Below the pieces are notes generated by a model. That model searched no databases, had not been told where the DNA came from, and saw only the letters and a program-made list of their open reading frames with translations. From positions 868,001-932,000 of the forward strand of contig JAGRPL010000004.1 in NCBI GenBank assembly GCA_019449595.1: a stretch of DNA of 64,000 nt, given 5' to 3'. The translations under genes were made by a program, and so were the position numbers. Of this stretch, positions 1 through 64,000 are shown one piece after another. Position 1 is the first letter of the stretch; each line of letters opens with the position of its first letter. Source of the DNA: Rhodoferax sp. (GTDB taxonomy: Bacteria; Pseudomonadota; Gammaproteobacteria; Burkholderiales; Burkholderiaceae_C).

Positions 1-1257
1 GAGGAAATCCAGCGCCGGGCCGGCCGCGGCATCGAGATCACTATGGTGGCGGATCTGGACGTGGCACGTGCCCAGTCCATTGTCGGCCCCGGTGTGAAAG
101 TGGTGAATGACGCGCGCGCCGTGATTGCCAACCCGGACATCGACATCGTCATCGAACTCATTGGCGGCTACGGCATTGCCAAGGCGTTGGTGCTTGAAGC
201 CATTGCCGCCGGCAAGCACGTGGTTACCGCCAACAAGGCCCTGCTGGCCGTGCACGGCACCGAAATCTTTGCCGCTGCCTCCGCCAAGGGTGTGATGGTG
301 GCCTTCGAGGCTGCCGTGGCCGGTGGCATTCCCATCATCAAGGCGTTGCGCGAGGGCCTGACCGCCAACCGCATCCAGTGGATCGCCGGCATCATCAACG
401 GCACCACCAACTTCATCCTGTCCGAGATGCGTGACAAGGGTCTGGACTTTGGCGCGGTGCTGAAAGAAGCGCAACGCCTGGGTTACGCCGAGGCCGACCC
501 CACCTTCGACATCGAAGGCGTGGACGCCGCGCACAAGGTCACCCTCATGTCGGCCATTGCGTTCGGCATTCCGGTGCAGTTTGACAAGGCCTATGTGGAA
601 GGCATCACCAAGCTGGGCGCTGCCGACATCCAGTACGCCGAGCAGCTGGGCTACCGCATCAAGCTGCTGGGCATCACCAAGCGCACCGACAAGGGTATCG
701 AGCTGCGCGTGCACCCCAGCCTGGTGCCGGCCAAGCGCCTGATCGCCAACGTCGAAGGCGCCATGAACGCCGTGGTGGTGCAGGGCGATGCAGTGGGCAC
801 CACGCTGTACTACGGCAAGGGCGCCGGTGCCGAACCCACGGCCAGTGCCGTGATTGCCGATTTGGTGGACATTGCCCGCCTGCACTCGGCGGACGCGGAA
901 CACCGCGTACCGCACCTGGCCTTCCAGCCGCATACCCTGGATGAAGCCATGGGAACGTTGCCGGTTTTGCCCATGGGCGAGGTCGTTACCAGCTACTACC
1001 TGCGCCTGCGCGTGGCCGACGAAGCCGGCGTGCTGGCCAAGGTCACCGGCATTCTGGCCGAGGCCGGCATCAGCATCGACGCCGTACTGCAGCGCGAGGC
1101 CGACGAAGTGGGCGGCGAGGGTGCCACCCAGACCGACCTCATCATCCTGACCCACGACTGCGTGGAGGCCAAAATGAACGCTGCCCTGGCGCAGATGCAG
1201 GCCCTGCCCACCGTGCTGGCCCCCATTACCCGCATTCGCAAGGAAGAGCTGGCCTGA
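1..1257 (+). CDS. hom: Homoserine dehydrogenase, 5' end outside window
   Basis: It catalyses NAD(P)H-dependent reduction of aspartate semialdehyde to homoserine, the branch point to threonine and methionine. The reading frame is open from base 1 and the 418 visible residues lack only the beginning of the nucleotide-binding domain. Visible features are the end of the Rossmann region, the catalytic domain with the GIINGTTNFIL and YAEADPTFDIEGVDAAHK stretches, and a C-terminal ACT domain (from about residue 337) that normally binds threonine for feedback inhibition. The stop overlaps the thrC start by one base (TGATG), so the two are translationally coupled. The ATG at base 43 is internal and should not be taken as the start. 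The identification is secure. Confidence 0.96.
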   Translation, partial: EEIQRRAGRGIEITMVADLDVARAQSIVGPGVKVVNDARAVIANPDIDIVIELIGGYGIAKALVLEAIAAGKHVVTANKALLAVHGTEIFAAASAKGVMVAFEAAVAGGIPIIKALREGLTANRIQWIAGIINGTTNFILSEMRDKGLDFGAVLKEAQRLGYAEADPTFDIEGVDAAHKVTLMSAIAFGIPVQFDKAYVEGITKLGAADIQYAEQLGYRIKLLGITKRTDKGIELRVHPSLVPAKRLIANVEGAMNAVVVQGDAVGTTLYYGKGAGAEPTASAVIADLVDIARLHSADAEHRVPHLAFQPHTLDEAMGTLPVLPMGEVVTSYYLRLRVADEAGVLAKVTGILAEAGISIDAVLQREADEVGGEGATQTDLIILTHDCVEAKMNAALAQMQALPTVLAPITRIRKEELA

Positions 1258-2693
1258 TGAAATACCTCAGCACCCGCGGCGCCCCCGAGCGCAAACGTTT
1301 CTGTGAAATCCTGCTCGAAGGCCTGGCGCCCGACGGCGGCCTGTACCTGCCCGAGTCCTACCCGCAGGTCAGCGACGCCACCTTGACGCGCTGGCGTACG
1401 GTGTACCACCAGCAGGGCTATGCCGAGCTGGCGTTTGAAGTGCTGTCGCTCTACATCGACGACATCCCGGCTGCCGACCTGCGCGCCCTGTGCGAGAAGA
1501 CCTACACCGCCGAGGTCTTCGGCACCGGCGAGATCGTGCCCCTGCGCCACCTGGAAGAAGGCGTGTGGCTGGAAGCTCTGTCCAACGGCCCCACGCTGGC
1601 GTTCAAGGACATGGCCATGCAGCTGCTGGGCAACCTGTTCGAGTACGAGCTGGCTCGCCGCGGCGAAGAGCTCAACATTCTGGGCGCCACCAGCGGCGAC
1701 ACCGGCAGCGCTGCCGAATACGCCATGCGCGGCAAGAAGGGCGTGCGCGTCTTCATGACCAGCCCGCATGGTCGCATGAGTGCCTTCCAGCAGGCCCAGA
1801 TGTTCAGCCTGCAGGACGCCAACATCTACAACATCGCCGTCAAGGGCGTGTTCGACGACTGCCAGGACATGGTCAAAGCCGTCTCCAACGACCTGGCGTT
1901 CAAGCGCCAATACCGCATTGGTACCGTCAACTCCATCAACTGGGCGCGCCTGCTGGCCCAGGTGGTGTACTACTTTGCCGGCTACATCCAGGCCACGCAA
2001 GCCAATAGCCAGAAGGTCAGCTTCACCGTACCCAGCGGCAACTTCGGCAACGTCTGCGCCGGCCACGTGGCCCGCATGATGGGCCTGCCGATCGACAAGC
2101 TGGTGGTGGCCACCAACGAAAACGACGTGCTCGACGAGTTCTTCCGCACCGGTGTCTACCGCGTGCGCGGCAGTGCCGACACGCACGAGACCTCCAGCCC
2201 GTCCATGGACATTTCCAAGGCCAGCAACTTCGAACGCTTCGTGTTCGACCTGCTGGGCCGCGACGGTGCCCGTACCGCCGACCTGTTCGGCGCCCAGCTG
2301 GCAAAGAACGGCCGCTTCGATTTGAGCGCCGACCCCGCCTTCGCCCAGTGCGCCAGCCGTTACGGCTTTGTCAGCGGCAAGAGCACCCACGCCAACCGGC
2401 TGGACACCATCCGCGCCACCTGGCAGCACTATGGCGTGATGATCGACACCCACACCGCCGACGGCTTGAAGGTGGCACGCGAGCACCTGACAGCCGGTGT
2501 GCCCATGCTGGTGCTGGAAACCGCCTTGCCCATCAAGTTTGCCGAAACCATTGTGCAAGCCCTGGGGCGTGAGCCCGAGCGGCCGGCCAAGTTCGAGGGC
2601 ATCGAGGCCCTGCCCAAGCGGGTACAGGTGATGGAGGTCGACGTGGCCGCCATCAAGGCCCTGATTGCACGGGAATGCGCACATTCGGCATGA
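1257..2693 (+). CDS. thrC: Threonine synthase
   Basis: A PLP enzyme that converts O-phosphohomoserine to threonine in the cytoplasm. The 478 residues fit the longer class of bacterial threonine synthases. The N-terminus (MKYLSTRG) is characteristic, and Lys117 in the LAFKDMA motif is the expected Schiff-base lysine. A glycine-rich phosphate-binding stretch (GATSGDTGSAAEYA) follows, then SFTVPSGNFGN. It overlaps hom by one base, giving a hom-thrC operon with the last two steps from aspartate semialdehyde apart from the kinase. The downstream gap to moeA holds a copy of the dispersed repeat whose outer end reaches the thrC stop codon. Confidence 0.97.
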   Translation: MKYLSTRGAPERKRFCEILLEGLAPDGGLYLPESYPQVSDATLTRWRTVYHQQGYAELAFEVLSLYIDDIPAADLRALCEKTYTAEVFGTGEIVPLRHLEEGVWLEALSNGPTLAFKDMAMQLLGNLFEYELARRGEELNILGATSGDTGSAAEYAMRGKKGVRVFMTSPHGRMSAFQQAQMFSLQDANIYNIAVKGVFDDCQDMVKAVSNDLAFKRQYRIGTVNSINWARLLAQVVYYFAGYIQATQANSQKVSFTVPSGNFGNVCAGHVARMMGLPIDKLVVATNENDVLDEFFRTGVYRVRGSADTHETSSPSMDISKASNFERFVFDLLGRDGARTADLFGAQLAKNGRFDLSADPAFAQCASRYGFVSGKSTHANRLDTIRATWQHYGVMIDTHTADGLKVAREHLTAGVPMLVLETALPIKFAETIVQALGREPERPAKFEGIEALPKRVQVMEVDVAAIKALIARECAHSA

Positions 2694-2747
2694 AAAGTGC
2701 CGCTGGCCCGCGCAGTTGGTGCGCAGGCAGCTATATAAATCGTAGCA
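2692..2747 (-). repeat. Dispersed repeat, copy 1 (thrC-moeA gap)
   Basis: The 27-base core at 2721-2747 reads GCGC, three variable bases, CAGCTAT, an AT-rich middle and GTAGCA. AGCTA and TAGC form the hairpin arms. The flank at 2692-2720 resembles the outer half found in the longer copies. The element fills nearly the whole gap between thrC and moeA, so it may end up in the transcript of both. The strand sign only marks orientation relative to the copy in moeA. Confidence 0.75.
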
Positions 2748-2763
2748 AATAGAGAGTCCAGGT

Positions 2764-4005
2764 ATGACCCCACCGCCACGCCCCAGCTTCCAGCCACTGG
2801 ACGACGCCCTGAAGACCCTGCTGGCGCATGCCGTGCCCCTGCAGGCGGTGGAGTCGGTGCCCACCGCCGACGCCGATGGCCGCGTGCTGGCGCAGGACGT
2901 GGTCTCCAGCCTGCACGTGCCGCCGCAGGACAACAGCGCCATGGACGGCTATGCCCTGCGTTGCGCGGACGCGCTCATACCCGGCGCGCAGCTGCCGGTG
3001 TCCCAGCGCATTGCCGCCGGCATGAACGGTACGGCGCTGGAGCGCGGCACCCTGGCGCGCATCTTCACCGGCGCCCCGGTGCCTCCGGGCGCCGATGCCG
3101 TGGTCATGCAGGAAGACTGCACCGTGCTGCCGGACGATGCCGGCGTGCAAGTCAATACCGCGCCCAAGCTGGGCCAGAATATCCGCCGCGCCGGTGAAGA
3201 CGTGGCGCGGGGGGACGTGGTGCTGACCGGCGGGCAGCTGCTGGGCCCGGCCGAGCTGGGGCTGGCGGCCAGCGTGGGCATGGCTGCGCTTTCCGTGGTG
3301 CGCCGTCCCCGGGTGGCCCTGTTCTCCACCGGCGACGAACTGGTCATGCCCGGCACCGTGGCGCCACAGGATATGCCCCCGGGCGCCATCTACAACTCCA
3401 ACCGCTTCTTTCTGAAGGCACTGCTGCGCCGCCTGGGCTGCGAGGTGACCGATCTGGGCATCGTTCCCGACCAGCGCGAGGCCACGGTGCACGCGCTGCG
3501 CGAGGCCGCCGCTTCGCATGACGTCATCTTGACCAGCGGCGGCGTGTCGGTCGGCGAGGAAGACCACATCAAGCCCGCTGTGCAGACGCTGGGCACGCTG
3601 GACCTGTGGCACATCGCCATCAAGCCGGGCAAGCCGTTTGCCTATGGTCATATCGGCGACTGCCACTTCCTGGGCCTGCCGGGCAACCCGGTGGCCAGCT
3701 TTGTGACCTTCCTGGTGCTGGTGCGTCCCTTCCTGCAGCGTCTGCAGGGGTTGCCCCTGGCCGATGTTGCTATGAAAACCATAGCTGTCCGCGCAGATTT
3801 CACCTGGCCCAAGTCGGACAAACGCCGCGAATTCCTGCGGGTGCGGCGCAATGCCAATGGCGGGCTGGACCTGTTCTCCAACCAGGGCTCGGGCGTGCTC
3901 ACCTCCGCGGTGTGGGGCGACGGCCTGGTGGACAACCCGCCCGGCTGCACCATCGCCCCCGGAGACATGGTCCGCTTTGTTTCGTTCGCGGAGTTGCAGG
4001 CATGA
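2764..4005 (+). CDS. moeA: Molybdopterin molybdenumtransferase MoeA
   Basis: It inserts molybdate into adenylylated molybdopterin to make active molybdenum cofactor. At 413 residues it has the usual length. Visible are the PPQDNSAMDGYA segment near residue 53, the MoaB/MogA-like domain with FSTGDEL around residue 193 and LTSGGVSVGEEDH near residue 257, and the PGNPVAS loop. The C-terminal beta domain holds an in-frame copy of the dispersed repeat (residues 335-344), which leaves the protein only about two residues longer than I would expect. The stop overlaps the moaD start (ATGA), so moeA, moaD and moaE form one operon. It is separated from thrC by 70 bases. Confidence 0.96.
   Translation: MTPPPRPSFQPLDDALKTLLAHAVPLQAVESVPTADADGRVLAQDVVSSLHVPPQDNSAMDGYALRCADALIPGAQLPVSQRIAAGMNGTALERGTLARIFTGAPVPPGADAVVMQEDCTVLPDDAGVQVNTAPKLGQNIRRAGEDVARGDVVLTGGQLLGPAELGLAASVGMAALSVVRRPRVALFSTGDELVMPGTVAPQDMPPGAIYNSNRFFLKALLRRLGCEVTDLGIVPDQREATVHALREAAASHDVILTSGGVSVGEEDHIKPAVQTLGTLDLWHIAIKPGKPFAYGHIGDCHFLGLPGNPVASFVTFLVLVRPFLQRLQGLPLADVAMKTIAVRADFTWPKSDKRREFLRVRRNANGGLDLFSNQGSGVLTSAVWGDGLVDNPPGCTIAPGDMVRFVSFAELQA
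3768..3794 (+). repeat. Dispersed repeat, copy 2 (core only, inside moeA)
   Basis: A 27-base core in the orientation TGCTAT - AAAACC - ATAGCTG - NNN - GCGC, inside the coding sequence of moeA and read in frame as residues 335-344. The TGCTAT and ATAGC arms form a short hairpin. The ATA isoleucine codon and GCT codons it brings are uncommon in the surrounding high-GC sequence. The outer half of the element is not recognisable here. Confidence 0.7.
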
Positions 4006-4253
4006 AGGTGCACCTGAAGTACTTTGCCTCCATCCGGGAGGCGCTGGGGACCGGTGGCGAGTCGCTGGACACCCAGGCCACCACCCTGGCGGCGCTGCGC
4101 GACGAACTCATTGCCCGCGGCGATGCCTACGCCGAGGCCCTGGCGCGCGGCAAGTCGGTGCGCCTGGCGCTCAACCAGACGCTCAGCGACGAATCCCAGG
4201 CGCTGACCGAGGGCGCTGAAGTGGCATTTTTCCCGCCGGTGACCGGGGGATAA
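4002..4253 (+). CDS. moaD: Molybdopterin synthase sulfur carrier subunit MoaD
   Basis: An 83-residue ubiquitin-fold protein whose C-terminal glycine is adenylylated and then thiocarboxylated to deliver sulfur to MoaE. The sequence ends in VTGG, the required double glycine. The start ATG overlaps the moeA stop as ATGA, which fixes the start. A longer open frame extends upstream inside moeA, but it is out of the moeA frame and has no family match. moaE begins four bases after the stop. MoaD and MoaE together form the heterotetrameric synthase that turns cyclic pyranopterin monophosphate into molybdopterin. Confidence 0.95.
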   Translation: MKVHLKYFASIREALGTGGESLDTQATTLAALRDELIARGDAYAEALARGKSVRLALNQTLSDESQALTEGAEVAFFPPVTGG

Positions 4254-4257
4254 GGCC

Positions 4258-4770
4258 ATGGCGACGTCACCCCGCGTTTCCATCCAGACGGCGGATTTTG
4301 ACGTGGCGGCCGAAATTGCCGTCCTGCGCGCCCACGACCACCGGGTGGGTGCGGTCTGCAGCTTCATCGGCACGGTGCGTGACCGCAATGCGGCTCCCGC
4401 GTCCGAGGGCGGCCTGGCGGCGAAAGACCAGGTGCTGTCCATGGAGCTGGAGCACTACCCCGGCATGACCGAGAAGGCCATCGAGGCCATGATCGACGAG
4501 GCGCACCGCCGCTTCGACATCTTCGCCGCCCGCGTCATCCACCGCATTGGCCTGCTGCAGCCGCCCGACCAGATCGTGCTGGTGGCCGTCACCTCGGCCC
4601 ACCGAGGCGAGAGCTTCCAGGCCTGCGAGTTCCTCATGGACTACCTCAAGACCCAGGCCCCCTTCTGGAAGAAGGAACAGACGCCCGAGGGCGCGCGCTG
4701 GGTCGATGCCCGGGTTAGCGACGATGCGGCGCTGGCCAAGTGGGGCATCGTGGCGCCTAACGCGGGTTAA
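4258..4770 (+). CDS. moaE: Molybdopterin synthase catalytic subunit MoaE
   Basis: The large subunit of molybdopterin synthase, 170 residues. Visible are CSFIGTVRD (about 34-42), the LEHYPGM segment, the AHRGESFQACEF stretch, and lysines 131, 138 and 139 in KTQAPFWKKE. That region supplies the active-site lysines in the family. The C-terminus carries the conserved WVDA. It follows moaD by four bases and is the last gene of the moeA-moaD-moaE operon. The other cofactor genes (moaA, moaC, mogA) are not in this window. Confidence 0.96.
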   Translation: MATSPRVSIQTADFDVAAEIAVLRAHDHRVGAVCSFIGTVRDRNAAPASEGGLAAKDQVLSMELEHYPGMTEKAIEAMIDEAHRRFDIFAARVIHRIGLLQPPDQIVLVAVTSAHRGESFQACEFLMDYLKTQAPFWKKEQTPEGARWVDARVSDDAALAKWGIVAPNAG

Positions 4771-4795
4771 CGGTGTCTCGCGCCGGGTGACATTT

Positions 4796-4868
4796 GCCCA
4801 ATGGGGCTTGCCGGGGGCCTCATGGTGCCAAACGCGCACAAATCGGCCCCCAGCAAGCCCCATAGGGC
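4796..4868. repeat. Imperfect 73-base inverted repeat between moaE and clpB
   Basis: Left arm 4796-4819 and right arm 4845-4868 are 24 bases each with two mismatches, separated by a 25-base loop. The inner parts are ATGGGGCTTGC and GCAAGCCCCAT plus a run of G/C. The predicted stem is very stable, but there is no T-run after it, so a simple intrinsic terminator is unlikely. It does not match the dispersed repeat. It could be a Rho- or RNase-stopping structure at the end of the moa message or a protein-binding site in front of clpB. Confidence 0.75.
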
Positions 4869-4928
4869 CTTCGGTTGTTGACGCGTATCAAAGAGCAAGC
4901 CTAGACTGGCCCGATGTGCACCAACCCA

Positions 4929-4957
4929 CTTGAAATGCGTGTGCAAACGCCCAAGAT
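4929..4957 (+). promoter_or_regulatory. Candidate sigma-32 heat-shock promoter of clpB
   Basis: CTTGAAA at 4929-4935 matches the -35 consensus of the heat-shock sigma factor exactly. About 13-14 bases further, GCCCAAGAT (4949-4957) is a partial match to the -10 consensus CCCCATnT. The clpB start lies 35 bases downstream, which suits a short leader. clpB is a classic sigma-32 target, so the context supports the call. The -10 match is only moderate. Confidence 0.5.
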
Positions 4958-4991
4958 GGGAAGCAATTCACCATTTCGTTAAGGGATTTGC

Positions 4992-7589
<2,598 letters not shown>

Positions 7590-7614
7590 AGCACCGGTCG
7601 CGGCATCTGATTGC

Positions 7615-7653
7615 GGGCTAGAGGTCTTTTGGGCCTCTAGTCCGTATTTTATT
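7615..7653 (+). terminator. Terminator after clpB
   Basis: A ten-pair stem (7615-7624 with 7634-7643, one G-U pair) has a nine-base loop and is followed by the T-rich GTATTTTATTT. It sits 26 bases past the clpB stop. Its right arm overlaps the outer half of a dispersed-repeat copy, so the terminator may have been partly built from that element. Confidence 0.75.
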
Positions 7654-7681
7654 TGCGCATACAGCTATGAATCTAGTAGCA
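7630..7681 (-). repeat. Dispersed repeat, copy 3 (downstream of clpB)
   Basis: The core 7655-7681 reads GCGC, ATA, CAGCTATGA, ATCTA, GTAGCA, again exactly 27 bases. The outer half (7630-7654) contains GGCCTCTAG, matching the outer half of other copies in type and spacing. It lies between clpB and the 3' end of the leftward antitoxin gene. Confidence 0.75.
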
Positions 7682-7704
7682 AATTCTGGCTGGTTTTTGT
7701 CAGA

Positions 7705-8019
7705 TTAAACAGTTTCCAGGCGTTGCACCATGCCGGGAAATTTCGCCACCATGCGAATGAGTACCGCAGCCAGGGCATTGGGTTTGGCGCGGCCTTGCTC
7801 CCAGTTTTCCAGCGTGCGGGGGGCGGTGCATAAATAGCGGGCAAACATCTGACGCGACAGGTGCAGCTTCTCGCGCACTGCCAGCACTTTTTGCGGCTCC
7901 AGCACGGGAACGGGTTTGGACTCTACCTGCACATGGCGCAACGTCAGCTTGCCCTTGCGTTCGGCCGTCAGGGCATCAAACCCCTCGACGATTTCCGAAG
8001 AAATATCGCGTTTGTTCAT
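7705..8019 (-). CDS. HigA/MqsA-type antitoxin, helix-turn-helix protein
   Basis: A 104-residue DNA-binding protein. Its C-terminal half (about 45-100) has an XRE-type helix-turn-helix with LHLSRQMFARYL, followed by TLENWEQGRAKPNALAAVLI, the pattern of antitoxins paired with RelE/HigB-like toxins. Such proteins bind and neutralise the toxin and repress their own operon. The start ATG overlaps the stop of the toxin remnant as ATGA, the usual toxin-first order of this class. The antitoxin frame is intact although the toxin is broken. It has no other partner nearby and may persist as a free-standing regulator. Confidence 0.85.
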   Translation of the reverse strand: MNKRDISSEIVEGFDALTAERKGKLTLRHVQVESKPVPVLEPQKVLAVREKLHLSRQMFARYLCTAPRTLENWEQGRAKPNALAAVLIRMVAKFPGMVQRLETV

Positions 8020-8240
8020 GTCGACTCCTTTCCTTGGCGGCTCTGTCGCTCTGTGTCTAGCAGTCGCCTGATAGTTTTACGTTGATCTGCAGTTAAATCG
8101 TCTGCCTGATCCTTGTCGTATACCGTAAACAATCAAAACTGCGCACCTCCCAGCCACCAGTAGCAGATCACGCGTAGCCCGCCGCGCTTGCCTTTGCCTC
8201 TGCGCGGGTCTGCTAGCCTGACCTTGCGTAGGCCAGCAGC
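8016..8240 (-). pseudogene. Broken RelE/HigB-like toxin gene
   Basis: Reading leftward, the frame gives LRKVRLADPRRGKGKRGGLR, then VICYWWLGGAQF and a TGA stop at 8133-8135. After that, in the same frame, come LFTVYDKDQADDL, TADQRKTIRRLLDTE and a final stop overlapping the antitoxin start. The two pieces together match the conserved C-terminal two thirds of RelE-family toxins, where a tryptophan (TGG) normally sits at the stop, so a single G-to-A change explains it. Upstream of LRKVR I see no recognisable toxin N-terminus, so the gene is probably also truncated at the front. The boundary near 8240 is approximate. Confidence 0.8.
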
Positions 8241-8443
8241 GTTGGTGCTGCTGACACTTTTATATTGGGCACATTTCTCTTGCTCCATCGTTCCTCTCAT
8301 TAAAGGTTTTTGCGTCCCTAGAGCCGTTCTAGACACGTCTACGAGAGTGAATCCACCGGTTTTATATGTGTTAACCTTTCCAGCACTCGGCTTCAATCCG
8401 AGCGCCCTGGGGAGGGTCATAAATTGACAATGGGAATACCAAT
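8241..8443. other. AT-richer spacer upstream of the exported-protein gene
   Basis: No gene is supported here. The stretch separates the divergent toxin remnant and the 8444 gene and must hold the promoters of both if they are still used. TATATG and TTGACA-like hexamers occur but not in a convincing pair. Base composition falls here from the high GC of clpB toward the low GC of the next gene. Confidence 0.5.
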
Positions 8444-10171
8444 ATGAAAAAGCATTGCCTTTCAACACGCCTGCTCTCGCTTACTGGCGCGCTTGGAATA
8501 TCCATATCGGTTGCAGCAGGTGCAAGCGCCGCTGAGACTGTCCCAGATTCAAGTCAATCACTCGCAAGCTGTCAAAGAGACTTGGGGAATGGAGTCAATG
8601 TCCAATACGTCCCGGAGTACAAAAACGGCAAACTGATAGCAGCTGTTTTGATGTTTCGGTACTACGGTCCGAAAGCACCAAAAATTAATCCCGGAAAGAT
8701 TGAGCTCTATAGCTTGCCGGAAGGGAAATTGATTGCACCTACTAAATCGGAGAAGAAGGTCTCGGATGTTGTCGAAAAGGCGGCTGACGGAAAATATTTT
8801 GACTCCGTTAGATTTTCACTCTCATCCTTGTCAGGCGCTACTGAAAACCTTGCATCGATTTTTCTTGAAGGAGCGGTTACATCCGGTCAGGACGACCTTG
8901 GTAAAACTACAAATATTCGGTTCGCCAATAGTTCAGAAAATTCTCTGAAAGCAGGAAATGTTGGGATTCAAGGTTGTCGTCTGGGCTTAGAGGGTTGGAA
9001 ACCTAAAGAGCCCCTAGAGCAGCGACTTAAATCCAAGGACAATGCCATTGGTCAGGCGGCAGCAGTTGAGCTATTGAAAAGTGCAGATACTGCGTATCCA
9101 CTTCATTTAATTATGGCAGCTTATCAATTGTCGCTAGCAGGAACAATGAACGATGCCGCATTTTGGCTTTATGCTGGCAACCTTCGCGCTGACTATTTTT
9201 CTGTAGTTGAAGGTCGTGAATTCGCGGGAATGGCTCGAGAGATGTATTTTTCGATGGCGAGACCTGCGATAGATGCAAAGGCCATGCTTGATGTCCCTAA
9301 GATGTCAGCAATGCTTGATAAAGTTTTACAGTGGGACGACAAAACTTTCGAAACATGGTGCAATGAAAACGACCTGAACTCAAAAGATGAGAAGTTACAG
9401 TCTCGACGCAAAGTAGCACGCCAACAAGTCATGGACTTCACTAAGGAACTGTTGGCGAATCGAGATAAGTATGAAAACCAGGCACGTGATTACAAGAGTC
9501 CAGAACAAAAGTTAATCGAGAAAAATGCGGAAATAGCTAAGGACATTGACCTCAATTTCACGACTGATGAAATTGAACGCACTATTGGAGAACATGTGCT
9601 TAAAGTGCCTGCCAACTATTTGTTCCCAATGGGCAGGCGTCTTGCAAATGCGCCTTACTTCAACAAACTGAATCTCACGATTTTCTTACCCTCCTTTTCA
9701 GGATTCACGAAAGAAAATTGGCAAGTCACCGGAAATTCGGGCGGCAGGCCGCAGGACAGAGTGGCTGCAACTCTGGTGCATAAGCGTCAAGACTCAACGA
9801 ATCATGACTCTGATGGTGGAAAATCAGAAAAGTTATTTGATGAATTCATTGCCTCAAACCCACCGAAGATTGAATATCTTGGGCAAGAATTTTTCCTGTA
9901 TCACTACCTAAAAACCAAGCTAAAGCTTCCCACGCATCTTGATGATGTTTATTACGTTGCAGGTGACAATCAGTCCAAGGATTCTTTCTACCTAATGTGT
10001 CATGTAAACACATTCGCGAGTCCGAACACACTGACTAAGTGCCAAACATTCTTCTTGGACCATGCGACTCAAATATATATAAATGCATACTTGCCACCTC
10101 AATACTTTTACCTTTGGAAAGAAATGCGAGTTGTATTCAGAAGCTATATAGAAAAGTGGGTTGTCCGTTAA
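8444..10171 (+). CDS. Exported protein of unknown function, AT-rich
   Basis: I do not recognise this 575-residue protein. It starts with a clear signal peptide (MKKH, a hydrophobic core, then AGASAA before ETVPD), so it should be exported. After a beta-type region (about 35-175) comes an alpha-helical segment (about 195-360) with HLIMAAYQLSLAG and DAAFWLYAGNLRADYF, which reads like a helical-repeat module. A lysine/glutamate-rich helix follows, then a C-terminal domain with VPANYLFPMGRR and LPSFSGFTKENW. The start codon follows a weak ribosome site. Base composition is far lower in GC than all neighbours and codon use differs, pointing to recent transfer together with the adjacent toxin-antitoxin remnant. 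No function is proposed. Confidence 0.85.
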   Translation: MKKHCLSTRLLSLTGALGISISVAAGASAAETVPDSSQSLASCQRDLGNGVNVQYVPEYKNGKLIAAVLMFRYYGPKAPKINPGKIELYSLPEGKLIAPTKSEKKVSDVVEKAADGKYFDSVRFSLSSLSGATENLASIFLEGAVTSGQDDLGKTTNIRFANSSENSLKAGNVGIQGCRLGLEGWKPKEPLEQRLKSKDNAIGQAAAVELLKSADTAYPLHLIMAAYQLSLAGTMNDAAFWLYAGNLRADYFSVVEGREFAGMAREMYFSMARPAIDAKAMLDVPKMSAMLDKVLQWDDKTFETWCNENDLNSKDEKLQSRRKVARQQVMDFTKELLANRDKYENQARDYKSPEQKLIEKNAEIAKDIDLNFTTDEIERTIGEHVLKVPANYLFPMGRRLANAPYFNKLNLTIFLPSFSGFTKENWQVTGNSGGRPQDRVAATLVHKRQDSTNHDSDGGKSEKLFDEFIASNPPKIEYLGQEFFLYHYLKTKLKLPTHLDDVYYVAGDNQSKDSFYLMCHVNTFASPNTLTKCQTFFLDHATQIYINAYLPPQYFYLWKEMRVVFRSYIEKWVVR

Positions 10172-10330
10172 TTAATGACGGCTGTTAGTTGCGACATGGT
10201 GCATAGCGCAATGATAAATTTCTTCTGACTCTTGCATCATGAATTTACTGCACAGCTTTTCATGCGCTTGGAACTCGCTGACCCAGTGTCAGATTGTTAA
10301 CCTCTTCGTTCCGGCCGTTAAGATGCCAGC

Positions 10331-10837
10331 ATGACTTCAACATTGTCCCCCACAAACTTTGACGACCTCTCTCCGGCCGGCCGCATTGCGGTACCCGAAG
10401 GGTTCACGATGGTGGAGGTGGGGGGCGCCTTCATCGCCAACAACGGCCCGCTGTACGCCAAGTGGACCGGCGAGAGCCTGCTGCTGGGCTTTCGGGTGGA
10501 GGAACGCCACACCAACCCGCTCAAGATGTGCCACGGCGGCATGATGGCCACCTTTGCCGACATGGTCATTCCCTGCGCGGCCTTCTACCAGACCGCCGAC
10601 ATGTCCTCGCGCTTTCTGCCCACCATCAGCCTGCAGGTGGACTACATGGGGCCCGCCATGCTGGGTGCCTGGGTGCAGAGTGAGGCCCAGGTGCTGCGCA
10701 CCACCCGCAACATGCTGTTTGGTCAGGCCCTGGTCACGGCAGACGGTGCGCCCGCCTTGCGGGTGAGCGGCATCTTCAAGCTGGGCCAGATCATTGACGA
10801 CGGTAAACGCAAGGACCCGTTTGGCCTGCTGTCCTGA
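10331..10837 (+). CDS. PaaI-family (hotdog fold) acyl-CoA thioesterase
   Basis: A 168-residue hotdog-fold protein expected to hydrolyse an acyl-CoA or aryl-CoA thioester in the cytoplasm. The core motif HGGMMATFADMVI (about residues 70-82) is the PaaI-type signature, in which the HGG and the acidic residue contribute to catalysis. TISLQVDYMGPA is the second conserved strand. GC content is back to genome average, so the accessory patch ends before this gene. The substrate cannot be told from sequence, and there is no CoA-pathway gene next to it. Confidence 0.88.
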   Translation: MTSTLSPTNFDDLSPAGRIAVPEGFTMVEVGGAFIANNGPLYAKWTGESLLLGFRVEERHTNPLKMCHGGMMATFADMVIPCAAFYQTADMSSRFLPTISLQVDYMGPAMLGAWVQSEAQVLRTTRNMLFGQALVTADGAPALRVSGIFKLGQIIDDGKRKDPFGLLS

Positions 10838-10917
10838 TTCCAGGACATCCGCAGCCCCGTGATGGCGCGAATGCCCCCAGCGCAGCGCCCGAAAACAGCC
10901 TCCGCTACGATGGGCGC

Positions 10918-12129
10918 ATGACCGCTGTACTTGCCTCGCACTCCATTCCCGTCCCCCTCAAGACCGACGCCACCGTCATCGGGCTGGTCGGGCTGGCGCA
11001 CGCCAGCTCGCATTTCGGCCACCTGCTGCTGCCACTGCTGTTTCCGGTGTTCATGCAGGAATTCGGTCTGAGCTATTCGCAGCTGGGCCTGCTCATGACG
11101 GTGTTCTTCGTGGTTTCGGGCCTGGGCCAGGCCGGCGCCGGCTTCGTGGTGGACCGCTTGGGCGCGCGCCCTTTGCTGTTCGTGGCGCAGGGGATTTTTG
11201 TGGCCGCCTGTGTGGCGGCGTCCCTGGTCACGGGGTACGCGGGCCTGCTGTTGGTGGCCGCGCTGGCCGGGCTGGGCAATGCCACGTTCCATCCGGTCGA
11301 TTTCACGATTCTCAACCAGCGGGTGTCGGCTCCGCGCCTGGGCTATGCCTTCAGCGCCCACGGCCTGACGGGCAACCTGGGCTGGGCCGCCGCACCGGTG
11401 TTCTTTGCCGGCATGGGCGCGGCCGTGGGGTGGCGCCAGGCCTATGTGGCAGCGGCGCTGTTGTACGCCGGCATACTGGCCGTGCTGGTGTTGCAGCGCG
11501 ACAAGCTCAGCACCGAGGTGGCGCGCCATGACCCGCAGGTGCACAAGGAGCACGACCTGGCCTTCATGAAGCTGCCGGTGGTGTGGTGGTGTTTCGGCTT
11601 CTTCCTGCTGTCGACCATGACGCTGGCGGTGGTGCAGAGCTTCTCGGTCTCCATCCTCAAGGCCATGCACGGCATCAGTTTCGAGGCCGCCACACTCACG
11701 CTCACCGCCTACATGCTCAGTGGCGCGTTCGGCATGTTTGTGGGTGGTTTCATTGCCGCGCGCGTGGTCAACAGCGACCGGGTGGTGGCAATGGCCATGG
11801 CCGCGGGCGCCGTCTTGCTGGCGCTGTGCGGCACCGGGCTGCTGGGCGCCACGGCCACCATGGTGGTGCTGGCCATTACCGGCTTTGCCGTGGGCATTGG
11901 CGGGCCCTCGCGGGACATGATGATCAAGAAAGCCACGCCCAAGGGTGCTACGGGCCGGGTGTATGGCATGGTGTATTCGGGGCTGGACGTCGGCTTTGCC
12001 ATTTCCCCGCTGGTGTTTGGCGTATTCATGGACCGGGGCTGGTATGGCGCCACCTTGCTGGGTGCTGCACTGGTGCTGCTGCTCAGTGTGGTGGCTGCGC
12101 TGGGGGTGGGCGTGCGCACCGTGCGCTAG
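10918..12129 (+). CDS. MFS transporter
   Basis: A 403-residue inner-membrane carrier of the major facilitator superfamily with about twelve predicted transmembrane helices. The loop between helices 2 and 3 has the family-type GAGFVVDRLGARP (about residues 77-89), and a charged central loop (around 200-215, KLSTEVARHDPQVHKEHD) separates the two halves. The N-terminal half includes GLGNATFHPVDFTILNQRV, seen in MFS proteins annotated as fosmidomycin-resistance-like. That is only a family resemblance and the substrate is unknown. It is an isolated gene about 80 bases after the thioesterase. Confidence 0.9.
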   Translation: MTAVLASHSIPVPLKTDATVIGLVGLAHASSHFGHLLLPLLFPVFMQEFGLSYSQLGLLMTVFFVVSGLGQAGAGFVVDRLGARPLLFVAQGIFVAACVAASLVTGYAGLLLVAALAGLGNATFHPVDFTILNQRVSAPRLGYAFSAHGLTGNLGWAAAPVFFAGMGAAVGWRQAYVAAALLYAGILAVLVLQRDKLSTEVARHDPQVHKEHDLAFMKLPVVWWCFGFFLLSTMTLAVVQSFSVSILKAMHGISFEAATLTLTAYMLSGAFGMFVGGFIAARVVNSDRVVAMAMAAGAVLLALCGTGLLGATATMVVLAITGFAVGIGGPSRDMMIKKATPKGATGRVYGMVYSGLDVGFAISPLVFGVFMDRGWYGATLLGAALVLLLSVVAALGVGVRTVR

Positions 12130-12216
12130 CGCCAAACTGTGTTTCAATGCGTCGGATGGCACTTTCCCGGCCGCAGTTGGCGGTGGGGTTCTGGTGTCGT
12201 TTATAGGAATCTATTC

Positions 12217-12438
12217 ATGAATGCAACCAAGTTGGTCGCCGTTGTTCTGCTCGTCGCGGGGGGGCTTGGGCTGTTTTACGGCGGTTTCACGTATACCAAG
12301 GACACTACCGCTGTCAAAGTCGGTCCTCTGGAGCTATCCGTCAAGGAAAAGGAAACGGTCAACATTCCCTTGTGGGCCGGTATCGGCGCCATGGTGGTGG
12401 GTGGCCTGCTGCTCGTCATGGGTGGAAAAAAGGGCTGA
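12217..12438 (+). CDS. Small membrane protein, two transmembrane helices
   Basis: A 73-residue protein with one helix at about residues 4-24 (VAVVLLVAGGLGLFYGGF), a short periplasmic or cytoplasmic loop (TKDTTAVKVGPLELSVKEKE), and a second helix at about 50-68, ending in GGKKG. I chose the ATG at 12217 because it follows a plausible GGAAT site and the hydrophobic helix begins directly after it. The frame is open further upstream to 12139 without membrane character. Short proteins of this layout are common in proteobacteria and uncharacterised. Confidence 0.8.
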   Translation: MNATKLVAVVLLVAGGLGLFYGGFTYTKDTTAVKVGPLELSVKEKETVNIPLWAGIGAMVVGGLLLVMGGKKG

Positions 12439-12516
12439 GCACGGCATTGAAATGTGCGGTGTCGGCATTCACTGGCATGATGGAGGGCTTGACCCAGATT
12501 TCCTCCCCCGAGAACC

Positions 12517-13194
12517 ATGACCGACACCCTGACCGAATCCGCTGAGAGCCTCCAACCAGCCACCCCGGAAAAACAATCCAGGCGCGCCAAGAACCAACCG
12601 GCCCGGTCCAATGTAATGCCGGTGCTGGAGCAGCTGGCCGCCTTCTATCCGCAGCTCTTTGGCGCCGTGTTTCTGCCGCTCAAGCGCGGCATTTTCCAGG
12701 ACTTGCTGGCCGCCCACCCCGAGGCGTTTGAGCGCGAGGCCCTCAAGGCCGCACTGTCCATGCACACGCGCTCTACGCGCTACCTGTCGGCAGTCGCGGC
12801 TGGCCAGCAGCGCCATGACCTGCAGGGGCAGCCCGTGGAGGCCATGGCGCCCGAGCACGTGCACCATGCCCTGCTGGAAGTGTTTCGCCGCCGCCAGGCG
12901 CGCACTTCAGACGATTTGCGGCCCAAGCTGCGCGAGCGCATCGTGCAGGTGCTGATGGCATCGGGTCTGTCGCCCCTGGCCTATGCCGAACTGGTGCGCA
13001 GCCGCGACGAGGCGGCCAACGCCGTGCTGGATGAAGCCCTGGCCGATGCCCAGGCCCTGGCCGCGAAGGATGAAGCGCTGCTGCGCGCCTTTGAGGCCAG
13101 CGCGCAGACGGTGGAGGTGTTTGCCGACATGTACGGCATGGACCCGCGCCTGGTTACCCGCATGCTGGAACGCGCCCGCGCGGTGGCCGCCTGA
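12517..13194 (+). CDS. ProQ/FinO domain protein
   Basis: A 225-residue protein with a FinO-type RNA-binding domain (about residues 35-105). The signature LPLKRGIFQDLLAAHP, then ALSMHTRSTRYLSAVAAG, is the canonical core that binds the 3' stem of terminators and small RNAs. A helical C-terminal extension (about 130-225) is rich in alanine and glutamate and differs from the Tudor-like tail of E. coli ProQ. It is followed 26 bases later by an ABC ATPase on the same strand, so they may be cotranscribed. It probably acts as a global RNA chaperone, inferred from the family. Confidence 0.9.
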   Translation: MTDTLTESAESLQPATPEKQSRRAKNQPARSNVMPVLEQLAAFYPQLFGAVFLPLKRGIFQDLLAAHPEAFEREALKAALSMHTRSTRYLSAVAAGQQRHDLQGQPVEAMAPEHVHHALLEVFRRRQARTSDDLRPKLRERIVQVLMASGLSPLAYAELVRSRDEAANAVLDEALADAQALAAKDEALLRAFEASAQTVEVFADMYGMDPRLVTRMLERARAVAA

Positions 13195-13220
13195 CAGGTC
13201 ACCCGTCGCAGCTGCTTGGC

Positions 13221-13853
13221 ATGGTCAACGTACCCGTGGTGTTGCAGGCAGACGGTCTGTGCTTTGCGCTTCCGCAGCGCGTGCTGTTTGCTCAGTGGTC
13301 TGCCCGCGTGAGCCCCGGGGTTACGCTGGTGCGTGGCGACGAGGGCAGCGGCAAGACCACACTGCTGCGACTGCTGGCTGCCGATCTGCCCGCCCAGGCC
13401 GGTCAGTTGCAGATCCAGGACGTGCGGCTGGACGCACAGCCCCAGGCCTACCGGCAGCGGGTGTACCGTGCCGATCCGTGGTCCGATGCGCAGGACCAGA
13501 CGACGGCGCTGGCGTATTTTGCCTCCTTGCATGCCCGTTACCCCCTGTGGGACCAGGCACTGTTGGAGGACCTGATCGATGCCCTGTCGCTGACGGCGCA
13601 CCAGGCCAAGCCGATGTACATGCTGTCTACCGGGTCCAAGCGCAAAGTCTGGCTGGCGGCGGCTTTTGCCTCGGGTGCGGCGTTGACGCTGCTGGACGAA
13701 CCCTTTGCGGCGCTGGACAAGGCTTCCATGGGTGTGGTGACGGAGTTGCTGCAGGAAGCGGCGGTCCATCCGTCGCGGGCCTGGGTGCTGGCCGATTACG
13801 CGGCGCCGGCCCGTGTTCCCCTGGCGGGGGAACTGGTGCTGGGCAACCCCTGA
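13221..13853 (+). CDS. Orphan ABC-type ATPase
   Basis: A 210-residue ATP-binding cassette protein. Walker A is GDEGSGKTT (about residues 39-47), the signature is LSTGSKRKV and Walker B is LTLLDEPFAALD. Where the switch histidine normally sits after the second beta strand, the sequence reads WVLADYAAP, so the histidine appears to be missing. No permease or binding protein lies nearby. It could power a membrane partner encoded elsewhere, resemble the heme-exporter ATPase class by size, or act without a membrane partner. It is on the same strand as the ProQ gene and ends just before a bidirectional terminator. Confidence 0.85.
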   Translation: MVNVPVVLQADGLCFALPQRVLFAQWSARVSPGVTLVRGDEGSGKTTLLRLLAADLPAQAGQLQIQDVRLDAQPQAYRQRVYRADPWSDAQDQTTALAYFASLHARYPLWDQALLEDLIDALSLTAHQAKPMYMLSTGSKRKVWLAAAFASGAALTLLDEPFAALDKASMGVVTELLQEAAVHPSRAWVLADYAAPARVPLAGELVLGNP

Positions 13854-13871
13854 TGCGGGTGCCGCAGGCAT

Positions 13872-13900
13872 AAAAAAGGCCGGCAGAGCCGGCCTTTTTT
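13872..13900. terminator. Bidirectional intrinsic terminator
   Basis: A perfect 13-base stem (13872-13884 with 13888-13900) with loop AGA has A-runs on one side and T-runs on the other. It serves the rightward ABC ATPase gene and the leftward SWIB gene, which converge here. Confidence 0.92.
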
Positions 13901-13917
13901 GGCAACAGGGGTGTTGC

Positions 13918-14361
13918 TTACTTCAGGTGCTTGCCGATCAGGCCAGCCATTTCGAACATGGACACTTGGGCCTTGTTGAAGACTTCCTTCAGCTTGGCGT
14001 CGGCGTTGATCATGCGCTTGTTGACGGCGTCTTGCAGCTTGTTCTTCTTGATGTAAGCCCACAGCTTGCTGACCACTTCGGTGCGGGGCAGCGGGCTGTT
14101 GCCCACGATGGATGCCAGGGCAGCGCTGGGGGTCAGGGCCTTCATGAAGGCTGCGTTCGGGGTGCGCTTCTTGGCGGGGGCCTTTTTCGCAGCGACCTTC
14201 TTGGCGGCTACTTTCTTGGCGGGGGCAGCCTTCTTGGCGGGAGCCGCTTTTTTAGCGGGGGCCTTTACAGCGACTTTCTTGGCGGGAGCCGCCTTCTTCG
14301 CGGGAGCTGCTTTCTTTGCAGGTGCAGCTTTTTTCGCGGGAGCTTTTTTTGCAGTTGCCAT
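13918..14361 (-). CDS. Histone H1-like / SWIB domain DNA-binding protein
   Basis: A 147-residue fusion. The first 70 or so residues are lysine- and alanine-rich repeats (AAPAKK units), like eukaryotic linker histone tails and the bacterial H1 analogues. The rest (about 75-147) is a SWIB/MDM2 domain with SPLPRTEVVSKLWAYIKKN and LQDAVNKRMINADAKLKEVF. It probably binds and compacts DNA. I chose ATG at 14361 because AGAAGG lies just upstream, and the frame extends a further 13 codons without a better site. Such fusions are typical of Burkholderiales. Confidence 0.93.
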   Translation of the reverse strand: MATAKKAPAKKAAPAKKAAPAKKAAPAKKVAVKAPAKKAAPAKKAAPAKKVAAKKVAAKKAPAKKRTPNAAFMKALTPSAALASIVGNSPLPRTEVVSKLWAYIKKNKLQDAVNKRMINADAKLKEVFNKAQVSMFEMAGLIGKHLK

Positions 14362-14405
14362 GATTGATTGTCCTTCTAGAAGTTGATTAATCACCAGCAA
14401 AAAAC

Positions 14406-14502
14406 TGCTTCTTCACTGGTAACCCGGATGCTACTGGAGAAAAAGCACCTTATCCAACAGGAAAATGCTTTTTTCACTGGGGAATGTTGTTTTTTCCATT
14501 GG
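14406..14502. repeat. Three short direct repeats before the rraA-like gene
   Basis: Three related motifs, TGCTTCTTCACTGG (14406-14419), TGCTTTTTTCACTGG (14466-14480) and TTGTTTTTTCCATTGG (14487-14502), lie in the divergent gap between the SWIB gene and the rraA-like gene. An inverted relative, CTACTGGAGAAAAAGCA, sits at about 14431-14447. They could be operator sites for a shared regulator. No known consensus is matched. Confidence 0.45.
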
Positions 14503-14538
14503 AGAATAGGCACATTCATCAAAAAGGAGTACCCAGGC

Positions 14539-15060
14539 ATGGCCACCGAGTTTGCAAGCTGCGATTTGTGCGATGCACACAAGAACGATTCCACCGGCGA
14601 TTTCCGGGTGTTGCCCCCGGTATTCCGGGACTTCGGGCAGGTCAGAAAATTCTCCGGTCCGGTGGTCACGGTCAAGTGTTTTGAAGACAACACGCTGGTC
14701 AAGGCCGCGGTCGATGCGTCCGGCTGGGCCGAAACGCCCCAGGGTCGCGTCGGCAAGGTGCTGGTGGTCGATGGTGGCGGCTCCCTGCGCCGCGCACTGC
14801 TGGGCGGTAACCTGGGCGCTGCTGCGGCCCGCAATGGCTGGGCCGGCGTGGTGATCGATGGCTGCGTGCGGGACACAGCCGAGCTGGCCGGCCATGCGGT
14901 GGGCATTCGCGCCCTGGCGGCCATGCCGCTGCCGACCGAAAAGCGCAACGAAGGTCAGGCTGACGTGGCGGTGCAGGTGCAGGGCGTCTGGGTGCGCCCC
15001 GGCGACTGGCTGTATGCCGACGAAGACGGCATCGTGGTGAGCGCTAAGCCGCTGGTGTGA
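14539..15060 (+). CDS. RraA-like protein (RNase E inhibitor or aldolase family)
   Basis: A 173-residue protein of the RraA/HMG aldolase family. Visible are the N-terminal ATEFASCDLCDAH, the central VVDGGGSLRRALLGGNLGAAAARNGWAGVVIDGCVRD, in which the glycine-rich loop and the arginine-aspartate pair are conserved, and the C-terminal DWLYADEDGIVVS. In E. coli RraA binds RNase E and lowers its activity. Other members are oxaloacetate decarboxylases or 4-hydroxy-4-methyl-2-oxoglutarate aldolases, and the two cannot be separated here. ATG 14539 follows AAAGGAG at good spacing. The 3' end overlaps the leftward exporter gene by 17 bases. Confidence 0.9.
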   Translation: MATEFASCDLCDAHKNDSTGDFRVLPPVFRDFGQVRKFSGPVVTVKCFEDNTLVKAAVDASGWAETPQGRVGKVLVVDGGGSLRRALLGGNLGAAAARNGWAGVVIDGCVRDTAELAGHAVGIRALAAMPLPTEKRNEGQADVAVQVQGVWVRPGDWLYADEDGIVVSAKPLV

Positions 15061-16012
15061 CCGTATCGCCGCCCGGCAGGGTGGCCAACAGCACGCCCAG
15101 CAGCGCCATGGCAAACGCCAGCAGCTGCAGCCCGCTGAGGGTTTCGCCCAGCACCAGCACGCCGACCAGTGCGGCCGAGATGGGCAGCATGACCGTGAAC
15201 ACCCCCGCGTGGGCCGCGGGCACGGTCCGCAGGCCGCTCATCCACAGCCACACGGTCCAGACGCTGGCGGCCAGGGCATAGAACACCAGCAGTGTCCAGG
15301 AAGACAGCGCGACCGCGCTGAAGTCGAAACGCAGGGCGGCGTACAGCCCCAGGGGCGTCATCAGCAGAAACCCCCACAGGTTGATGAGCGCGGTGATGCG
15401 CTTGGGCGACAAGGTACCCGTGAGTTTCTTGCCGATGACGGCGTAGGCGGCCTCGCACAGCACGGCGGCGAACACCAGCAGATTGCCCAGCAGGGTCTTG
15501 TTGTGGGTCAAATCGGCCGCAGAGCCGCCTGGAACCTGCGGAGATAGCTCATTTTTTGATAGCGCAAGCAATCCGATCCCCAGGGCGCCGAACGCGACGG
15601 CGGCCCATACACGCAGGCCAATGCGCTCCTTGAGAAAGGCCCAGCTCATCACCGCCACCACCGCCGGAATGCTGGCCATGATGACGCCGGCCGACACGGC
15701 GCTGGTCATGCTGACGCCGAACAGCATGCAGATCGAAAACAGGAAGTTGCCCAGGAAAGATTCGAGGAACAGAAGCCTGCGGGTGGCGGGGGCCATGGGG
15801 GCCTCGTCAGCGGGGCGTTTGAGCCAGTGCGCAATCGCCAGGCCGCCAATGCCAAAGCGCAGCCAGCCCAGCAGGAAGACGGGCAGGGCGGCAACCAGCG
15901 GTTTGGACAGCGCCACGTAGCTGCCTACCAGGGACATGCTCAGGGCCAGGAAAAAGTAGGCCACCCAGCGGCTGGGGGTGTGGCTGGAGGGGCGATCGGT
16001 GTGCAGTGTCAT
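15044..16012 (-). CDS. EamA/DMT-family exporter
   Basis: A 322-residue inner-membrane protein with ten predicted helices in two EamA repeats, the layout of drug/metabolite (amino acid or metabolite efflux) carriers. The loop between the two repeats (about residues 150-168, SKNELSPQVPGGSAADL) is encoded by a copy of the dispersed repeat. I chose ATG 16012, close to the first helix; an upstream ATG at 16039 is possible. It diverges from the polyamine gene cluster, which hints at but does not prove a link with amine metabolism. Its 3' end overlaps the rraA-like gene on the other strand. Confidence 0.88.
   Translation of the reverse strand: MTLHTDRPSSHTPSRWVAYFFLALSMSLVGSYVALSKPLVAALPVFLLGWLRFGIGGLAIAHWLKRPADEAPMAPATRRLLFLESFLGNFLFSICMLFGVSMTSAVSAGVIMASIPAVVAVMSWAFLKERIGLRVWAAVAFGALGIGLLALSKNELSPQVPGGSAADLTHNKTLLGNLLVFAAVLCEAAYAVIGKKLTGTLSPKRITALINLWGFLLMTPLGLYAALRFDFSAVALSSWTLLVFYALAASVWTVWLWMSGLRTVPAAHAGVFTVMLPISAALVGVLVLGETLSGLQLLAFAMALLGVLLATLPGGDTVTPAA
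15510..15564 (-). repeat. Dispersed repeat, copy 4 (inside the DMT exporter gene)
   Basis: The core 15538-15564 is 27 bases, GCGG, AGA, TAGCTC, a T-run and GATAGCG. The outer half 15510-15537 begins AAATCGGCCGC, close to the copy in purL that begins AAATCGGCTGC. It encodes exporter residues of about 150-168 between the two EamA halves. Confidence 0.7.
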
Positions 16013-16115
16013 GAGCCCTACATCATGCCTGAGCACCATGGCTTGGCACGGCGCGGCCGTGGTGGCACCATGGCGGTGTTGGCGCGGAAGCACCGCGCGT
16101 TGCACGGGAGGCGAT

Positions 16116-17483
16116 ATGAACGAACCGAAAACCATGACCTTTAACGATCTGGAGCAATGGCTCAACGAGCGGCGGGTGACGGAAGTGGAGTGTCTGGTGC
16201 CCGACCTGACCGGTGTGGCACGCGGCAAGATTCTGCCCCGCACCAAGTTCACGGAAGACCGCGGCATGCGTCTGCCACAGGCCATTGTGGCCATGGGGGT
16301 GACGGGCGAGTTCCCGGAAAGCGGGCCGTACTTCGACGTCATCGACCCGGTGGACCGGGACATGCAGCTGCGTCCCGATCCATCGTCGGTCCGCATCGTG
16401 CCCTGGGCGGTGGACCCGACGGCGCAGGTGGTGCACGACTGTTTCAACCATGCCGGTGTCTTGGTGCCGTTTGCGCCGCGCAGCGTGTTGCGCCGGGTCT
16501 GCGATCTGTACGCGGCCGAAGGTCTGCAGCCCATCGTGGCACCGGAGCTGGAGTTCTACCTGACCGACCGCAACACCGACCCCGACATTCCCCTGCGTGC
16601 GCCGGTCGGGCGCAGCGGTCGGGCCGAGACATCGCGCCAGGCCTACAGCATCGACGCGGTGAACGAGTTCGATCCCCTGTTCGAGGAAATCTACGACTAC
16701 GCCGACAAGATGGAGCTGAATGTGGACACCCTTATCCACGAGGTGGGAGCCGGGCAGATGGAGATCAACTTCTTCCACAACCAGCCCCTGGGGTTGGCCG
16801 ACGAGGTGTTCTTTTTCAAGCGCACCGTGCGGGAAGCGGCCTTGCGCCACGACATGTATGCCACGTTCATGGCCAAGCCGATTGCCGGCGAGCCCGGCAG
16901 CGCCATGCATGTGCACCAGAGCATTCTGAGCATGGACAGTGGAAAGAACATTTTCAGCAACCCCGACGGCAGCCCTTCGGACGCCTTCATGCATTACATC
17001 GGTGGCCTGCAGCGCTACATTCCGGCGGCCATGGCGCTGGTGGCGCCCTACGTCAACAGTTACCGCCGGCTCTCGCGCTACATGGCCGCGCCCATCAACA
17101 TCGAGTGGGGCTACGACAACCGCACCTGTGGCATTCGCTCCCCCATTTCCACGCCGGAGGCCCGGCGGGTGGAGAACCGGGTGATCGGGGCCGATGCCAA
17201 CCCCTACATCGCCATGGCCATGACACTGGCGTGTGGCTACCTGGGGCTGAAGAACAAGATCAAGCCCAAGCCGGAAATGCGCGGCGACGCCTACCTGTCG
17301 CCGTACGCGCTGCCCCGCAGCATGGGGGAGTCGCTGGACTGGCTGAGCCGTGAGTCCGACCTGCATGACGTGCTGGGCAAGGAATTCATCACCGTGTACT
17401 CGGAAATCAAGGAGCTGGAGTCGGAGGAGTTCATGAAGGTCATCTCGCCGTGGGAGCGCGAGCACCTGTTGCTGCACGTTTGA
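16116..17483 (+). CDS. puuA: Glutamine-synthetase-like gamma-glutamylpolyamine synthetase
   Basis: A 455-residue member of the glutamine synthetase fold. It keeps the ATP/metal-site segments VGAGQMEINF and HVHQS, and the GYDNRTCGIRSP adenine/substrate segment. It diverges from true GlnA and resembles PuuA/SpuI enzymes that ligate glutamate to putrescine. The neighbours (aminotransferase, spermidine/putrescine transporter, aldehyde dehydrogenase) support that role. It lacks the adenylylated-tyrosine context of GlnA as far as I can see. ATG 16116 follows GGGAGG. A longer frame runs upstream without family similarity. The exact amine substrate is inferred from context. Confidence 0.87.
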   Translation: MNEPKTMTFNDLEQWLNERRVTEVECLVPDLTGVARGKILPRTKFTEDRGMRLPQAIVAMGVTGEFPESGPYFDVIDPVDRDMQLRPDPSSVRIVPWAVDPTAQVVHDCFNHAGVLVPFAPRSVLRRVCDLYAAEGLQPIVAPELEFYLTDRNTDPDIPLRAPVGRSGRAETSRQAYSIDAVNEFDPLFEEIYDYADKMELNVDTLIHEVGAGQMEINFFHNQPLGLADEVFFFKRTVREAALRHDMYATFMAKPIAGEPGSAMHVHQSILSMDSGKNIFSNPDGSPSDAFMHYIGGLQRYIPAAMALVAPYVNSYRRLSRYMAAPINIEWGYDNRTCGIRSPISTPEARRVENRVIGADANPYIAMAMTLACGYLGLKNKIKPKPEMRGDAYLSPYALPRSMGESLDWLSRESDLHDVLGKEFITVYSEIKELESEEFMKVISPWEREHLLLHV

Positions 17484-17515
17484 GAAGCGCCCATTCCAAC
17501 TACCGGACCCTTTGT

Positions 17516-18913
17516 ATGAACACCTCCGTCGATACCGCCCACATCCAGTCGCTGGACAGCGCCCACTTCCTGCACCCCTTCACCGATTTCAAGGACCTCA
17601 ACACGCGCGGGGCCAAGGTGATTACCCGGGCGCAGGACATTTACGTCTGGGATTCCGAGGGCAACCGTTTTCTGGATGCCATGAGCGGCCTGTGGTGCGT
17701 CAACGTGGGCTACGGCCGCCAGGAACTGGCCGATGCCGCGCACCGGCAGATGATGACGCTGCCGTACTACAACAGCTTCTTCCAGACGACCAATGTGCCG
17801 GCCGCGACCCTGGCGGCCCGGCTAGCCTCGCTGGCTCCCCCGGTGAGAGAGCGCAGCTTCCAGCATGTCTTCTACTCGTCCAGCGGGAGTGAGAGCAATG
17901 ACTCCAATGTGCGCATGGTGCGCCGCTACTGGGACTTGCTGGGCCAGCCCCAGCGCAAGGTAATCATCGGGCGCATCAATGGCTATCACGGCAGCACCAT
18001 GGCAGGGGCGTCCCTGGGGGGCATGGGCGGCATGCACGCGCAGGGGGACTTGCCCCTGCCCAATTTCACCCACATCGGGCAACCCTATTTCTATGAAAAC
18101 GGATGGCCCGGCGAGACGCCAGACGACTTTGGCCGGCGTGCGGCGGGTTGGCTGGAGAGCCGGATTCTGGAGTTGGGTGCCGAAAAGGTAGCCGCCTTCA
18201 TCGCCGAGCCGGTGCAGGGGGCGGGTGGGGTGATCATTCCGCCGTCGACCTACTGGCCGGAGATCCAGCGCATTGTCGACAAGTACGGCATCTTGCTCAT
18301 TAGCGACGAGGTGATTTGCGCGTTTGGCCGCCTGGGCCACTGGTTTGCCTACGAGAAATTCGGCTACAAGCCCGACCTGGTCACGTTCGCCAAGGCGGTG
18401 ACCAGCGGTTACATCCCCCTGGGGGGCGTCATGGTGGGCAACCGCGTGGCCGAGGTGCTGATTGACCAGGGTGGGGAGTTCGCCCACGGCTACACCTACA
18501 GCGGCCACCCGGTCGCCTGTGCCGTGGCCCTGGCCAACCTGGACATCATGGAGCGGGAACAGCTGCCCCAGCGTGTGCGGGACGACGTCGGGCCATACCT
18601 GGCGCAGCGGTTTGCCGAACTCAACGCCCACCCCCTGGTAGGCGAGGCGCAGACCTGCGGCTTTGTGGGGGGACTGCTGCTGGTGCGCGACAAGCTGGCC
18701 CGGCAGGGCTTCGACCCCGCCCTGGCCGTTGGCATGCGCTGCCGTAGCCATTGCTTCAAGAACGGGCTGGTCATGCGGGCGGTGGGGGACCGCATGATCA
18801 TTGCCCCGCCGCTGGTGATGACGCGGGACCAGATCGATGAAATGATGGGGCTCATCGTGCGCTGCCTGGACGATACCCTGGCCGAGCTGCGTGCGGCCGG
18901 CCAGTTTGAATAG
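17516..18913 (+). CDS. Class III aminotransferase, putrescine/omega-amino acid-pyruvate type
   Basis: A 465-residue PLP enzyme of the class III (ornithine/omega-amino acid) family. Lys293 in TFAKAVTSGY is the Schiff-base lysine. Other features are SGSESNDSN, NGYHGST, the acidic DEVICAFGRLG and GYTYSGHPVACA. The family matches SpuC-type putrescine-pyruvate aminotransferases or beta-alanine-pyruvate aminotransferases, and location between the puuA-like and transporter genes favours a polyamine role. It starts 32 bases after the previous gene. ATG 17516 fits the family N-terminus, and the frame is open further upstream inside the previous gene. Confidence 0.9.
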   Translation: MNTSVDTAHIQSLDSAHFLHPFTDFKDLNTRGAKVITRAQDIYVWDSEGNRFLDAMSGLWCVNVGYGRQELADAAHRQMMTLPYYNSFFQTTNVPAATLAARLASLAPPVRERSFQHVFYSSSGSESNDSNVRMVRRYWDLLGQPQRKVIIGRINGYHGSTMAGASLGGMGGMHAQGDLPLPNFTHIGQPYFYENGWPGETPDDFGRRAAGWLESRILELGAEKVAAFIAEPVQGAGGVIIPPSTYWPEIQRIVDKYGILLISDEVICAFGRLGHWFAYEKFGYKPDLVTFAKAVTSGYIPLGGVMVGNRVAEVLIDQGGEFAHGYTYSGHPVACAVALANLDIMEREQLPQRVRDDVGPYLAQRFAELNAHPLVGEAQTCGFVGGLLLVRDKLARQGFDPALAVGMRCRSHCFKNGLVMRAVGDRMIIAPPLVMTRDQIDEMMGLIVRCLDDTLAELRAAGQFE

Positions 18914-19042
18914 AATACCCGGGGCAGTCGCTGGGGCACCGTTACGGGCCCGGATATTGCTTCGCACACGGGATGCGCGGACGCCAGGTCTGGCGAAGTG
19001 CTTCGTCGGTTTCTTACCTATGTTTCTGGAGTGTCAAACAAC

Positions 19043-20203
19043 ATGAAAAAACTCGCATTGGTTCTGGCCGTTTCGGCGGTCATGCTGGCTGCCTGCGGCA
19101 AAAAAGAGGAGCCTGTGGCAGCAGCGCCCGCGTCTACCCCTGTCGCCGCTGCGCCGGCTGCACCGGCGAATACCGAAGAGAAAGTGCTCAATATCTACAA
19201 CTGGCCCGACTACATTCCCGAAGGCATGATTGCGGCCTTCGAGAAGGAATCCGGCATCAAGGTCAACTACGACACGTTCGAGACCAACGAGGCGCTGCAA
19301 GCGAAGCTGGTTGCCGGCAACACCGGTTATGACATCGTGGTTCCGGGCACGGTGTTTGCCAAGTCCCAGATCGAAGGCGGCTTGCTGCAGCCGCTGGACA
19401 AATCCAAACTGAAGAACCTGTCCAACCTGGACCCCGCGCTGCTGGCCACCATGACCAAGGCCGACCCGGACAACAAGCACCTGGTGCCATGGGCCTGGAG
19501 CTTCACTACCGTGGGTATCAACAAGACCAAGGTCGAGAAGGCACTGGCCGGCATGCCCATGCCTGAAAATGCCTGGGACCTGGTGTTCAACCCCAAGTAC
19601 ACCGCCAAGCTGAAGTCCTGCGGCATTGCCTACCTGGACTCGCCCACCGAAATCCTGCCCGCAGCATTGCACTACATCGGCAAGGACGCCTATTCCAACA
19701 ACGCCGATGACTACAAGGCGGCCGCGGCCATGCTGGCCAAGGTGCGCAAGGACGTGCGCATGTTCAGCGCCACCATGATCGATGACATCGCAGGTGGCAA
19801 GGCGTGCGCGGCCATCGGCTGGGCTGGCGACATCAACATCGCCGCGGGCCGCGCCAAGGAGAACGGTTCCAAGGAGGTGATCGAGGCCTTGCTGCCGAGC
19901 ACCGGCGCGCTGATCTTCATCGACTCGATCGCGCTGACCAAGGACGCCAAGCATCCCAACAACGCGTATGCGTTCATCGATTTCTATCTGCGCGCCGAGA
20001 ACGCCGCCCGGATGGCCAACGAAATGTCCTACAACACCGGCAACAAGGGTGCCGTGGACAAGGTCAAGCCTGAAATCGCCAGCAACAAGACCATCTTCGT
20101 CGATGCCGATTACATGGCCAAGATGGTGCCGCCCAGCAGCTTCAGCAATGAAGCCCGCGAAGCGTTGGCCAACGCCTACAACGCCTTCAAGAAGGGCAAG
20201 TAA
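19043..20203 (+). CDS. potF: Polyamine ABC transporter, substrate-binding lipoprotein
   Basis: A 386-residue periplasmic binding protein of the PotD/PotF family. It has a lipoprotein signal (MKKLALVLAVSAVMLAAC, with LAAC as the lipobox), a low-complexity proline/alanine linker (about residues 23-45), then VLNIYNWPDYIPEGM, the conserved opening of the spermidine/putrescine-binding fold, and AWSFTTVGIN. A lipid anchor is less usual for a Gram-negative PotF. A 129-base gap separates it from the aminotransferase. A hairpin separates it from potG, which commonly lets the binding protein be made in excess over the transporter. Confidence 0.92.
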   Translation: MKKLALVLAVSAVMLAACGKKEEPVAAAPASTPVAAAPAAPANTEEKVLNIYNWPDYIPEGMIAAFEKESGIKVNYDTFETNEALQAKLVAGNTGYDIVVPGTVFAKSQIEGGLLQPLDKSKLKNLSNLDPALLATMTKADPDNKHLVPWAWSFTTVGINKTKVEKALAGMPMPENAWDLVFNPKYTAKLKSCGIAYLDSPTEILPAALHYIGKDAYSNNADDYKAAAAMLAKVRKDVRMFSATMIDDIAGGKACAAIGWAGDINIAAGRAKENGSKEVIEALLPSTGALIFIDSIALTKDAKHPNNAYAFIDFYLRAENAARMANEMSYNTGNKGAVDKVKPEIASNKTIFVDADYMAKMVPPSSFSNEAREALANAYNAFKKGK

Positions 20204-20224
20204 GCCCAGGGTTTGAGTGCCACC

Positions 20225-20262
20225 AAGGGCTGTTTGTACTGCGTGTATAGACAGCCCTTTTT
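20225..20262 (+). terminator. Hairpin with T-run between potF and potG
   Basis: AAGGGCTGT (20225-20233) pairs with ACAGCCCTT (20251-20259) across a 17-base loop and is followed by TTTTT. It probably acts as a partial terminator or a stabilising 3' end for the potF message, since the next gene continues in the same direction 31 bases later. Confidence 0.7.
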
Positions 20263-20292
20263 GCTGGCCCAGTCTTCAGCGGGAATCTTTCG

Positions 20293-21393
20293 ATGACAGC
20301 ACAAGCGGATAACGCGGGTTACCTGGTGACCGAAAAACTGGTTAAGCGCTTTGACGAGGCGCTGGCGGTGGACGAGGTATCGCTCTCCATCCGGCAGGGC
20401 GAGATCTTTGCCCTGCTGGGCAGCTCGGGGTGCGGCAAGTCCACCTTGCTGCGCATGCTGGCGGGTTTTGAGGCGCCCACTGCGGGACGCATTTTGCTGG
20501 GCGGGCAGGACGTCGCCAAGTTTCCTCCCTACAAGCGTCCGATCAACATGATGTTCCAGAGCTACGCCCTGTTTCCGCATCTGGACATCTGGGAGAACGT
20601 GGCCTTTGGCCTGAAGCGCGAGGGCTTGCCCAAGGACGAAATCCGCCAGCGCGTCGGCGAGATGCTGGATCTGGTGCAACTGGGGGCCTATGCCAAACGC
20701 AAGCCGCACCAGTTGTCGGGCGGGCAGCAGCAGCGTGTAGCGCTGGCGCGCAGCCTGGCCAAGCGGCCCAAGCTGCTGCTGCTGGACGAGCCTCTGGGCG
20801 CGTTGGACAAAAAACTGCGCGAGCAGACCCAGTTCGAGCTCGTCAACATCATCGAGAAAGTCGGTGTGACTTGCGTGATGGTGACGCACGACCAGGAGGA
20901 GGCCATGACCATGGCCAGCCGCATCGCCGTCATGAGCAAGGGCCGGGTGCTGCAGGTGGGAACGCCTGAAGAGGTGTACGAACACCCTGCCAACCGCTTT
21001 GTGGCGGACTTCATTGGCAACGTCAATATTTTTGAAGGCCGCTTGAGTGTGGACGAGCACGACCACTGCGCTGCCGTGACCGGCATTGGCGAGATCCACG
21101 TGGGGCACGGAGTCAGCGGTACGCTGAACATGCCGGTGGGCATCGCCGTGCGCCCGGAGAAGATCCATATCAGCAAGGTGCGCCCGGCTGTGGCCGTGAA
21201 CCTGTTTACCGGCAAGGTCAAGGAAATCGCGTATTTCGGTTCGTACAACACCTACATCGTGCTGGCCACCGATGGCACCCGGGTGAAGATCACCGAAGCC
21301 AACACCTCGCACCAGGAGCTCAGCGACATCACCTGGGAGGATGACGTGTATTTCTGGTGGGGCGACCGCTCCGCGATCGTGCTGCGCGACTGA
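20293..21393 (+). CDS. potG: Polyamine ABC transporter ATPase
   Basis: A 366-residue cytoplasmic ATPase that drives the PotH/PotI channel. Visible are Walker A GSSGCGKST, the Q-loop MMFQSYALFPH, signature LSGGQQQRVALARSLA, Walker B LLLLDEPLGALD, switch histidine in MVTHDQEEA, and a C-terminal TOBE domain (from about residue 245) that binds the partner. All catalytic elements are present. It is followed by potH after 11 bases. Specificity for putrescine rather than spermidine follows the PotFGHI resemblance and the neighbours, not direct evidence. Confidence 0.95.
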   Translation: MTAQADNAGYLVTEKLVKRFDEALAVDEVSLSIRQGEIFALLGSSGCGKSTLLRMLAGFEAPTAGRILLGGQDVAKFPPYKRPINMMFQSYALFPHLDIWENVAFGLKREGLPKDEIRQRVGEMLDLVQLGAYAKRKPHQLSGGQQQRVALARSLAKRPKLLLLDEPLGALDKKLREQTQFELVNIIEKVGVTCVMVTHDQEEAMTMASRIAVMSKGRVLQVGTPEEVYEHPANRFVADFIGNVNIFEGRLSVDEHDHCAAVTGIGEIHVGHGVSGTLNMPVGIAVRPEKIHISKVRPAVAVNLFTGKVKEIAYFGSYNTYIVLATDGTRVKITEANTSHQELSDITWEDDVYFWWGDRSAIVLRD

Positions 21394-21404
21394 GGCACTG
21401 CTCC

Positions 21405-22328
21405 ATGGCCCAACTGTCCTTTCCCATGCCAGGGCGCCGTTTTGTCATTGCGGTGCCCTATGCCTGGCTGGTGCTGTTTTTTCTGCTGCCCTTCCTCATC
21501 CTGCTGTACATCAGCTTCGTGGATATGGCGGGCGACATTCACCCCTTCAAGCCCATCTGGGACAGCACCACCGGCCTGCTCAAGCTGAAGTACGAGAACT
21601 ACGGGTCCATTTTCCGCAGCGCCGACGACGGTCTGCTGTTTCGCACCATCTACATCGAAGCCTACCTGCGTTCCATCTGGTACGCGCTGTGCACCGCCGT
21701 GCTCTGCCTGGTGATTGGATACCCCTTTGCCTACTTCATCGCCCGCTCGTCGCCCAGTGCGCGGCCGGCGCTGCTCATGATGGTCATGCTGCCGTTCTGG
21801 ACGTCGTTCCTGCTGCGGGTCTACGCCTGGAAGGGCATCCTGGCTGACCAGGGTGTGGTCAACCAGATGCTGATGGCCGTCGGGCTGATCAGCGAGCCCA
21901 TCCAGATGCTCTACACCAACATTTCCATGCTGGTGGGCATGACCTATGTGTACCTGCCCTTCATGGTGCTGCCGCTGTACGCCAACCTGGTCAAGATGGA
22001 TGTCCGTCTGCTGGAAGCAGCCTATGACCTGGGCACCACGCCGTTCAAGACCTTCTGGCTGGTGACGGTGCCCCTGTCCAAGGCCGGTATCGTCGCCGGT
22101 TTCATGCTGGTATTCATTCCGGCGGTGGGGGAGTTTGTGATTCCTTCGCTGCTGGGCGGGCCCGAGAACATCATGATTGGCCGGGTGGTCTGGGATGAGA
22201 TGTTCACCAGCAACAACTGGCCCCGGGCCACCGCGCTGGCGGTGGTGATGATTGCGCTCATCATCGTGCCGTTGGCCATCTACTACCACTACACCGGTGA
22301 CGGCCAGGACGCGTCCGGCAAGGCATGA
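21405..22328 (+). CDS. potH: Polyamine ABC transporter permease PotH-like
   Basis: A 307-residue inner-membrane permease with about six helices. The BPD-transport EAA loop reads EAAYDLGTTPFKTFWLVTVPLSKAGI (about residues 204-229 in two pieces) and contacts the ATPase. The N-terminus MAQLSFPMPGRRFVIAVPY resembles PotH. The start at 21405 lies directly after the potG stop. An upstream frame inside potG is not part of the protein. It pairs with the next permease. Confidence 0.92.
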   Translation: MAQLSFPMPGRRFVIAVPYAWLVLFFLLPFLILLYISFVDMAGDIHPFKPIWDSTTGLLKLKYENYGSIFRSADDGLLFRTIYIEAYLRSIWYALCTAVLCLVIGYPFAYFIARSSPSARPALLMMVMLPFWTSFLLRVYAWKGILADQGVVNQMLMAVGLISEPIQMLYTNISMLVGMTYVYLPFMVLPLYANLVKMDVRLLEAAYDLGTTPFKTFWLVTVPLSKAGIVAGFMLVFIPAVGEFVIPSLLGGPENIMIGRVVWDEMFTSNNWPRATALAVVMIALIIVPLAIYYHYTGDGQDASGKA

Positions 22329-22338
22329 GGCACTGGCA

Positions 22339-23190
22339 ATGAACGTCTGGTTGGCAAAGCATTTTGGCAAGGGCTGGATGGCCCTGGTGTACCTGTTCCT
22401 GTACCTGCCGCTGATATTCATGGTGGTGTTTTCGTTCAACAGCACCCGCCAGGATGCCCGCTTCACCGGCTTTTCCCTGCGCTGGTACGAGGCTCTGACA
22501 CGCGACACCAAGATCGTCGAGGGCTTCTGGCTGTCGGTTCAGGTGGCTTCGGTCACGGGGGTGTTGTCCGCCGTATTGGGCACCTTTGCCGCCTTCGTGC
22601 TGGTGCGCTACCGGCGTTTCCCGGGCCGCACCGTGTTCTCCGGCATGGTGAACGCGCCGCTGGTCATGCCGGAGGTGGTGATCGGACTGTCCCTGCTGCT
22701 GCTCATGGTGGGTGCGCAAAATCTGATGGGCTGGCCGGAGCGCGGCAAGCTGACCATCATCATGGGCCATACCCTGCTGGGCATGGCTTACGGCATGGTG
22801 GTGGTGCAGTCGCGCCTGCTGGAGGTGAACCGCTCACTGGAAGAGGCCGCCATGGACTTGGGGGCCAGGCCGCACGAGGTGTTTTTCCTGGTAACCCTGC
22901 CCAACATCGCGCAGGGCATTCTGGCGGCCTTCCTGCTTTCGTTCACCTTGTCGTTTGACGATGTGGTGATCTCCGAATTCCTGTCCGGCCCCGGCGTCAG
23001 CACCCTGCCGCAGGTCATCTTCAGCTATGCCCGCCGCGGCATCAACCCCACCATTTACGCCGCAGCCACCCTGTTGATTTCCACGGTGACAGCGGCCATC
23101 ATCAGCTACAGCGTGTGGGTAGCCCGCCAGACCCGCCGGCGGGAACGCGAAATTGCCGCGGCGGCCCGCGCCGAAAACGCGCCACGCTGA
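22339..23190 (+). CDS. potI: Polyamine ABC transporter permease PotI-like
   Basis: A 283-residue inner-membrane permease, the second half of the channel. The EAA loop includes EEAAMDLGARPHEVFFLVTL, and the family end-piece SFDDVVISEFLSGPGVSTLP is present near residue 210. Only 10 bases separate it from potH. The C-terminal tail is arginine-rich (RQTRRREREIAAAARAE). Together with potF, potG and potH it makes a complete importer. Confidence 0.92.
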   Translation: MNVWLAKHFGKGWMALVYLFLYLPLIFMVVFSFNSTRQDARFTGFSLRWYEALTRDTKIVEGFWLSVQVASVTGVLSAVLGTFAAFVLVRYRRFPGRTVFSGMVNAPLVMPEVVIGLSLLLLMVGAQNLMGWPERGKLTIIMGHTLLGMAYGMVVVQSRLLEVNRSLEEAAMDLGARPHEVFFLVTLPNIAQGILAAFLLSFTLSFDDVVISEFLSGPGVSTLPQVIFSYARRGINPTIYAAATLLISTVTAAIISYSVWVARQTRRREREIAAAARAENAPR

Positions 23191-23244
23191 CCCCGGCCGG
23201 GCGGGGTCGCCGGGTGTTGGCAGCAGAAAAACCGGGAGATGGAC

Positions 23245-24714
23245 ATGAGCGATCTGCAGTTTGATGGGCGTGCCGTCATCGGCGGCCAGCGTGTGGGCGC
23301 AGTGAGTGGCGCCACATTTGTATGCCTTTCGCCGGTGGACGGCCGCGTGCTCACCGAGGTGGCCCGATGCAGTGGCGCGGACATTGACCGCGCCGTCGTG
23401 GCAGCCCGTTCCGCATTTGACGATCGCCGCTGGTGCGGCCAAGCACCGGCGCAACGCAAGCGCGTCCTGATCCGCTTTGCCGAATTGCTGTTGAAGCATG
23501 GAGACGAGCTGGCGTTGATCGAGACGCTGGACATGGGCAAGCCCGTGCAGTACGCCCGCAAGGTCGACGTCAACAGCGCAGCCAACTGCATTCGCTGGTA
23601 TGGCGAAGCGGTGGACAAGGTGTATGGCGAAGTTGCGCCCACGGCCGACACGGCGCTGGCGCTCATCACGCACGAGCCGATGGGGGTTGTGGGTGCCATC
23701 GTTCCGTGGAACTACCCCATGATCATGGCGGCCTGGAAGATTGCACCGGCCTTGGCCGCAGGCAACTCCGTGGTGCTCAAGCCCAGCGAGAAATCGCCAC
23801 TCACAGCCCTGCGCATGGCTGATCTGGCCCTGGAGGCGGGCATTCCGGCGGGTGTATTCAATGTGGTGCCGGGCTTTGGTCCTGAGGCTGGGGCGCCCCT
23901 GGCATTGCATATGGATGTGGACTGCATCGCCTTCACCGGCTCCACCCGCGTGGGCAAGCAGATCCATGTCATGGCGGGCCAGAGCAACCTCAAGCGTGCC
24001 TGGACGGAGCTGGGCGGCAAGTCGCCCAACATCGTGTTCGCGGATTGTCCCGACCTGGACCAGGCCGTCAAGGCGGCCATTCACAGCATCTTTTTCAACC
24101 AGGGCCAGAGCTGCAACGCACCCTCGCGCCTCTATGTGCAAGCTGGCATCAAAGAGCGTTTTCTGGAAAAGGCCCTGGCGCTTGTGCCTGGTTATGCGCC
24201 AGCCAATCCCTTGCTTGCGGATACGGTCATGGGGGCCCTGGTGGACCCGGCGCAGATGGACACGGTCTTGCGTTACATCGAAAGCGGCAAGGCTCAGGGC
24301 GCCCGCCTGGTTGCCGGCGGCGAACAGGTGTTGCGCGAGACGGGAGGCTGTTACGTGCAGCCAACCATTTTTGACGACGTGAACCGTGACATGGCAATTG
24401 CCCGGGAGGAAATCTTTGGCCCGGTGCTGTCCGTCCTGGCATTCACCGATACGGCGGAGGTGGTGCGTGAAGCCAATGCCAGTGTCTACGGCCTGCAGGC
24501 TGCGGTCTGGACCCGTGACCTGAACAAGGCCCATGGCGTGGCGCGGGCTTTGCGCGCCGGCACCGTGCACGTCAACCAGTACGACGAAGACGACATGACT
24601 GTGCCCTTTGGCGGTTTCCGGCAAAGCGGGGTAGGGCGCGACAAATCCCTGCACGCGTTCGACAAATACACCGAGACCAAGACGACCTGGATTCGCATTG
24701 ACAGCCCGCTGTGA
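23245..24714 (+). CDS. puuC: Aldehyde dehydrogenase, PuuC-like
   Basis: A 489-residue NAD(P)-dependent aldehyde dehydrogenase. Glu255 in WTELGGKSPN and Cys290 in NQGQSCNAPSR are the expected catalytic residues. GFRQSGVGRDKS near the end is conserved in gamma-glutamyl-gamma-aminobutyraldehyde and aminobutyraldehyde dehydrogenases. I chose the ATG at 23245 because GGGAG lies six bases before it, while the ATG at 23239 abuts that site. It ends the polyamine cluster, where it would oxidise the aldehyde made by the aminotransferase. The exact aldehyde is inferred from the neighbours. Confidence 0.9.
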   Translation: MSDLQFDGRAVIGGQRVGAVSGATFVCLSPVDGRVLTEVARCSGADIDRAVVAARSAFDDRRWCGQAPAQRKRVLIRFAELLLKHGDELALIETLDMGKPVQYARKVDVNSAANCIRWYGEAVDKVYGEVAPTADTALALITHEPMGVVGAIVPWNYPMIMAAWKIAPALAAGNSVVLKPSEKSPLTALRMADLALEAGIPAGVFNVVPGFGPEAGAPLALHMDVDCIAFTGSTRVGKQIHVMAGQSNLKRAWTELGGKSPNIVFADCPDLDQAVKAAIHSIFFNQGQSCNAPSRLYVQAGIKERFLEKALALVPGYAPANPLLADTVMGALVDPAQMDTVLRYIESGKAQGARLVAGGEQVLRETGGCYVQPTIFDDVNRDMAIAREEIFGPVLSVLAFTDTAEVVREANASVYGLQAAVWTRDLNKAHGVARALRAGTVHVNQYDEDDMTVPFGGFRQSGVGRDKSLHAFDKYTETKTTWIRIDSPL

Positions 24715-25058
24715 GAGCTGGCCCCCGCACCGCACGGTCAGCCCTACACCGGTGTACTGACACCCGCATTACCGGCGGACGCCGTTCAGGGTCAAATGCA
24801 TTTTTTATGATGCGTTTTTATGTTTCACAATATAAAAAACAAGGTAACCGACGTCAGCGAATTACTTCCCATCAAGAAAATAATGATTTCACATGGCGAA
24901 TGCGGCTTCTTAAGTAGTTGATTTGCATGAAAAAATATTTATGTCTTATATAAGACATAAGATGCAATTTGTGTCTTATATAAGACTAGAATAACCCTGC
25001 CTGCCGCGTGACGCCGCAACCGTCCAGGCATCAACTTTTTTAACTACGGAGTGTTTTC
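24715..25058. other. AT-rich promoter region of aceA (344 bases)
   Basis: No gene is supported. The stretch is much lower in GC than its surroundings from about 24790 onward. It contains the two palindromes described separately and a TAGAAT hexamer at 24987-24992 that could serve as the -10 of aceA. The last part holds the leader, with GGAG just upstream of the aceA start. Confidence 0.6.
24939..24986 (+). promoter_or_regulatory. Two operator-like palindromes upstream of aceA
   Basis: The first site (24939-24960) is a perfect 22-base palindrome with core GTCTTATATAAGAC. The second (24973-24986) is the same 14-base core. Their centres are 30 bases apart, about three DNA turns, so two bound dimers would lie on the same face. 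The symmetry and size fit a dimeric repressor, for example of the GntR class, that controls the glyoxylate shunt. The regulator is not in this window. They overlap the likely promoter, which suggests repression. Confidence 0.75.
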
Positions 25059-26375
25059 ATGACGACTCAAACCCGCGAACAACAAATCGCCGCCCTCGAA
25101 AAAGACTGGGCCACCAACCCCCGCTGGAAAGGTGTCAAGCGCGGCTATTCCGCAGCTGACGTCGTGCGTCTGCGCGGTAGCCTGCAGCCCGAGTACACGC
25201 TGGCCAAGCGCGGCGCTGAAAAGCTGTGGGAAAAAGTGAACGGCGGCGCCAAGAAGGGTTACGTCAATGCTTTCGGCGCGATCTCTGCTGGCCAAGCCAT
25301 GCAGCAAGCCAAGGCCGGCCTGGAGGCTGTGTACCTGTCGGGCTGGCAAGTCGCCGCTGACGGCAACACGTCGGAAACCATGTACCCCGACCAGTCGCTG
25401 TACGCTTACGACTCTGTGCCCACCATGGTGCGCCGCATCAACAACACGTTCAAGCGCGCGGACGAAATCCAGTGGGGCCGTGGCATCAACCCCGGTGACA
25501 AGGAATTCATCGACTTCTTCCTGCCTATCGTTGCTGACGCAGAAGCCGGTTTCGGTGGCGTGTTGAACGCATTCGAACTGATGAAGAACATGATCGCCAA
25601 CGGCGCTGCCGGCGTTCACTTCGAAGACCAGCTGGCTGCCGTGAAGAAGTGCGGCCACATGGGCGGCAAGGTTCTGGTTCCCACACGCGAAGCGATCGAG
25701 AAGCTGATCTCCGCACGTTTCGCTGCTGACACCATGGGCGTGCCCACCATCATTCTGGCCCGTACCGACGCAGAAGCTGCAAACCTGATCACCAGCGACT
25801 ACGACGCCAACGACAAGCCCTTCATCACCGGCGAGCGCACGCAAGAAGGTTTCTACCGCGTCAAGAACGGTCTGGAGCAATCCATCAGCCGTGGCGTGGC
25901 TTACGCTCCCTACGCCGACCTGGTGTGGTGCGAAACTGGCGTGCCGGACATCGGCTTTGCCCGTGAGTTCGCGCAGGCCGTGCACGCTGCTTGCCCCGGC
26001 AAGCTGTTGTCGTACAACTGCTCGCCTTCCTTCAACTGGAAGAAGAACCTCAGCGAGAAGCAGATCGCTTCCTTCCAGGAAGACCTGTCGGCACTGGGTT
26101 ACAAGTACCAGTTCATCACGCTGGCCGGTATCCACATCAACTGGTTCAACACGTTCCAGTTCGCCCACGCTTACGCCCAGGGCGAAGGCATGAAGCACTA
26201 CACCGAAATGGTGCAAGAACCCGAATTCGCTGCCCGCGACAAGGGTTACACCTTCGTGTCGCACCAGCAGGAAGTGGGTGTTGGTTACTTTGACGACGTC
26301 ACCACAGTGATCCAGGGTGGCACTTCCTCCGTGAAGGCCCTGACCGGTTCTACCGAAGAAGAGCAGTTCCACTAA
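25059..26375 (+). CDS. aceA: Isocitrate lyase
   Basis: It splits isocitrate to succinate and glyoxylate, the first step of the glyoxylate shunt used on acetate and fatty acids. At 438 residues it is the standard size. The signature KKCGH lies at residues 196-200 with the catalytic Cys198, preceded by GVHFEDQLA. It stands alone behind an unusually symmetric operator region and ends with two tandem hairpins. Codon use leans to the highly expressed type. No malate synthase gene lies nearby. Confidence 0.98.
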
Positions 26376-26393
26376 GCTGCTTGCGAGGCCGAC

Positions 26394-26457
26394 AGAGCGT
26401 AAAATTACGCTCTTTCGGCGTCCCGTTTCAAAGCGCGGCTTGTCCGCGCTTTTTTAT
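26394..26457 (+). terminator. Tandem hairpins after aceA
   Basis: The first stem pairs AGAGCGTAA (26394-26402) with TTACGCTCT (26405-26413). The second pairs AAAGCGCGG (26430-26438) with CCGCGCTTT (26444-26452), then TTTTATTTT. The second is a standard intrinsic terminator for aceA and lies just before thrS. Confidence 0.85.
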
Positions 26458-26471
26458 TTTCCGTGCAAACC

Positions 26472-28385
26472 ATGATCCAGATTACGCTTCCCGACGGTTC
26501 CCAACGCGAATTTCCTGGCCCAGTCACCGTGGCCGAAGTGGCAGCCTCCATCGGCGCCGGCCTGGCCAAGGCAGCCCTGGCGGGCAAGGTGGATGGCAAA
26601 GTCGTGGATACCAGTTTCCAGATGACGGCCAATTGCGCGCTGTCCATCATCACGGCCAAGGATGCCGACGGCCTGGAAGTCATCCGCCACTCCACAGCCC
26701 ACTTGCTGGCCTATGCCGTCAAGGAGCTGTTTCCAGACGCGCAGGTCACCATCGGCCCGGTGATCGAGCATGGTTTCTTCTACGACTTCTCCTACAAGCG
26801 CCCCTTCACGCCCGACGACCTGGTGGCCATCGAGAAGAAGATGGTGGCCCTGGCCGCGCTGGACGAGCCGGTGACGCGCCGTGTGCTGCCGCGTGATGAG
26901 GCAGTGGCGTATTTCAAGAGCCTGGGCGAACACTACAAGGCCGAAATCATCGAGAGCATTCCGGCGGACCAGGATGTGTCGCTGTACCGAGAAGGCAAGT
27001 TCGAAGACCTGTGCCGCGGCCCGCACGTGCCCAGCACCGGCAAGCTCAAGCACTTCAAGCTGATGAAGCTGGCGGGAGCCTACTGGCGTGGCGACCACAA
27101 GAACGAGATGCTGCAGCGGGTCTACGGTACCGCCTGGGCCACCAAGGACGAGTTGCAGCAGCACCTGACCATGCTGGAAGAGGCTGAAAAGCGCGATCAC
27201 CGCAAGCTCGGTCGCGAGCTGGACCTGTTCCACATTGACGACCACGCCCCGGGCCTGGTGTTCTGGCACCCCAAGGGCTGGACCCTGTGGCAGGGTGTGG
27301 AGCAGTACATGCGCAAGGTGTACCAGGACAACGGCTACCGGGAAGTCAAAGGCCCCCAGATCATCGACAAGGGCCTGTGGGAGAAGACGGGCCACTGGGA
27401 CAAGTACCGCGAAAACATGTTTGTCACGGAGTCGGAGAAGCGTGAATATGCCCTGAAGCCGATGAACTGCCCGGGCCACATCCTCATCTTCAAGCAAGGC
27501 ATCAAGAGCTACCGCGATCTGCCCCTGCGCTACGGCGAGTTTGGCCAGTGCCACCGCAACGAGCCCTCGGGCGGTTTGCACGGCATCATGCGCGTGCGCG
27601 GCTTCACGCAGGACGATGGCCACATCTTCTGCACTGAAGACCAGATCCTGAAGGAGTGCGTCGACTACACCGCCTTGCTGCAGAAGGTCTATACCGACTT
27701 CGGCTTCAAGAACATCATCTACAAGGTGGCAACCCGTCCCGAGCAGCGCATCGGTTCCGACGCCATCTGGGACAAGGCCGAGGCCGCCTTGATCGAAAGC
27801 CTGAAGGCTTCGGGGTGTGAATTTGAAATTTCCCCGGGAGAGGGCGCTTTCTATGGCCCCAAGATCGAATACACGCTGAAGGACGCCATCGGTCGCCACT
27901 GGCAGTGCGGCACCATCCAGGTGGATTTCTCCATGCCCGAGCGCCTGGATGCCGAATACGTGGGTGAAGATGGCGCCCGCCACCGCCCGGTCATGTTGCA
28001 CCGGGCCATCGTCGGCAGTCTGGAACGCTTCATCGGCATTCTGATCGAGGAAAGCGCTGGCGCGCTGCCTGCCTGGCTGGCGCCAGTGCAGGTTGTGGTG
28101 CTCAATATCACCGACGCACAGGCCGAATATGCCCGTTCCGTGGCCAAAACGCTGCAGAATCAAGGGCTTAGGGTCGAGTTAGACCTGCGCAACGAGAAAA
28201 TTACGTATAAAATACGGGAGCATTCGATGCAGAAGCTGCCGTATCTGGTTGTCGTGGGCGACAAGGAGATGGCGGCAGGCGCCGTTGCGGTGCGTGCCCG
28301 GGGTGGTCAAGACCTCGGCGTGATGTCCCTTGATGCACTCGTGCAGAAGATCACAGGTGACATTGCCCACAAGTCCATTGTCTGA
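26472..28385 (+). CDS. thrS: Threonyl-tRNA synthetase
   Basis: It charges tRNA-Thr and edits mischarged Ser-tRNA through its N-terminal domain. The 637 residues have the full set: TGS domain (about 1-60), editing domain with [16 protein letters not shown], the class II core with motif 2 [15 protein letters not shown], and the anticodon domain ending in [15 protein letters not shown] chose ATG 26472 ([14 protein letters not shown]), the usual family start. A GTG nine bases upstream is also in frame. It heads the thrS-infC-rpmI-rplT-pheS-pheT cluster. Near 28206 the sequence is locally AT-rich and promoter-like. Confidence 0.97.
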
Positions 28386-28399
28386 GGTTTGTGTCCAAA

Positions 28400-28451
28400 G
28401 ATGCTGGTTTGTCGCGTGTATCCTGCGGCTGTAGCTACTATTTTTGTAGCA
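28400..28451 (-). repeat. Dispersed repeat, copy 5 (infC leader)
   Basis: The core 28425-28451 reads GCGG, CTG, TAGCTAC, a T-run and GTAGCA (27 bases). It forms a hairpin nine bases before the infC ribosome site. The outer half is less clear than in other copies. Confidence 0.65.
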
Positions 28452-28460
28452 AATATTGTG

Positions 28461-28475
28461 AAGGATTGAGCCATC
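28461..28475 (+). promoter_or_regulatory. Ribosome site and ATC start codon of infC
   Basis: AAGGA at 28461-28465 lies seven bases before ATC at 28473. A TGA in the same frame at 28467-28469 blocks any earlier start, and no ATG, GTG or TTG occurs in frame before 28539. Rare start codons on infC are the known basis of its autoregulation: IF-3 rejects them and so limits its own synthesis. Confidence 0.85.
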
Positions 28476-29072
28476 GCTACTGAATTTCGTGACCGTCGTC
28501 ACCGCGAAGAACGCAAACACCGCCTGAACCGGGAAATCATGGCCCCGGAAGTTCGCCTTTCCGGGCAGGACAACGAGCCTTTGGGCGTCGTGAGCCTGAT
28601 GGAAGCACTGCGCATGGCCGGTGAGTTGGATGTGGACCTGGTTGAAATCGCCGCAACCGCCAACCCGCCCGTGTGCCGGTTGATGGACTATGGCAAGTTC
28701 AAATACCAGGAACAGAAAAAGGCGGCTGAAGCGAAAGCCAAGCAGACGGTTATCGAAATCAAGGAAATCAAATTCCGCCCCGGTACCGATGACGGTGACT
28801 ACAACATCAAGATGCGCAATATCAAGCGCTTCCTGGCCGATGGCGACAAGTGCAAGATCACTTTGCGTTTTCGGGGGCGTGAAATCACGCACCAGGAGCT
28901 TGGCATGGCGCTTTTGAACCGGATTCGTAACGAATTGGGCGATTTAATCTTGGTCGAGCAGTTTCCCAAGCTCGAAGGGCGCCAGATGATCATGATGATC
29001 GCGCCGGGCAAGAAAAAGGCAGCGGGCAAGCCTGCCGCCGATGCCGTGGCTCCGGCTGCTGCAGCGTCATAA
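28473..29072 (+). CDS. infC: Translation initiation factor IF-3
   Basis: It binds the 30S subunit, prevents premature 50S joining and checks the start codon. From the ATC start the protein has 199 residues, beginning (M)[15 protein letters not shown]. The N-domain contains [17 protein letters not shown], the linker is lysine-rich, and the C-domain runs from [23 protein letters not shown]. Starting at ATG 28539 would drop 22 residues of a conserved N-terminus and ignore the good ribosome site at 28461. A short alanine/lysine tail ends the protein. It follows thrS after 87 bases, a gap that holds a dispersed-repeat copy. Confidence 0.96.
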
Positions 29073-29084
29073 AGAATTGGGTGT

Positions 29085-29237
29085 TGGCCGGTTTTGCCGG
29101 CCAGCCGCAGGATCGGAGGGCGAAAGCCTTCTGACTAGGCAATGCCGAAAGGTGTTGCCTGAGAAGTGACTCGGGGCCAACAAGGCTGGAAACCGTTTCC
29201 AGACGCCTCACGAGCACAAAGTAAAAGGAGCATTCAA
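29085..29237 (+). promoter_or_regulatory. Structured leader of rpmI-rplT, candidate L20 operator
   Basis: The gap of 165 bases between infC and rpmI contains a hairpin TGGCCGG/CCGGCCA (29085-29103) and another CTGGAAA/TTTCCAG (29186-29202), followed by AAAGGAG before rpmI. In E. coli the equivalent region folds to bind ribosomal protein L20 and repress rpmI-rplT. The position and length suit such a site, but the E. coli structure is not recognisable by eye. Confidence 0.4.
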
Positions 29238-29441
29238 ATGCCCAAAATGAAGACCAAGAGCGCGGCGAAGAAACGCTTCCGCGTCCGTCCAGGTGGCACC
29301 GTCAAGCGCGGCCAAGCCTTCAAACGTCACATTCTGACCAAGAAGACCACCAAAAATAAACGCCATTTGCGCGGCTCCACTGCAGTTCATGAGACCAACA
29401 TGGGTCACATGGCGCAGATGTTGCCAGGCCGTGGTATTTAA
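29238..29441 (+). CDS. rpmI: 50S ribosomal protein L35
   Basis: A 67-residue basic ribosomal protein. [17 protein letters not shown] is the conserved start and [16 protein letters not shown] the core. ATG 29238 follows AAAGGAG at standard spacing. An upstream in-frame ATG at 29166 gives a non-conserved extension and is rejected. rplT follows 25 bases later, behind AAGGAG. Confidence 0.97.
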
Positions 29442-29466
29442 TTAACGACGAACAAGGAGTAATCAC

Positions 29467-29826
29467 ATGCCTCGCGTCAAACGTGGTGTAACGGCTCGCG
29501 CCCGCCATAAAAAAGTCTTAGCCCTTGCAAAAGGTTTCCGCGGTCGCCGCGGTAATGTCTTCCGGATCGCCAAAGAAGCGGTCATGAAGGCTGGGCAATA
29601 TGCCTACCGTGACCGTCGTACCAAGAAGCGTGTCTTCCGTCAGTTGTGGATTGCCCGTATCAATGCGGCTGCGCGTCAGTGCGGCATGACATACAGCCAA
29701 TTCGCCAACGGTCTGAAGAAAGCGAACATCGAGATCGACCGCAAGGTTCTGTCCGATATCGCCATTCACGACATGGCTGCTTTTGCTGGCATCGTGGAGC
29801 AAGTCAAGGCCAAACTGGCTGCTTGA
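29467..29826 (+). CDS. rplT: 50S ribosomal protein L20
   Basis: A 119-residue ribosomal protein needed early in 50S assembly, and in E. coli the translational repressor of rpmI-rpl[38 protein letters not shown] and the [23 protein letters not shown] region are all present. It lies between rpmI and pheS in the standard order. The downstream gap holds a full dispersed-repeat copy. Confidence 0.98.
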
Positions 29827-29840
29827 TTTTCGCTATGGTC

Positions 29841-29898
29841 CGCTATCTCCGTGATAGCTGCCAGTGCAAATAGAACAAGGGCTGGAGCTTGAAAGAGC
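29841..29898 (+). repeat. Dispersed repeat, copy 6 (rplT-pheS gap)
   Basis: The core 29841-29867 reads CGCTATCTCCG, TGATAGCTG, CCA, GTGC (27 bases, perfect GCTATC/GATAGC arms). The outer half (to about 29898) contains AGGGCTGGAGCTTGAAAG, aligned with the outer half of the prmB copy. It occupies most of the gap between rplT and pheS. Confidence 0.75.
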
Positions 29899-29912
29899 AC
29901 TGGCCCTTTTTC
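29877..29912 (+). terminator. Possible terminator or attenuator before pheS
   Basis: AAGGGC (29877-29882) pairs with GCCCTT (29903-29908), with further weak inner pairing, and is followed by TTTTTC. The left arm belongs to the dispersed repeat. In E. coli pheST is attenuated at this position, but I see no phenylalanine-rich leader peptide here. Confidence 0.5.
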
Positions 29913-29977
29913 ATTGAAACGCGGTTCCACAGCAGACGGACTGCCATGCCGGTCATGTCGCAACACCAAGAGAATGT

Positions 29978-31030
29978 ATGAACGAGTTGAACGCCATCGT
30001 TGACACCGCCAAGACGGCCTTTTCCGAAGCGCTGACCCCCGCTGACCTGGAAAACGCCAAGGCACTGTTTTTGGGCAAGTCGGGCCGCATCACCGAGCTG
30101 ATGAAGGGCATGGCGGCCCTGTCCGTGGACGAGAAAAAATCCCGCGGTGCGGCGATCAACCTGGCCAAGCAGGCCATTGAGGCGGCCCTGACCGCGCGCC
30201 GTCAGGCCCTGGCCGATGCCGAGCTGCAAGCCCAACTCCAGGCCGAGGCGCTCGATGTGACGCTGCCCGGACGCCAGCGCGGGCAGGGCGGTTTGCACCC
30301 CGTTTCCCTGACGCAGGAGCGCATTGAAGCCATTTTCGGCTCCATGGGGTTTGAAGTGGCGCAAGGTCCGGAAATCGAGGCCGACTGGTTCAACTTCACC
30401 GCGCTCAACACGCCGGAAGACCACCCCGCGCGTTCCATGCACGACACCTTTTATGTCGAGGGCGGCTCCGAAGTGGCCCCCAATTTGCTGCGCACCCATA
30501 CCAGCCCGGTGCAGGTGCGCCACGCTCTGCAGCACGTCCAGCAGCACCGCGCGCTGATCGAGGCTGGGCAGCCCATGCCCGAGATTCGCGTGATCTGCCC
30601 TGGCCGCACCTACCGGGTGGACAGCGACGCTACCCATTCGCCCATGTTCCACCAGTGCGAAGGCCTGTGGATTGGTGAGAACGTGAGCTTCAAGGACCTC
30701 AAGTTCGTCTTTACCGACCTGTGCCGCACGTTCTTCGAACGCGACGATCTGGTGCTGCGTTTCCGTCCCAGCTTCTTCCCCTTTACCGAGCCCAGCGCCG
30801 AGATCGACATCCAGTTCCAGAGCGGCCCCCTGGCCGGGCGCTGGCTGGAGGTGGCGGGCTCTGGTCAGGTGCACCCGAACGTGGTGCGCAACATGGGGCT
30901 GGACCCCGAGAAGTACATTGGCTTTGCCTTCGGCATGGGGTTGGACCGTTTCACCATGCTGCGCTACGGGGTGAACGATCTGCGCCTGTTCTTCGATGGC
31001 GATATCCGCTTCCTGGCGCAGTTCCAATAA
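29978..31030 (+). CDS. pheS: Phenylalanyl-tRNA synthetase alpha subunit
   Basis: The catalytic alpha chain of the heterotetrameric synthetase, 350 residues. It has an N-terminal coiled coil (about 1-85), then the class II core with [12 protein letters not shown], motif 2 [10 protein letters not shown] and motif 3 [17 protein letters not shown]. The start ATG is the first in frame and fits the family N-terminus (MNELNAIVD). pheT follows after about 70 bases. Confidence 0.97.
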
Positions 31031-31101
31031 CCGATGAATAACTTTGTGGGGCAGGGCACTGTGCTACCGGCATCCGTTCTGCCCCCAACTGATTGAGCAC
31101 C

Positions 31102-33537
31102 ATGCAATTTCCTGAATCCTGGTTGCGCGCCTTCTGCAACCCACCCCTCTCCACCACGCAACTGGCTGACACGCTGACCATGGCGGGCCTCGAAGTGGAG
31201 GAGCTCAAGCCCGTTGCCCCCCCCTTCACCAAGATCGTGGTGGGTGAAATCAAGGAAGCGGTCCAGCACCCCAATGCCGACCGTTTGCGCGTGTGCAAGG
31301 TCGACGTGGGGCAGGCTGCGTTGCTGAACATTGTGTGTGGTGCCCCCAATGCCCGCGTGGGCATTCGCGTGCCCTGCGCCATGGTGGGCGCCGAATTGCC
31401 TCCGGGCGAAGATGGCAAGCCCTTTGTCATCAAGGTGGGCAAGTTGCGCGGTGTGGAAAGCGAAGGCATGTTGTGCTCGGCCAAGGAACTGCAACTGGCC
31501 GACGACCACGGCGGCCTGCTGGAGCTGGCGCCGGATGCGCCCCTGGGCCAGGACATTCGCCAGTACCTTAACCTGGACGACACCCTGTTCACCCTCAAGC
31601 TCACGCCCAATCTGGCGCACTGCCTGAGCGTTTATGGTGTGGCACGCGAAGTGGCGGCCCTGACTGGCGCGCCCTTGCAGGCGCCTACCTTCCCGGCCGT
31701 GGCGGTGACCAACAGCGACACGCTTGCCGTCAAGATCAGCGCGTCCGACCTGTGCGGGCGTTTCTCGGGCCGCGTGGTGCGCAACGTCAACACCAAGGCC
31801 GCCACACCCCAGTGGATGGTGGACCGGCTGGCGCGTTGCGGCCAGCGCAGTGTCACCGCCCTGGTGGATATTTCGAACTACGTGATGTTCGAACTGGGGC
31901 GTCCGTCCCATATCTTTGACTTGGACAAGATCGCTGGCGGGTTGGATGTGCGCTGGGGTAAAGCCGGTGAACAGCTCAAGCTGCTCAACGGCAATACCGT
32001 TGCCGTGGACGAGAAAGTCGGCGTGATTGCCGATAACGCACAGGTGGAATCCCTGGCGGGCATCATGGGCGGTGACGCCACGGCCGTTTCCGACGACACC
32101 CAGAACGTCTACGTGGAAGCCGCATTCTGGTGGCCCAAGGCGATTGCCGGACGCTCGCGCCGCTTCAATTTCTCCACCGATGCCGGCCACCGCTTTGAAC
32201 GGGGCGTGGACCCCAGCCTGACGGTCGAGCACATCGAGTACATCACCCGACTCATCATCGACATTTGTGGCACCCCCGGTACCAGCTGCGGCCCGGTGGA
32301 CGACCAGCAGGTCAAGATGCCGGTGGCGGCACCGGTCAGCCTGCGCGTGGCCCGTGCGGCCAAGGTCATCGGCATGCCGATTACCCAGGCGCAGTGCGTG
32401 AATGCCCTGGCGGGTCTGGGCCTTGCCGTTACCGAAGCCGAAGGTGTGGTCACGGTCACACCGCCGTCCTACCGCTTCGACCTGCAGATTGAAGAGGACC
32501 TGATCGAAGAAGTGATCCGCATGGTGGGCTACAACCACCTGCCGCACACGCCGCCATTGGCGCCTGTCACTGCCAAGGTCCGTACCGAATCCCAGCGCAG
32601 TCCCTTTGCCGTGCGCCGCTCGCTGGCCGCCCTGGGCTACCAGGAAACCATCAATTTCAGCTTTGTCGAAGAAAGCTGGGAGCATGGGCTGGCGGGCAAC
32701 CCCAACCCCATCAAGCTGCTCAACCCCATTGCCAGCCAGATGAGCGTCATGCGCTCCTCGCTGCTGGGTTCGCTGCTGCAGGTGCTCAAGTTCAACCTGG
32801 CCCGCAAGGCCCAGCGCGTGCGCGTGTTCGAGCTCGGCCGCGTGTTCCTGCGCGATGCGTCCGTCACCAGCACCCACAGCACGGTGGAGGGTTTCCGCCA
32901 GCCCATGCGCATTGCCGGTTTGGCCAGCGGCACGGCCGACGCCCTGCAGTGGGGCCGCAAGGAGCAGGCGGTGGACTTCTTTGACGTCAAAGGCGATGTC
33001 CAGGCCCTGCTGGCTCCCTTGCCCGTGGCATTTGCCCCCGGCGACCACCCGGCCATGCACCCCGGCCGTTGCGCTCAGGTCTTGCTGCAGGGCCAGGTGA
33101 TCGGCTTCGTGGGCGAGCTGCACCCCAAGTGGCGCCAGGAGTTCGACCTGGTCCAGGCACCGGTGCTGTTTGAGCTGGAGCTGGACCCGGTCCTGCAGCG
33201 CAACGTGCCGGCATTCAAGCCGGTGGCCAAGTTCCAGCCGGTGCAGCGCGACATTGCCGTGGTGGTAGTCGACCAGGTCACCCATGCCGCACTCATGGCC
33301 GCTATCTGGGCTGCGCCCACAGCCGGTTTGCTGCGCGACGCCCAGCTGTTTGACATCTACCGCCCCAAAGCCGCCAAGGACGCATCCGCGAGCGATGCCA
33401 GCACCGACCGCAGCCTGGCCGTGCGGCTGACGCTCAACAGCGACGACGCCACGCTGACCGAAGAGCAGATCGAATCCGCCGTGAAAGCGGTGGTCGACCA
33501 GCTCACCACCAGCCTGGGTGCCCGTCAGCGGGTCTGA
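31102..33537 (+). CDS. pheT: Phenylalanyl-tRNA synthetase beta subunit
   Basis: The beta chain, 811 residues, which carries tRNA-binding, editing and anticodon-recognition domains. MQFPESWLRAF is the family start, so I use ATG 31102 in place of the in-frame TTG nine bases earlier. A tRNA-binding OB domain (about 40-150) is followed by the B3/B4 editing region, the B5 domain with RFDLQIEEDLIEEVIRMVGY, and a C-terminal ferredoxin-like anticodon domain beginning near FKPVAKFQPVQRDIAVVV. A short alanine/serine insertion (AKDASASDASTDRS) lies inside that domain. ihfA follows after 35 bases. Confidence 0.97.
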   Translation: MQFPESWLRAFCNPPLSTTQLADTLTMAGLEVEELKPVAPPFTKIVVGEIKEAVQHPNADRLRVCKVDVGQAALLNIVCGAPNARVGIRVPCAMVGAELPPGEDGKPFVIKVGKLRGVESEGMLCSAKELQLADDHGGLLELAPDAPLGQDIRQYLNLDDTLFTLKLTPNLAHCLSVYGVAREVAALTGAPLQAPTFPAVAVTNSDTLAVKISASDLCGRFSGRVVRNVNTKAATPQWMVDRLARCGQRSVTALVDISNYVMFELGRPSHIFDLDKIAGGLDVRWGKAGEQLKLLNGNTVAVDEKVGVIADNAQVESLAGIMGGDATAVSDDTQNVYVEAAFWWPKAIAGRSRRFNFSTDAGHRFERGVDPSLTVEHIEYITRLIIDICGTPGTSCGPVDDQQVKMPVAAPVSLRVARAAKVIGMPITQAQCVNALAGLGLAVTEAEGVVTVTPPSYRFDLQIEEDLIEEVIRMVGYNHLPHTPPLAPVTAKVRTESQRSPFAVRRSLAALGYQETINFSFVEESWEHGLAGNPNPIKLLNPIASQMSVMRSSLLGSLLQVLKFNLARKAQRVRVFELGRVFLRDASVTSTHSTVEGFRQPMRIAGLASGTADALQWGRKEQAVDFFDVKGDVQALLAPLPVAFAPGDHPAMHPGRCAQVLLQGQVIGFVGELHPKWRQEFDLVQAPVLFELELDPVLQRNVPAFKPVAKFQPVQRDIAVVVVDQVTHAALMAAIWAAPTAGLLRDAQLFDIYRPKAAKDASASDASTDRSLAVRLTLNSDDATLTEEQIESAVKAVVDQLTTSLGARQRV

Positions 33538-33572
33538 TCCGGCCCAGCCGTCAAAAAAAGAATCGAGGAAAC

Positions 33573-33890
33573 ATGGATTTTTCTGTTGAAAGTCTGGAAA
33601 CCCCGGCATTGACCAAGGCGCAACTGGCGGATCTGCTGTTTGAGCAGATTGGCCTCAACAAGCGCGAGTCCAAGGACATGATCGACGCTTTTTTTGACCT
33701 CATCGCTGCCAGCTTGGTGGATGGAACCGACGTCAAGATTTCCGGCTTCGGCAACTTCCAGATCCGTACCAAGGCCCCGCGGCCGGGGCGCAACCCGCGC
33801 ACGGGCGAGGCCATCCCCATCCAGGCTCGCCGGGTGGTCACCTTCCACGCCAGCCACAAACTCAAAGAGCAGATCCAGGACGTGACCTGA
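33573..33890 (+). CDS. ihfA: Integration host factor alpha subunit
   Basis: A 105-residue member of the HU/IHF family that bends DNA at specific sites as a heterodimer with IhfB. The signature GFGNFQIRTKAPRPGRNPRT followed by GE forms the DNA-contacting beta arm. The N-terminal LTKAQLADLLFEQIGLNKRESKDMI is typical of the alpha chain. Its place after pheT is conserved in proteobacteria and distinguishes it from HU and IhfB. Confidence 0.96.
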   Translation: MDFSVESLETPALTKAQLADLLFEQIGLNKRESKDMIDAFFDLIAASLVDGTDVKISGFGNFQIRTKAPRPGRNPRTGEAIPIQARRVVTFHASHKLKEQIQDVT

Positions 33891-33899
33891 GCTGGCATA

Positions 33900-33917
33900 C
33901 CGTTGTTTTAACAACGG
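33900..33917 (+). terminator. Palindrome after ihfA
   Basis: CCGTTGTT (33900-33907) and AACAACGG (33910-33917) form an 18-base palindrome ten bases after the ihfA stop. No T-run follows, so it is at most a weak terminator or 3' stabiliser. Confidence 0.45.
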
Positions 33918-34012
33918 CGCCCCGGGATTCTGCTGGTCTTCTCAATCAGTCTTTGCGTTGCGACGAAAGTTAGAGTAACCTCTACGGTTTGCTTCGTACT
34001 GCATTGATTTCA

Positions 34013-34462
34013 ATGGAGAAAACCCTTCCCCCTATTCCCGCCAAACGCTACTTCACCATCGGTGAGGTGGGCGATCTGTGTGGCGTCAAGCCCCACGTGC
34101 TACGGTATTGGGAGCAGGAATTCACGCAGCTGCGCCCCATGAAGCGGCGTGGCAATCGCCGCTACTACCAGCACCACGAAGTGCTGATGATCCGCCGCAT
34201 CCGCGATCTGCTGTACGACCAGGGCTTCACCATCAGCGGCGCGCGCAACAAGATGCAGGAGTTGCTGCAAAGCGAGCGTGACAAGAAGCGCAACGGCGAG
34301 GTCATGCTGGACGGTGTTGACGTTCTGGAGGTCGATGACACGGACCTGGACGACTTCGAGGACACCCATGCTTTTGAGCTGCCCGAAGCTGGTTCAGCCC
34401 AACTTATGCACTTCCGGCGAGAATTGTTTGAAATTCGCGAGCTGCTGACCCCCGAAGTTTGA
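34013..34462 (+). CDS. MerR-family regulator
   Basis: A 149-residue regulator. The N-terminal MerR winged helix-turn-helix (about 10-80) includes YFTIGEVGDLCGVKPHVLRY and WEQEF, then RRGNRRYY. The C-terminal part is acidic and helical without cysteine clusters, so it is probably not a metal sensor. This MerR gene sits between ihfA and a proline tRNA in many proteobacteria, and its function is unknown. ATG 34013 gives the conserved start MEKTLPPIPAKRYF. Confidence 0.92.
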   Translation: MEKTLPPIPAKRYFTIGEVGDLCGVKPHVLRYWEQEFTQLRPMKRRGNRRYYQHHEVLMIRRIRDLLYDQGFTISGARNKMQELLQSERDKKRNGEVMLDGVDVLEVDDTDLDDFEDTHAFELPEAGSAQLMHFRRELFEIRELLTPEV

Positions 34463-34501
34463 AAATTGCCCCTCAGTCCGGGGTATAATTCAAGGCTAGA
34501 T

Positions 34502-34578
34502 CGGTGTGTGGCGCAGCCTGGTAGCGCACTTGCATGGGGTGCAAGGGGTCGAAGGTTCGAATCCTTTCACACCGACCA
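34502..34578 (+). tRNA. tRNA-Pro (anticodon GGG)
   Basis: The 77-base gene includes the encoded CCA. The acceptor stem CGGTGTG/CACACCG, D arm, anticodon stem CTTGC/GCAAG with loop ATGGGGT (anticodon GGG), variable loop GGGTC and T arm with TTCGAAT all pair. Discriminator base is A at 34575. It reads CCC and CCU codons. Confidence 0.97.
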
Positions 34579-34585
34579 ACGAATC

Positions 34586-34620
34586 AAGGACCTAGCTTCG
34601 CAAGAAGCTAGGTCCTTTCT
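34586..34620 (+). terminator. Terminator after tRNA-Pro
   Basis: A perfect 14-base stem (34586-34599 with 34604-34617) with a GCAA tetraloop is followed by a T/C-rich run. Very strong. Confidence 0.92.
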
Positions 34621-34679
34621 TCTTTCTGGCCCCTGGATTGCTGTCCGCCGATTTCCGCGTTCGTTTGGGGGCAGGGCAT

Positions 34680-34705
34680 AAAAAAACCCAGCGCAAGGCT
34701 GGGTT
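34680..34705 (-). terminator. Terminator of the Gly-rich secreted protein gene
   Basis: On the minus strand AACCCAGC (34705-34698) pairs with GCTGGGTT (34692-34685) and is followed by a run of T to 34680. It lies 19 bases past the stop of the leftward gene. Confidence 0.88.
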
Positions 34706-34723
34706 CGATTGCCGATGGGGCGA

Positions 34724-35362
34724 TTATTTGCCGCCGTGGCCACCGCCACCCCCGCCACCCCCGCCGCCACCTCCGCCATGGCCGCCACCGCTACCTCCGC
34801 GGCTGCCGCCACTGGAGTAGCCCGCGTGGTTGGTGCTCGTACCCGTAGTACCGCTGCGGCCACTGTGCTTGCCGCTGCTGGTGGAACGGCTGGCGTGCTG
34901 GGTACCCGACTTTTTGCCTGCGCTTTTATTGCCGGCACCGTCTTTGTCGGCGTCAGAGCGCTTGCTGGTTTTGGTTTCTTTGGCTTCTTTTGCCTCTTTG
35001 GCCTGATCCGCACGCCGTGCGGCGCTCACCACGTCACCCAGCCGCACACCCAGGGAGTTGGCGATTTGTCCCCAGCCCATGCCCTGGGCACGCTGTGACA
35101 GCACGCCCTGGCGGGCCGTGGCCAGTTGCGCGGATGTGGGGTTGGTAATGCCCTGCTTGGTCAGGCTGGCGCGGGCCAGCGAAGTGGACAGGTCGTTGAC
35201 GCCCTCGGTGCTCTGCGTGGGGGCGGTCTTGGGGGTTGGCGCAGGCGCGGGGGCCGGTGCGGGCGGGGGTGGGGGCGTCACGGTCTGGGCAAAGGCCGTC
35301 ACGCCGGCCAGCAGGGCCGCTGCGCTGAGGGCCCGTGCGAGGGGGAGTTTGTCGAATCGCAT
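34724..35362 (-). CDS. Secreted protein with proline and glycine low-complexity regions
   Basis: I do not recognise this 212-residue protein. It has a signal peptide (MRFDKLPLARALSAAALLAG, cleavage after AFAQ), a Pro/Ala tract (about 27-45), then a helical segment of 80 residues with ARQGVLSQRAQGMGWGQIAN and SLGVRLGDVVSAARR, which looks like a small folded domain. A Lys/Ser/Thr-rich linker leads to a C-terminal tail of almost pure glycine with a few histidines. ATG 35362 follows GGAAGG. It is monocistronic with its own terminator. Gly-rich tails of this sort occur in surface or metal-binding proteins, but that is speculation. Confidence 0.8.
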   Translation of the reverse strand: MRFDKLPLARALSAAALLAGVTAFAQTVTPPPPPAPAPAPAPTPKTAPTQSTEGVNDLSTSLARASLTKQGITNPTSAQLATARQGVLSQRAQGMGWGQIANSLGVRLGDVVSAARRADQAKEAKEAKETKTSKRSDADKDGAGNKSAGKKSGTQHASRSTSSGKHSGRSGTTGTSTNHAGYSSGGSRGGSGGGHGGGGGGGGGGGGGHGGK

Positions 35363-35526
35363 GAAAACCACCTTCCAATCGGTTTATGGGAAAAATACAC
35401 ATACATTCTAGGTAGCGTCCCTGTTGGAAGCGGTGTCGATTTGTTACCAGGTGTTGGGGTTGTTGCAGGGGGCTGGCGGCCCGTTGGCGCTATGCTTGCG
35501 CCATTCCTGAATCACCAAGGCGACCC

Positions 35527-35916
35527 ATGACGATCAATGCACTGACCCGCTGGCACCACTTGGTGGAGAGCCGCAACGCCAACGGGCTCGATGCCCTGCT
35601 GGCGGATGACGCCGTTTTTTACTCCCCGGTGGTGCACACGCCGCAAGTGGGCAAGGCGGTCACCAAACAGTATCTCGCAGCGGCCCTGCATGTGTTTGTG
35701 AACCCGACCTTCCGCTATGTGCGCGAGGTGGTGGGCAGCCACGATGCGGTGCTGGAGTTTCAGGTGGAGATCGAGGGCATTGCCGTGAACGGCGTGGACA
35801 TGCTCAAGTGGAACGACGCCGGGCAGATTGTGGAGTTCAAGGTGATGCTGCGTCCCTTGCAGGCCATAAACCTGATCCACCAGAAAATGGCGGCCCTGTT
35901 GCAGGCCAAGCCCTAG
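35527..35916 (+). CDS. NTF2-like (SnoaL-type) small protein
   Basis: A 129-residue protein with the cone-shaped NTF2-like fold. Segments typical of SnoaL-like polyketide-cyclase or ketosteroid-isomerase relatives are visible: MTINALTRWHHLVESRNANG, LLADDAVFYSPVVHTPQVGK, and DMLKWNDAGQIVEFKVMLRP near the end. No catalytic residue set can be assigned. Its neighbours (a secreted Gly-rich protein and a DAP/ABC-F operon) do not indicate a substrate. Confidence 0.85.
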   Translation: MTINALTRWHHLVESRNANGLDALLADDAVFYSPVVHTPQVGKAVTKQYLAAALHVFVNPTFRYVREVVGSHDAVLEFQVEIEGIAVNGVDMLKWNDAGQIVEFKVMLRPLQAINLIHQKMAALLQAKP

Positions 35917-35917
35917 T

Positions 35918-36046
35918 TCAGCAGAACATCAGTGCCAGCAGGGCGGCGTCGTCGGCCCAGTTGAGCAGGGCGTAGCCCGCCAGCCGGTAGGCCAGGGAAA
36001 CGGCCTGGTCGACCAGGTACTCGGCGTTCAGCAGCGGGGCGTTCAC
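35918..36046 (-). CDS. Small ORF (42 residues) overlapping the ABC-F gene
   Basis: The frame opens with GTG, whose last bases overlap the ABC-F stop (GTGA), and encodes 42 residues including AEYLVDQAVSLAYRLAGYAL and ADDAALLALMFC. It is likely helical with some hydrophobic character. The tight overlap matches every other junction in this operon, which supports translation. I do not know any family for it. The stop abuts the end of the convergent NTF2-like gene. Confidence 0.55.
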   Translation of the reverse strand: MNAPLLNAEYLVDQAVSLAYRLAGYALLNWADDAALLALMFC

Positions 36047-37986
36047 GTTCCGGCCGACTCCAGCTTGCTGGACAGCTCCAGCCATCGGTCTTCCAGCTGC
36101 GCCAGTTCGTCGTTCACCACCTTCAGGCTGCGGCCAATTTCGGCGATCTCCGTCGGGTGCGGGTTGGTGGAGAGGCGGTTTTCCAGCGCCGCGCCTTCCC
36201 CGTTGAGCACGGCCATGCGGGCTTCCACATCCTGCAACTCTTTGCGGACCTTGGGCGAGGTGTCGCCCTTGGCCTTGGGCTTGGCGGCCACCGGTGCTGC
36301 AGCGGCTTTGGCCGGCGCCTTGGCGGCCTCCTTGGCTTCCTCGCGCTGGCGCTTGGCCTCGTCCAGCAGGTAGCGCTGGTAGTCGTCCAGGTCGCCGTCG
36401 AAAGGCTCCACACCGCCACGCGACACCATCCAGAACTCGTCGCACACGGCGCGCAGCAGGGCGCGGTCGTGGCTGACCAGCATCACCGTGCCTTCGAACT
36501 CGTTGAGCGCCATGGACAGCGCCTCGCGTGTGGCCAGATCCAGGTGGTTGGTGGGCTCGTCCATCAGCAAGAGGTTGGGGCGCTGCCACACCAGCATGCA
36601 CAGCACCAGGCGGGCCTTCTCGCCGCCGCTCATGCTGCCCACGGCCTGCTTGATCATGTCGCCGCCGAAATTGAAGGTGCCCAGGAAGCTGCGCAAATCC
36701 TGCTCGCGGGTCTGCTGGCCAGCGATCTTGCCCGCGGCCGTCAGGTCCTTTACCAGGCGGATCATGTGCTCCAGCGGGTTGTCCGCCGGGCGCAGCACGT
36801 CGAGTTCCTGCTGGGCAAAGTAGCCGATGTTCAAGCCCTTGCCTTCGGTGATTTCACCGCTCAGGACCTTCAGGTCGCGCGCAATGGTCTTCACCAGCGT
36901 GGACTTGCCCTGGCCGTTGGCGCCCAGGATGCCGATGCGCTGGCCGGCCAGCACCGAGCGGTTGATGTGGCGCACGATGGTGGTGGGCGGCGTGCCCTCG
37001 GGCGCGCCTTCGGGCGGCGGGTAGCCCACGCTGATGTCGCTCATGGACAGCATGGGGTTGGGCAGGTTGGCCGGTTCCTTGAACTCGAAGGTGAAGTCCG
37101 CCTCGCTGAGCAGCGGCGCAATCTTTTCCATGCGGTCCAGCGCCTTGACCCGGCTTTGCGCCTGCTTGGCCTTGCTGGCCTTGGCCTTGAAGCGGGCGAT
37201 GAACTTCTGCAGGTGGGCGATCTTGTCCTGCTGCTTGGAATAGGCGTTTTGCTGCAGCTCCATCTGCTCGGCACGCATGTCCTCGAACTTGCTGTAGTTG
37301 CCGCCGTAGCGCACCAGCTTGGCCGCGTCGATGTGCAGGGTGACGTTGGTCACCGCGTCCAGGAATTCACGGTCGTGGCTGATGACGATCATGGTGCCTT
37401 CGTACTTCTTGAGCCAGGCTTCCAGCCAGACCAGGGCGTCCAAGTCCAGGTGGTTGGTGGGTTCGTCCAGCAGCAGCAGGTCCGACGGGCACATCAGCGC
37501 GCGGGCCAGTTGCAGGCGCATGCGCCAGCCGCCGGAGAAGCTGTTGACCGGGTTGTTCAGCTCGGTGGTCTTGAAGCCCAGGCCCAGGATCAGCGCCTGG
37601 GCGCGTGCGGCGGCGTCGTGCTCGCCGGCGTCGCCCAGCTCCGTGTAGGCGTGGGCCATGCGGTTGTAGTCGTCGGTGGCCTCGGCGGCGGCCACTTCCT
37701 GGCGCGCGGCCAGCAGCACGGTGTCGCCTTCGACCACAAATTCGGTGGCGCTTTGCTCGGTTTCGGGCATGTCCTGCGCGACCTGGCCCATGCGCCACTG
37801 GGGTGGGATGAAGTATTCGCCGGCGTCCTCATGCAGGTTGCCGTTGAAAAGGGCAAACAGCGAGGACTTGCCGGCGCCGTTGCGTCCCACCAGGCCGACT
37901 TTTTCGCCCGGGTTGAGGGTGACGGACGCGCCATCGAGCAACACCTTGGCGCCGCGGCGCAAGGTGACATTTTTCAGAGTGATCAT
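36043..37986 (-). CDS. ABC-F ATPase (YheS-like)
   Basis: A 647-residue soluble protein with two ATP-binding cassettes and no membrane domain. ABC-F proteins act on the ribosome. Cassette 1 has GRNGAGKSS and SGGWRMRLQLARAL then LLLLDEPTNHLD. Cassette 2 has GANGQGKST, MSGGEKARLVLCML and LLLMDEPTNHLD. The linker between them is rich in lysine/glutamine (about 230-300), and a C-terminal coiled coil follows an alanine-rich stretch. The layout is closest to YheS. Its start overlaps the prmB stop (ATGA), and the link to PrmB, which modifies a ribosomal protein, fits a translation role. Confidence 0.92.
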   Translation of the reverse strand: MITLKNVTLRRGAKVLLDGASVTLNPGEKVGLVGRNGAGKSSLFALFNGNLHEDAGEYFIPPQWRMGQVAQDMPETEQSATEFVVEGDTVLLAARQEVAAAEATDDYNRMAHAYTELGDAGEHDAAARAQALILGLGFKTTELNNPVNSFSGGWRMRLQLARALMCPSDLLLLDEPTNHLDLDALVWLEAWLKKYEGTMIVISHDREFLDAVTNVTLHIDAAKLVRYGGNYSKFEDMRAEQMELQQNAYSKQQDKIAHLQKFIARFKAKASKAKQAQSRVKALDRMEKIAPLLSEADFTFEFKEPANLPNPMLSMSDISVGYPPPEGAPEGTPPTTIVRHINRSVLAGQRIGILGANGQGKSTLVKTIARDLKVLSGEITEGKGLNIGYFAQQELDVLRPADNPLEHMIRLVKDLTAAGKIAGQQTREQDLRSFLGTFNFGGDMIKQAVGSMSGGEKARLVLCMLVWQRPNLLLMDEPTNHLDLATREALSMALNEFEGTVMLVSHDRALLRAVCDEFWMVSRGGVEPFDGDLDDYQRYLLDEAKRQREEAKEAAKAPAKAAAAPVAAKPKAKGDTSPKVRKELQDVEARMAVLNGEGAALENRLSTNPHPTEIAEIGRSLKVVNDELAQLEDRWLELSSKLESAGT

Positions 37987-38870
37987 TTCAAAAGCGCTTC
38001 GCGCGTGAGGAGCAGGACCTGGTCTTCACCAGCGCTGGTTTCGAGCCAGACCACTTCCAGTTGGGGAAATGCGGCTTCAAAGTGGTGGCGTTCATGGCCG
38101 ATTTCGAGCACCAGCACGGCATCGGGAGCCATGTGCTGCGGGGCGCTTTGCAGCAGGGCGCGGACAAAGTCCATGCCGTCGCCGCCGCCGGCCAGGGCCA
38201 GGGTGGGCTCGGCCCGGTATTCCGCGGGCAGCTCGGCCATGCTCTGGGCGTTGACGTACGGCGGGTTGCACAGGATCAGGTCAAACGGGCCGCGCGCCTG
38301 CAGGGCGGGCGCGCCGAGACCGTCGGACTCCAGCAGGGTAATGCGGTCCTGCAGGCCGTGCTTGTCCACATTGATGCGGGCCACGGCCAGGGCGTCCGGC
38401 GACAGGTCGGAGGCGGTCACCGCCACTTCGGGGTAGACCATGGCCGCCAGAATAGCCAGGCTACCGTTGCCGGTGCACAGGTCCAGCACGTTGTGCGTGG
38501 TTTCCTTCAGCCAGTAGTCGATGCTGCCGTCCACCAGCAGCTCGGCAATCAGCGAACGGGGCACGATGGCGCGCTCGTCCACATAAAACGCCACACCCTG
38601 CAGCCAGGCCTCGCGCGTGAGGTAGGCGGCGGGTTTGCGGGTGGCAATGCGTGCTTCCAAAAGTGTAGCTACTCGCGCAGCATCTGCGGGCGCTACAGCC
38701 TGATTGGCTATGGAATCTTCGCCCTCCAGCGCGGCGTCCAGCGGCAGGCCCAGGCACCACAGCACCAGCCAGGCCGCTTCATCACGCGCGTTGGTGGTGC
38801 CGTGGCCAAACGAAACGTGGGCCTGCGTGAGCTGCTGCGCACCGGATTCAATCAGTTCAAGCAGGGTCAT
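37983..38870 (-). CDS. prmB: Ribosomal protein L3 glutamine methyltransferase PrmB
   Basis: It methylates a glutamine of ribosomal protein L3 using S-adenosylmethionine. The 295 residues have an N-terminal helical domain, the SAM-binding motif [13 protein letters not shown] (about 139-151) and the catalytic NPPY motif. [22 protein letters not shown] is typical of PrmB rather than PrmC. The loop at residues 53-73 is encoded by a dispersed-repeat copy. Start and stop overlap the neighbours on both sides as ATGA, so it is translationally coupled to dapE and the ABC-F gene. Confidence 0.94.
38652..38712 (+). repeat. Dispersed repeat, copy 7 (full length, inside prmB)
   Basis: The core 38652-38678 reads TGCTTCCAAAAG, TGTAGCT, ACTC, GCGC. 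The outer half (38679-38712) contains GCGGGCGCTACAGCC and GGCTATGG. This is one of the clearest full-length copies. It encodes PrmB residues of about 53-73 on the opposite strand. Confidence 0.75.
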
Positions 38871-40069
38871 GCGCGGGCCTGGCGTTCCAGATTCTCCAGC
38901 ACGCGCCGGTAGATGTTTTTCAGCGGCTCGATGTCGGCCACGGCCACATACTCGTTGATCTTGTGGATGGTGCCGTTGGGTGGGCCCATCTCGATCACCT
39001 GCGGGCAGATCTGGGCGATGAAGCGCCCGTCGCTGGTGCCGCCGGTGGTGGAGAGCTGGGTCTGCAGCCCGGTTTCCGCCAGGATGGCGTCGCGCGCGGC
39101 GTCCACCAGCGTGCCAGGGGTGGTCAGAAAGGGCAGGCCGCCTACGGTCCAGGTCAGGTCGTATTCCAGCTCGTATTTCTCCAGTACGCGGGCCAGGCGG
39201 GTCTGCAGGGACTCGGGCGTGGATTCGGTGGAAAAGCGGAAATTGAAGTCGACCACCACCGCGCCGGGGATGATGTTGCTCGCTCCCGTGCCGCCGTGGA
39301 CGTTGCTGACCTGCCAGGTGGTGGGCGGGAAAAAGTCGTTGCCCCGGTCCCACTCGATGGTGACCAGCTCCGCCAGCGCGGGCGCCAGCAGGTGGATGGG
39401 GTTCTTGGCCAGGTGCGGGTAGGCAATGTGGCCCTGTACGCCCTTGACCGTGAGCTTGCCGCTCATGGTGCCGCGCCGGCCGTTCTTGATCATGTCGCCG
39501 GTGCGCTCCACCGCCGTGGGCTCGCCCACGATGCAGTAGTCCAGCGTTTCGCCCCGCGCCTTCAGGGCGTTGCAGACCACCACCGTTCCGTCGTTGGCCG
39601 GGCCCTCTTCGTCGCTGGTGAGCAGCAGGGCCATGCCCAGGGCGGGCTGTGGGTTGGCGAGCAGGAATTCTTCGATGGCCACCACGAAGGCGGCCAGTGA
39701 GGTCTTCATGTCGGCGGCGCCGCGGCCGTACAGCTTGCCGTCGCGCACGCTGGGGGTGAAGGGGGCGCTGTCCCACTCGGTCACGGGTCCGGTAGGGACC
39801 ACGTCGGTGTGGCCGGCGAATACCAGGGTCTTGCTGGGCGTTGTGCTTGCTATGGATTTGCTAGCTGTCTGCGCATTGTTGGCGGGCGTTCCGGCCCGTT
39901 TTGCCCACAAATTGGTGACCGAGAACTCGGCCGGGCCGCTGGTGATGGTTTCGCAGGCAAAACCCAGCTTGGCCAGCCGCTGTGCGATGAGTTCCTGGCA
40001 GCCCACGTCGGCAGGGGTGACCGAGGCCCGCGCAATCAGTTGCTCGGCCAGTTGCAGTGTTTTTGACAT
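38867..40069 (-). CDS. dapE: Succinyl-diaminopimelate desuccinylase
   Basis: A zinc peptidase-family enzyme that removes succinate to yield LL-diaminopimelate for lysine and cell wall. The 400 residues include [12 protein letters not shown] (metal ligand His), [15 protein letters not shown] (bridging Asp) and TSDEEGPA (catalytic Glu). Between NLWAKR and FAGHTDVV lie 25 residues, where E. coli DapE, as I recall it, has about seven. The extra stretch coincides with a dispersed-repeat copy. The start overlaps the pilU stop by one base and the stop overlaps the prmB start. Confidence 0.96.
39848..39905 (+). repeat. Dispersed repeat, copy 8 (full length, inside dapE)
   Basis: The core 39848-39874 reads TGCTATGGATT, TGCTAGCTG, TCT, GCGC (27 bases). 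The outer half runs on to about 39905 through GGCGGGCGTTCCGGCC. It encodes DapE residues 55-74 on the opposite strand, at the point where the protein is longer than relatives. Confidence 0.8.
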
Positions 40070-41232
40070 CAATGGGTTACGTCCAGGGTGATTTCGGTGA
40101 AGGACGCTTCGTCGTCTTCTTCGTGCGTGGTCGCCGCCGGCTGGGCGGCCTTGGTGAAGTCGTTTTGCAGGCGCCACATCAGGTTGGTTGGGGAGTCGGC
40201 GTGGGCCAGGCCTTCCTTGCGGTCGACCACGCCGTCCACGATCAGGCGGGCGATGTCGTGCTCGAACGACTGCGAGCCCTCGGCCATGGACTTCTCCATG
40301 GCTTCCTTGACGCCGGAGAAGTCGCCTTTTTCAATCAGCTCGGCCACCAGCTTGGAGTTGAGCAGCACTTCGATGGCGGGCACGCGAGCGCCCGAGGTGG
40401 TGCGCAGCAGGCGCTGCGAAACCACGGCCTTCAGGGCCGCTGCCAGATCGCCCAGCATGGTCTGGCGCACTTCCACCGGGTAGAAGCTCAGGATCCGGTT
40501 GAGGGCCTGGTAGCTGTTGTTGGCGTGCATGGTGGCCAGGCACAGGTGGCCCGACTGGGCATAGGCAATGGCCGCGGACATGGTTTCACGGTCGCGGATT
40601 TCGCCGATCAGGATCACGTCGGGCGCCTGGCGCAGCGCGTTCTTCAGGGCCACCTGCAGCGACTGGGTGTCCGAGCCGATCTCGCGCTGGTTGATGACGG
40701 AGCGCTTGTTCTTGAACAGGAATTCGACCGGGTCCTCGATCGTCAGGATGTGGCCGGAAACGCTTTCATTGCGGTAGTCGATCATGGATGCCAGCGTGGT
40801 GCTCTTGCCGGCACCGGTGGCGCCCACCATCAGGATCAGGCCGCGTTTTTCCATGATCAGCTCACCCAGCACCGGCGGCAGTGAGAGGTTGGCTAGCGGT
40901 GGAATGTCGACCGATATGTAGCGGATCACGGCGGCAATGGTGCCGCGCTGGCGCATGGCGCTGACCCGGAAACGCCCCACGCCTTCCAGCGGGAAGCCCA
41001 TGTTGAGCTCGCCCTCGGCATCGAGTTCGGCCATGCGCTCGGGCGGCAGCACCTCGGCCAGCAGGTTGCGCGGGGCATCCGCCGGCAACGACTGGTTGTT
41101 GATGGGCACGCACTGGCCGTTGATCTTGATGAGGGCGGGCGAATGCGCGGACAGGTAGATGTCCGACGCCTTCTTTTCGCTCATCAGACGGAGAATGCGC
41201 TCCATCGTGCCGGATGCGTTGGTCGTTGCCAT
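40069..41232 (-). CDS. pilU: PilT/PilU-type pilus retraction ATPase
   Basis: A 387-residue cytoplasmic ATPase that powers type IV pilus retraction with PilT. It has an N-terminal PAS-like domain, Walker [11 protein letters not shown] (about 135-144), Asp box LTIEDPVEF, Walker [11 protein letters not shown] and His box [11 protein letters not shown]. The acidic C-terminal tail ([11 protein letters not shown]) and sequence style favour PilU over PilT. No other pilus gene is nearby. It lies between dapD and dapE and overlaps dapE by one base, so it is cotranscribed with lysine-pathway genes. Confidence 0.9.
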
Positions 41233-41260
41233 AGGTCAGCCTTCGTGGAAGTCGGAAAAC

Positions 41261-42085
41261 TCAGTCGCGCAGCAGGTCGTTCAAGCTGGTGGTGGCGCGG
41301 GTCTTGGCGTCCACGCGTTTGACGATCACCACGCAGTACAGGCTGTACTTGCCGCCGGCCTTGGGCAGGTTGCCCGACACCACCACCGAACCGGCGGGAA
41401 TGCGGCCGTAGGTCACGGTGTCGGCTTCGCGGTCGTAGATGGGGGTGCTCTGGCCGATGTACACGCCCATGGAGATGACCGAGTTCTCTTCCACGATCAC
41501 GCCTTCGACCACCTCGGAGCGCGCGCCGATGAAGCAGTTGTCTTCAATGATAGTGGGGTTGGCCTGCATGGGTTCAAGCACGCCGCCAATGCCGACGCCG
41601 CCGGAGAGGTGCACGTTCTTGCCGATCTGGGCGCAGGAGCCCACAGCCGCCCAGGTGTCGACCATGGTGCCTTCGTCCACGTAGGCGCCGATGTTCACGA
41701 AGCTGGGCATCAGGATGGCGCCCTTGGCCACATAGCTGCCGCGCCGTGCCACGGCCGGCGGCACCACGCGCACGCCGGTGGCGCGCATTTCTTCGGGCGA
41801 CAGATCGGCGAACTTGGTGGGCACCTTGTCGTAGAAACCCAGCTGGCCGGCCTGGATGATGGCGTTGTCCTTGAGGCGGAAGCTCAGCAGCACTGCTTTC
41901 TTGATCCACTGGTGGGTGGTCCACTGGCCCACGCCATCGCGCGTGGCAACCCGCAGGCTGCCGCTGTCGAGGCCCTGGATGACGTGTTCCACGGCATCGC
42001 TGACTTCCTTGGATGCGGTCTGCAGGGAGATGTTGGCGCGGTCTTCCCACGCGGCGTCGATGATTTGCTGGAGTTGTTGGCTCAT
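41261..42085 (-). CDS. dapD: Tetrahydrodipicolinate N-succinyltransferase
   Basis: It transfers succinate from succinyl-CoA to tetrahydrodipicolinate. At 274 residues it is exactly the family length. The left-handed beta-helix repeats are visible around residues 110-220 ([42 protein letters not shown]). The start ATG 42085 is the family start [16 protein letters not shown]. The frame is open further upstream without similarity. dapC lies upstream and pilU follows after 28 bases. Confidence 0.97.
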
Positions 42086-42107
42086 GGTGTCGGTTCTACG
42101 TTGAAAT

Positions 42108-43325
42108 TCAGGTTCGGGATTGCACAAACTGGACGATGCGCTGGGCCGCTTCCACGCACTCGGCGGTTTCGGCGACCAGGGCCATGCGAATGCGGCTGGC
42201 ACCGGGGTTGAACCCCCGCGCCTCGCGGGCCAGGAAGCTGCCTGGCAAAACAGTCACATTGTAAAGAGCCAGCAGGTCGCGGGCAAAGTCGGTGTCGCTG
42301 CCCGGAACCTTGGCCCACAGGTAGAAACCGGCATCGGGCAGGGCCACGTCCAGCACGCCGGCCAGCATGGGGGTCACCTGCGCGAACTTGGCCCGGTACT
42401 GGGCGCGGTTGTCCTGCACGTGCTGCTCGTCGTCCCACGCGGCAATGCTGGCTTTCTGCACCACGGTGCTCATGGCGCTGCCGTGGTAGGTGCGGTACAG
42501 CAGGAACTGTTTGACCAAGGCCGCATCACCGGCCACAAACCCGCTGCGCATGCCGGGCACGTTGCTGCGCTTGGACAGGCTGGTGAAGGCCAGCAGGTTC
42601 TTGAAGTCGGTGCGGCCCAGGCGGGCGGCGGCTTCCAGGCCGCCCAGTGGCGGCTCGTCACGGAAGTAGATTTCGCTGTAGCACTCGTCGGAGGCAATCA
42701 CGAAGCCGTGGCGGTCGCTCAGGGCAAACAGCTTCTGCCATTCTTCCAGCGGCATGACGGCGCCGGTCGGGTTGCCGGGCGAGCAGACAAACAGCAGCTG
42801 CGTGCGGGCCCACACGGCGTCGGGCACGCTGTCCCAGTCCTGGGCGAAATTGCGAGCGGGGTCCGAGGGCACGAAATACGGCTGCGCGCCGGCGAGCAGG
42901 GCGGCGCCTTCATAGATCTGGTAGAACGGGTTGGGGCTGACCACCAGCACCGGCTCGTCGGCCCGGGTCTGCCGCGCGGGGTCGACCACGGTCTGGGCAA
43001 AGGCGAACAGCGCCTCGCGCGAGCCGTTGACCGGCAGCACCTGGGTGGCCACGTCCAGGTTCAGCCCGTAGCGGCGGTGCAGCCATTGCACGATGGACTG
43101 GCGCAGCGCCACGTCGCCGGCCGTGGCCGGGTAGACGGAGAGCCCGCCCTGCGGGTCCATGATGGCGTCGCAGTAGGCCTGTTTGATCAGCTGCGGGGTG
43201 GCGTGCCGGGGTTCGCCAATGCCCAGACTGATGGGGCGAAAGGCGGGATTGGGGGTGACCGTGGCAAATAACTGGCGCAGGCGCTCAAAGGGGTAGGCCT
43301 GCAGGCGCGACAAATTCGGATTCAT
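42108..43325 (-). CDS. dapC: N-succinyldiaminopimelate aminotransferase DapC
   Basis: A 405-residue class I PLP aminotransferase that makes N-succinyl-LL-diaminopimelate from the keto precursor. Visible are [10 protein letters not shown] near the start, [33 protein letters not shown] and the PLP lysine in [17 protein letters not shown]. Its position directly before dapD identifies it as DapC over other class I enzymes. It starts the leftward operon, 140 bases from the divergent smc gene. Confidence 0.93.
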
Positions 43326-43465
43326 GGGGTGGCATTATCCCTGAGCGGTCGCGGGCGGGGGGCAGGGCGGGCGGGTTTCCCACGGTATCATCACGGGGTG
43401 AGGCTCCCGGTGGCCGTCTATAAACGTCAATAAAATCAACTGCTTAGCTTAAGTTCCTTACTTAC

Positions 43466-46400
43466 GTGCGTCTCAATTCCATCAAGTTATCCGGGTTCAA
43501 ATCGTTTGCGGAACCCACCAACTTCCTTTTGCCGGGTCAATTGGTAGGGGTGGTCGGGCCCAACGGTTGCGGCAAATCCAACATCATGGATGCCGTGCGC
43601 TGGGTGCTGGGTGAGAGCAAGGCCAGCGAGTTGCGTGGCGAGTCCATGCAGGACGTGATTTTCAACGGCACCACCAGCCGCAAGCCGGCCAGCCGCTCCA
43701 GCGTGGAGCTGGTGTTCGACAACTCCGACCACCGCGCCGGCGGCCAGTGGGGCCAGTTTGGCGAGATTGCCGTCAAGCGCGTGCTGACGCGCGATGGCAC
43801 CTCCAGCTACTTCATCAACAACCAGCCGGTGCGCCGGCGCGATGTGCAGGACGTGTTCCTGGGCACCGGCCTGGGGCCACGTGCCTACGCCATCATTGGC
43901 CAGGGGACCATCGCCCGCATCATCGAGTCCAAGCCCGAGGAGCTGCGCCTGTTTCTGGAGGAAGCCGCGGGCGTCTCCAAATACAAGGAACGCCGCCGCG
44001 AGACCGAGAACCGCCTCGCCGACACCCGCGAGAACCTGACCCGCGTCGAAGACATCCTGCGGGAACTCGGCACCAACCTCGAGCGGCTGGAAAAGCAGGC
44101 CGAGGTGGCCCAGAAATACAACGCCCTGCAAAGCGATGTCACCCTCAAGCAGCACCAGCAGTGGTTCCTGAAACGGGCCGAGGCACTGGCGGACCAGGCC
44201 AAGGTGCAGGCCGACGGCCTGGGGGCCGTCAACGCGCTGGAAAGCCGCATGGCCGACCTGCGCCACATCGAAGCCGATCTGGAGACCGTGCGCCAGGCCC
44301 ACTACGCGGCAGGCGACCAGGTCAACCAGGCGCAGGGCCTGCTGTACGAGGCCAGTACCGACGTCGGGCGCCTGGAAGCCGAAATCCGCTTCGTGGTGGA
44401 GGGCCGCCAGCGCGCCGAGCAGCGTCTGCAGACGCTGCAGGAGCAGGTGGACCAGTGGGCCACCCGCAAGGATGACGCGCTGGCCGAAATCGAGCGCCTG
44501 GCCGAGCTGGCCTTGCTGGGCGACGAGCAAACCGAACTGCTGGCCGCCCAGGTGGAAGAGCAGGCGCAGCAATTGCCCGAGCTGGAAGACGCCCTGGGCG
44601 CCGCGCAGACCGCCGCCAACGACCAGCGCGGCGGCGTCATGCAGGTGCAGCAGCAGATCCAGGTGCTGGCGGCCGAGCAGCGCAGCATCGAGGAACAGTT
44701 CCGCCAGGTCTCCAACCGGCACGAACGCCTGAGCGCCGACCGCAACGCGCTGGCCGCCCCGGACGAAGACCGCCTGCAAAGCCTGCAACTGCAGCTGGAA
44801 GAGGCGCAGGAAGCCAGCGCCGTGGCCGATGCCCGCTTGCAGGAGCTGTCCGAGCTGCTGCCCCAGCGCGACGAGGCGCGGCGCACCCAGCAGCAGATCG
44901 TCAACACCGAGTCGGCCCGTCAGGCCGATCTGTCGGCCCGCCTGGAAGCCCTCAAGGCACTGCAGGAAAAAGTCAAGACCGACGGCAAGCTGCAGCCCTG
45001 GCTGGCCAAGCATGGGCTGGACAACCTGCAGGGCTTGTGGAGCCGCATCCACATCGAGCAGGGCTGGGAAAACGCGCTGGAAGGCGCCCTGCGCGAGCAA
45101 CTGGGTGCTCTGGAGGTATCGCGCCTGGAGATGGTGCGCGCTTTTGCCAGCGATGCACCGCCCGCCAAGCTGGCGTTTTTCAGTCCGCCGCAGGCAGCGG
45201 TGCCCGAGCGCGCAGCCGCATTGCCGCGCCTGGCCGACCTGCTGCGCGTCAACGATGCCGGACAGAAAGCCGTGCTGGCCGACTGGCTGCAGGGCTGCTA
45301 CACCGCCGCCAGTTTTGAAGACGCGCTGGCCCAGCGCGACAAGCTGCAGCCCGGCGAGCGCATCTACGTGCAGTCGGGTCATGTGGTGTCGCCCCACAGC
45401 GTGAGCTTTTATGCGCAGGATTCCGAACAGGCCGGCTTGCTGGCCCGCGCGCAGGAAATTGAAAACCTGGAGAAGCAGCTACGCGGCCAGGCATTGATTG
45501 CCGAGGAGGCCCACGCCGCGCTGGTGCGCGCCGAGGCCGCCTATGCCGATGCCTCGCAGCGCCTGGCAGGCGTGCGGCGCGAAGCCGCCGACGCGCAGAC
45601 CCAGGCCCACACCCTGCAGGTTGAGACCTTGCGCCTGTCACAGCAGGCCGAACAGGCCCGCGCGCGCAGCGCGCAGATCGATGCCGACCTGGCCGAGGTG
45701 CAGGCCCAGCTGGACGACCTGCAGGAGCGGCGTGTCACCGCCGAGGGGCGTTTCGAGTCGCTGGACATGCAGCTGGCCGACAGCCAGGAACGCCACGCGC
45801 AGCTGGAAGAGCGGGTGATCGAAGCCCAGCGCAAGCTGGCCCAGTGCCGTGAGCAGCAACGCGGCCTGGAGCGTCAGGCGCAGGAAGCCGCGTTTGCGCA
45901 GCGCAGCCTGCAGGCGCGCAATGCCGAGCTGGCCCGCACCATTGACACCGCCACCCAGCAGACCGACGCCGTCCACGCCGAGGCGCAGCGCGCCCGCGAC
46001 GAGCTGACGCGCCTGACCGATGCTGCCGCCCAGGCCGGGCTGCAAAACGCCCTGGCGCTCAAGCTGGAGCGCGAGCAGGCTCTGGGCGCCAAACGCAGCG
46101 AATACGACGACCTTACCGCCAAGCTGCGCGCCAGTGACGAGCGGCGCATGCAGCTCGAGCGCGAGCTGGAGCCGCTGCGCCTGCGCATCACCGAATTCCA
46201 GCTCAAGGAGCAGGCCGCACGGCTGGGCTTTGAGCAGTACGAGCAGCAGCTGCTGGACGCCCAGGCCGACTTGGAGGCCGTGGAGCGCTCTATCCAGGAA
46301 GGCAATGTGCGGCTCACCGGCATGCAGAGCGAAATCGACCGCCTGCACCGCGAAATTGCCGCGCTGGGGGCCGTCAACCTGGCCGCGCTGGACGAACTGG

Positions 46401-46981
46401 CCGCCGCCCGCGAGCGCAAGCAGTTTCTGGATGCCCAGAACGTGGACCTGTCGCAGGCCATGCAGACGCTGGAGGACGCCATCCGCAAGATCGACGGCGA
46501 AACCCGCGAGATGCTCTCGGGCACCTTCGACCAGGTCAACCAGCACTTCGGGCGCATGTTCCCCGAGCTGTTTGGGGGCGGCAATGCGCGCCTGGTCATC
46601 ACCGGCGATGAAATCCTGGATTCCGGCGTACAGGTCATTGCGCAGCCGCCGGGCAAGAAGAACCAGACCATCCATTTGCTGTCGGGCGGCGAGAAAGCCC
46701 TGACGGCCATTGCGCTGGTGTTCGCCATTTTTCAACTCAACCCGGCGCCGTTCTGCCTGCTCGACGAGGTGGACGCGCCGCTGGACGACGCCAACACGGA
46801 ACGCTATGCCAAGCTGGTGCGCAGCATGAGCAAGGAAACCCAGTTCCTGTTCATCAGCCACAACAAGATCGCCATGGAAATGGCCGAGCAACTGATCGGC
46901 GTGACCATGCAGGAGCAGGGCGTGTCGCGTATCGTGGCGGTGGACATGGAATCAGCCATCACGCTGGCCGAGCTGGCGTAA
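43466..46981 (+). CDS. smc: Chromosome segregation ATPase SMC
   Basis: A 1171-residue condensin subunit. The N-terminal head has Walker A GPNGCGKSN at 31-39, the two long coiled coils (about 165-500 and 660-1000) flank a hinge near 505-660, and the C-terminal head has LSGGEKALTAIAL and Walker B FCLLDEVDAPLDD. It uses a GTG start, and the codons after it (RLNSIKLSGFKSF) are the conserved beginning. No strong ribosome site precedes it. The zipA-like gene follows after seven bases. The scpA and scpB partners are not in the window. Confidence 0.97.
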   Translation: MRLNSIKLSGFKSFAEPTNFLLPGQLVGVVGPNGCGKSNIMDAVRWVLGESKASELRGESMQDVIFNGTTSRKPASRSSVELVFDNSDHRAGGQWGQFGEIAVKRVLTRDGTSSYFINNQPVRRRDVQDVFLGTGLGPRAYAIIGQGTIARIIESKPEELRLFLEEAAGVSKYKERRRETENRLADTRENLTRVEDILRELGTNLERLEKQAEVAQKYNALQSDVTLKQHQQWFLKRAEALADQAKVQADGLGAVNALESRMADLRHIEADLETVRQAHYAAGDQVNQAQGLLYEASTDVGRLEAEIRFVVEGRQRAEQRLQTLQEQVDQWATRKDDALAEIERLAELALLGDEQTELLAAQVEEQAQQLPELEDALGAAQTAANDQRGGVMQVQQQIQVLAAEQRSIEEQFRQVSNRHERLSADRNALAAPDEDRLQSLQLQLEEAQEASAVADARLQELSELLPQRDEARRTQQQIVNTESARQADLSARLEALKALQEKVKTDGKLQPWLAKHGLDNLQGLWSRIHIEQGWENALEGALREQLGALEVSRLEMVRAFASDAPPAKLAFFSPPQAAVPERAAALPRLADLLRVNDAGQKAVLADWLQGCYTAASFEDALAQRDKLQPGERIYVQSGHVVSPHSVSFYAQDSEQAGLLARAQEIENLEKQLRGQALIAEEAHAALVRAEAAYADASQRLAGVRREAADAQTQAHTLQVETLRLSQQAEQARARSAQIDADLAEVQAQLDDLQERRVTAEGRFESLDMQLADSQERHAQLEERVIEAQRKLAQCREQQRGLERQAQEAAFAQRSLQARNAELARTIDTATQQTDAVHAEAQRARDELTRLTDAAAQAGLQNALALKLEREQALGAKRSEYDDLTAKLRASDERRMQLERELEPLRLRITEFQLKEQAARLGFEQYEQQLLDAQADLEAVERSIQEGNVRLTGMQSEIDRLHREIAALGAVNLAALDELAAARERKQFLDAQNVDLSQAMQTLEDAIRKIDGETREMLSGTFDQVNQHFGRMFPELFGGGNARLVITGDEILDSGVQVIAQPPGKKNQTIHLLSGGEKALTAIALVFAIFQLNPAPFCLLDEVDAPLDDANTERYAKLVRSMSKETQFLFISHNKIAMEMAEQLIGVTMQEQGVSRIVAVDMESAITLAELA

Positions 46982-46988
46982 TACAAAC

Positions 46989-50130
<3,142 letters not shown>

Positions 50131-50131
<1 letters not shown>

Positions 50132-50676
50132 TGGCCGTGCGTGAAATCCTCAAAATGGGCGATCCGCGCCTGCTGCGCGTGGCGCCGCCGTTGTCCGCCG
50201 ATGCCTTCGATTCGGACGCCCTGCACCTGCTTGTCAGCGACCTGCTTGACACCATGCGCGCGGTCAATGGTGCCGGCCTGGCGGCGCCGCAAATCGGGGT
50301 CGACCTGCAGGTGGTGGTCTTCGGCTCGCGCGATACCAACCCCCGCTATCCGGACCGCCCGCAGGTGCCGCCCACGGTGCTGCTCAACCCGGTGATTACG
50401 CCGCTGGTGGAGGCCGAGGAGTGGGACTGGGAAGGGTGTCTGTCGCTGCCCGGGATGCGGGGTGTGGTGCCGCGCTGGTCGCGCATCCGGTACACCGGGT
50501 TTGACCAGTATGGCGACCCGATTGACCGCACGGTGGATGGCTTCCATGCGCGCGTGGTGCAGCACGAGTGCGACCACCTGATCGGCAAGCTCTACCCCAT
50601 GCGGATGCGCGACTTCACCCAGTTCGGCTATACGGATGTGTTGTTTCCCGGAGTCGCAGCGGCCGAGGACGATTGA
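50131..50676 (+). CDS. def: Peptide deformylase
   Basis: It removes the formyl group from nascent proteins. The 181 residues have all three family motifs: [10 protein letters not shown] (48-56), EGCLSLPG with metal ligand Cys103, and QHECDHL with His145, Glu146 and His149. It overlaps ligA by one base. No formyltransferase gene is near, so this may be one of two deformylases in the genome, the other lying next to fmt. Confidence 0.96.
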
Positions 50677-50778
50677 TGGTTCATGTATGCTGTCGCACAG
50701 TCGTACTTTTTTCCATTGAAGTAATTTTTTCGCCGTGTTGACGTCCATTTCCATGCCATTTTCCGGGGTGCGCGCGCC

Positions 50779-51624
50779 ATGATGAGTGCCGAACTCAGCA
50801 AGAAGCTGACCGCTGCCGTTGAAAACATGCCGGCATTCCCCAAGAGCGTGCAGAAAATCATCGAGTTGACGCGCGACGCCAACTGCACGCCCAAGGACCT
50901 GGTTGAAGTGATCGACAAGGATCCGGTGGTCACGGTCAAGATTCTCAAGGTCGTCAATTCCGCGTACTACAGCCTGCCCAAGCAGGTCACCTCCATTGGC
51001 CACTCGGTGGTGTTCCTGGGGTTCAACACTATCAAGAACCTGGCGCTGTGCATCGCGGCCATCGGCATGCTGCCCAAGGAAAACGAGGCCGGTTTCGACG
51101 GCCAGCAGTACCTGCTGCATTCGCTGGCCACGGCCGGCATTGCCAAGCAGCTGGCGCAGCGCGTGCAGAACGCCGACCCCATGGACTGCTTCATTGCCGG
51201 CTTGCTGCACGACTTTGGCAAGGTGGTGCTGGCCCAGTACATGCCGGAAGAATTCCGCACCGCACTGGAGATCAGCAAGCGCCAGGGCACCTCCTTGCAT
51301 CTGGCCCTGCGCGAAGTCATTGGCGCGGACCATGCGGTGGTGGGCGCCATGCTGGTGGAGAAGTGGCGCTTTGCGCCCCCTCTGGTGGAAACCATCCGCA
51401 ACCAGTACGGGCACGACCTGGCTGACACCGACATGGTTGCCTGCGTCTTTGCCGCCAACCAGATCAGCAAGAAGCTCAAGTTCGGTTTTGGCGGCAACGC
51501 GTGCATCGAAGAGCTGCCACCCGCCATTGCCCAGCGCCTGGGCGGCTCGCTGGACACGGTGATTGCGTCGCTGGGCGACTTGACCCCGGTCTTCGAGGAA
51601 GCCCTGATTTTTTCCAAGATCTGA
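50779..51624 (+). CDS. HDOD-domain signalling protein
   Basis: A 281-residue protein made up of a single HDOD domain. The N-terminal LPAFPKSVQKIIEL-like opening reads MPAFPKSVQKIIELTRD, followed by VIDKDPVVTVKILKVVNSAYY, the helical core and LLHDFGKVVLAQY, which keeps an HD pair. Such proteins act in regulation of motility, DNA repair or c-di-GMP networks and lack a proven enzyme activity. It follows def after 102 bases and has an alternative start three bases later (ATGATG). Confidence 0.92.
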   Translation: MMSAELSKKLTAAVENMPAFPKSVQKIIELTRDANCTPKDLVEVIDKDPVVTVKILKVVNSAYYSLPKQVTSIGHSVVFLGFNTIKNLALCIAAIGMLPKENEAGFDGQQYLLHSLATAGIAKQLAQRVQNADPMDCFIAGLLHDFGKVVLAQYMPEEFRTALEISKRQGTSLHLALREVIGADHAVVGAMLVEKWRFAPPLVETIRNQYGHDLADTDMVACVFAANQISKKLKFGFGGNACIEELPPAIAQRLGGSLDTVIASLGDLTPVFEEALIFSKI

Positions 51625-51646
51625 GCGGCGCTGCGCCGCCGCGTGC

Positions 51647-54241
51647 TCAGGCCGACAGCGCCTGCAGCAGTTCGGTCTCGATCTCGATCTGTGCCTTGTT
51701 GTGCTGCAGTTCGGGGCCGTCGATCAGGAACGTGTCTTCCACCCGTTCGCCTAGCGTGGCCACCTTGGCCAGCTGCAGGTTGATACGGTGTTTGGCCAGC
51801 ACCCGGGCCACGCTGTAGAGCAGGCCCATGCGGTCGCTGGCTGAAATGTTCAGCAACCAGCGCTGTGCCTTTTCGTCCGGGCTCAGGGTCACACGCGGGG
51901 TCACCGGAAAACTCTTCACCCGCCGTGACACGCGGCCCCGGCTGGGCGCGGGCAGGGGGCCGGCGTCGGCAATGGCCTTGGACAGGCCGCTCTCCAGCAG
52001 GCTGCTGACTTCCCGGTACTCCTCCGGCGGGGCCGAGGTGGTGATCTGGAAGGTGTCCAGCGCGTGCCCGTTCTTGGCGGTGTGGATGCGCGCGTCCAGG
52101 ATGCTGAAGCCGCCCTGGTCGAAGTAGCCACAGATGCGGGCAAACAGGTCCGGCTGGTCGGGGGCGTAGACCAGCACCTGCAGGCCCTCGCCGGCGGGCG
52201 AGCGGCGCGCCCGCACTATGGCCTGCTTCGAGTCCACCAGGCGCGACAGCTGGCGGGTGTGCCAGGCGATGTCGCCGGCGTCGTGGCGCATGAAATACCC
52301 CACGTCCAGTGCATCCCACAGGTGTTTGTGGGCTTCAAAGGGCAGGGAGTGCATGGCCACCAGGATCAGGGCCTCGCGCTTGCGGGCCTCCACCTCGGCG
52401 TCGGGATCGGGGGCGCGCCCGCCCAGCGCCCGCGCGGTGTAGCGGTACAGGTCTTCCAGTAGCTTGCCCTTCCAGGCATTCCATACCTTGGGCGAGGTGC
52501 CGCGGATGTCGGCCACGGTGAGCAGGTACAGCGCGGTGAGCTGGCGCTCGTTGCCGACCCGCTTGGCAAAGTCGGCAATCACCTGGGGGTCGCTCAGGTC
52601 GGACTTCTGCGCGATCTGGCTCATGGCCAGGTGCTCGCGCACCGCAAATTCGATCAGCTGCGCGTCTTCGCGGGCAAACCCGTGCTGCTTGCAGAAGCGC
52701 CGCACCTCCGCCGCACCCAGCTCCGAGTGGTCGCCGCCGCGGCCTTTGGCAATGTCGTGGAACAGGGCGGCCACGTACAGCAGCCAGGGCTTGTCCCAGC
52801 CGGCGGCCAGCTGCGAGCAAAACGGGTATTCGTGCGCGTGCTCCACGATGAAAAAACGGCGCACATTGCGCAGCACCATCAGGATGTGCTGGTCCACCGT
52901 GTACACATGGAACAGATCGTGCTGCATCTGCCCCACGATCTTGCGGAATACCCACAGGTAGCGGCCCAGGATCGAGGTCTGGTTCATCAGCCGCATGGCG
53001 TGCGTGATGCCCTGGGGCTGCATGAGGATCTGGCGGAACGTCTCGCGGTTTACCGGGTCGCTGCGAAAGCGCGCGCCCATCAGGTCGCGCGTGTTGTACA
53101 GGGCGCGCAGGGTGCGCGCCGACAGGCCCTTGATGCCGACGGTCTGTTGGTAGACCAGGAAGGTTTCCAGAATGGCGTGCGGCTCGCGCACGTACAGGTC
53201 GTCGCTGACCACGTCGAGCATGCCGGCCTTGTCGTTGAAATGGGCGTTGATGCGCTGCGGCGCGTGGGTGGAGGGGTTGAGCCGTTCCTCGATGTTGAGC
53301 AGCAGGATCTGGTTGAGCTGGGCGACGGCCTTGGCCGCCCAGTAGTAGCGCTTCATCAGCGTTTCGCTGGCGCGTATGAACGATTTCCGGTTCGTGCCCT
53401 GAGCCGAGGAGGCGTAGCCAAACGATTCGGCCACGGCGTTCTGCATGTCGAAGACCAGGCGGTCTTCGCGGCGGCCGGCGATCAGGTGCAGGCGGGCGCG
53501 GATGAGCAGCAGCAGGGACTCGTTACGCTGGATCTGCCGCACCTCGAACGGTGTGGCCAGGCCGCTTGTGGCCAGGGCGTTCCAGTTGGTGCCGTAGCCC
53601 GCTGCCTTGGCCACCCACAGGACGACCTGCAGGTCGCGCAGCCCCCCGGGCGACTCCTTGCAATTGGGTTCCAGCGCGTAGGGCGTGTTTTCGTACTTGG
53701 TGTGGCGCTGGTGCATTTCCAGCGTCTTGGCGACGAAGAAGGCCTGGGGGTCCAGGGCCGCAAAGAAGGCCTTCTGGAACTGCGCCACCAGCGCGGCGTT
53801 GCCGGTCACGAGGCGGCATTCCAGCAAGGCGGTTTGCACGGTCACGTCTTTTTCGGCTTCGGCCAGGCAGTTGCTCAGGGTGCGCACGCTGGAGCCGATC
53901 TCCAGCCCGGAATCCCAGCAGCTGCCGATGAAGGCCTCAATCCGGCCTTTCAGCGCAGCGTCTTCTTCGGGGGCAGCGCCATCGGGCAGTAGCAGCAGCA
54001 CGTCCACGTCGGAGTGGGGAAACAGCTCGCCGCGCCCGTAGCCGCCGACGGCCAGCAGGGCCTGGGGCGACTGCAGGCCGGCGTGCTCCCACAACTGGAT
54101 GAGCAGGCCGTCGGCCAGCTGCGACAGGCGGTGCAGGGCCTTGCGCACGTCCCGCGCGCTGGCGCCGCGCGCGCCAATGGCCTGCAGCAGCAGGGTTTTC
54201 TGGGCACGGTAGTCGGCGCGCAGCGCCTGCAGGTCAGCCAT
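51647..54241 (-). CDS. glnD: PII uridylyltransferase / uridylyl-removing enzyme
   Basis: It is the glutamine sensor that adds and removes UMP on PII proteins. The 864 residues have the nucleotidyltransferase motif GGYGRGE (66-72) with DVD at 78-80, a central helical region, the HD domain with [16 protein letters not shown], and two C-terminal ACT domains (from about 680 and 790), one opening [15 protein letters not shown] and the other [18 protein letters not shown]. All four parts are present. It lies downstream of map on the same strand, 29 bases away. Confidence 0.97.
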
Positions 54242-54270
54242 GGGACGTTGCGTGCCGCCGCGCCGTGGGG

Positions 54271-55092
54271 TCAGGCGGCGGATTGCGCCGGGACAAACGC
54301 CGGGATGGGCGGGCTGCCGGCGGAGAGGGTCAGCACCTCGTAGCCGGTGGGGGTGACCAGAATGGTGTGTTCCCACTGGGCCGACAGCGAGCGGTCCTTG
54401 GTGACGATGCTCCAGCCGTCTTTCTCGGGGCCTTCCTTGATGTCCTTGCCGCCGGCGTTGATCATGGGCTCGATGGTGAAGGTCATGCCCGCTTCCAGCC
54501 GTTCCAGCGTGCCGGGGCGGCCGTAGTGCAGCACCTGGGGCTCCTCGTGGAACCCTCGGCCGATGCCATGGCCGCAGAATTCGCGCACCACGCTGAAACC
54601 GTGGGCCTCGGTGAATTTCTGGATCGCATGGCCGATGTCGCCCAGGTGGATGCCGGGCTTGACCAGCATGATGCCGTGCCACATGGCCTCGTAGGTGATG
54701 GTGCACAGGCGCCGGGCGGCAATGGAAACGTCGCCCACCATGAACATGCGGCTGGAGTCGCCATGCCAGCCGTCCTTGATGACGGTGACGTCCACGTTGA
54801 CGATGTCGCCTTTCTTGAGCGGCTTGTCGTTGGGAATGCCGTGGCAGACTTGGTGGTTGATCGAGGTGCAGACCGATTTGGGGTAGGGCGTGCTGCCGCC
54901 GCCCATGTAGTTCAGCGGCGCGGGAATGGCGTGTTGCACCTGGGTGATGTAGTCGTGGGCCAGCTTGTCGATTTCGTTGGTGGTCACACCGGGCTTGACG
55001 AAGGGGGTCAGGTAATCCAGCACTTCCGCCGTCAGCCGGCCGGCCAGGCGCATGCCTTCGATGCCCTGGGCGTCTTTGTAGGTAATTGTCAT
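54271..55092 (-). CDS. map: Methionine aminopeptidase, type I
   Basis: It removes the N-terminal methionine. The 273 residues include the metal-binding set: [19 protein letters not shown], the [17 protein letters not shown] segment with its histidine, FTIEPMIN and a final glutamate near WEHTILV. ATG 55092 gives the family start [18 protein letters not shown]. It is divergent from purL, and rpsB, often the neighbour of map, is not within the window. Confidence 0.96.
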
Positions 55093-55267
55093 GCCCCAAT
55101 TATCCCCGAGGGGATGCTTTCCTGCTGGTGCCGGCGCTTTTGCGCCGGTGCCCGGCAAACGGGCGGGCCCGGCGGGTAAAATCAGCAGTCTTCGCATGCA
55201 GGCCCAGTCAGCGCTTGTTGCGTGACTGTTTCCTCAACGCCATCCGCCCATTTTCAAGGCCACCACA

Positions 55268-58200
55268 GTGACCCTGCACATCACCCAATTCGAGGGCAGT
55301 AACGCCCTGAGCAGCTTTCGCGTCCAGCAACTTCTGCCGGGCCTGACGGCCATTCACGACAAGATCACTGGCATTTCGGCGCGTTTTGTGCACCTGGTGG
55401 CGTCCGATGGCGCGCCCGACGCGGCCCTGACCGCCCAGCTGGCAGCCCTGCTGACCTACGGCGACCCGTATGCCGGCCCGGTGGAGGGCCCGCTGATCGT
55501 GGTTTCGCCCCGTCTGGGCACCGTGTCGCCCTGGGCGTCCAAGGCCACCGACATCGCCCACAACTGCGGTTTTGCCGTCCGGCGCATCGAGCGGCTGGTG
55601 GAGTACCGGCTGACCCTCAAGAGTGGCCTGCTGGCCAAGGCGGCGCTCTCCACGGAGCAGCTCGAGCGCATCGCTGCCATGCTGCACGACCGTATGACCG
55701 AGAGCGCCATGCTGGAGCGCGCCCAGGCCCTGGGCCTGTTCAGCGCCCTGCAGGCTGCGCCCATGGACCATGTGGATGTGCTGGGCGGTGGCAAGGCGGC
55801 CCTGGAAAGTGCCAACCGCGATTGGGGCCTGGCCCTGGCGGCTGACGAGATCGACTACCTGGTCAACGCCTTCACCCAGCTCCAGCGCAACCCCACGGAC
55901 GTGGAGCTGATGATGTTTGCCCAGGCCAACAGCGAGCACTGCCGCCACAAGATCTTCAACGCCCAGTTCACCATCGACGGCGTGGCGCAGGACCAGAGCA
56001 TGTTCGGCATGATCCGCCACACGCACCAGACCAACCCGCAGCACATGCTGGTGGCCTATTCGGACAACGCCTCCGTGATGGAAGGCGTGCAGGTCGAGCG
56101 TTTTGTTGCCAAATCGGCTGCCGGCGGGCAGGGCATCTGCGCGGGCAGCTATGAAAAGCATAGCGAAACCAACCACATCCTGATGAAGGTGGAAACCCAC
56201 AACCACCCCACCGCCATTTCCCCCTTCCCCGGTGCTTCCACCGGGGCCGGCGGCGAGATCCGCGATGAAGGGGCCACCGGCCGCGGCTCCAAACCCAAGG
56301 CCGGTCTGACCGGTTTCACGGTCTCCAAGCTGTGGGGCAGTGATTTCGGCAAGCCCGAGCACATTGCCAGCCCGCTGCAGATCATGATCGAAGGCCCGCT
56401 GGGCGGCGCGGCCTTCAACAACGAATTCGGCCGGCCCAACCTGCTGGGCTATTTCCGCGAGTACGAGCAGCGCGTGGAAAGCAGCGTGGACACCGTGCAG
56501 CGCGGCTACCACAAGCCCATCATGATCGCTGGGGGCCTGGGCGTCATCGACGCCGGCCAGACCCACAAGATCGAATTCCCCGCCGGCAGCCTGCTGATCC
56601 AGCTCGGCGGCCCCGGCATGCGCATCGGCATGGGCGGCAGTGCGGCCAGCTCCATGGCCACGGGCGCCAACGCGGCCCACCTGGACTTTGATTCGGTGCA
56701 GCGCGGCAACCCCGAAATCGAGCGCCGCGCGCAAGAGGTCATCAACCAGTGTTGGGTGCAGGGCGAGCAGAACCCCATCCTGGCGATCCACGACGTGGGT
56801 GCCGGCGGTTTGAGCAACGCCTTCCCCGAGCTGACCAACGACGCCGGCCGCGGCGCCCGTTTTGATCTGCGCGCGGTCAAGCTGGAAGAATCCGGCATGG
56901 CGCCCAAGGAAATCTGGTGCAACGAGAGCCAGGAGCGCTACGTGCTGGCCATTGCGCCGGAGTCGCTGGCGCAGTTCCAGGCCCTGTGCGAGCGTGAGCG
57001 CTGCCCGTTTGCCGTGATCGGTGTCGCCACCGAGGAGCGCCAGTTGCAACTGGTGGACGAGGGCAAGGAAAGCCCTGTCGACATGCCCATGAACGTGCTG
57101 CTGGGCAAGCCGCCCAAGATGCACCGCGACGTCAAGACCGTGGCGCGCACGTTCAAGCCCTTGGACCTGACGGGCGTGGAGCTGCAGAAAGCCGTGATCG
57201 ACGTGCTGGCCCATCCCACCGTCGCCTCCAAGCGTTTTCTCATCACCATTGGCGACCGCGCCGTGGGCGGGCTGACGCACCGCGACCAGATGGTGGGCCC
57301 CTGGCAGGTACCGGTGGCCGACTGCGCCGTGACCCTGGCCGACTTCAAGGGCTTTGCCGGCGAGGCCATGGCGATGGGAGAGCGCACGCCGCTGGCCGCA
57401 CTGGACGCGCCCGCATCCGGCCGCATGGCCGTGGCCGAGGCCATCACCAACTTGCTGGCCGCCCCCATGGAGCTGAGCCGCGTGAAGCTCTCCGCCAACT
57501 GGATGGCCGCCTGCGGCGAACCCGGCGAAGACGCCGCGCTGTACGCCACCGTCAAGGCCGTGGGTCTGGAGCTGTGCCCGGCGCTGGGTATTTCCATTCC
57601 GGTGGGCAAGGATTCGCTGTCCATGCGCACCCAGTGGCAGGACGCGCAGGGCGACAAGAAGGTCACCTCTCCCGTATCCCTGATCGTCAGCGCCTTCGCC
57701 ACGCTGGCCGACGTGCGCGGCACCCTGACGCCGCAGCTCAACGCCACGGAAGACACCACCCTGGTGCTGGTTGACCTGGGCCATGGCCAGAACCGCATGG
57801 CCACCAGCATCCTGGCGCAGACGCTGGACCAGGTGGGCGACGCAGTGCCCGATCTGGACGCCGCCGAAGACCTGGTCAACCTGGTTGCGGCCGTGAACTA
57901 CCTGCGTGACAAAGGCATGATCCTGGCCTACCACGACCGCAGCGACGGCGGCCTGCTGGCCACCGTGGCCGAGATGGCCTTTGCCGGCCGCGTCGGCGTG
58001 GCGCTGAACGTGGACATGCTGGTCACCGAGGGCGATGGCATTTCCGACAGCCGCATGGACGCGGGCGATGCCAAGAACTGGGCCGGCCAGATCAGCGGCC
58101 GGCGTGACGAACTCACGCTCAAGGCCCTGTTCAGCGAAGAGCTGGGCGTGGTGCTGCAGGTGCGCACCATGGAACGCGGCGACGTGATGCAGGTGCTGCG

Positions 58201-59293
58201 CGCGCATGGCCTGTCCCAGCACAGCCACTACATCGGCAAGACGCGGCCCGAGTCGTCCAAGATCGACGCCGGCAAGGGCGAACTGCAGATCTGGCGCGAC
58301 GCCAAGTCCATCTTCAAGGCCTCGCTGTCCGACCTGCACCAGGTCTGGGACAGCGTGAGCTGGAAGATCTGCCAGCAGCGCGACAACCCGGCCTGCGCCG
58401 ACGCCGAGCATGCCGCCGCGGGCGCTGCGGGCGACCCGGGGCTCCATGTTTATGTTCCCGATTCCGTGCTAACCCGCGTGGAATCTGCGCAGGCAGCTAC
58501 CAAAAAAGGAGCGCCCGCGGTGCTGACAGCCCGCCCCAAGGTGGCCGTGCTGCGCGAGCAGGGCGTCAACTCCCATGTGGAAATGGCCTACGCCTTCACC
58601 GAAGCGGGCTTTGAGGCCTTCGACGTGCACATGACCGACCTGCAAAGCGGCCGCGCCAAGTTGGCCGACTTCAAGGGCGTGGTGGCCTGCGGTGGCTTCA
58701 GCTATGGCGACACCCTGGGCGCCGGCATTGGTTGGGCGCGCTCCATCACCTTCAATGCCGCGCTGGCGGAGCAGTTCAAAGCCTTCTTTGGACGTGGCGA
58801 CACCTTCGGCCTGGGCGTGTGCAACGGCTGCCAGATGTTTGCCGAACTGGCCGACATCATCCCCGGGGCGCAGGACTGGCCGCGCTTTACCACCAACCAG
58901 AGCGAGCGCTTCGAGGCGCGCCTGTCCATGGTGGAAGTGCTGGAGTCGCCCTCCCTGTTCTTCAAGGACCTGGCCGGCATGCGCCTGCCCATTGCCGTGG
59001 CGCACGGCGAGGGTTTTGCCAACTTCAAGTACCGCGGCAACGCGGCCAAGGCCATTGCCGCTATGCGTTATGTGGACAACACGGGCGCGGCGACGGAAGC
59101 CTACCCGTTCAACCCCAACGGCAGCCCGGGTGGACTGACGGCCGTGACCACGGCGGACGGCCGCTTCACGGCCATGATGCCGCACCCCGAGCGGGTGTTC
59201 CGCAACATCCAGATGAGCTGGAACGGACTGGACGCCAACGCCCACAGCCCGTGGATGCAGCTGTGGCACAACGCCCGCCGGTGGGTGGGCTGA
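55268..59293 (+). CDS. purL: Phosphoribosylformylglycinamidine synthase (large form)
   Basis: The fourth step of purine synthesis, with glutamine as the ammonia donor. The 1341-residue single-chain form has an N-terminal domain, the FGAM synthase core with [19 protein letters not shown] and [10 protein letters not shown], a second core half, and a C-terminal glutamine amidotransferase with nucleophile Cys in GVCNGCQ and PHPERVF. It starts with GTG. Two dispersed-repeat copies are read in frame, at residues 282-300 and 1064-1082, the latter in the linker before the amidotransferase. It ends directly against the convergent chemoreceptor gene. Confidence 0.97.
56111..56165 (-). repeat. Dispersed repeat, copy 9 (inside purL, N-terminal part)
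   Basis: The core 56139-56165 reads GCGCGGG, CAGCTATGAAAAG, CATAGCG (27 bases, near-perfect GCTATG/CATAGC arms). The outer half begins AAATCGGCTGC at 56111. It is in codon phase 2, unlike the second purL copy. Confidence 0.75.
58457..58513 (-). repeat. Dispersed repeat, copy 10 (inside purL, interdomain linker)
   Basis: The core 58487-58513 reads GCGCAGG, CAGCTACC, an A-run and GGAGCG (27 bases). The outer half includes GCTAACCCGCG. It is in codon phase 1 and encodes residues of about 1064-1082, just before the amidotransferase domain. Confidence 0.7.
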
Positions 59294-60856
59294 TCAGGTC
59301 GTCAGCAGCAGGGGCTGGTCGCCCGGTGCCGGCCCCAGGTTGAACACGCTGACAGCCTGAACCAGTTCGCGTGCCTGGGTCTGCAGGGCGGACGCCGCGG
59401 CAGCGATTTCCTCCACCAGTGCGGCGTTCTGCTGGGTGGCGTGGTCCATCTGCTGCACGGCTTCGCCCACCTGCTGTACCCCCGCGCTCTGCTCGGCGCT
59501 GGCGGCGCTGATGTCGCCCATGATGTCGGTGACGCGGCGGATGGAACCCACCACCTCTGCCATGGTCGTGCCGGCGTGGTCCACCAGGGCGGTGCCCTGT
59601 TCCACGCGCGCCACGCTGTCGTTGATCAGGGTCTTGATTTCCCGGGCGGCATCGGCCGAACGGCTCGCCAGGCTGCGCACCTCGGATGCCACCACGGCAA
59701 AGCCGCGACCCTGTTCGCCGGCCCGTGCGGCTTCCACTGCGGCGTTGAGCGCCAGGATGTTGGTCTGGAAGGCAATGCCGTCAATCACACCGATGATGTC
59801 GACGATGCGCCGGGAACTGTCGTTGATGCCCCGCATGGTGTCGATGACCTGGGTGACCACCTCGCCGCCACGGGTGGCTACCTCGGAGGCATCGCGTGCC
59901 AGCTGGTTGGCCTGCTGGGCGTTGTCGGCGTTCTGCCGCACGTTGCCGCCGAGCTGTTCCATGGACGCGGCGGTCTGCTGCAGCGCACTGGCCTGGGTTT
60001 CGGTGCGGGCCGACAGGTCGTGGTTGCCGTGGGCAATTTCCGCGCTGGCCGTGGCCACTGATTCGGAGCCGTGGCGCACGCGCGAGACCACTTCGGCCAG
60101 GCTGTGCTGCATGGTCTGCAGGGAGGTCAGCAACTGGCCAATCTCGTCGCGGCCGCGGACAGTGATGGACGCGTTCAGATGGCCCTGGGCGACCTGGTCG
60201 GCCACTTCGGCGGCATGGTTCACGCCGCCGGTGATGCTGCGGCTGAACCACAGACTGGCACCCATGACGGCTACCGTGGCCACGAGCAACACGGCCAGTG
60301 AGAGGGTGCCGCTGAACTTGCCGGTGGCGCTGGCAGCCTGTGCTTCCTGCTGTTCTTCCTGGGCCAGGGTGGCCATCAGCTCTTCCAGGGTCTTCGTTGC
60401 TTCCCGGTCGATGCCTTTGACGGCGTGGTCGCCGGCGGCAAAATCCATGTCGGCGGCCTTGTAGGCCTCCAGTCCCTTCCGGTAGCCGTCGGCCGCGGTG
60501 CTCATCTGGGGGCCCAGTTTGCGGGCCACGTCCTTGGCCACGCTGGGCGGCAGGGCTGCTTCCAGGGCGCTCGTGCCCCGCAGTACCTGCTGCATCTCTG
60601 CTTCATGGGAGGCCCAGTATTTGGTGAGTTGCTCGGGATTCTTGCCGCGCAGCAGCACGTTTTTCCATTCCTGGATGGCAGTGGCGAAGTGCCGGTTGAT
60701 GGCACCGACTTCGCGGTTGAAACGCACCGTTTCCATGACGTCGGTCTGGTAGGTGTCGACCGCACCCATCAGTTTGAAGATGCCGAACAGGGCACCCATC
60801 AGCATCAGGCTAAGGGCCAGTGCAAAGGCCAATGGCAGTTTTTGACTGAGTTTCAT
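59294..60856 (-). CDS. Methyl-accepting chemotaxis protein
   Basis: A 520-residue transmembrane chemoreceptor. Helix 1 lies at about 10-30, a four-helix-bundle-type periplasmic sensor runs to about 190, helix 2 at about 190-212, then HAMP and the cytoplasmic signalling domain with the conserved hairpin tip [20 protein letters not shown] and [19 protein letters not shown]. There is no C-terminal CheR-binding pentapeptide. AGGAGTGTCACCGC precedes ATG as the ribosome site. Its ligand is unknown and no che genes are adjacent. Confidence 0.94.
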
Positions 60857-61045
60857 GCGGTGACACTCCTCGTTTTTGTTGGCGTAATGCTAGAGGGATC
60901 GTCGGTCTTGTCCATCCCCTGAACGGGGGAAATGTGTCAAGACGCTGCTATGCGGTCTTTTAGTTGCCCCGGCTTGACGTGACGCAACAAGCGGTTCAGC
61001 ATGCACCACAGGTTTCGGCCCTTCGGCTGAACAGTGGAGGCGGAT

Positions 61046-61354
61046 ATGAAAGCCAAAAGTGCTGCGTTATGGGTGGCCGCGAGCGTACTTTCAGCACCGG
61101 CGTGGTCCCAACCGTACGGCCCGGGCATGATGGGCTGGGACGGTGGCGGCTGGGGCTGGGGTTTCGGACTGATGCACGTCCTGTGGTGGGTGTTCCTGGT
61201 CGTGGGGGTCGTGGCGCTGGTGCGCTGGACGGGCCCGCGCCACTACCACCACGGAGGTGAAGACCGCGCGCTGGCCATCCTGCGCGAGCGCTATGCGCGC
61301 GGCGAAATCGACAAGGCCGAGTTCGAGGACCGCAAGCGCGACCTCAGGGGCTGA
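61046..61354 (+). CDS. SHOCT-domain membrane protein
   Basis: A 102-residue protein with a signal-like N-terminus (MKAKSAALWVAASVLSAPAWS), a glycine/tryptophan-rich stretch (MMGWDGGGWGWGFG), one transmembrane helix (about 48-68) and a C-terminal SHOCT motif (ILRERYARGEIDKAEFEDRK). ATG 61046 follows GGAGG. Proteins of this layout are common near copper- or stress-related genes, but none is seen here. It converges with the DsbG-like gene, six bases away. Confidence 0.85.
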   Translation: MKAKSAALWVAASVLSAPAWSQPYGPGMMGWDGGGWGWGFGLMHVLWWVFLVVGVVALVRWTGPRHYHHGGEDRALAILRERYARGEIDKAEFEDRKRDLRG

Positions 61355-61360
61355 GGTGCG

Positions 61361-61951
61361 TCAGGGTACCGTGGTACCCAGAAACTCGGCCAGTGCGGCG
61401 GTGCTCATGGAGCCCTCGCGACTCACGGTCTGGCCGTTGGCCGGGTTCTGGGCCACGATGAACGGCACCGATTCGGCGCCCATGCTGTTGAGCAGCTGGG
61501 TGTTGGCCTTGATGGCTTGTTCCATGTCCGCAGAGATGCTTGCGGATGCGGAAATGCCGCCCGTGCCGGCCAAGAGCGACGCCTCATGCTCGGACATCCG
61601 CTCCACCGGGTTGGCCGCCGACAACAGGGCTGCGCCCTGCGCCGAGCTGCTGGGGTTGATGATGCCCACCGGAATCCAGACAAACTTGATCTTCTTCTGC
61701 AGCGGCAGGGAGGCCTCCCACAGGCGGCCACAGTGCGGGCATTGGGGGTCGAAGAACACATACACGGGGTTGGCAGCCATCAGGGGGCCGGCGGTGAACC
61801 CTTTGGCCTGCGCGGCCACGGTAGCCAGCGACACCTCCCGCTTGGCGGAGCTGCTGGAGCTGGCGGTGCCGGTCGCGGACTCCTGGGGCGAGCAGCCGGC
61901 CAGCAGCAGGGCCACCAGGGCCAGGGAGGAGAAAAGACGGGTCAGGTTCAT
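61361..61951 (-). CDS. DsbC/DsbG-like thioredoxin-fold lipoprotein
   Basis: A 196-residue periplasmic protein with a lipobox (VALLLAGC, Cys at about residue 20), a serine-rich linker, then FFDPQCPHCGRLW, whose CPHC is the redox-active site of the Dsb family, and a cis-proline region VPFIVAQ. It lacks the full dimerisation domain of DsbC, which makes it about 40 residues short of DsbG. It is probably a thiol:disulfide interchange protein anchored to a membrane. An extended frame upstream is not supported. Confidence 0.88.
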   Translation of the reverse strand: MNLTRLFSSLALVALLLAGCSPQESATGTASSSSSAKREVSLATVAAQAKGFTAGPLMAANPVYVFFDPQCPHCGRLWEASLPLQKKIKFVWIPVGIINPSSSAQGAALLSAANPVERMSEHEASLLAGTGGISASASISADMEQAIKANTQLLNSMGAESVPFIVAQNPANGQTVSREGSMSTAALAEFLGTTVP

Positions 61952-62049
61952 GGTGTTCACAACAATAACAAACAGGTGCACAAGGATCGGACTACCTGCC
62001 AATATACCCGCCGAACCGGCCCGCGTCCGGGGCGATCCGTCGGGGGCGC

Positions 62050-63291
62050 TCAGGGGCCGACGCTGCATTCCCGCCGCAGCAGTGCCAAGGCGTCCTTGAG
62101 CGCATAGTCGAATTCGCTCAACAGGGTGGGTTGCGCCTCTTCCACGAAGCTGTCCCAGAGCTGCAGGTAGTCGTGCTGGTGCGGCGCGGGGGCGTGGTGC
62201 ACGATGAACTGGCGTGCCAGCTCCGGCTGGAAGCCGCTTTTGCGGATGCGGCGCACCAAGGTGGCTGCCGATTTTTCGGTCAGCACGGTCTTGGGGGCGC
62301 TGCCGGCGGCCACGCACACGAACAGGGTGAGCAGCGAGCCGTCGTCGCTATGCCCGCTGGTGGCCTTGTCCCACTGTGCAGAAATGGTGCGGTCAAAGTG
62401 GTCGACCGCGTTCAGGCCGTCTTCCAGCCAGAAATAGCGGCCCATGAATGCCGGTGTCTGGTCGAACAGCTTGCGCACCGGCACGGCGGCGTCCAGCATT
62501 CTGGGCAGGTCGGCCAGCACGGACTGGCGCACGGCCTCCACGGCCGGCAGGAACGCCGGCGGCAGGTCCATGGGCAGGGTCAACGCCGGGAGCGATGCCG
62601 CTGCCTTGGCGCTGGCCGCGTGCTTCTTGCGCAGTGCGCCCACCATCTTCTCAAAGGCCACCCAGTCCGGCATCTCGGTGCGTTTGCAGGCCCGTGCCAG
62701 CAGGGCGGTGCGGATCACGGCTTCGGCATCCTTGCCGGCTTCTTCCAGTGCCTCCACGTCCAGCCCCATCTGCTCGGCCAGCCAGACTGCCGCGTCCACC
62801 ACCTGCGCCACCTGGCTGCGCAGGGCCAGCTCCTGCTGGTACTCCGGCAGGCTGCGCAGCGACCATTTGGCCAGCAGCGGAATGTGCGCGTCGGTGAATC
62901 CGGTGTGCTCGTTCATGCCGAAATGGCTGTTTTGGGGCATGGCGATCAGGGCCTTGAGCATGTCCGAGCCGCCTTTGGAGCGCGACAGGAAGGAGTGGTC
63001 GCGCAGTGACTCGGCGGCCTGGCGTAGGTCGCCACTGGTGCTGCTCTCCAGGTACAGGCTCACCAGGTTGACCATGCGCTCGCGGGCCTTCTCCAGTTCC
63101 GGGCGCAGGAATTCGTTGCCGAAGTAGCGCGCAATCTGCACCATGCCCTTGGGCGCATCGGCGCAGATGGCATCCAGCCGGGCCTGGTTGAGGATGCCGT
63201 GCTGCACACCGTAGACCAGCGCCTTCTCAAAGAACGGTCGCGCGTCATAGGTCGATACGGCGTGGTGCGGGGCAGTGTGGGGCATCGTCAT
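62050..63291 (-). CDS. Unrecognised 413-residue cytoplasmic protein
   Basis: I do not recognise a family. The protein is mostly alpha-helical, without a signal peptide or membrane segment. Segments that look conserved are APKGMVQIARYFGNEFLRPE, KGGSDMLKALIAMPQNSHFG and AFMGRYFWLEDGLNAVDHFD. The gene upstream on the same strand ends 33 bases away, so the two probably form an operon and may work together. GC and codon use match the chromosome. The start could be ATG 63291 or the next ATG six bases later (MTMPH). Confidence 0.8.
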   Translation of the reverse strand: MTMPHTAPHHAVSTYDARPFFEKALVYGVQHGILNQARLDAICADAPKGMVQIARYFGNEFLRPELEKARERMVNLVSLYLESSTSGDLRQAAESLRDHSFLSRSKGGSDMLKALIAMPQNSHFGMNEHTGFTDAHIPLLAKWSLRSLPEYQQELALRSQVAQVVDAAVWLAEQMGLDVEALEEAGKDAEAVIRTALLARACKRTEMPDWVAFEKMVGALRKKHAASAKAAASLPALTLPMDLPPAFLPAVEAVRQSVLADLPRMLDAAVPVRKLFDQTPAFMGRYFWLEDGLNAVDHFDRTISAQWDKATSGHSDDGSLLTLFVCVAAGSAPKTVLTEKSAATLVRRIRKSGFQPELARQFIVHHAPAPHQHDYLQLWDSFVEEAQPTLLSEFDYALKDALALLRRECSVGP

Positions 63292-63324
63292 CGTGCAGGT
63301 GGGAGGCGGGTGCGGGCGCCGGGT

Positions 63325-64000
63325 TCAGATGGCGGATTCCTCGTCGTCGTCGCGCGCTGCGGGCGTGGCCTTGCCGCGGTCGGTATCCCCGGTCTCGATG
63401 CGGCCGTCGTCTTCTTCTGCTTGCACCGCCTCGTCGTCGTCTTCATCCAGGCCCAGGTCGTGGGCGCGGGCCTTGGCGCGCAGCACCATGACCATTTCCA
63501 TGAACAGGTCCGGGCACTCGTAGCGCAGCAGCCAAGCCATCTGCATCCAGTCCTGGTCGGCGACCTCGTCGAGTTCCAGCTTGGGCGGCACGTAGGCACT
63601 GGCCAGCAGGGCGGATTCGGACAGCATCTCGCCGTCGTCTTCCACCGAGTCAAAGGTGCCGGTGCGGGCAAAGGCCTCGATGCGGCTCCATTTCTCGGAG
63701 AAGTAGTCGGCCAGCGCCTCGCTGCCGCCTTCCAGGTCGCCAATGGCGTTCAGGAATTCCACCGGGTCGGCGTCTTCCCGGAAGATGACGGAGTTCATCA
63801 TGCCGCGCAGGTGGGTGCGGGTGAGGTCCTTGTACTGCTTCTCGATGACGACGGCGCGGGCAAACATTTCCGGCGTCACCAGCAGGTTGATGACGGATTC
63901 GCGGGAGTTGTCGTACTCGCGGATCACGGCCAGCACGTCCTTGGGGGGCAGCTGCTCCAGCACCACCATCAGGGCGCCGTCGCCTTCGGTATCGGCCAGT
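63325..64000 (-). CDS. Unrecognised acidic protein, 5' end outside window
   Basis: The frame is open to the window edge, so the start is not visible; an internal ATG lies at 63969. The 224 visible residues are helical, with VVLEQLPPKDVLAVIREYDN, LLVTPEMFARAVVIEKQY, and RYECPDLFMEMVMVLRAKAR, followed by a strongly acidic tail (DEDDDEAVQAEEDDGRI and a final DDDEESAI). It resembles, loosely, large proteins of the DUF6178 type, but I cannot support that. It is linked to the next gene by 33 bases. Confidence 0.75.
   Translation of the reverse strand, partial: LADTEGDGALMVVLEQLPPKDVLAVIREYDNSRESVINLLVTPEMFARAVVIEKQYKDLTRTHLRGMMNSVIFREDADPVEFLNAIGDLEGGSEALADYFSEKWSRIEAFARTGTFDSVEDDGEMLSESALLASAYVPPKLELDEVADQDWMQMAWLLRYECPDLFMEMVMVLRAKARAHDLGLDEDDDEAVQAEEDDGRIETGDTDRGKATPAARDDDEESAI

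Follow-up and report, generated by a model that had tools for sequence, protein, structure and literature searches.

A dispersed 68-bp sequence element of Comamonadaceae chromosomes is a candidate self-recognition signal for natural transformation

Sequence-selective DNA uptake is, to our knowledge, hardly known outside the Pasteurellaceae and Neisseriaceae. Uptake sequences of these families (USS and DUS, respectively) occur at a density of about 1 per 1–2 kb, and inverted pairs and use as terminators are common for them, though not universal. As described in excerpts of the cited papers, they occupy permissive places in the core genome, are strongly conserved, are rare in acquired DNA and form dialects (PMC2397512, PMC7811141, PMC3630211). 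For the Comamonadaceae, selective uptake has been reported, the excerpted report naming no signal: transformants of A. temperans arise only with conspecific DNA, and transformation of V. eiseniae drops only about 10-fold under up to 1500-fold foreign DNA (PMC4212676). The species barrier of A. temperans may stem from recombination rather than from uptake.

Two sets of repeats described in the same family invite comparison with the element reported here. In the excerpted text of one study, Polaromonas naphthalenivorans CJ2 has the spaced pair ATAGCT(N)22CAAAAG (125 copies) and Acidovorax ebreus the spaced pair GCTTAT(N)5AAGCG (114 copies), both listed as ‘potential novel motifs’, and R. ferrireducens T118 has the most significant motif pairs (140) of the 307 genomes with any (PMC5217627). 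These motif pairs share with our element the family, a similar copy number, the ATAGCT half-site and independence from transcription starts; unlike it, they are mostly intergenic, and the excerpt describes neither a full element nor a test of conservation, nor a mechanism. Their exact patterns have 0 occurrences in the loci examined here. The beta-proteobacterial repeat element (BRE) is likewise a Comamonadaceae repeat with some copies in genes, and is set apart, by its excerpted description only, in being about 90 bp long, often tandem in Bordetella and present in 4 copies in R. ferrireducens T118 (PMC3110155). Among the matches listed from the openly licensed literature, no description of the present element was found.

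The element was noticed in a 64,000-nucleotide stretch of Rhodoferax sp. DNA (the window), for which a preliminary description had listed ten sites of a hairpin repeat with a 27-base core of fixed length. All ten sites are present where that description placed them and the length is indeed fixed, but the extent of the core was too short. An ungapped alignment of 40 copies (71 columns) delimits a block of about 68 bp, from about -38 to +28 with GCGC at 0; two triplets within it, TTT at -38 and AAA at -27, had been missed. Information exceeds 0.8 bits in 26 columns and averages 0.666 bits over the 71 positions, or about 47 bits in all. The motif is multi-part and asymmetric, with TAGC/GCTA-like pieces, and its sequence dialects vary from genome to genome. 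Helical phasing of the AT tracts gave a best period of 11.0 (permutation p 0.10), on which we make no claim.

A weight matrix of 71 columns, trained on 30 copies that all lie outside the window, gives each of the ten listed sites at least 12 bits (12.3 to 64.1) and reveals an eleventh copy in the window. Applied to a 400-kb stretch (C13:1-400000), the same held-out matrix yields 56 matches of at least 10 bits, compared to 0 each in the reversed stretch and in its 5th-order Markov copy. Shuffled sequence, proposed earlier as a control, divides the preliminary description: the 13-base core alone, allowing one mismatch, has 14 matches in the window, a number reached by 17 of 100 shuffles and thus within chance, whereas the full element lies beyond chance. 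Copies were also predicted outside the window, and they exist. A strict core pattern occurs 140 times genome-wide, against 0 in the backwards control, and a covariance-model search of the genome returned at least 150 candidates, every one with E < 1e-7. The density is 68 copies in 464 kb, roughly one copy per 7,000 bases, and extrapolates to a genome total of about 500 copies per 3.37 Mb.

In the window, bits are those of the held-out matrix, families are assigned by Pfam/NCBIfam, and gene borders, which come from a home-made calling script, are approximate. Four copies lie at or between genes: at the thrC/moeA junction (2683..2749, + strand, 57.3 bits), directly 3' of clpB between convergent predicted genes (7617..7683, +, 43.1 bits; ClpB family match), between thrS and infC (28387..28453, +, 23.9 bits; ThrS and IF-3 family matches) and between rplT and pheS (29839..29905, -, 12.3 bits, the weakest of the listed ten; L20 and PheS family matches). 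Another overlaps the 3' end of a short predicted ORF with no family match (15500..15566, +, 30.0 bits). The remaining copies are found in moeA near its 3' end (3766..3832, -, 31.6 bits; MoeA by family), in the unassigned predicted ORF 38061-38912 (38650..38716, -, 38.7 bits), in the 5' part of dapE (39846..39912, -, 64.1 bits), in ligA, this being the eleventh copy, absent from the earlier list (48852..48918, +, 18.7 bits, the matrix match spanning 48849-48919; LigA family match), and at two sites in purL, site 1 (56101..56167, +, 47.2 bits) and site 2 ahead of the glutaminase domain (58449..58515, +, 43.0 bits).

Beyond the window, the copies are placed both between and inside genes and in both orientations, as the preliminary description had it. 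Predicted genes contain 60 of 131 copies (46%), 34 in sense and 26 in antisense orientation, and copies within 100 bp 3' of genes number 35 in one orientation and 28 in the other. Protein genes with the element inside include purL, ligA, dapE, moeA and comEC, among others. The earlier statement that copies stand in different reading phases proved mostly wrong: among the 60 in-gene copies, 29 of the 34 sense copies (p 6e-10) and 20 of the 26 antisense copies (p 7e-6) share one phase each, part of this bias being due to stop codons in the other phases, as read from the consensus without computation. The in-gene copies are preferentially hosted by conserved genes (28 of 31, versus 158 of 253 mid-gene controls, for genomes G125 and G207), with p <0.005 in four of the five comparisons tested and 0.12 in the fifth. 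Immediately around them, within 50 bp, identity is lower and gaps are more frequent than at 51–100 bp in all three genome pairs. On a chromosome assembled as one contig, the best 150 matches are evenly spread with no obvious gap, 78 on the + and 72 on the - strand. The best 150 matches of G125 show a two-arc strand asymmetry of 42, against a shuffled mean of 20.8 (p 0.008).

Gaps between convergent genes are enriched in copies (23 of 71 copies versus 47 of 297 gaps of at least 50 bp, p 0.002), and a GCTAY/RTAGC inverted repeat within the element pairs in 92.5% of cells. Both would suit a signal acting in RNA as a processing, stability or termination hairpin, one of the two candidates of the preliminary description. 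However, the supposed hairpin comes down to this inverted repeat of 5 bp, which shows no covariation, and the RNAalifold consensus fold contains 2 pairs at -0.87 kcal/mol. The near balance of orientations relative to genes also argues against such a signal, as do the lack of any Rfam match at gathering threshold at the listed sites and the frequency of inverted, terminator-like pairing, which at 4 of 256 copies equals that in controls (3 and 4). Neighbouring copies within 300 bp of each other were likewise absent from four 400-kb stretches. With fold, covariation and orientation all against it, RNA structure was rejected, and we consider a role at the RNA level highly improbable.

Conservation of the element is instead one of DNA and not of protein, in line with the preliminary description. 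Between species, substitutions affect 51 of 1144 positions (4.5%) in columns above 0.8 bits, versus 122 of 836 (14.6%) in columns below 0.3 bits (p 4e-15) and 8.9% in the flanks. This slower change of the consensus columns, to about a third, is seen in genic and non-genic copies and in three species pairs. It is confined to these columns, as the mean conservation of the whole element is not above that of the flanks (89.7% vs 91.1%). Copies with alignable flanks are nearly all common to the genomes compared: 44 of 44 for G125 in G207, at about 92% identity, and, at lower identity, 46 of 50 in G150 and 44 of 45 in G182. These counts omit copies without alignable flanks (19 and 3 for G125/G207, 13 and 14 for G125/G150, 18 and 18 for G125/G182, the last pair also omitting 2 without synteny). 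Intergenic copies of G125 are unmatched in G207 in 15 of 32 cases, versus 48 of 161 controls, and in the reverse direction in 1 of 17, versus 71 of 182, so that a depletion of intergenic copies in unshared regions shows in the second direction only. In the reading favoured below, the copies are inherited vertically and kept in place by selection or drive.

Such stability bears on the other candidate of the preliminary description, a REP-like element moved by a dedicated transposase, for which presence/absence polymorphism would have been a sign of mobility. REP elements and their RAYT proteins resemble the present case in comprising hundreds of dispersed copies with, in part, an inverted repeat, and a REP/RAYT-like or MITE-like repeat that is now mostly fixed could explain these copies. 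A Y1_Tnp gene is present in the genome, and one pair of copies in G125, bracketing a LysR/SnoaL segment, is 89% identical within the element and 28% in the flanks, the matching locus of G192 having one element. Insertion would also account for two intergenic differences of about 90 nt (97 vs 8 and 142 vs 50) and for 42 extra nt that accompany the purL copy at one Polaromonas locus. Against this, the near-complete sharing between species leaves no turnover at the scale tested, and paralogous copies are about 50% identical, with little in common beyond the consensus. The best paralogue pair reaches 75% among 122 copies of the window's genome and 76% among 85, 64 and 65 copies of G125, G150 and G182, the G125 pair above excepted. 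Unshared copies are no closer to the consensus than others (p 0.22, 0.11 and 0.15), and one of the two differences of about 90 nt is a deletion in G150, the copy being kept in G207 and G182. On visual inspection, neither the alignment nor the surroundings of the near-identical G125 pair showed terminal inverted repeats or target duplications. The idea of a RAYT-like transposase tied to the repeat fails as well, Y1_Tnp being present in carriers and non-carriers alike (55 of 61 genomes). Unlike REP elements, which are palindromic and extragenic, the element has a fixed length of 68 bp, an inverted repeat of 5 bp only and nearly half of its copies in genes. Taking sharing, paralogue identity and the Y1_Tnp distribution together, we judge transposition quite unlikely.

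The palindromic elements of Rickettsia are insertions that are tolerated in frame inside protein genes. The present element shares this tolerance, but here the differences leave gene length unchanged or alter it by some codons, fewer than a full element would add, and codons of the host gene are used again. In purL the copies coincide with the codons for ERFVAK and SYQK, ORF lengths at the 38649 site overlap between carriers and non-carriers, and at three in-gene sites that differ the length is exactly the same, two of these being weak copies (14.7 and 10.0 bits). New copies probably arose for the most part in place, out of sequence already there. This proposal is weakened because one differing site (G125 108470) lies outside predicted genes and because G150 has lost the copy in two of the differences, once through substitution and once through a deletion of 89 nt; the evidence from purL and from the 38649 site still stands. 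The direction of most copy differences could hardly be polarised.

In a cluster of G125 (L250:11788-16569), junctions of a gene-content difference coincide with elements, as if DNA segments entered and left by crossing over within them. In six 400-kb comparisons, however, breakpoints fall in 17 of 176 intergenic spaces with elements, versus 99 of 988 other gaps, so that the cluster finds no general support and a role as recombination site has only a slim chance of being correct.

Occurrence across the Comamonadaceae, an impression of the preliminary description, was confirmed and follows an all-or-none pattern. Among the 30 genomes whose loci were listed, the 38650..38716 and dapE sites carry the element in all 18 that are copy-rich (that of the window among them), in 0 of 10 copy-free and in 0 of 2 few-copy genomes. 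On the tree the fewest changes number 3, and strongly supported branches force 2; non-carrier lineages in the genus are probably three, and G196, G171, G201, G195 and G189 have few copies. Of 80 named purL loci, 18 have an element of at least 5 bits at the place matching site 1, two of them below 8 bits, and 6 have one at the place matching site 2; both A. temperans and A. facilis have the element in purL. A plasmid of R. ferrireducens T118 holds 0 copies in 250 kb, versus about 37 expected from the density in five other genomes.

Taken as a whole, the element has several properties of an uptake sequence. It is over-represented in the chromosome in both orientations, and its consensus bases change more slowly than their close surroundings. 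Many chromosomal copies, a conserved consensus in varying surroundings and dialects are features it has in common with DUS and USS, as these are portrayed in the excerpts (PMC2397512, PMC3630211, PMC7811141). Their permissive places in core genes and their rarity in acquired DNA may have a counterpart in the in-gene copies of conserved genes and in the copy-free plasmid stretch, the intergenic copies being inconsistent in this respect. It differs from them in being far longer, with 68 degenerate bp in place of a short near-exact core of 9–12 bp, in being rarer, at about 1 per 7 kb, and in having neither frequent inverted pairs nor terminators. Tentatively, we favour the view that the element serves natural transformation as an uptake (self-recognition) sequence.

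Under such a function, a putative surface receptor (type IV pilus or outer membrane) would bind the element in free DNA whichever way it is oriented, and chromosome fragments of kin would preferentially be taken up. Recombination with these fragments would restore and spread the element, a form of molecular drive; the dialect would drift along with the receptor, and loss of the receptor would let the whole set of elements decay. With somewhat less confidence, the element may represent a new class of self-recognition signal, long, multi-part and in lineage dialects, that governs uptake and recombination across a widespread environmental family and whose set is kept or lost together with its putative receptor.

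The same observations could be read differently, as sites of a putative DNA-binding factor that works inside the cell in chromosome organisation, segregation, repair or marking and has no part in uptake. Such a factor would tolerate either orientation, need a site roughly every 7 kb and have been lost several times, after which its sites decayed. Constraint without turnover, near orientation neutrality, even spread along one chromosome, a multi-part asymmetric motif, all-or-none loss and absence from the one plasmid are as expected from it. Yet 47 bits, where roughly 14 would be needed for 500 sites, appears unusual for a simple protein site, and we know of no architecture protein with a site so long. 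By eye, six stretches showed no relation between the element and GC skew, looked at as a sign of replication polarity. Moreover, since selective uptake has been reported for members of the family, the uptake reading has a role at hand. An internal factor nevertheless deserves to be entertained, though we think it less probable than uptake, because of the 68-bp length, the missing inverted pairs and the lack of association with the three tested families.

With about 500 sites, sister species that do and do not carry it, and sets that seem to be in decay, the element is a precise candidate that makes the question of selective uptake directly testable. If it serves something else, a chromosome-wide DNA-binding system has so far been overlooked. 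On either reading, it forms part of protein-coding sequence, as in purL, ligA, dapE, moeA and comEC.

Two families related to transformation were considered as markers of carriers. ComEC and the pseudopilin family GspH (GspH/FimT) are found alike in species with and without elements and do not separate the two. An apparent loss of comEC in G174, which would oppose uptake, turned out to be a contig end just before comEC. Outside chromosomes, a plasmid collection gave 2 weak matches with one query and 0 with the other, and in a virus collection 3 contigs fit a strict pattern.

The ten dispersed sites listed in the preliminary description could be read and aligned in the window sequence, and all ten were recovered by a weight matrix trained on 30 copies that lie outside the window. 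The same matrix found an eleventh copy in the window, in ligA, and gave no matches in controls on 400 kb. A strict core pattern, GCGCNNNYAGCTAN{8,12}TAGC, matches the 3.37-Mb genome 140 times (74 forward, 66 reverse), and its backwards version does not match that genome at all; the short core alone matches the window no more often than chance allows. In the 30 outside copies, once oriented, information spans positions -38 to +28, counted from GCGC as 0: TTT at -38, AAA(A/T) at -28, GG.C at -22, AG at -16, CCCG at -12, TGCGCA at -1, (C/T)AGCTA at 7, an A/T-rich stretch at 15-18 and (A/G)TAGCA at 21. Forty copies align without gaps. In the window's genome, 464 kb contain 68 copies, or about 500 genome-wide by extrapolation, and the spacing of copies over 400 kb is random-like with a mean of ~7.2 kb. 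Copies intermediate between clear ones and background are few: with the matrix from the outside copies, at least 30 bits are scored by 48 of 56 matches in 400 kb of this genome and by 49 of 60 matches in the congener G125, and G125 has 63 matches at or above 0 bits compared to 1 in the reversed control.

The element hardly moves. All 44 copies with alignable flanks are common to G125 and G207, two species with ~92% identical DNA, and 46/50 and 44/45 such copies are shared in comparisons with more distant species. Orthologous copies in G125 and the congener G150 are ~80% identical and paralogous ones ~50%, the closest paralogue pair among 122 copies of the window's genome reaching 75%. Such sharing between species counts against mobility as the dominant process; the REP-like element moved by a transposase, proposed earlier, is also disfavoured by the lack of association with Y1_Tnp. 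A RAYT-like Y1_Tnp gene lies at 86939-87265 of contig C13 of the window's genome; of the 61 genomes in the genus set, 55, this one included, have such a gene, in most cases as one copy of ~240 aa. One exceptional pair in G125, on both sides of a LysR/SnoaL segment (L250:11788-16569), is 89% identical across the element only, with unrelated flanks, which shows that the unit can be copied or recombined; G192 has a single element at the matching locus, suggesting recombination within the element.

The element is also under constraint. Between G125 and G207, 51/1144 cells changed in columns above 0.8 bits and 122/836 in columns below 0.3 bits, compared to 8.9% of bases in the 200-bp flanks, and three species pairs show this contrast between constrained and variable columns in genic and non-genic copies alike. 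With all columns taken together, mean conservation of the element does not exceed that of its flanks (89.7% vs 91.1% identity). A gap occurs in 1 of 44 copy pairs.

Six sites differ among G125, G150 and G182. Three are in genes and keep the exact length, two of them being weak copies; one, outside predicted genes, is a loss in G150 that leaves the lengths 1 nt apart; another was lost in G150 through an 89-nt deletion; and an intergenic G150 copy without G125 counterpart (142 vs 50 nt) is not polarised. At 38649, in an unassigned ORF (38061-38912), carriers match most non-carriers in length, and at 39845, in dapE, carriers have 9 to 45 extra nt compared to genomes that lack the element, less than a whole element. 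In purL, 18 of 80 named loci have an element at the same position, among them loci from Rhodoferax, Acidovorax, Polaromonas and Ottowia. The outer half of the element there consists of host ERFVAK codons and its inner half of host SYQK codons, and most non-carriers are without some of the residues in between. A Polaromonas locus (L175) has 42 extra nt at this place and contains three copies, all in one dialect. We favour an origin in place, with few gains polarised.

Of 131 copies in two genomes, 71 lie outside predicted genes and 60 within (34 sense, 26 antisense, one reading phase dominating in each set). Relative to neighbouring genes, the two orientations are almost equally frequent, and convergent gaps are enriched (23/71 copies vs 47/297 gaps, p 0.002). 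Near neutrality of orientation, together with the absent fold, speaks against an RNA signal such as the structured-RNA processing or stability signal initially considered. Window copies lie in or adjoin thrC, moeA, clpB, thrS/infC, rplT/pheS, dapE, ligA, purL and two unassigned ORFs. The ligA copy (48849-48919, +) covers a GFPV stretch that is conserved in LigA, and has a closely similar counterpart in G125. Two elements lie within comEC in the window's genome, and likewise in G125 (L260:7917-10355, L267:9955-12459). On the one-contig chromosome of G125, the best 150 matches are evenly spread; they show a two-arc strand asymmetry (p 0.008), with no visible link to GC skew in 400-kb stretches.

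With an RNA signal and a mobile repeat both disfavoured, the remaining candidate is a DNA signal read in trans. Tentatively, and at somewhat less than an even chance, we consider the element a candidate DNA uptake sequence. In published work, such sequences have a conserved consensus with variable close surroundings, occupy permissive places of core genes, and are rare in acquired DNA, with dialects (PMC2397512, PMC3630211, PMC7811141), traits that fit most of what the element shows. Selective DNA uptake through type IV pili is reported for Comamonadaceae: A. temperans gave transformants with conspecific DNA only, and transformation of V. eiseniae fell only about tenfold under excess foreign DNA (PMC4212676). 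The element is present in purL of both A. temperans and A. facilis. Its length and low density count against uptake, as do the lack of inverted pairs among the copies seen, inconsistent depletion in unshared regions, and no association of element presence with ComEC, GspH or Y1_Tnp. Weighing these against the uptake-like traits, we regard an intracellular chromosome-wide factor reading the element as a somewhat less likely alternative.

Among 60 congeners searched, 24 have at least 60 matches (at least 83 in the richest), no match was found in 26, and the other 10 have 1 to 25. At least three switches between presence and absence of the element are needed on a tree of 30 genomes, and strongly supported branches force two of these, for 'none'. 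At 38649 and 39845 the element is present in 18/18 copy-rich rows (window included), 0/2 few-copy and 0/10 copy-free rows. Matches occur in 54 genomes of a 150-genome family sample, own genome included, and in 7 of a 300-genome order sample (5 from the same family, counting the own genome, and 2 from elsewhere with one match each), the search model being tuned to this genome's dialect, which makes absence elsewhere less certain. Five genomes (G196, G171, G201, G189 and G195) have 10-63 matches, and their element sets seem to be decaying; G196 scores low at both tested sites (21.9 and 15.9 bits).

No copies were found in 250 kb of the conjugative plasmid (257 kb) of R. ferrireducens T118, against ~37 predicted from chromosomal density in five other genomes, nor in 50 kb scanned of a P. 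naphthalenivorans plasmid. The former carries type IV CRISPR-associated genes csf1-4, per record annotation (L309:12810-18625). No published description of the element was found in the accessible text of the literature searched. A 2017 motif survey classed spaced motif pairs from P. naphthalenivorans and A. ebreus as potential novel motifs, and obtained most pairs in R. ferrireducens (PMC5217627); the exact patterns given there have no matches in the loci examined here, and the pairs may be fragments of the element family. The only Rfam match in the window at gathering threshold is a tRNA gene (34502-34575, +).
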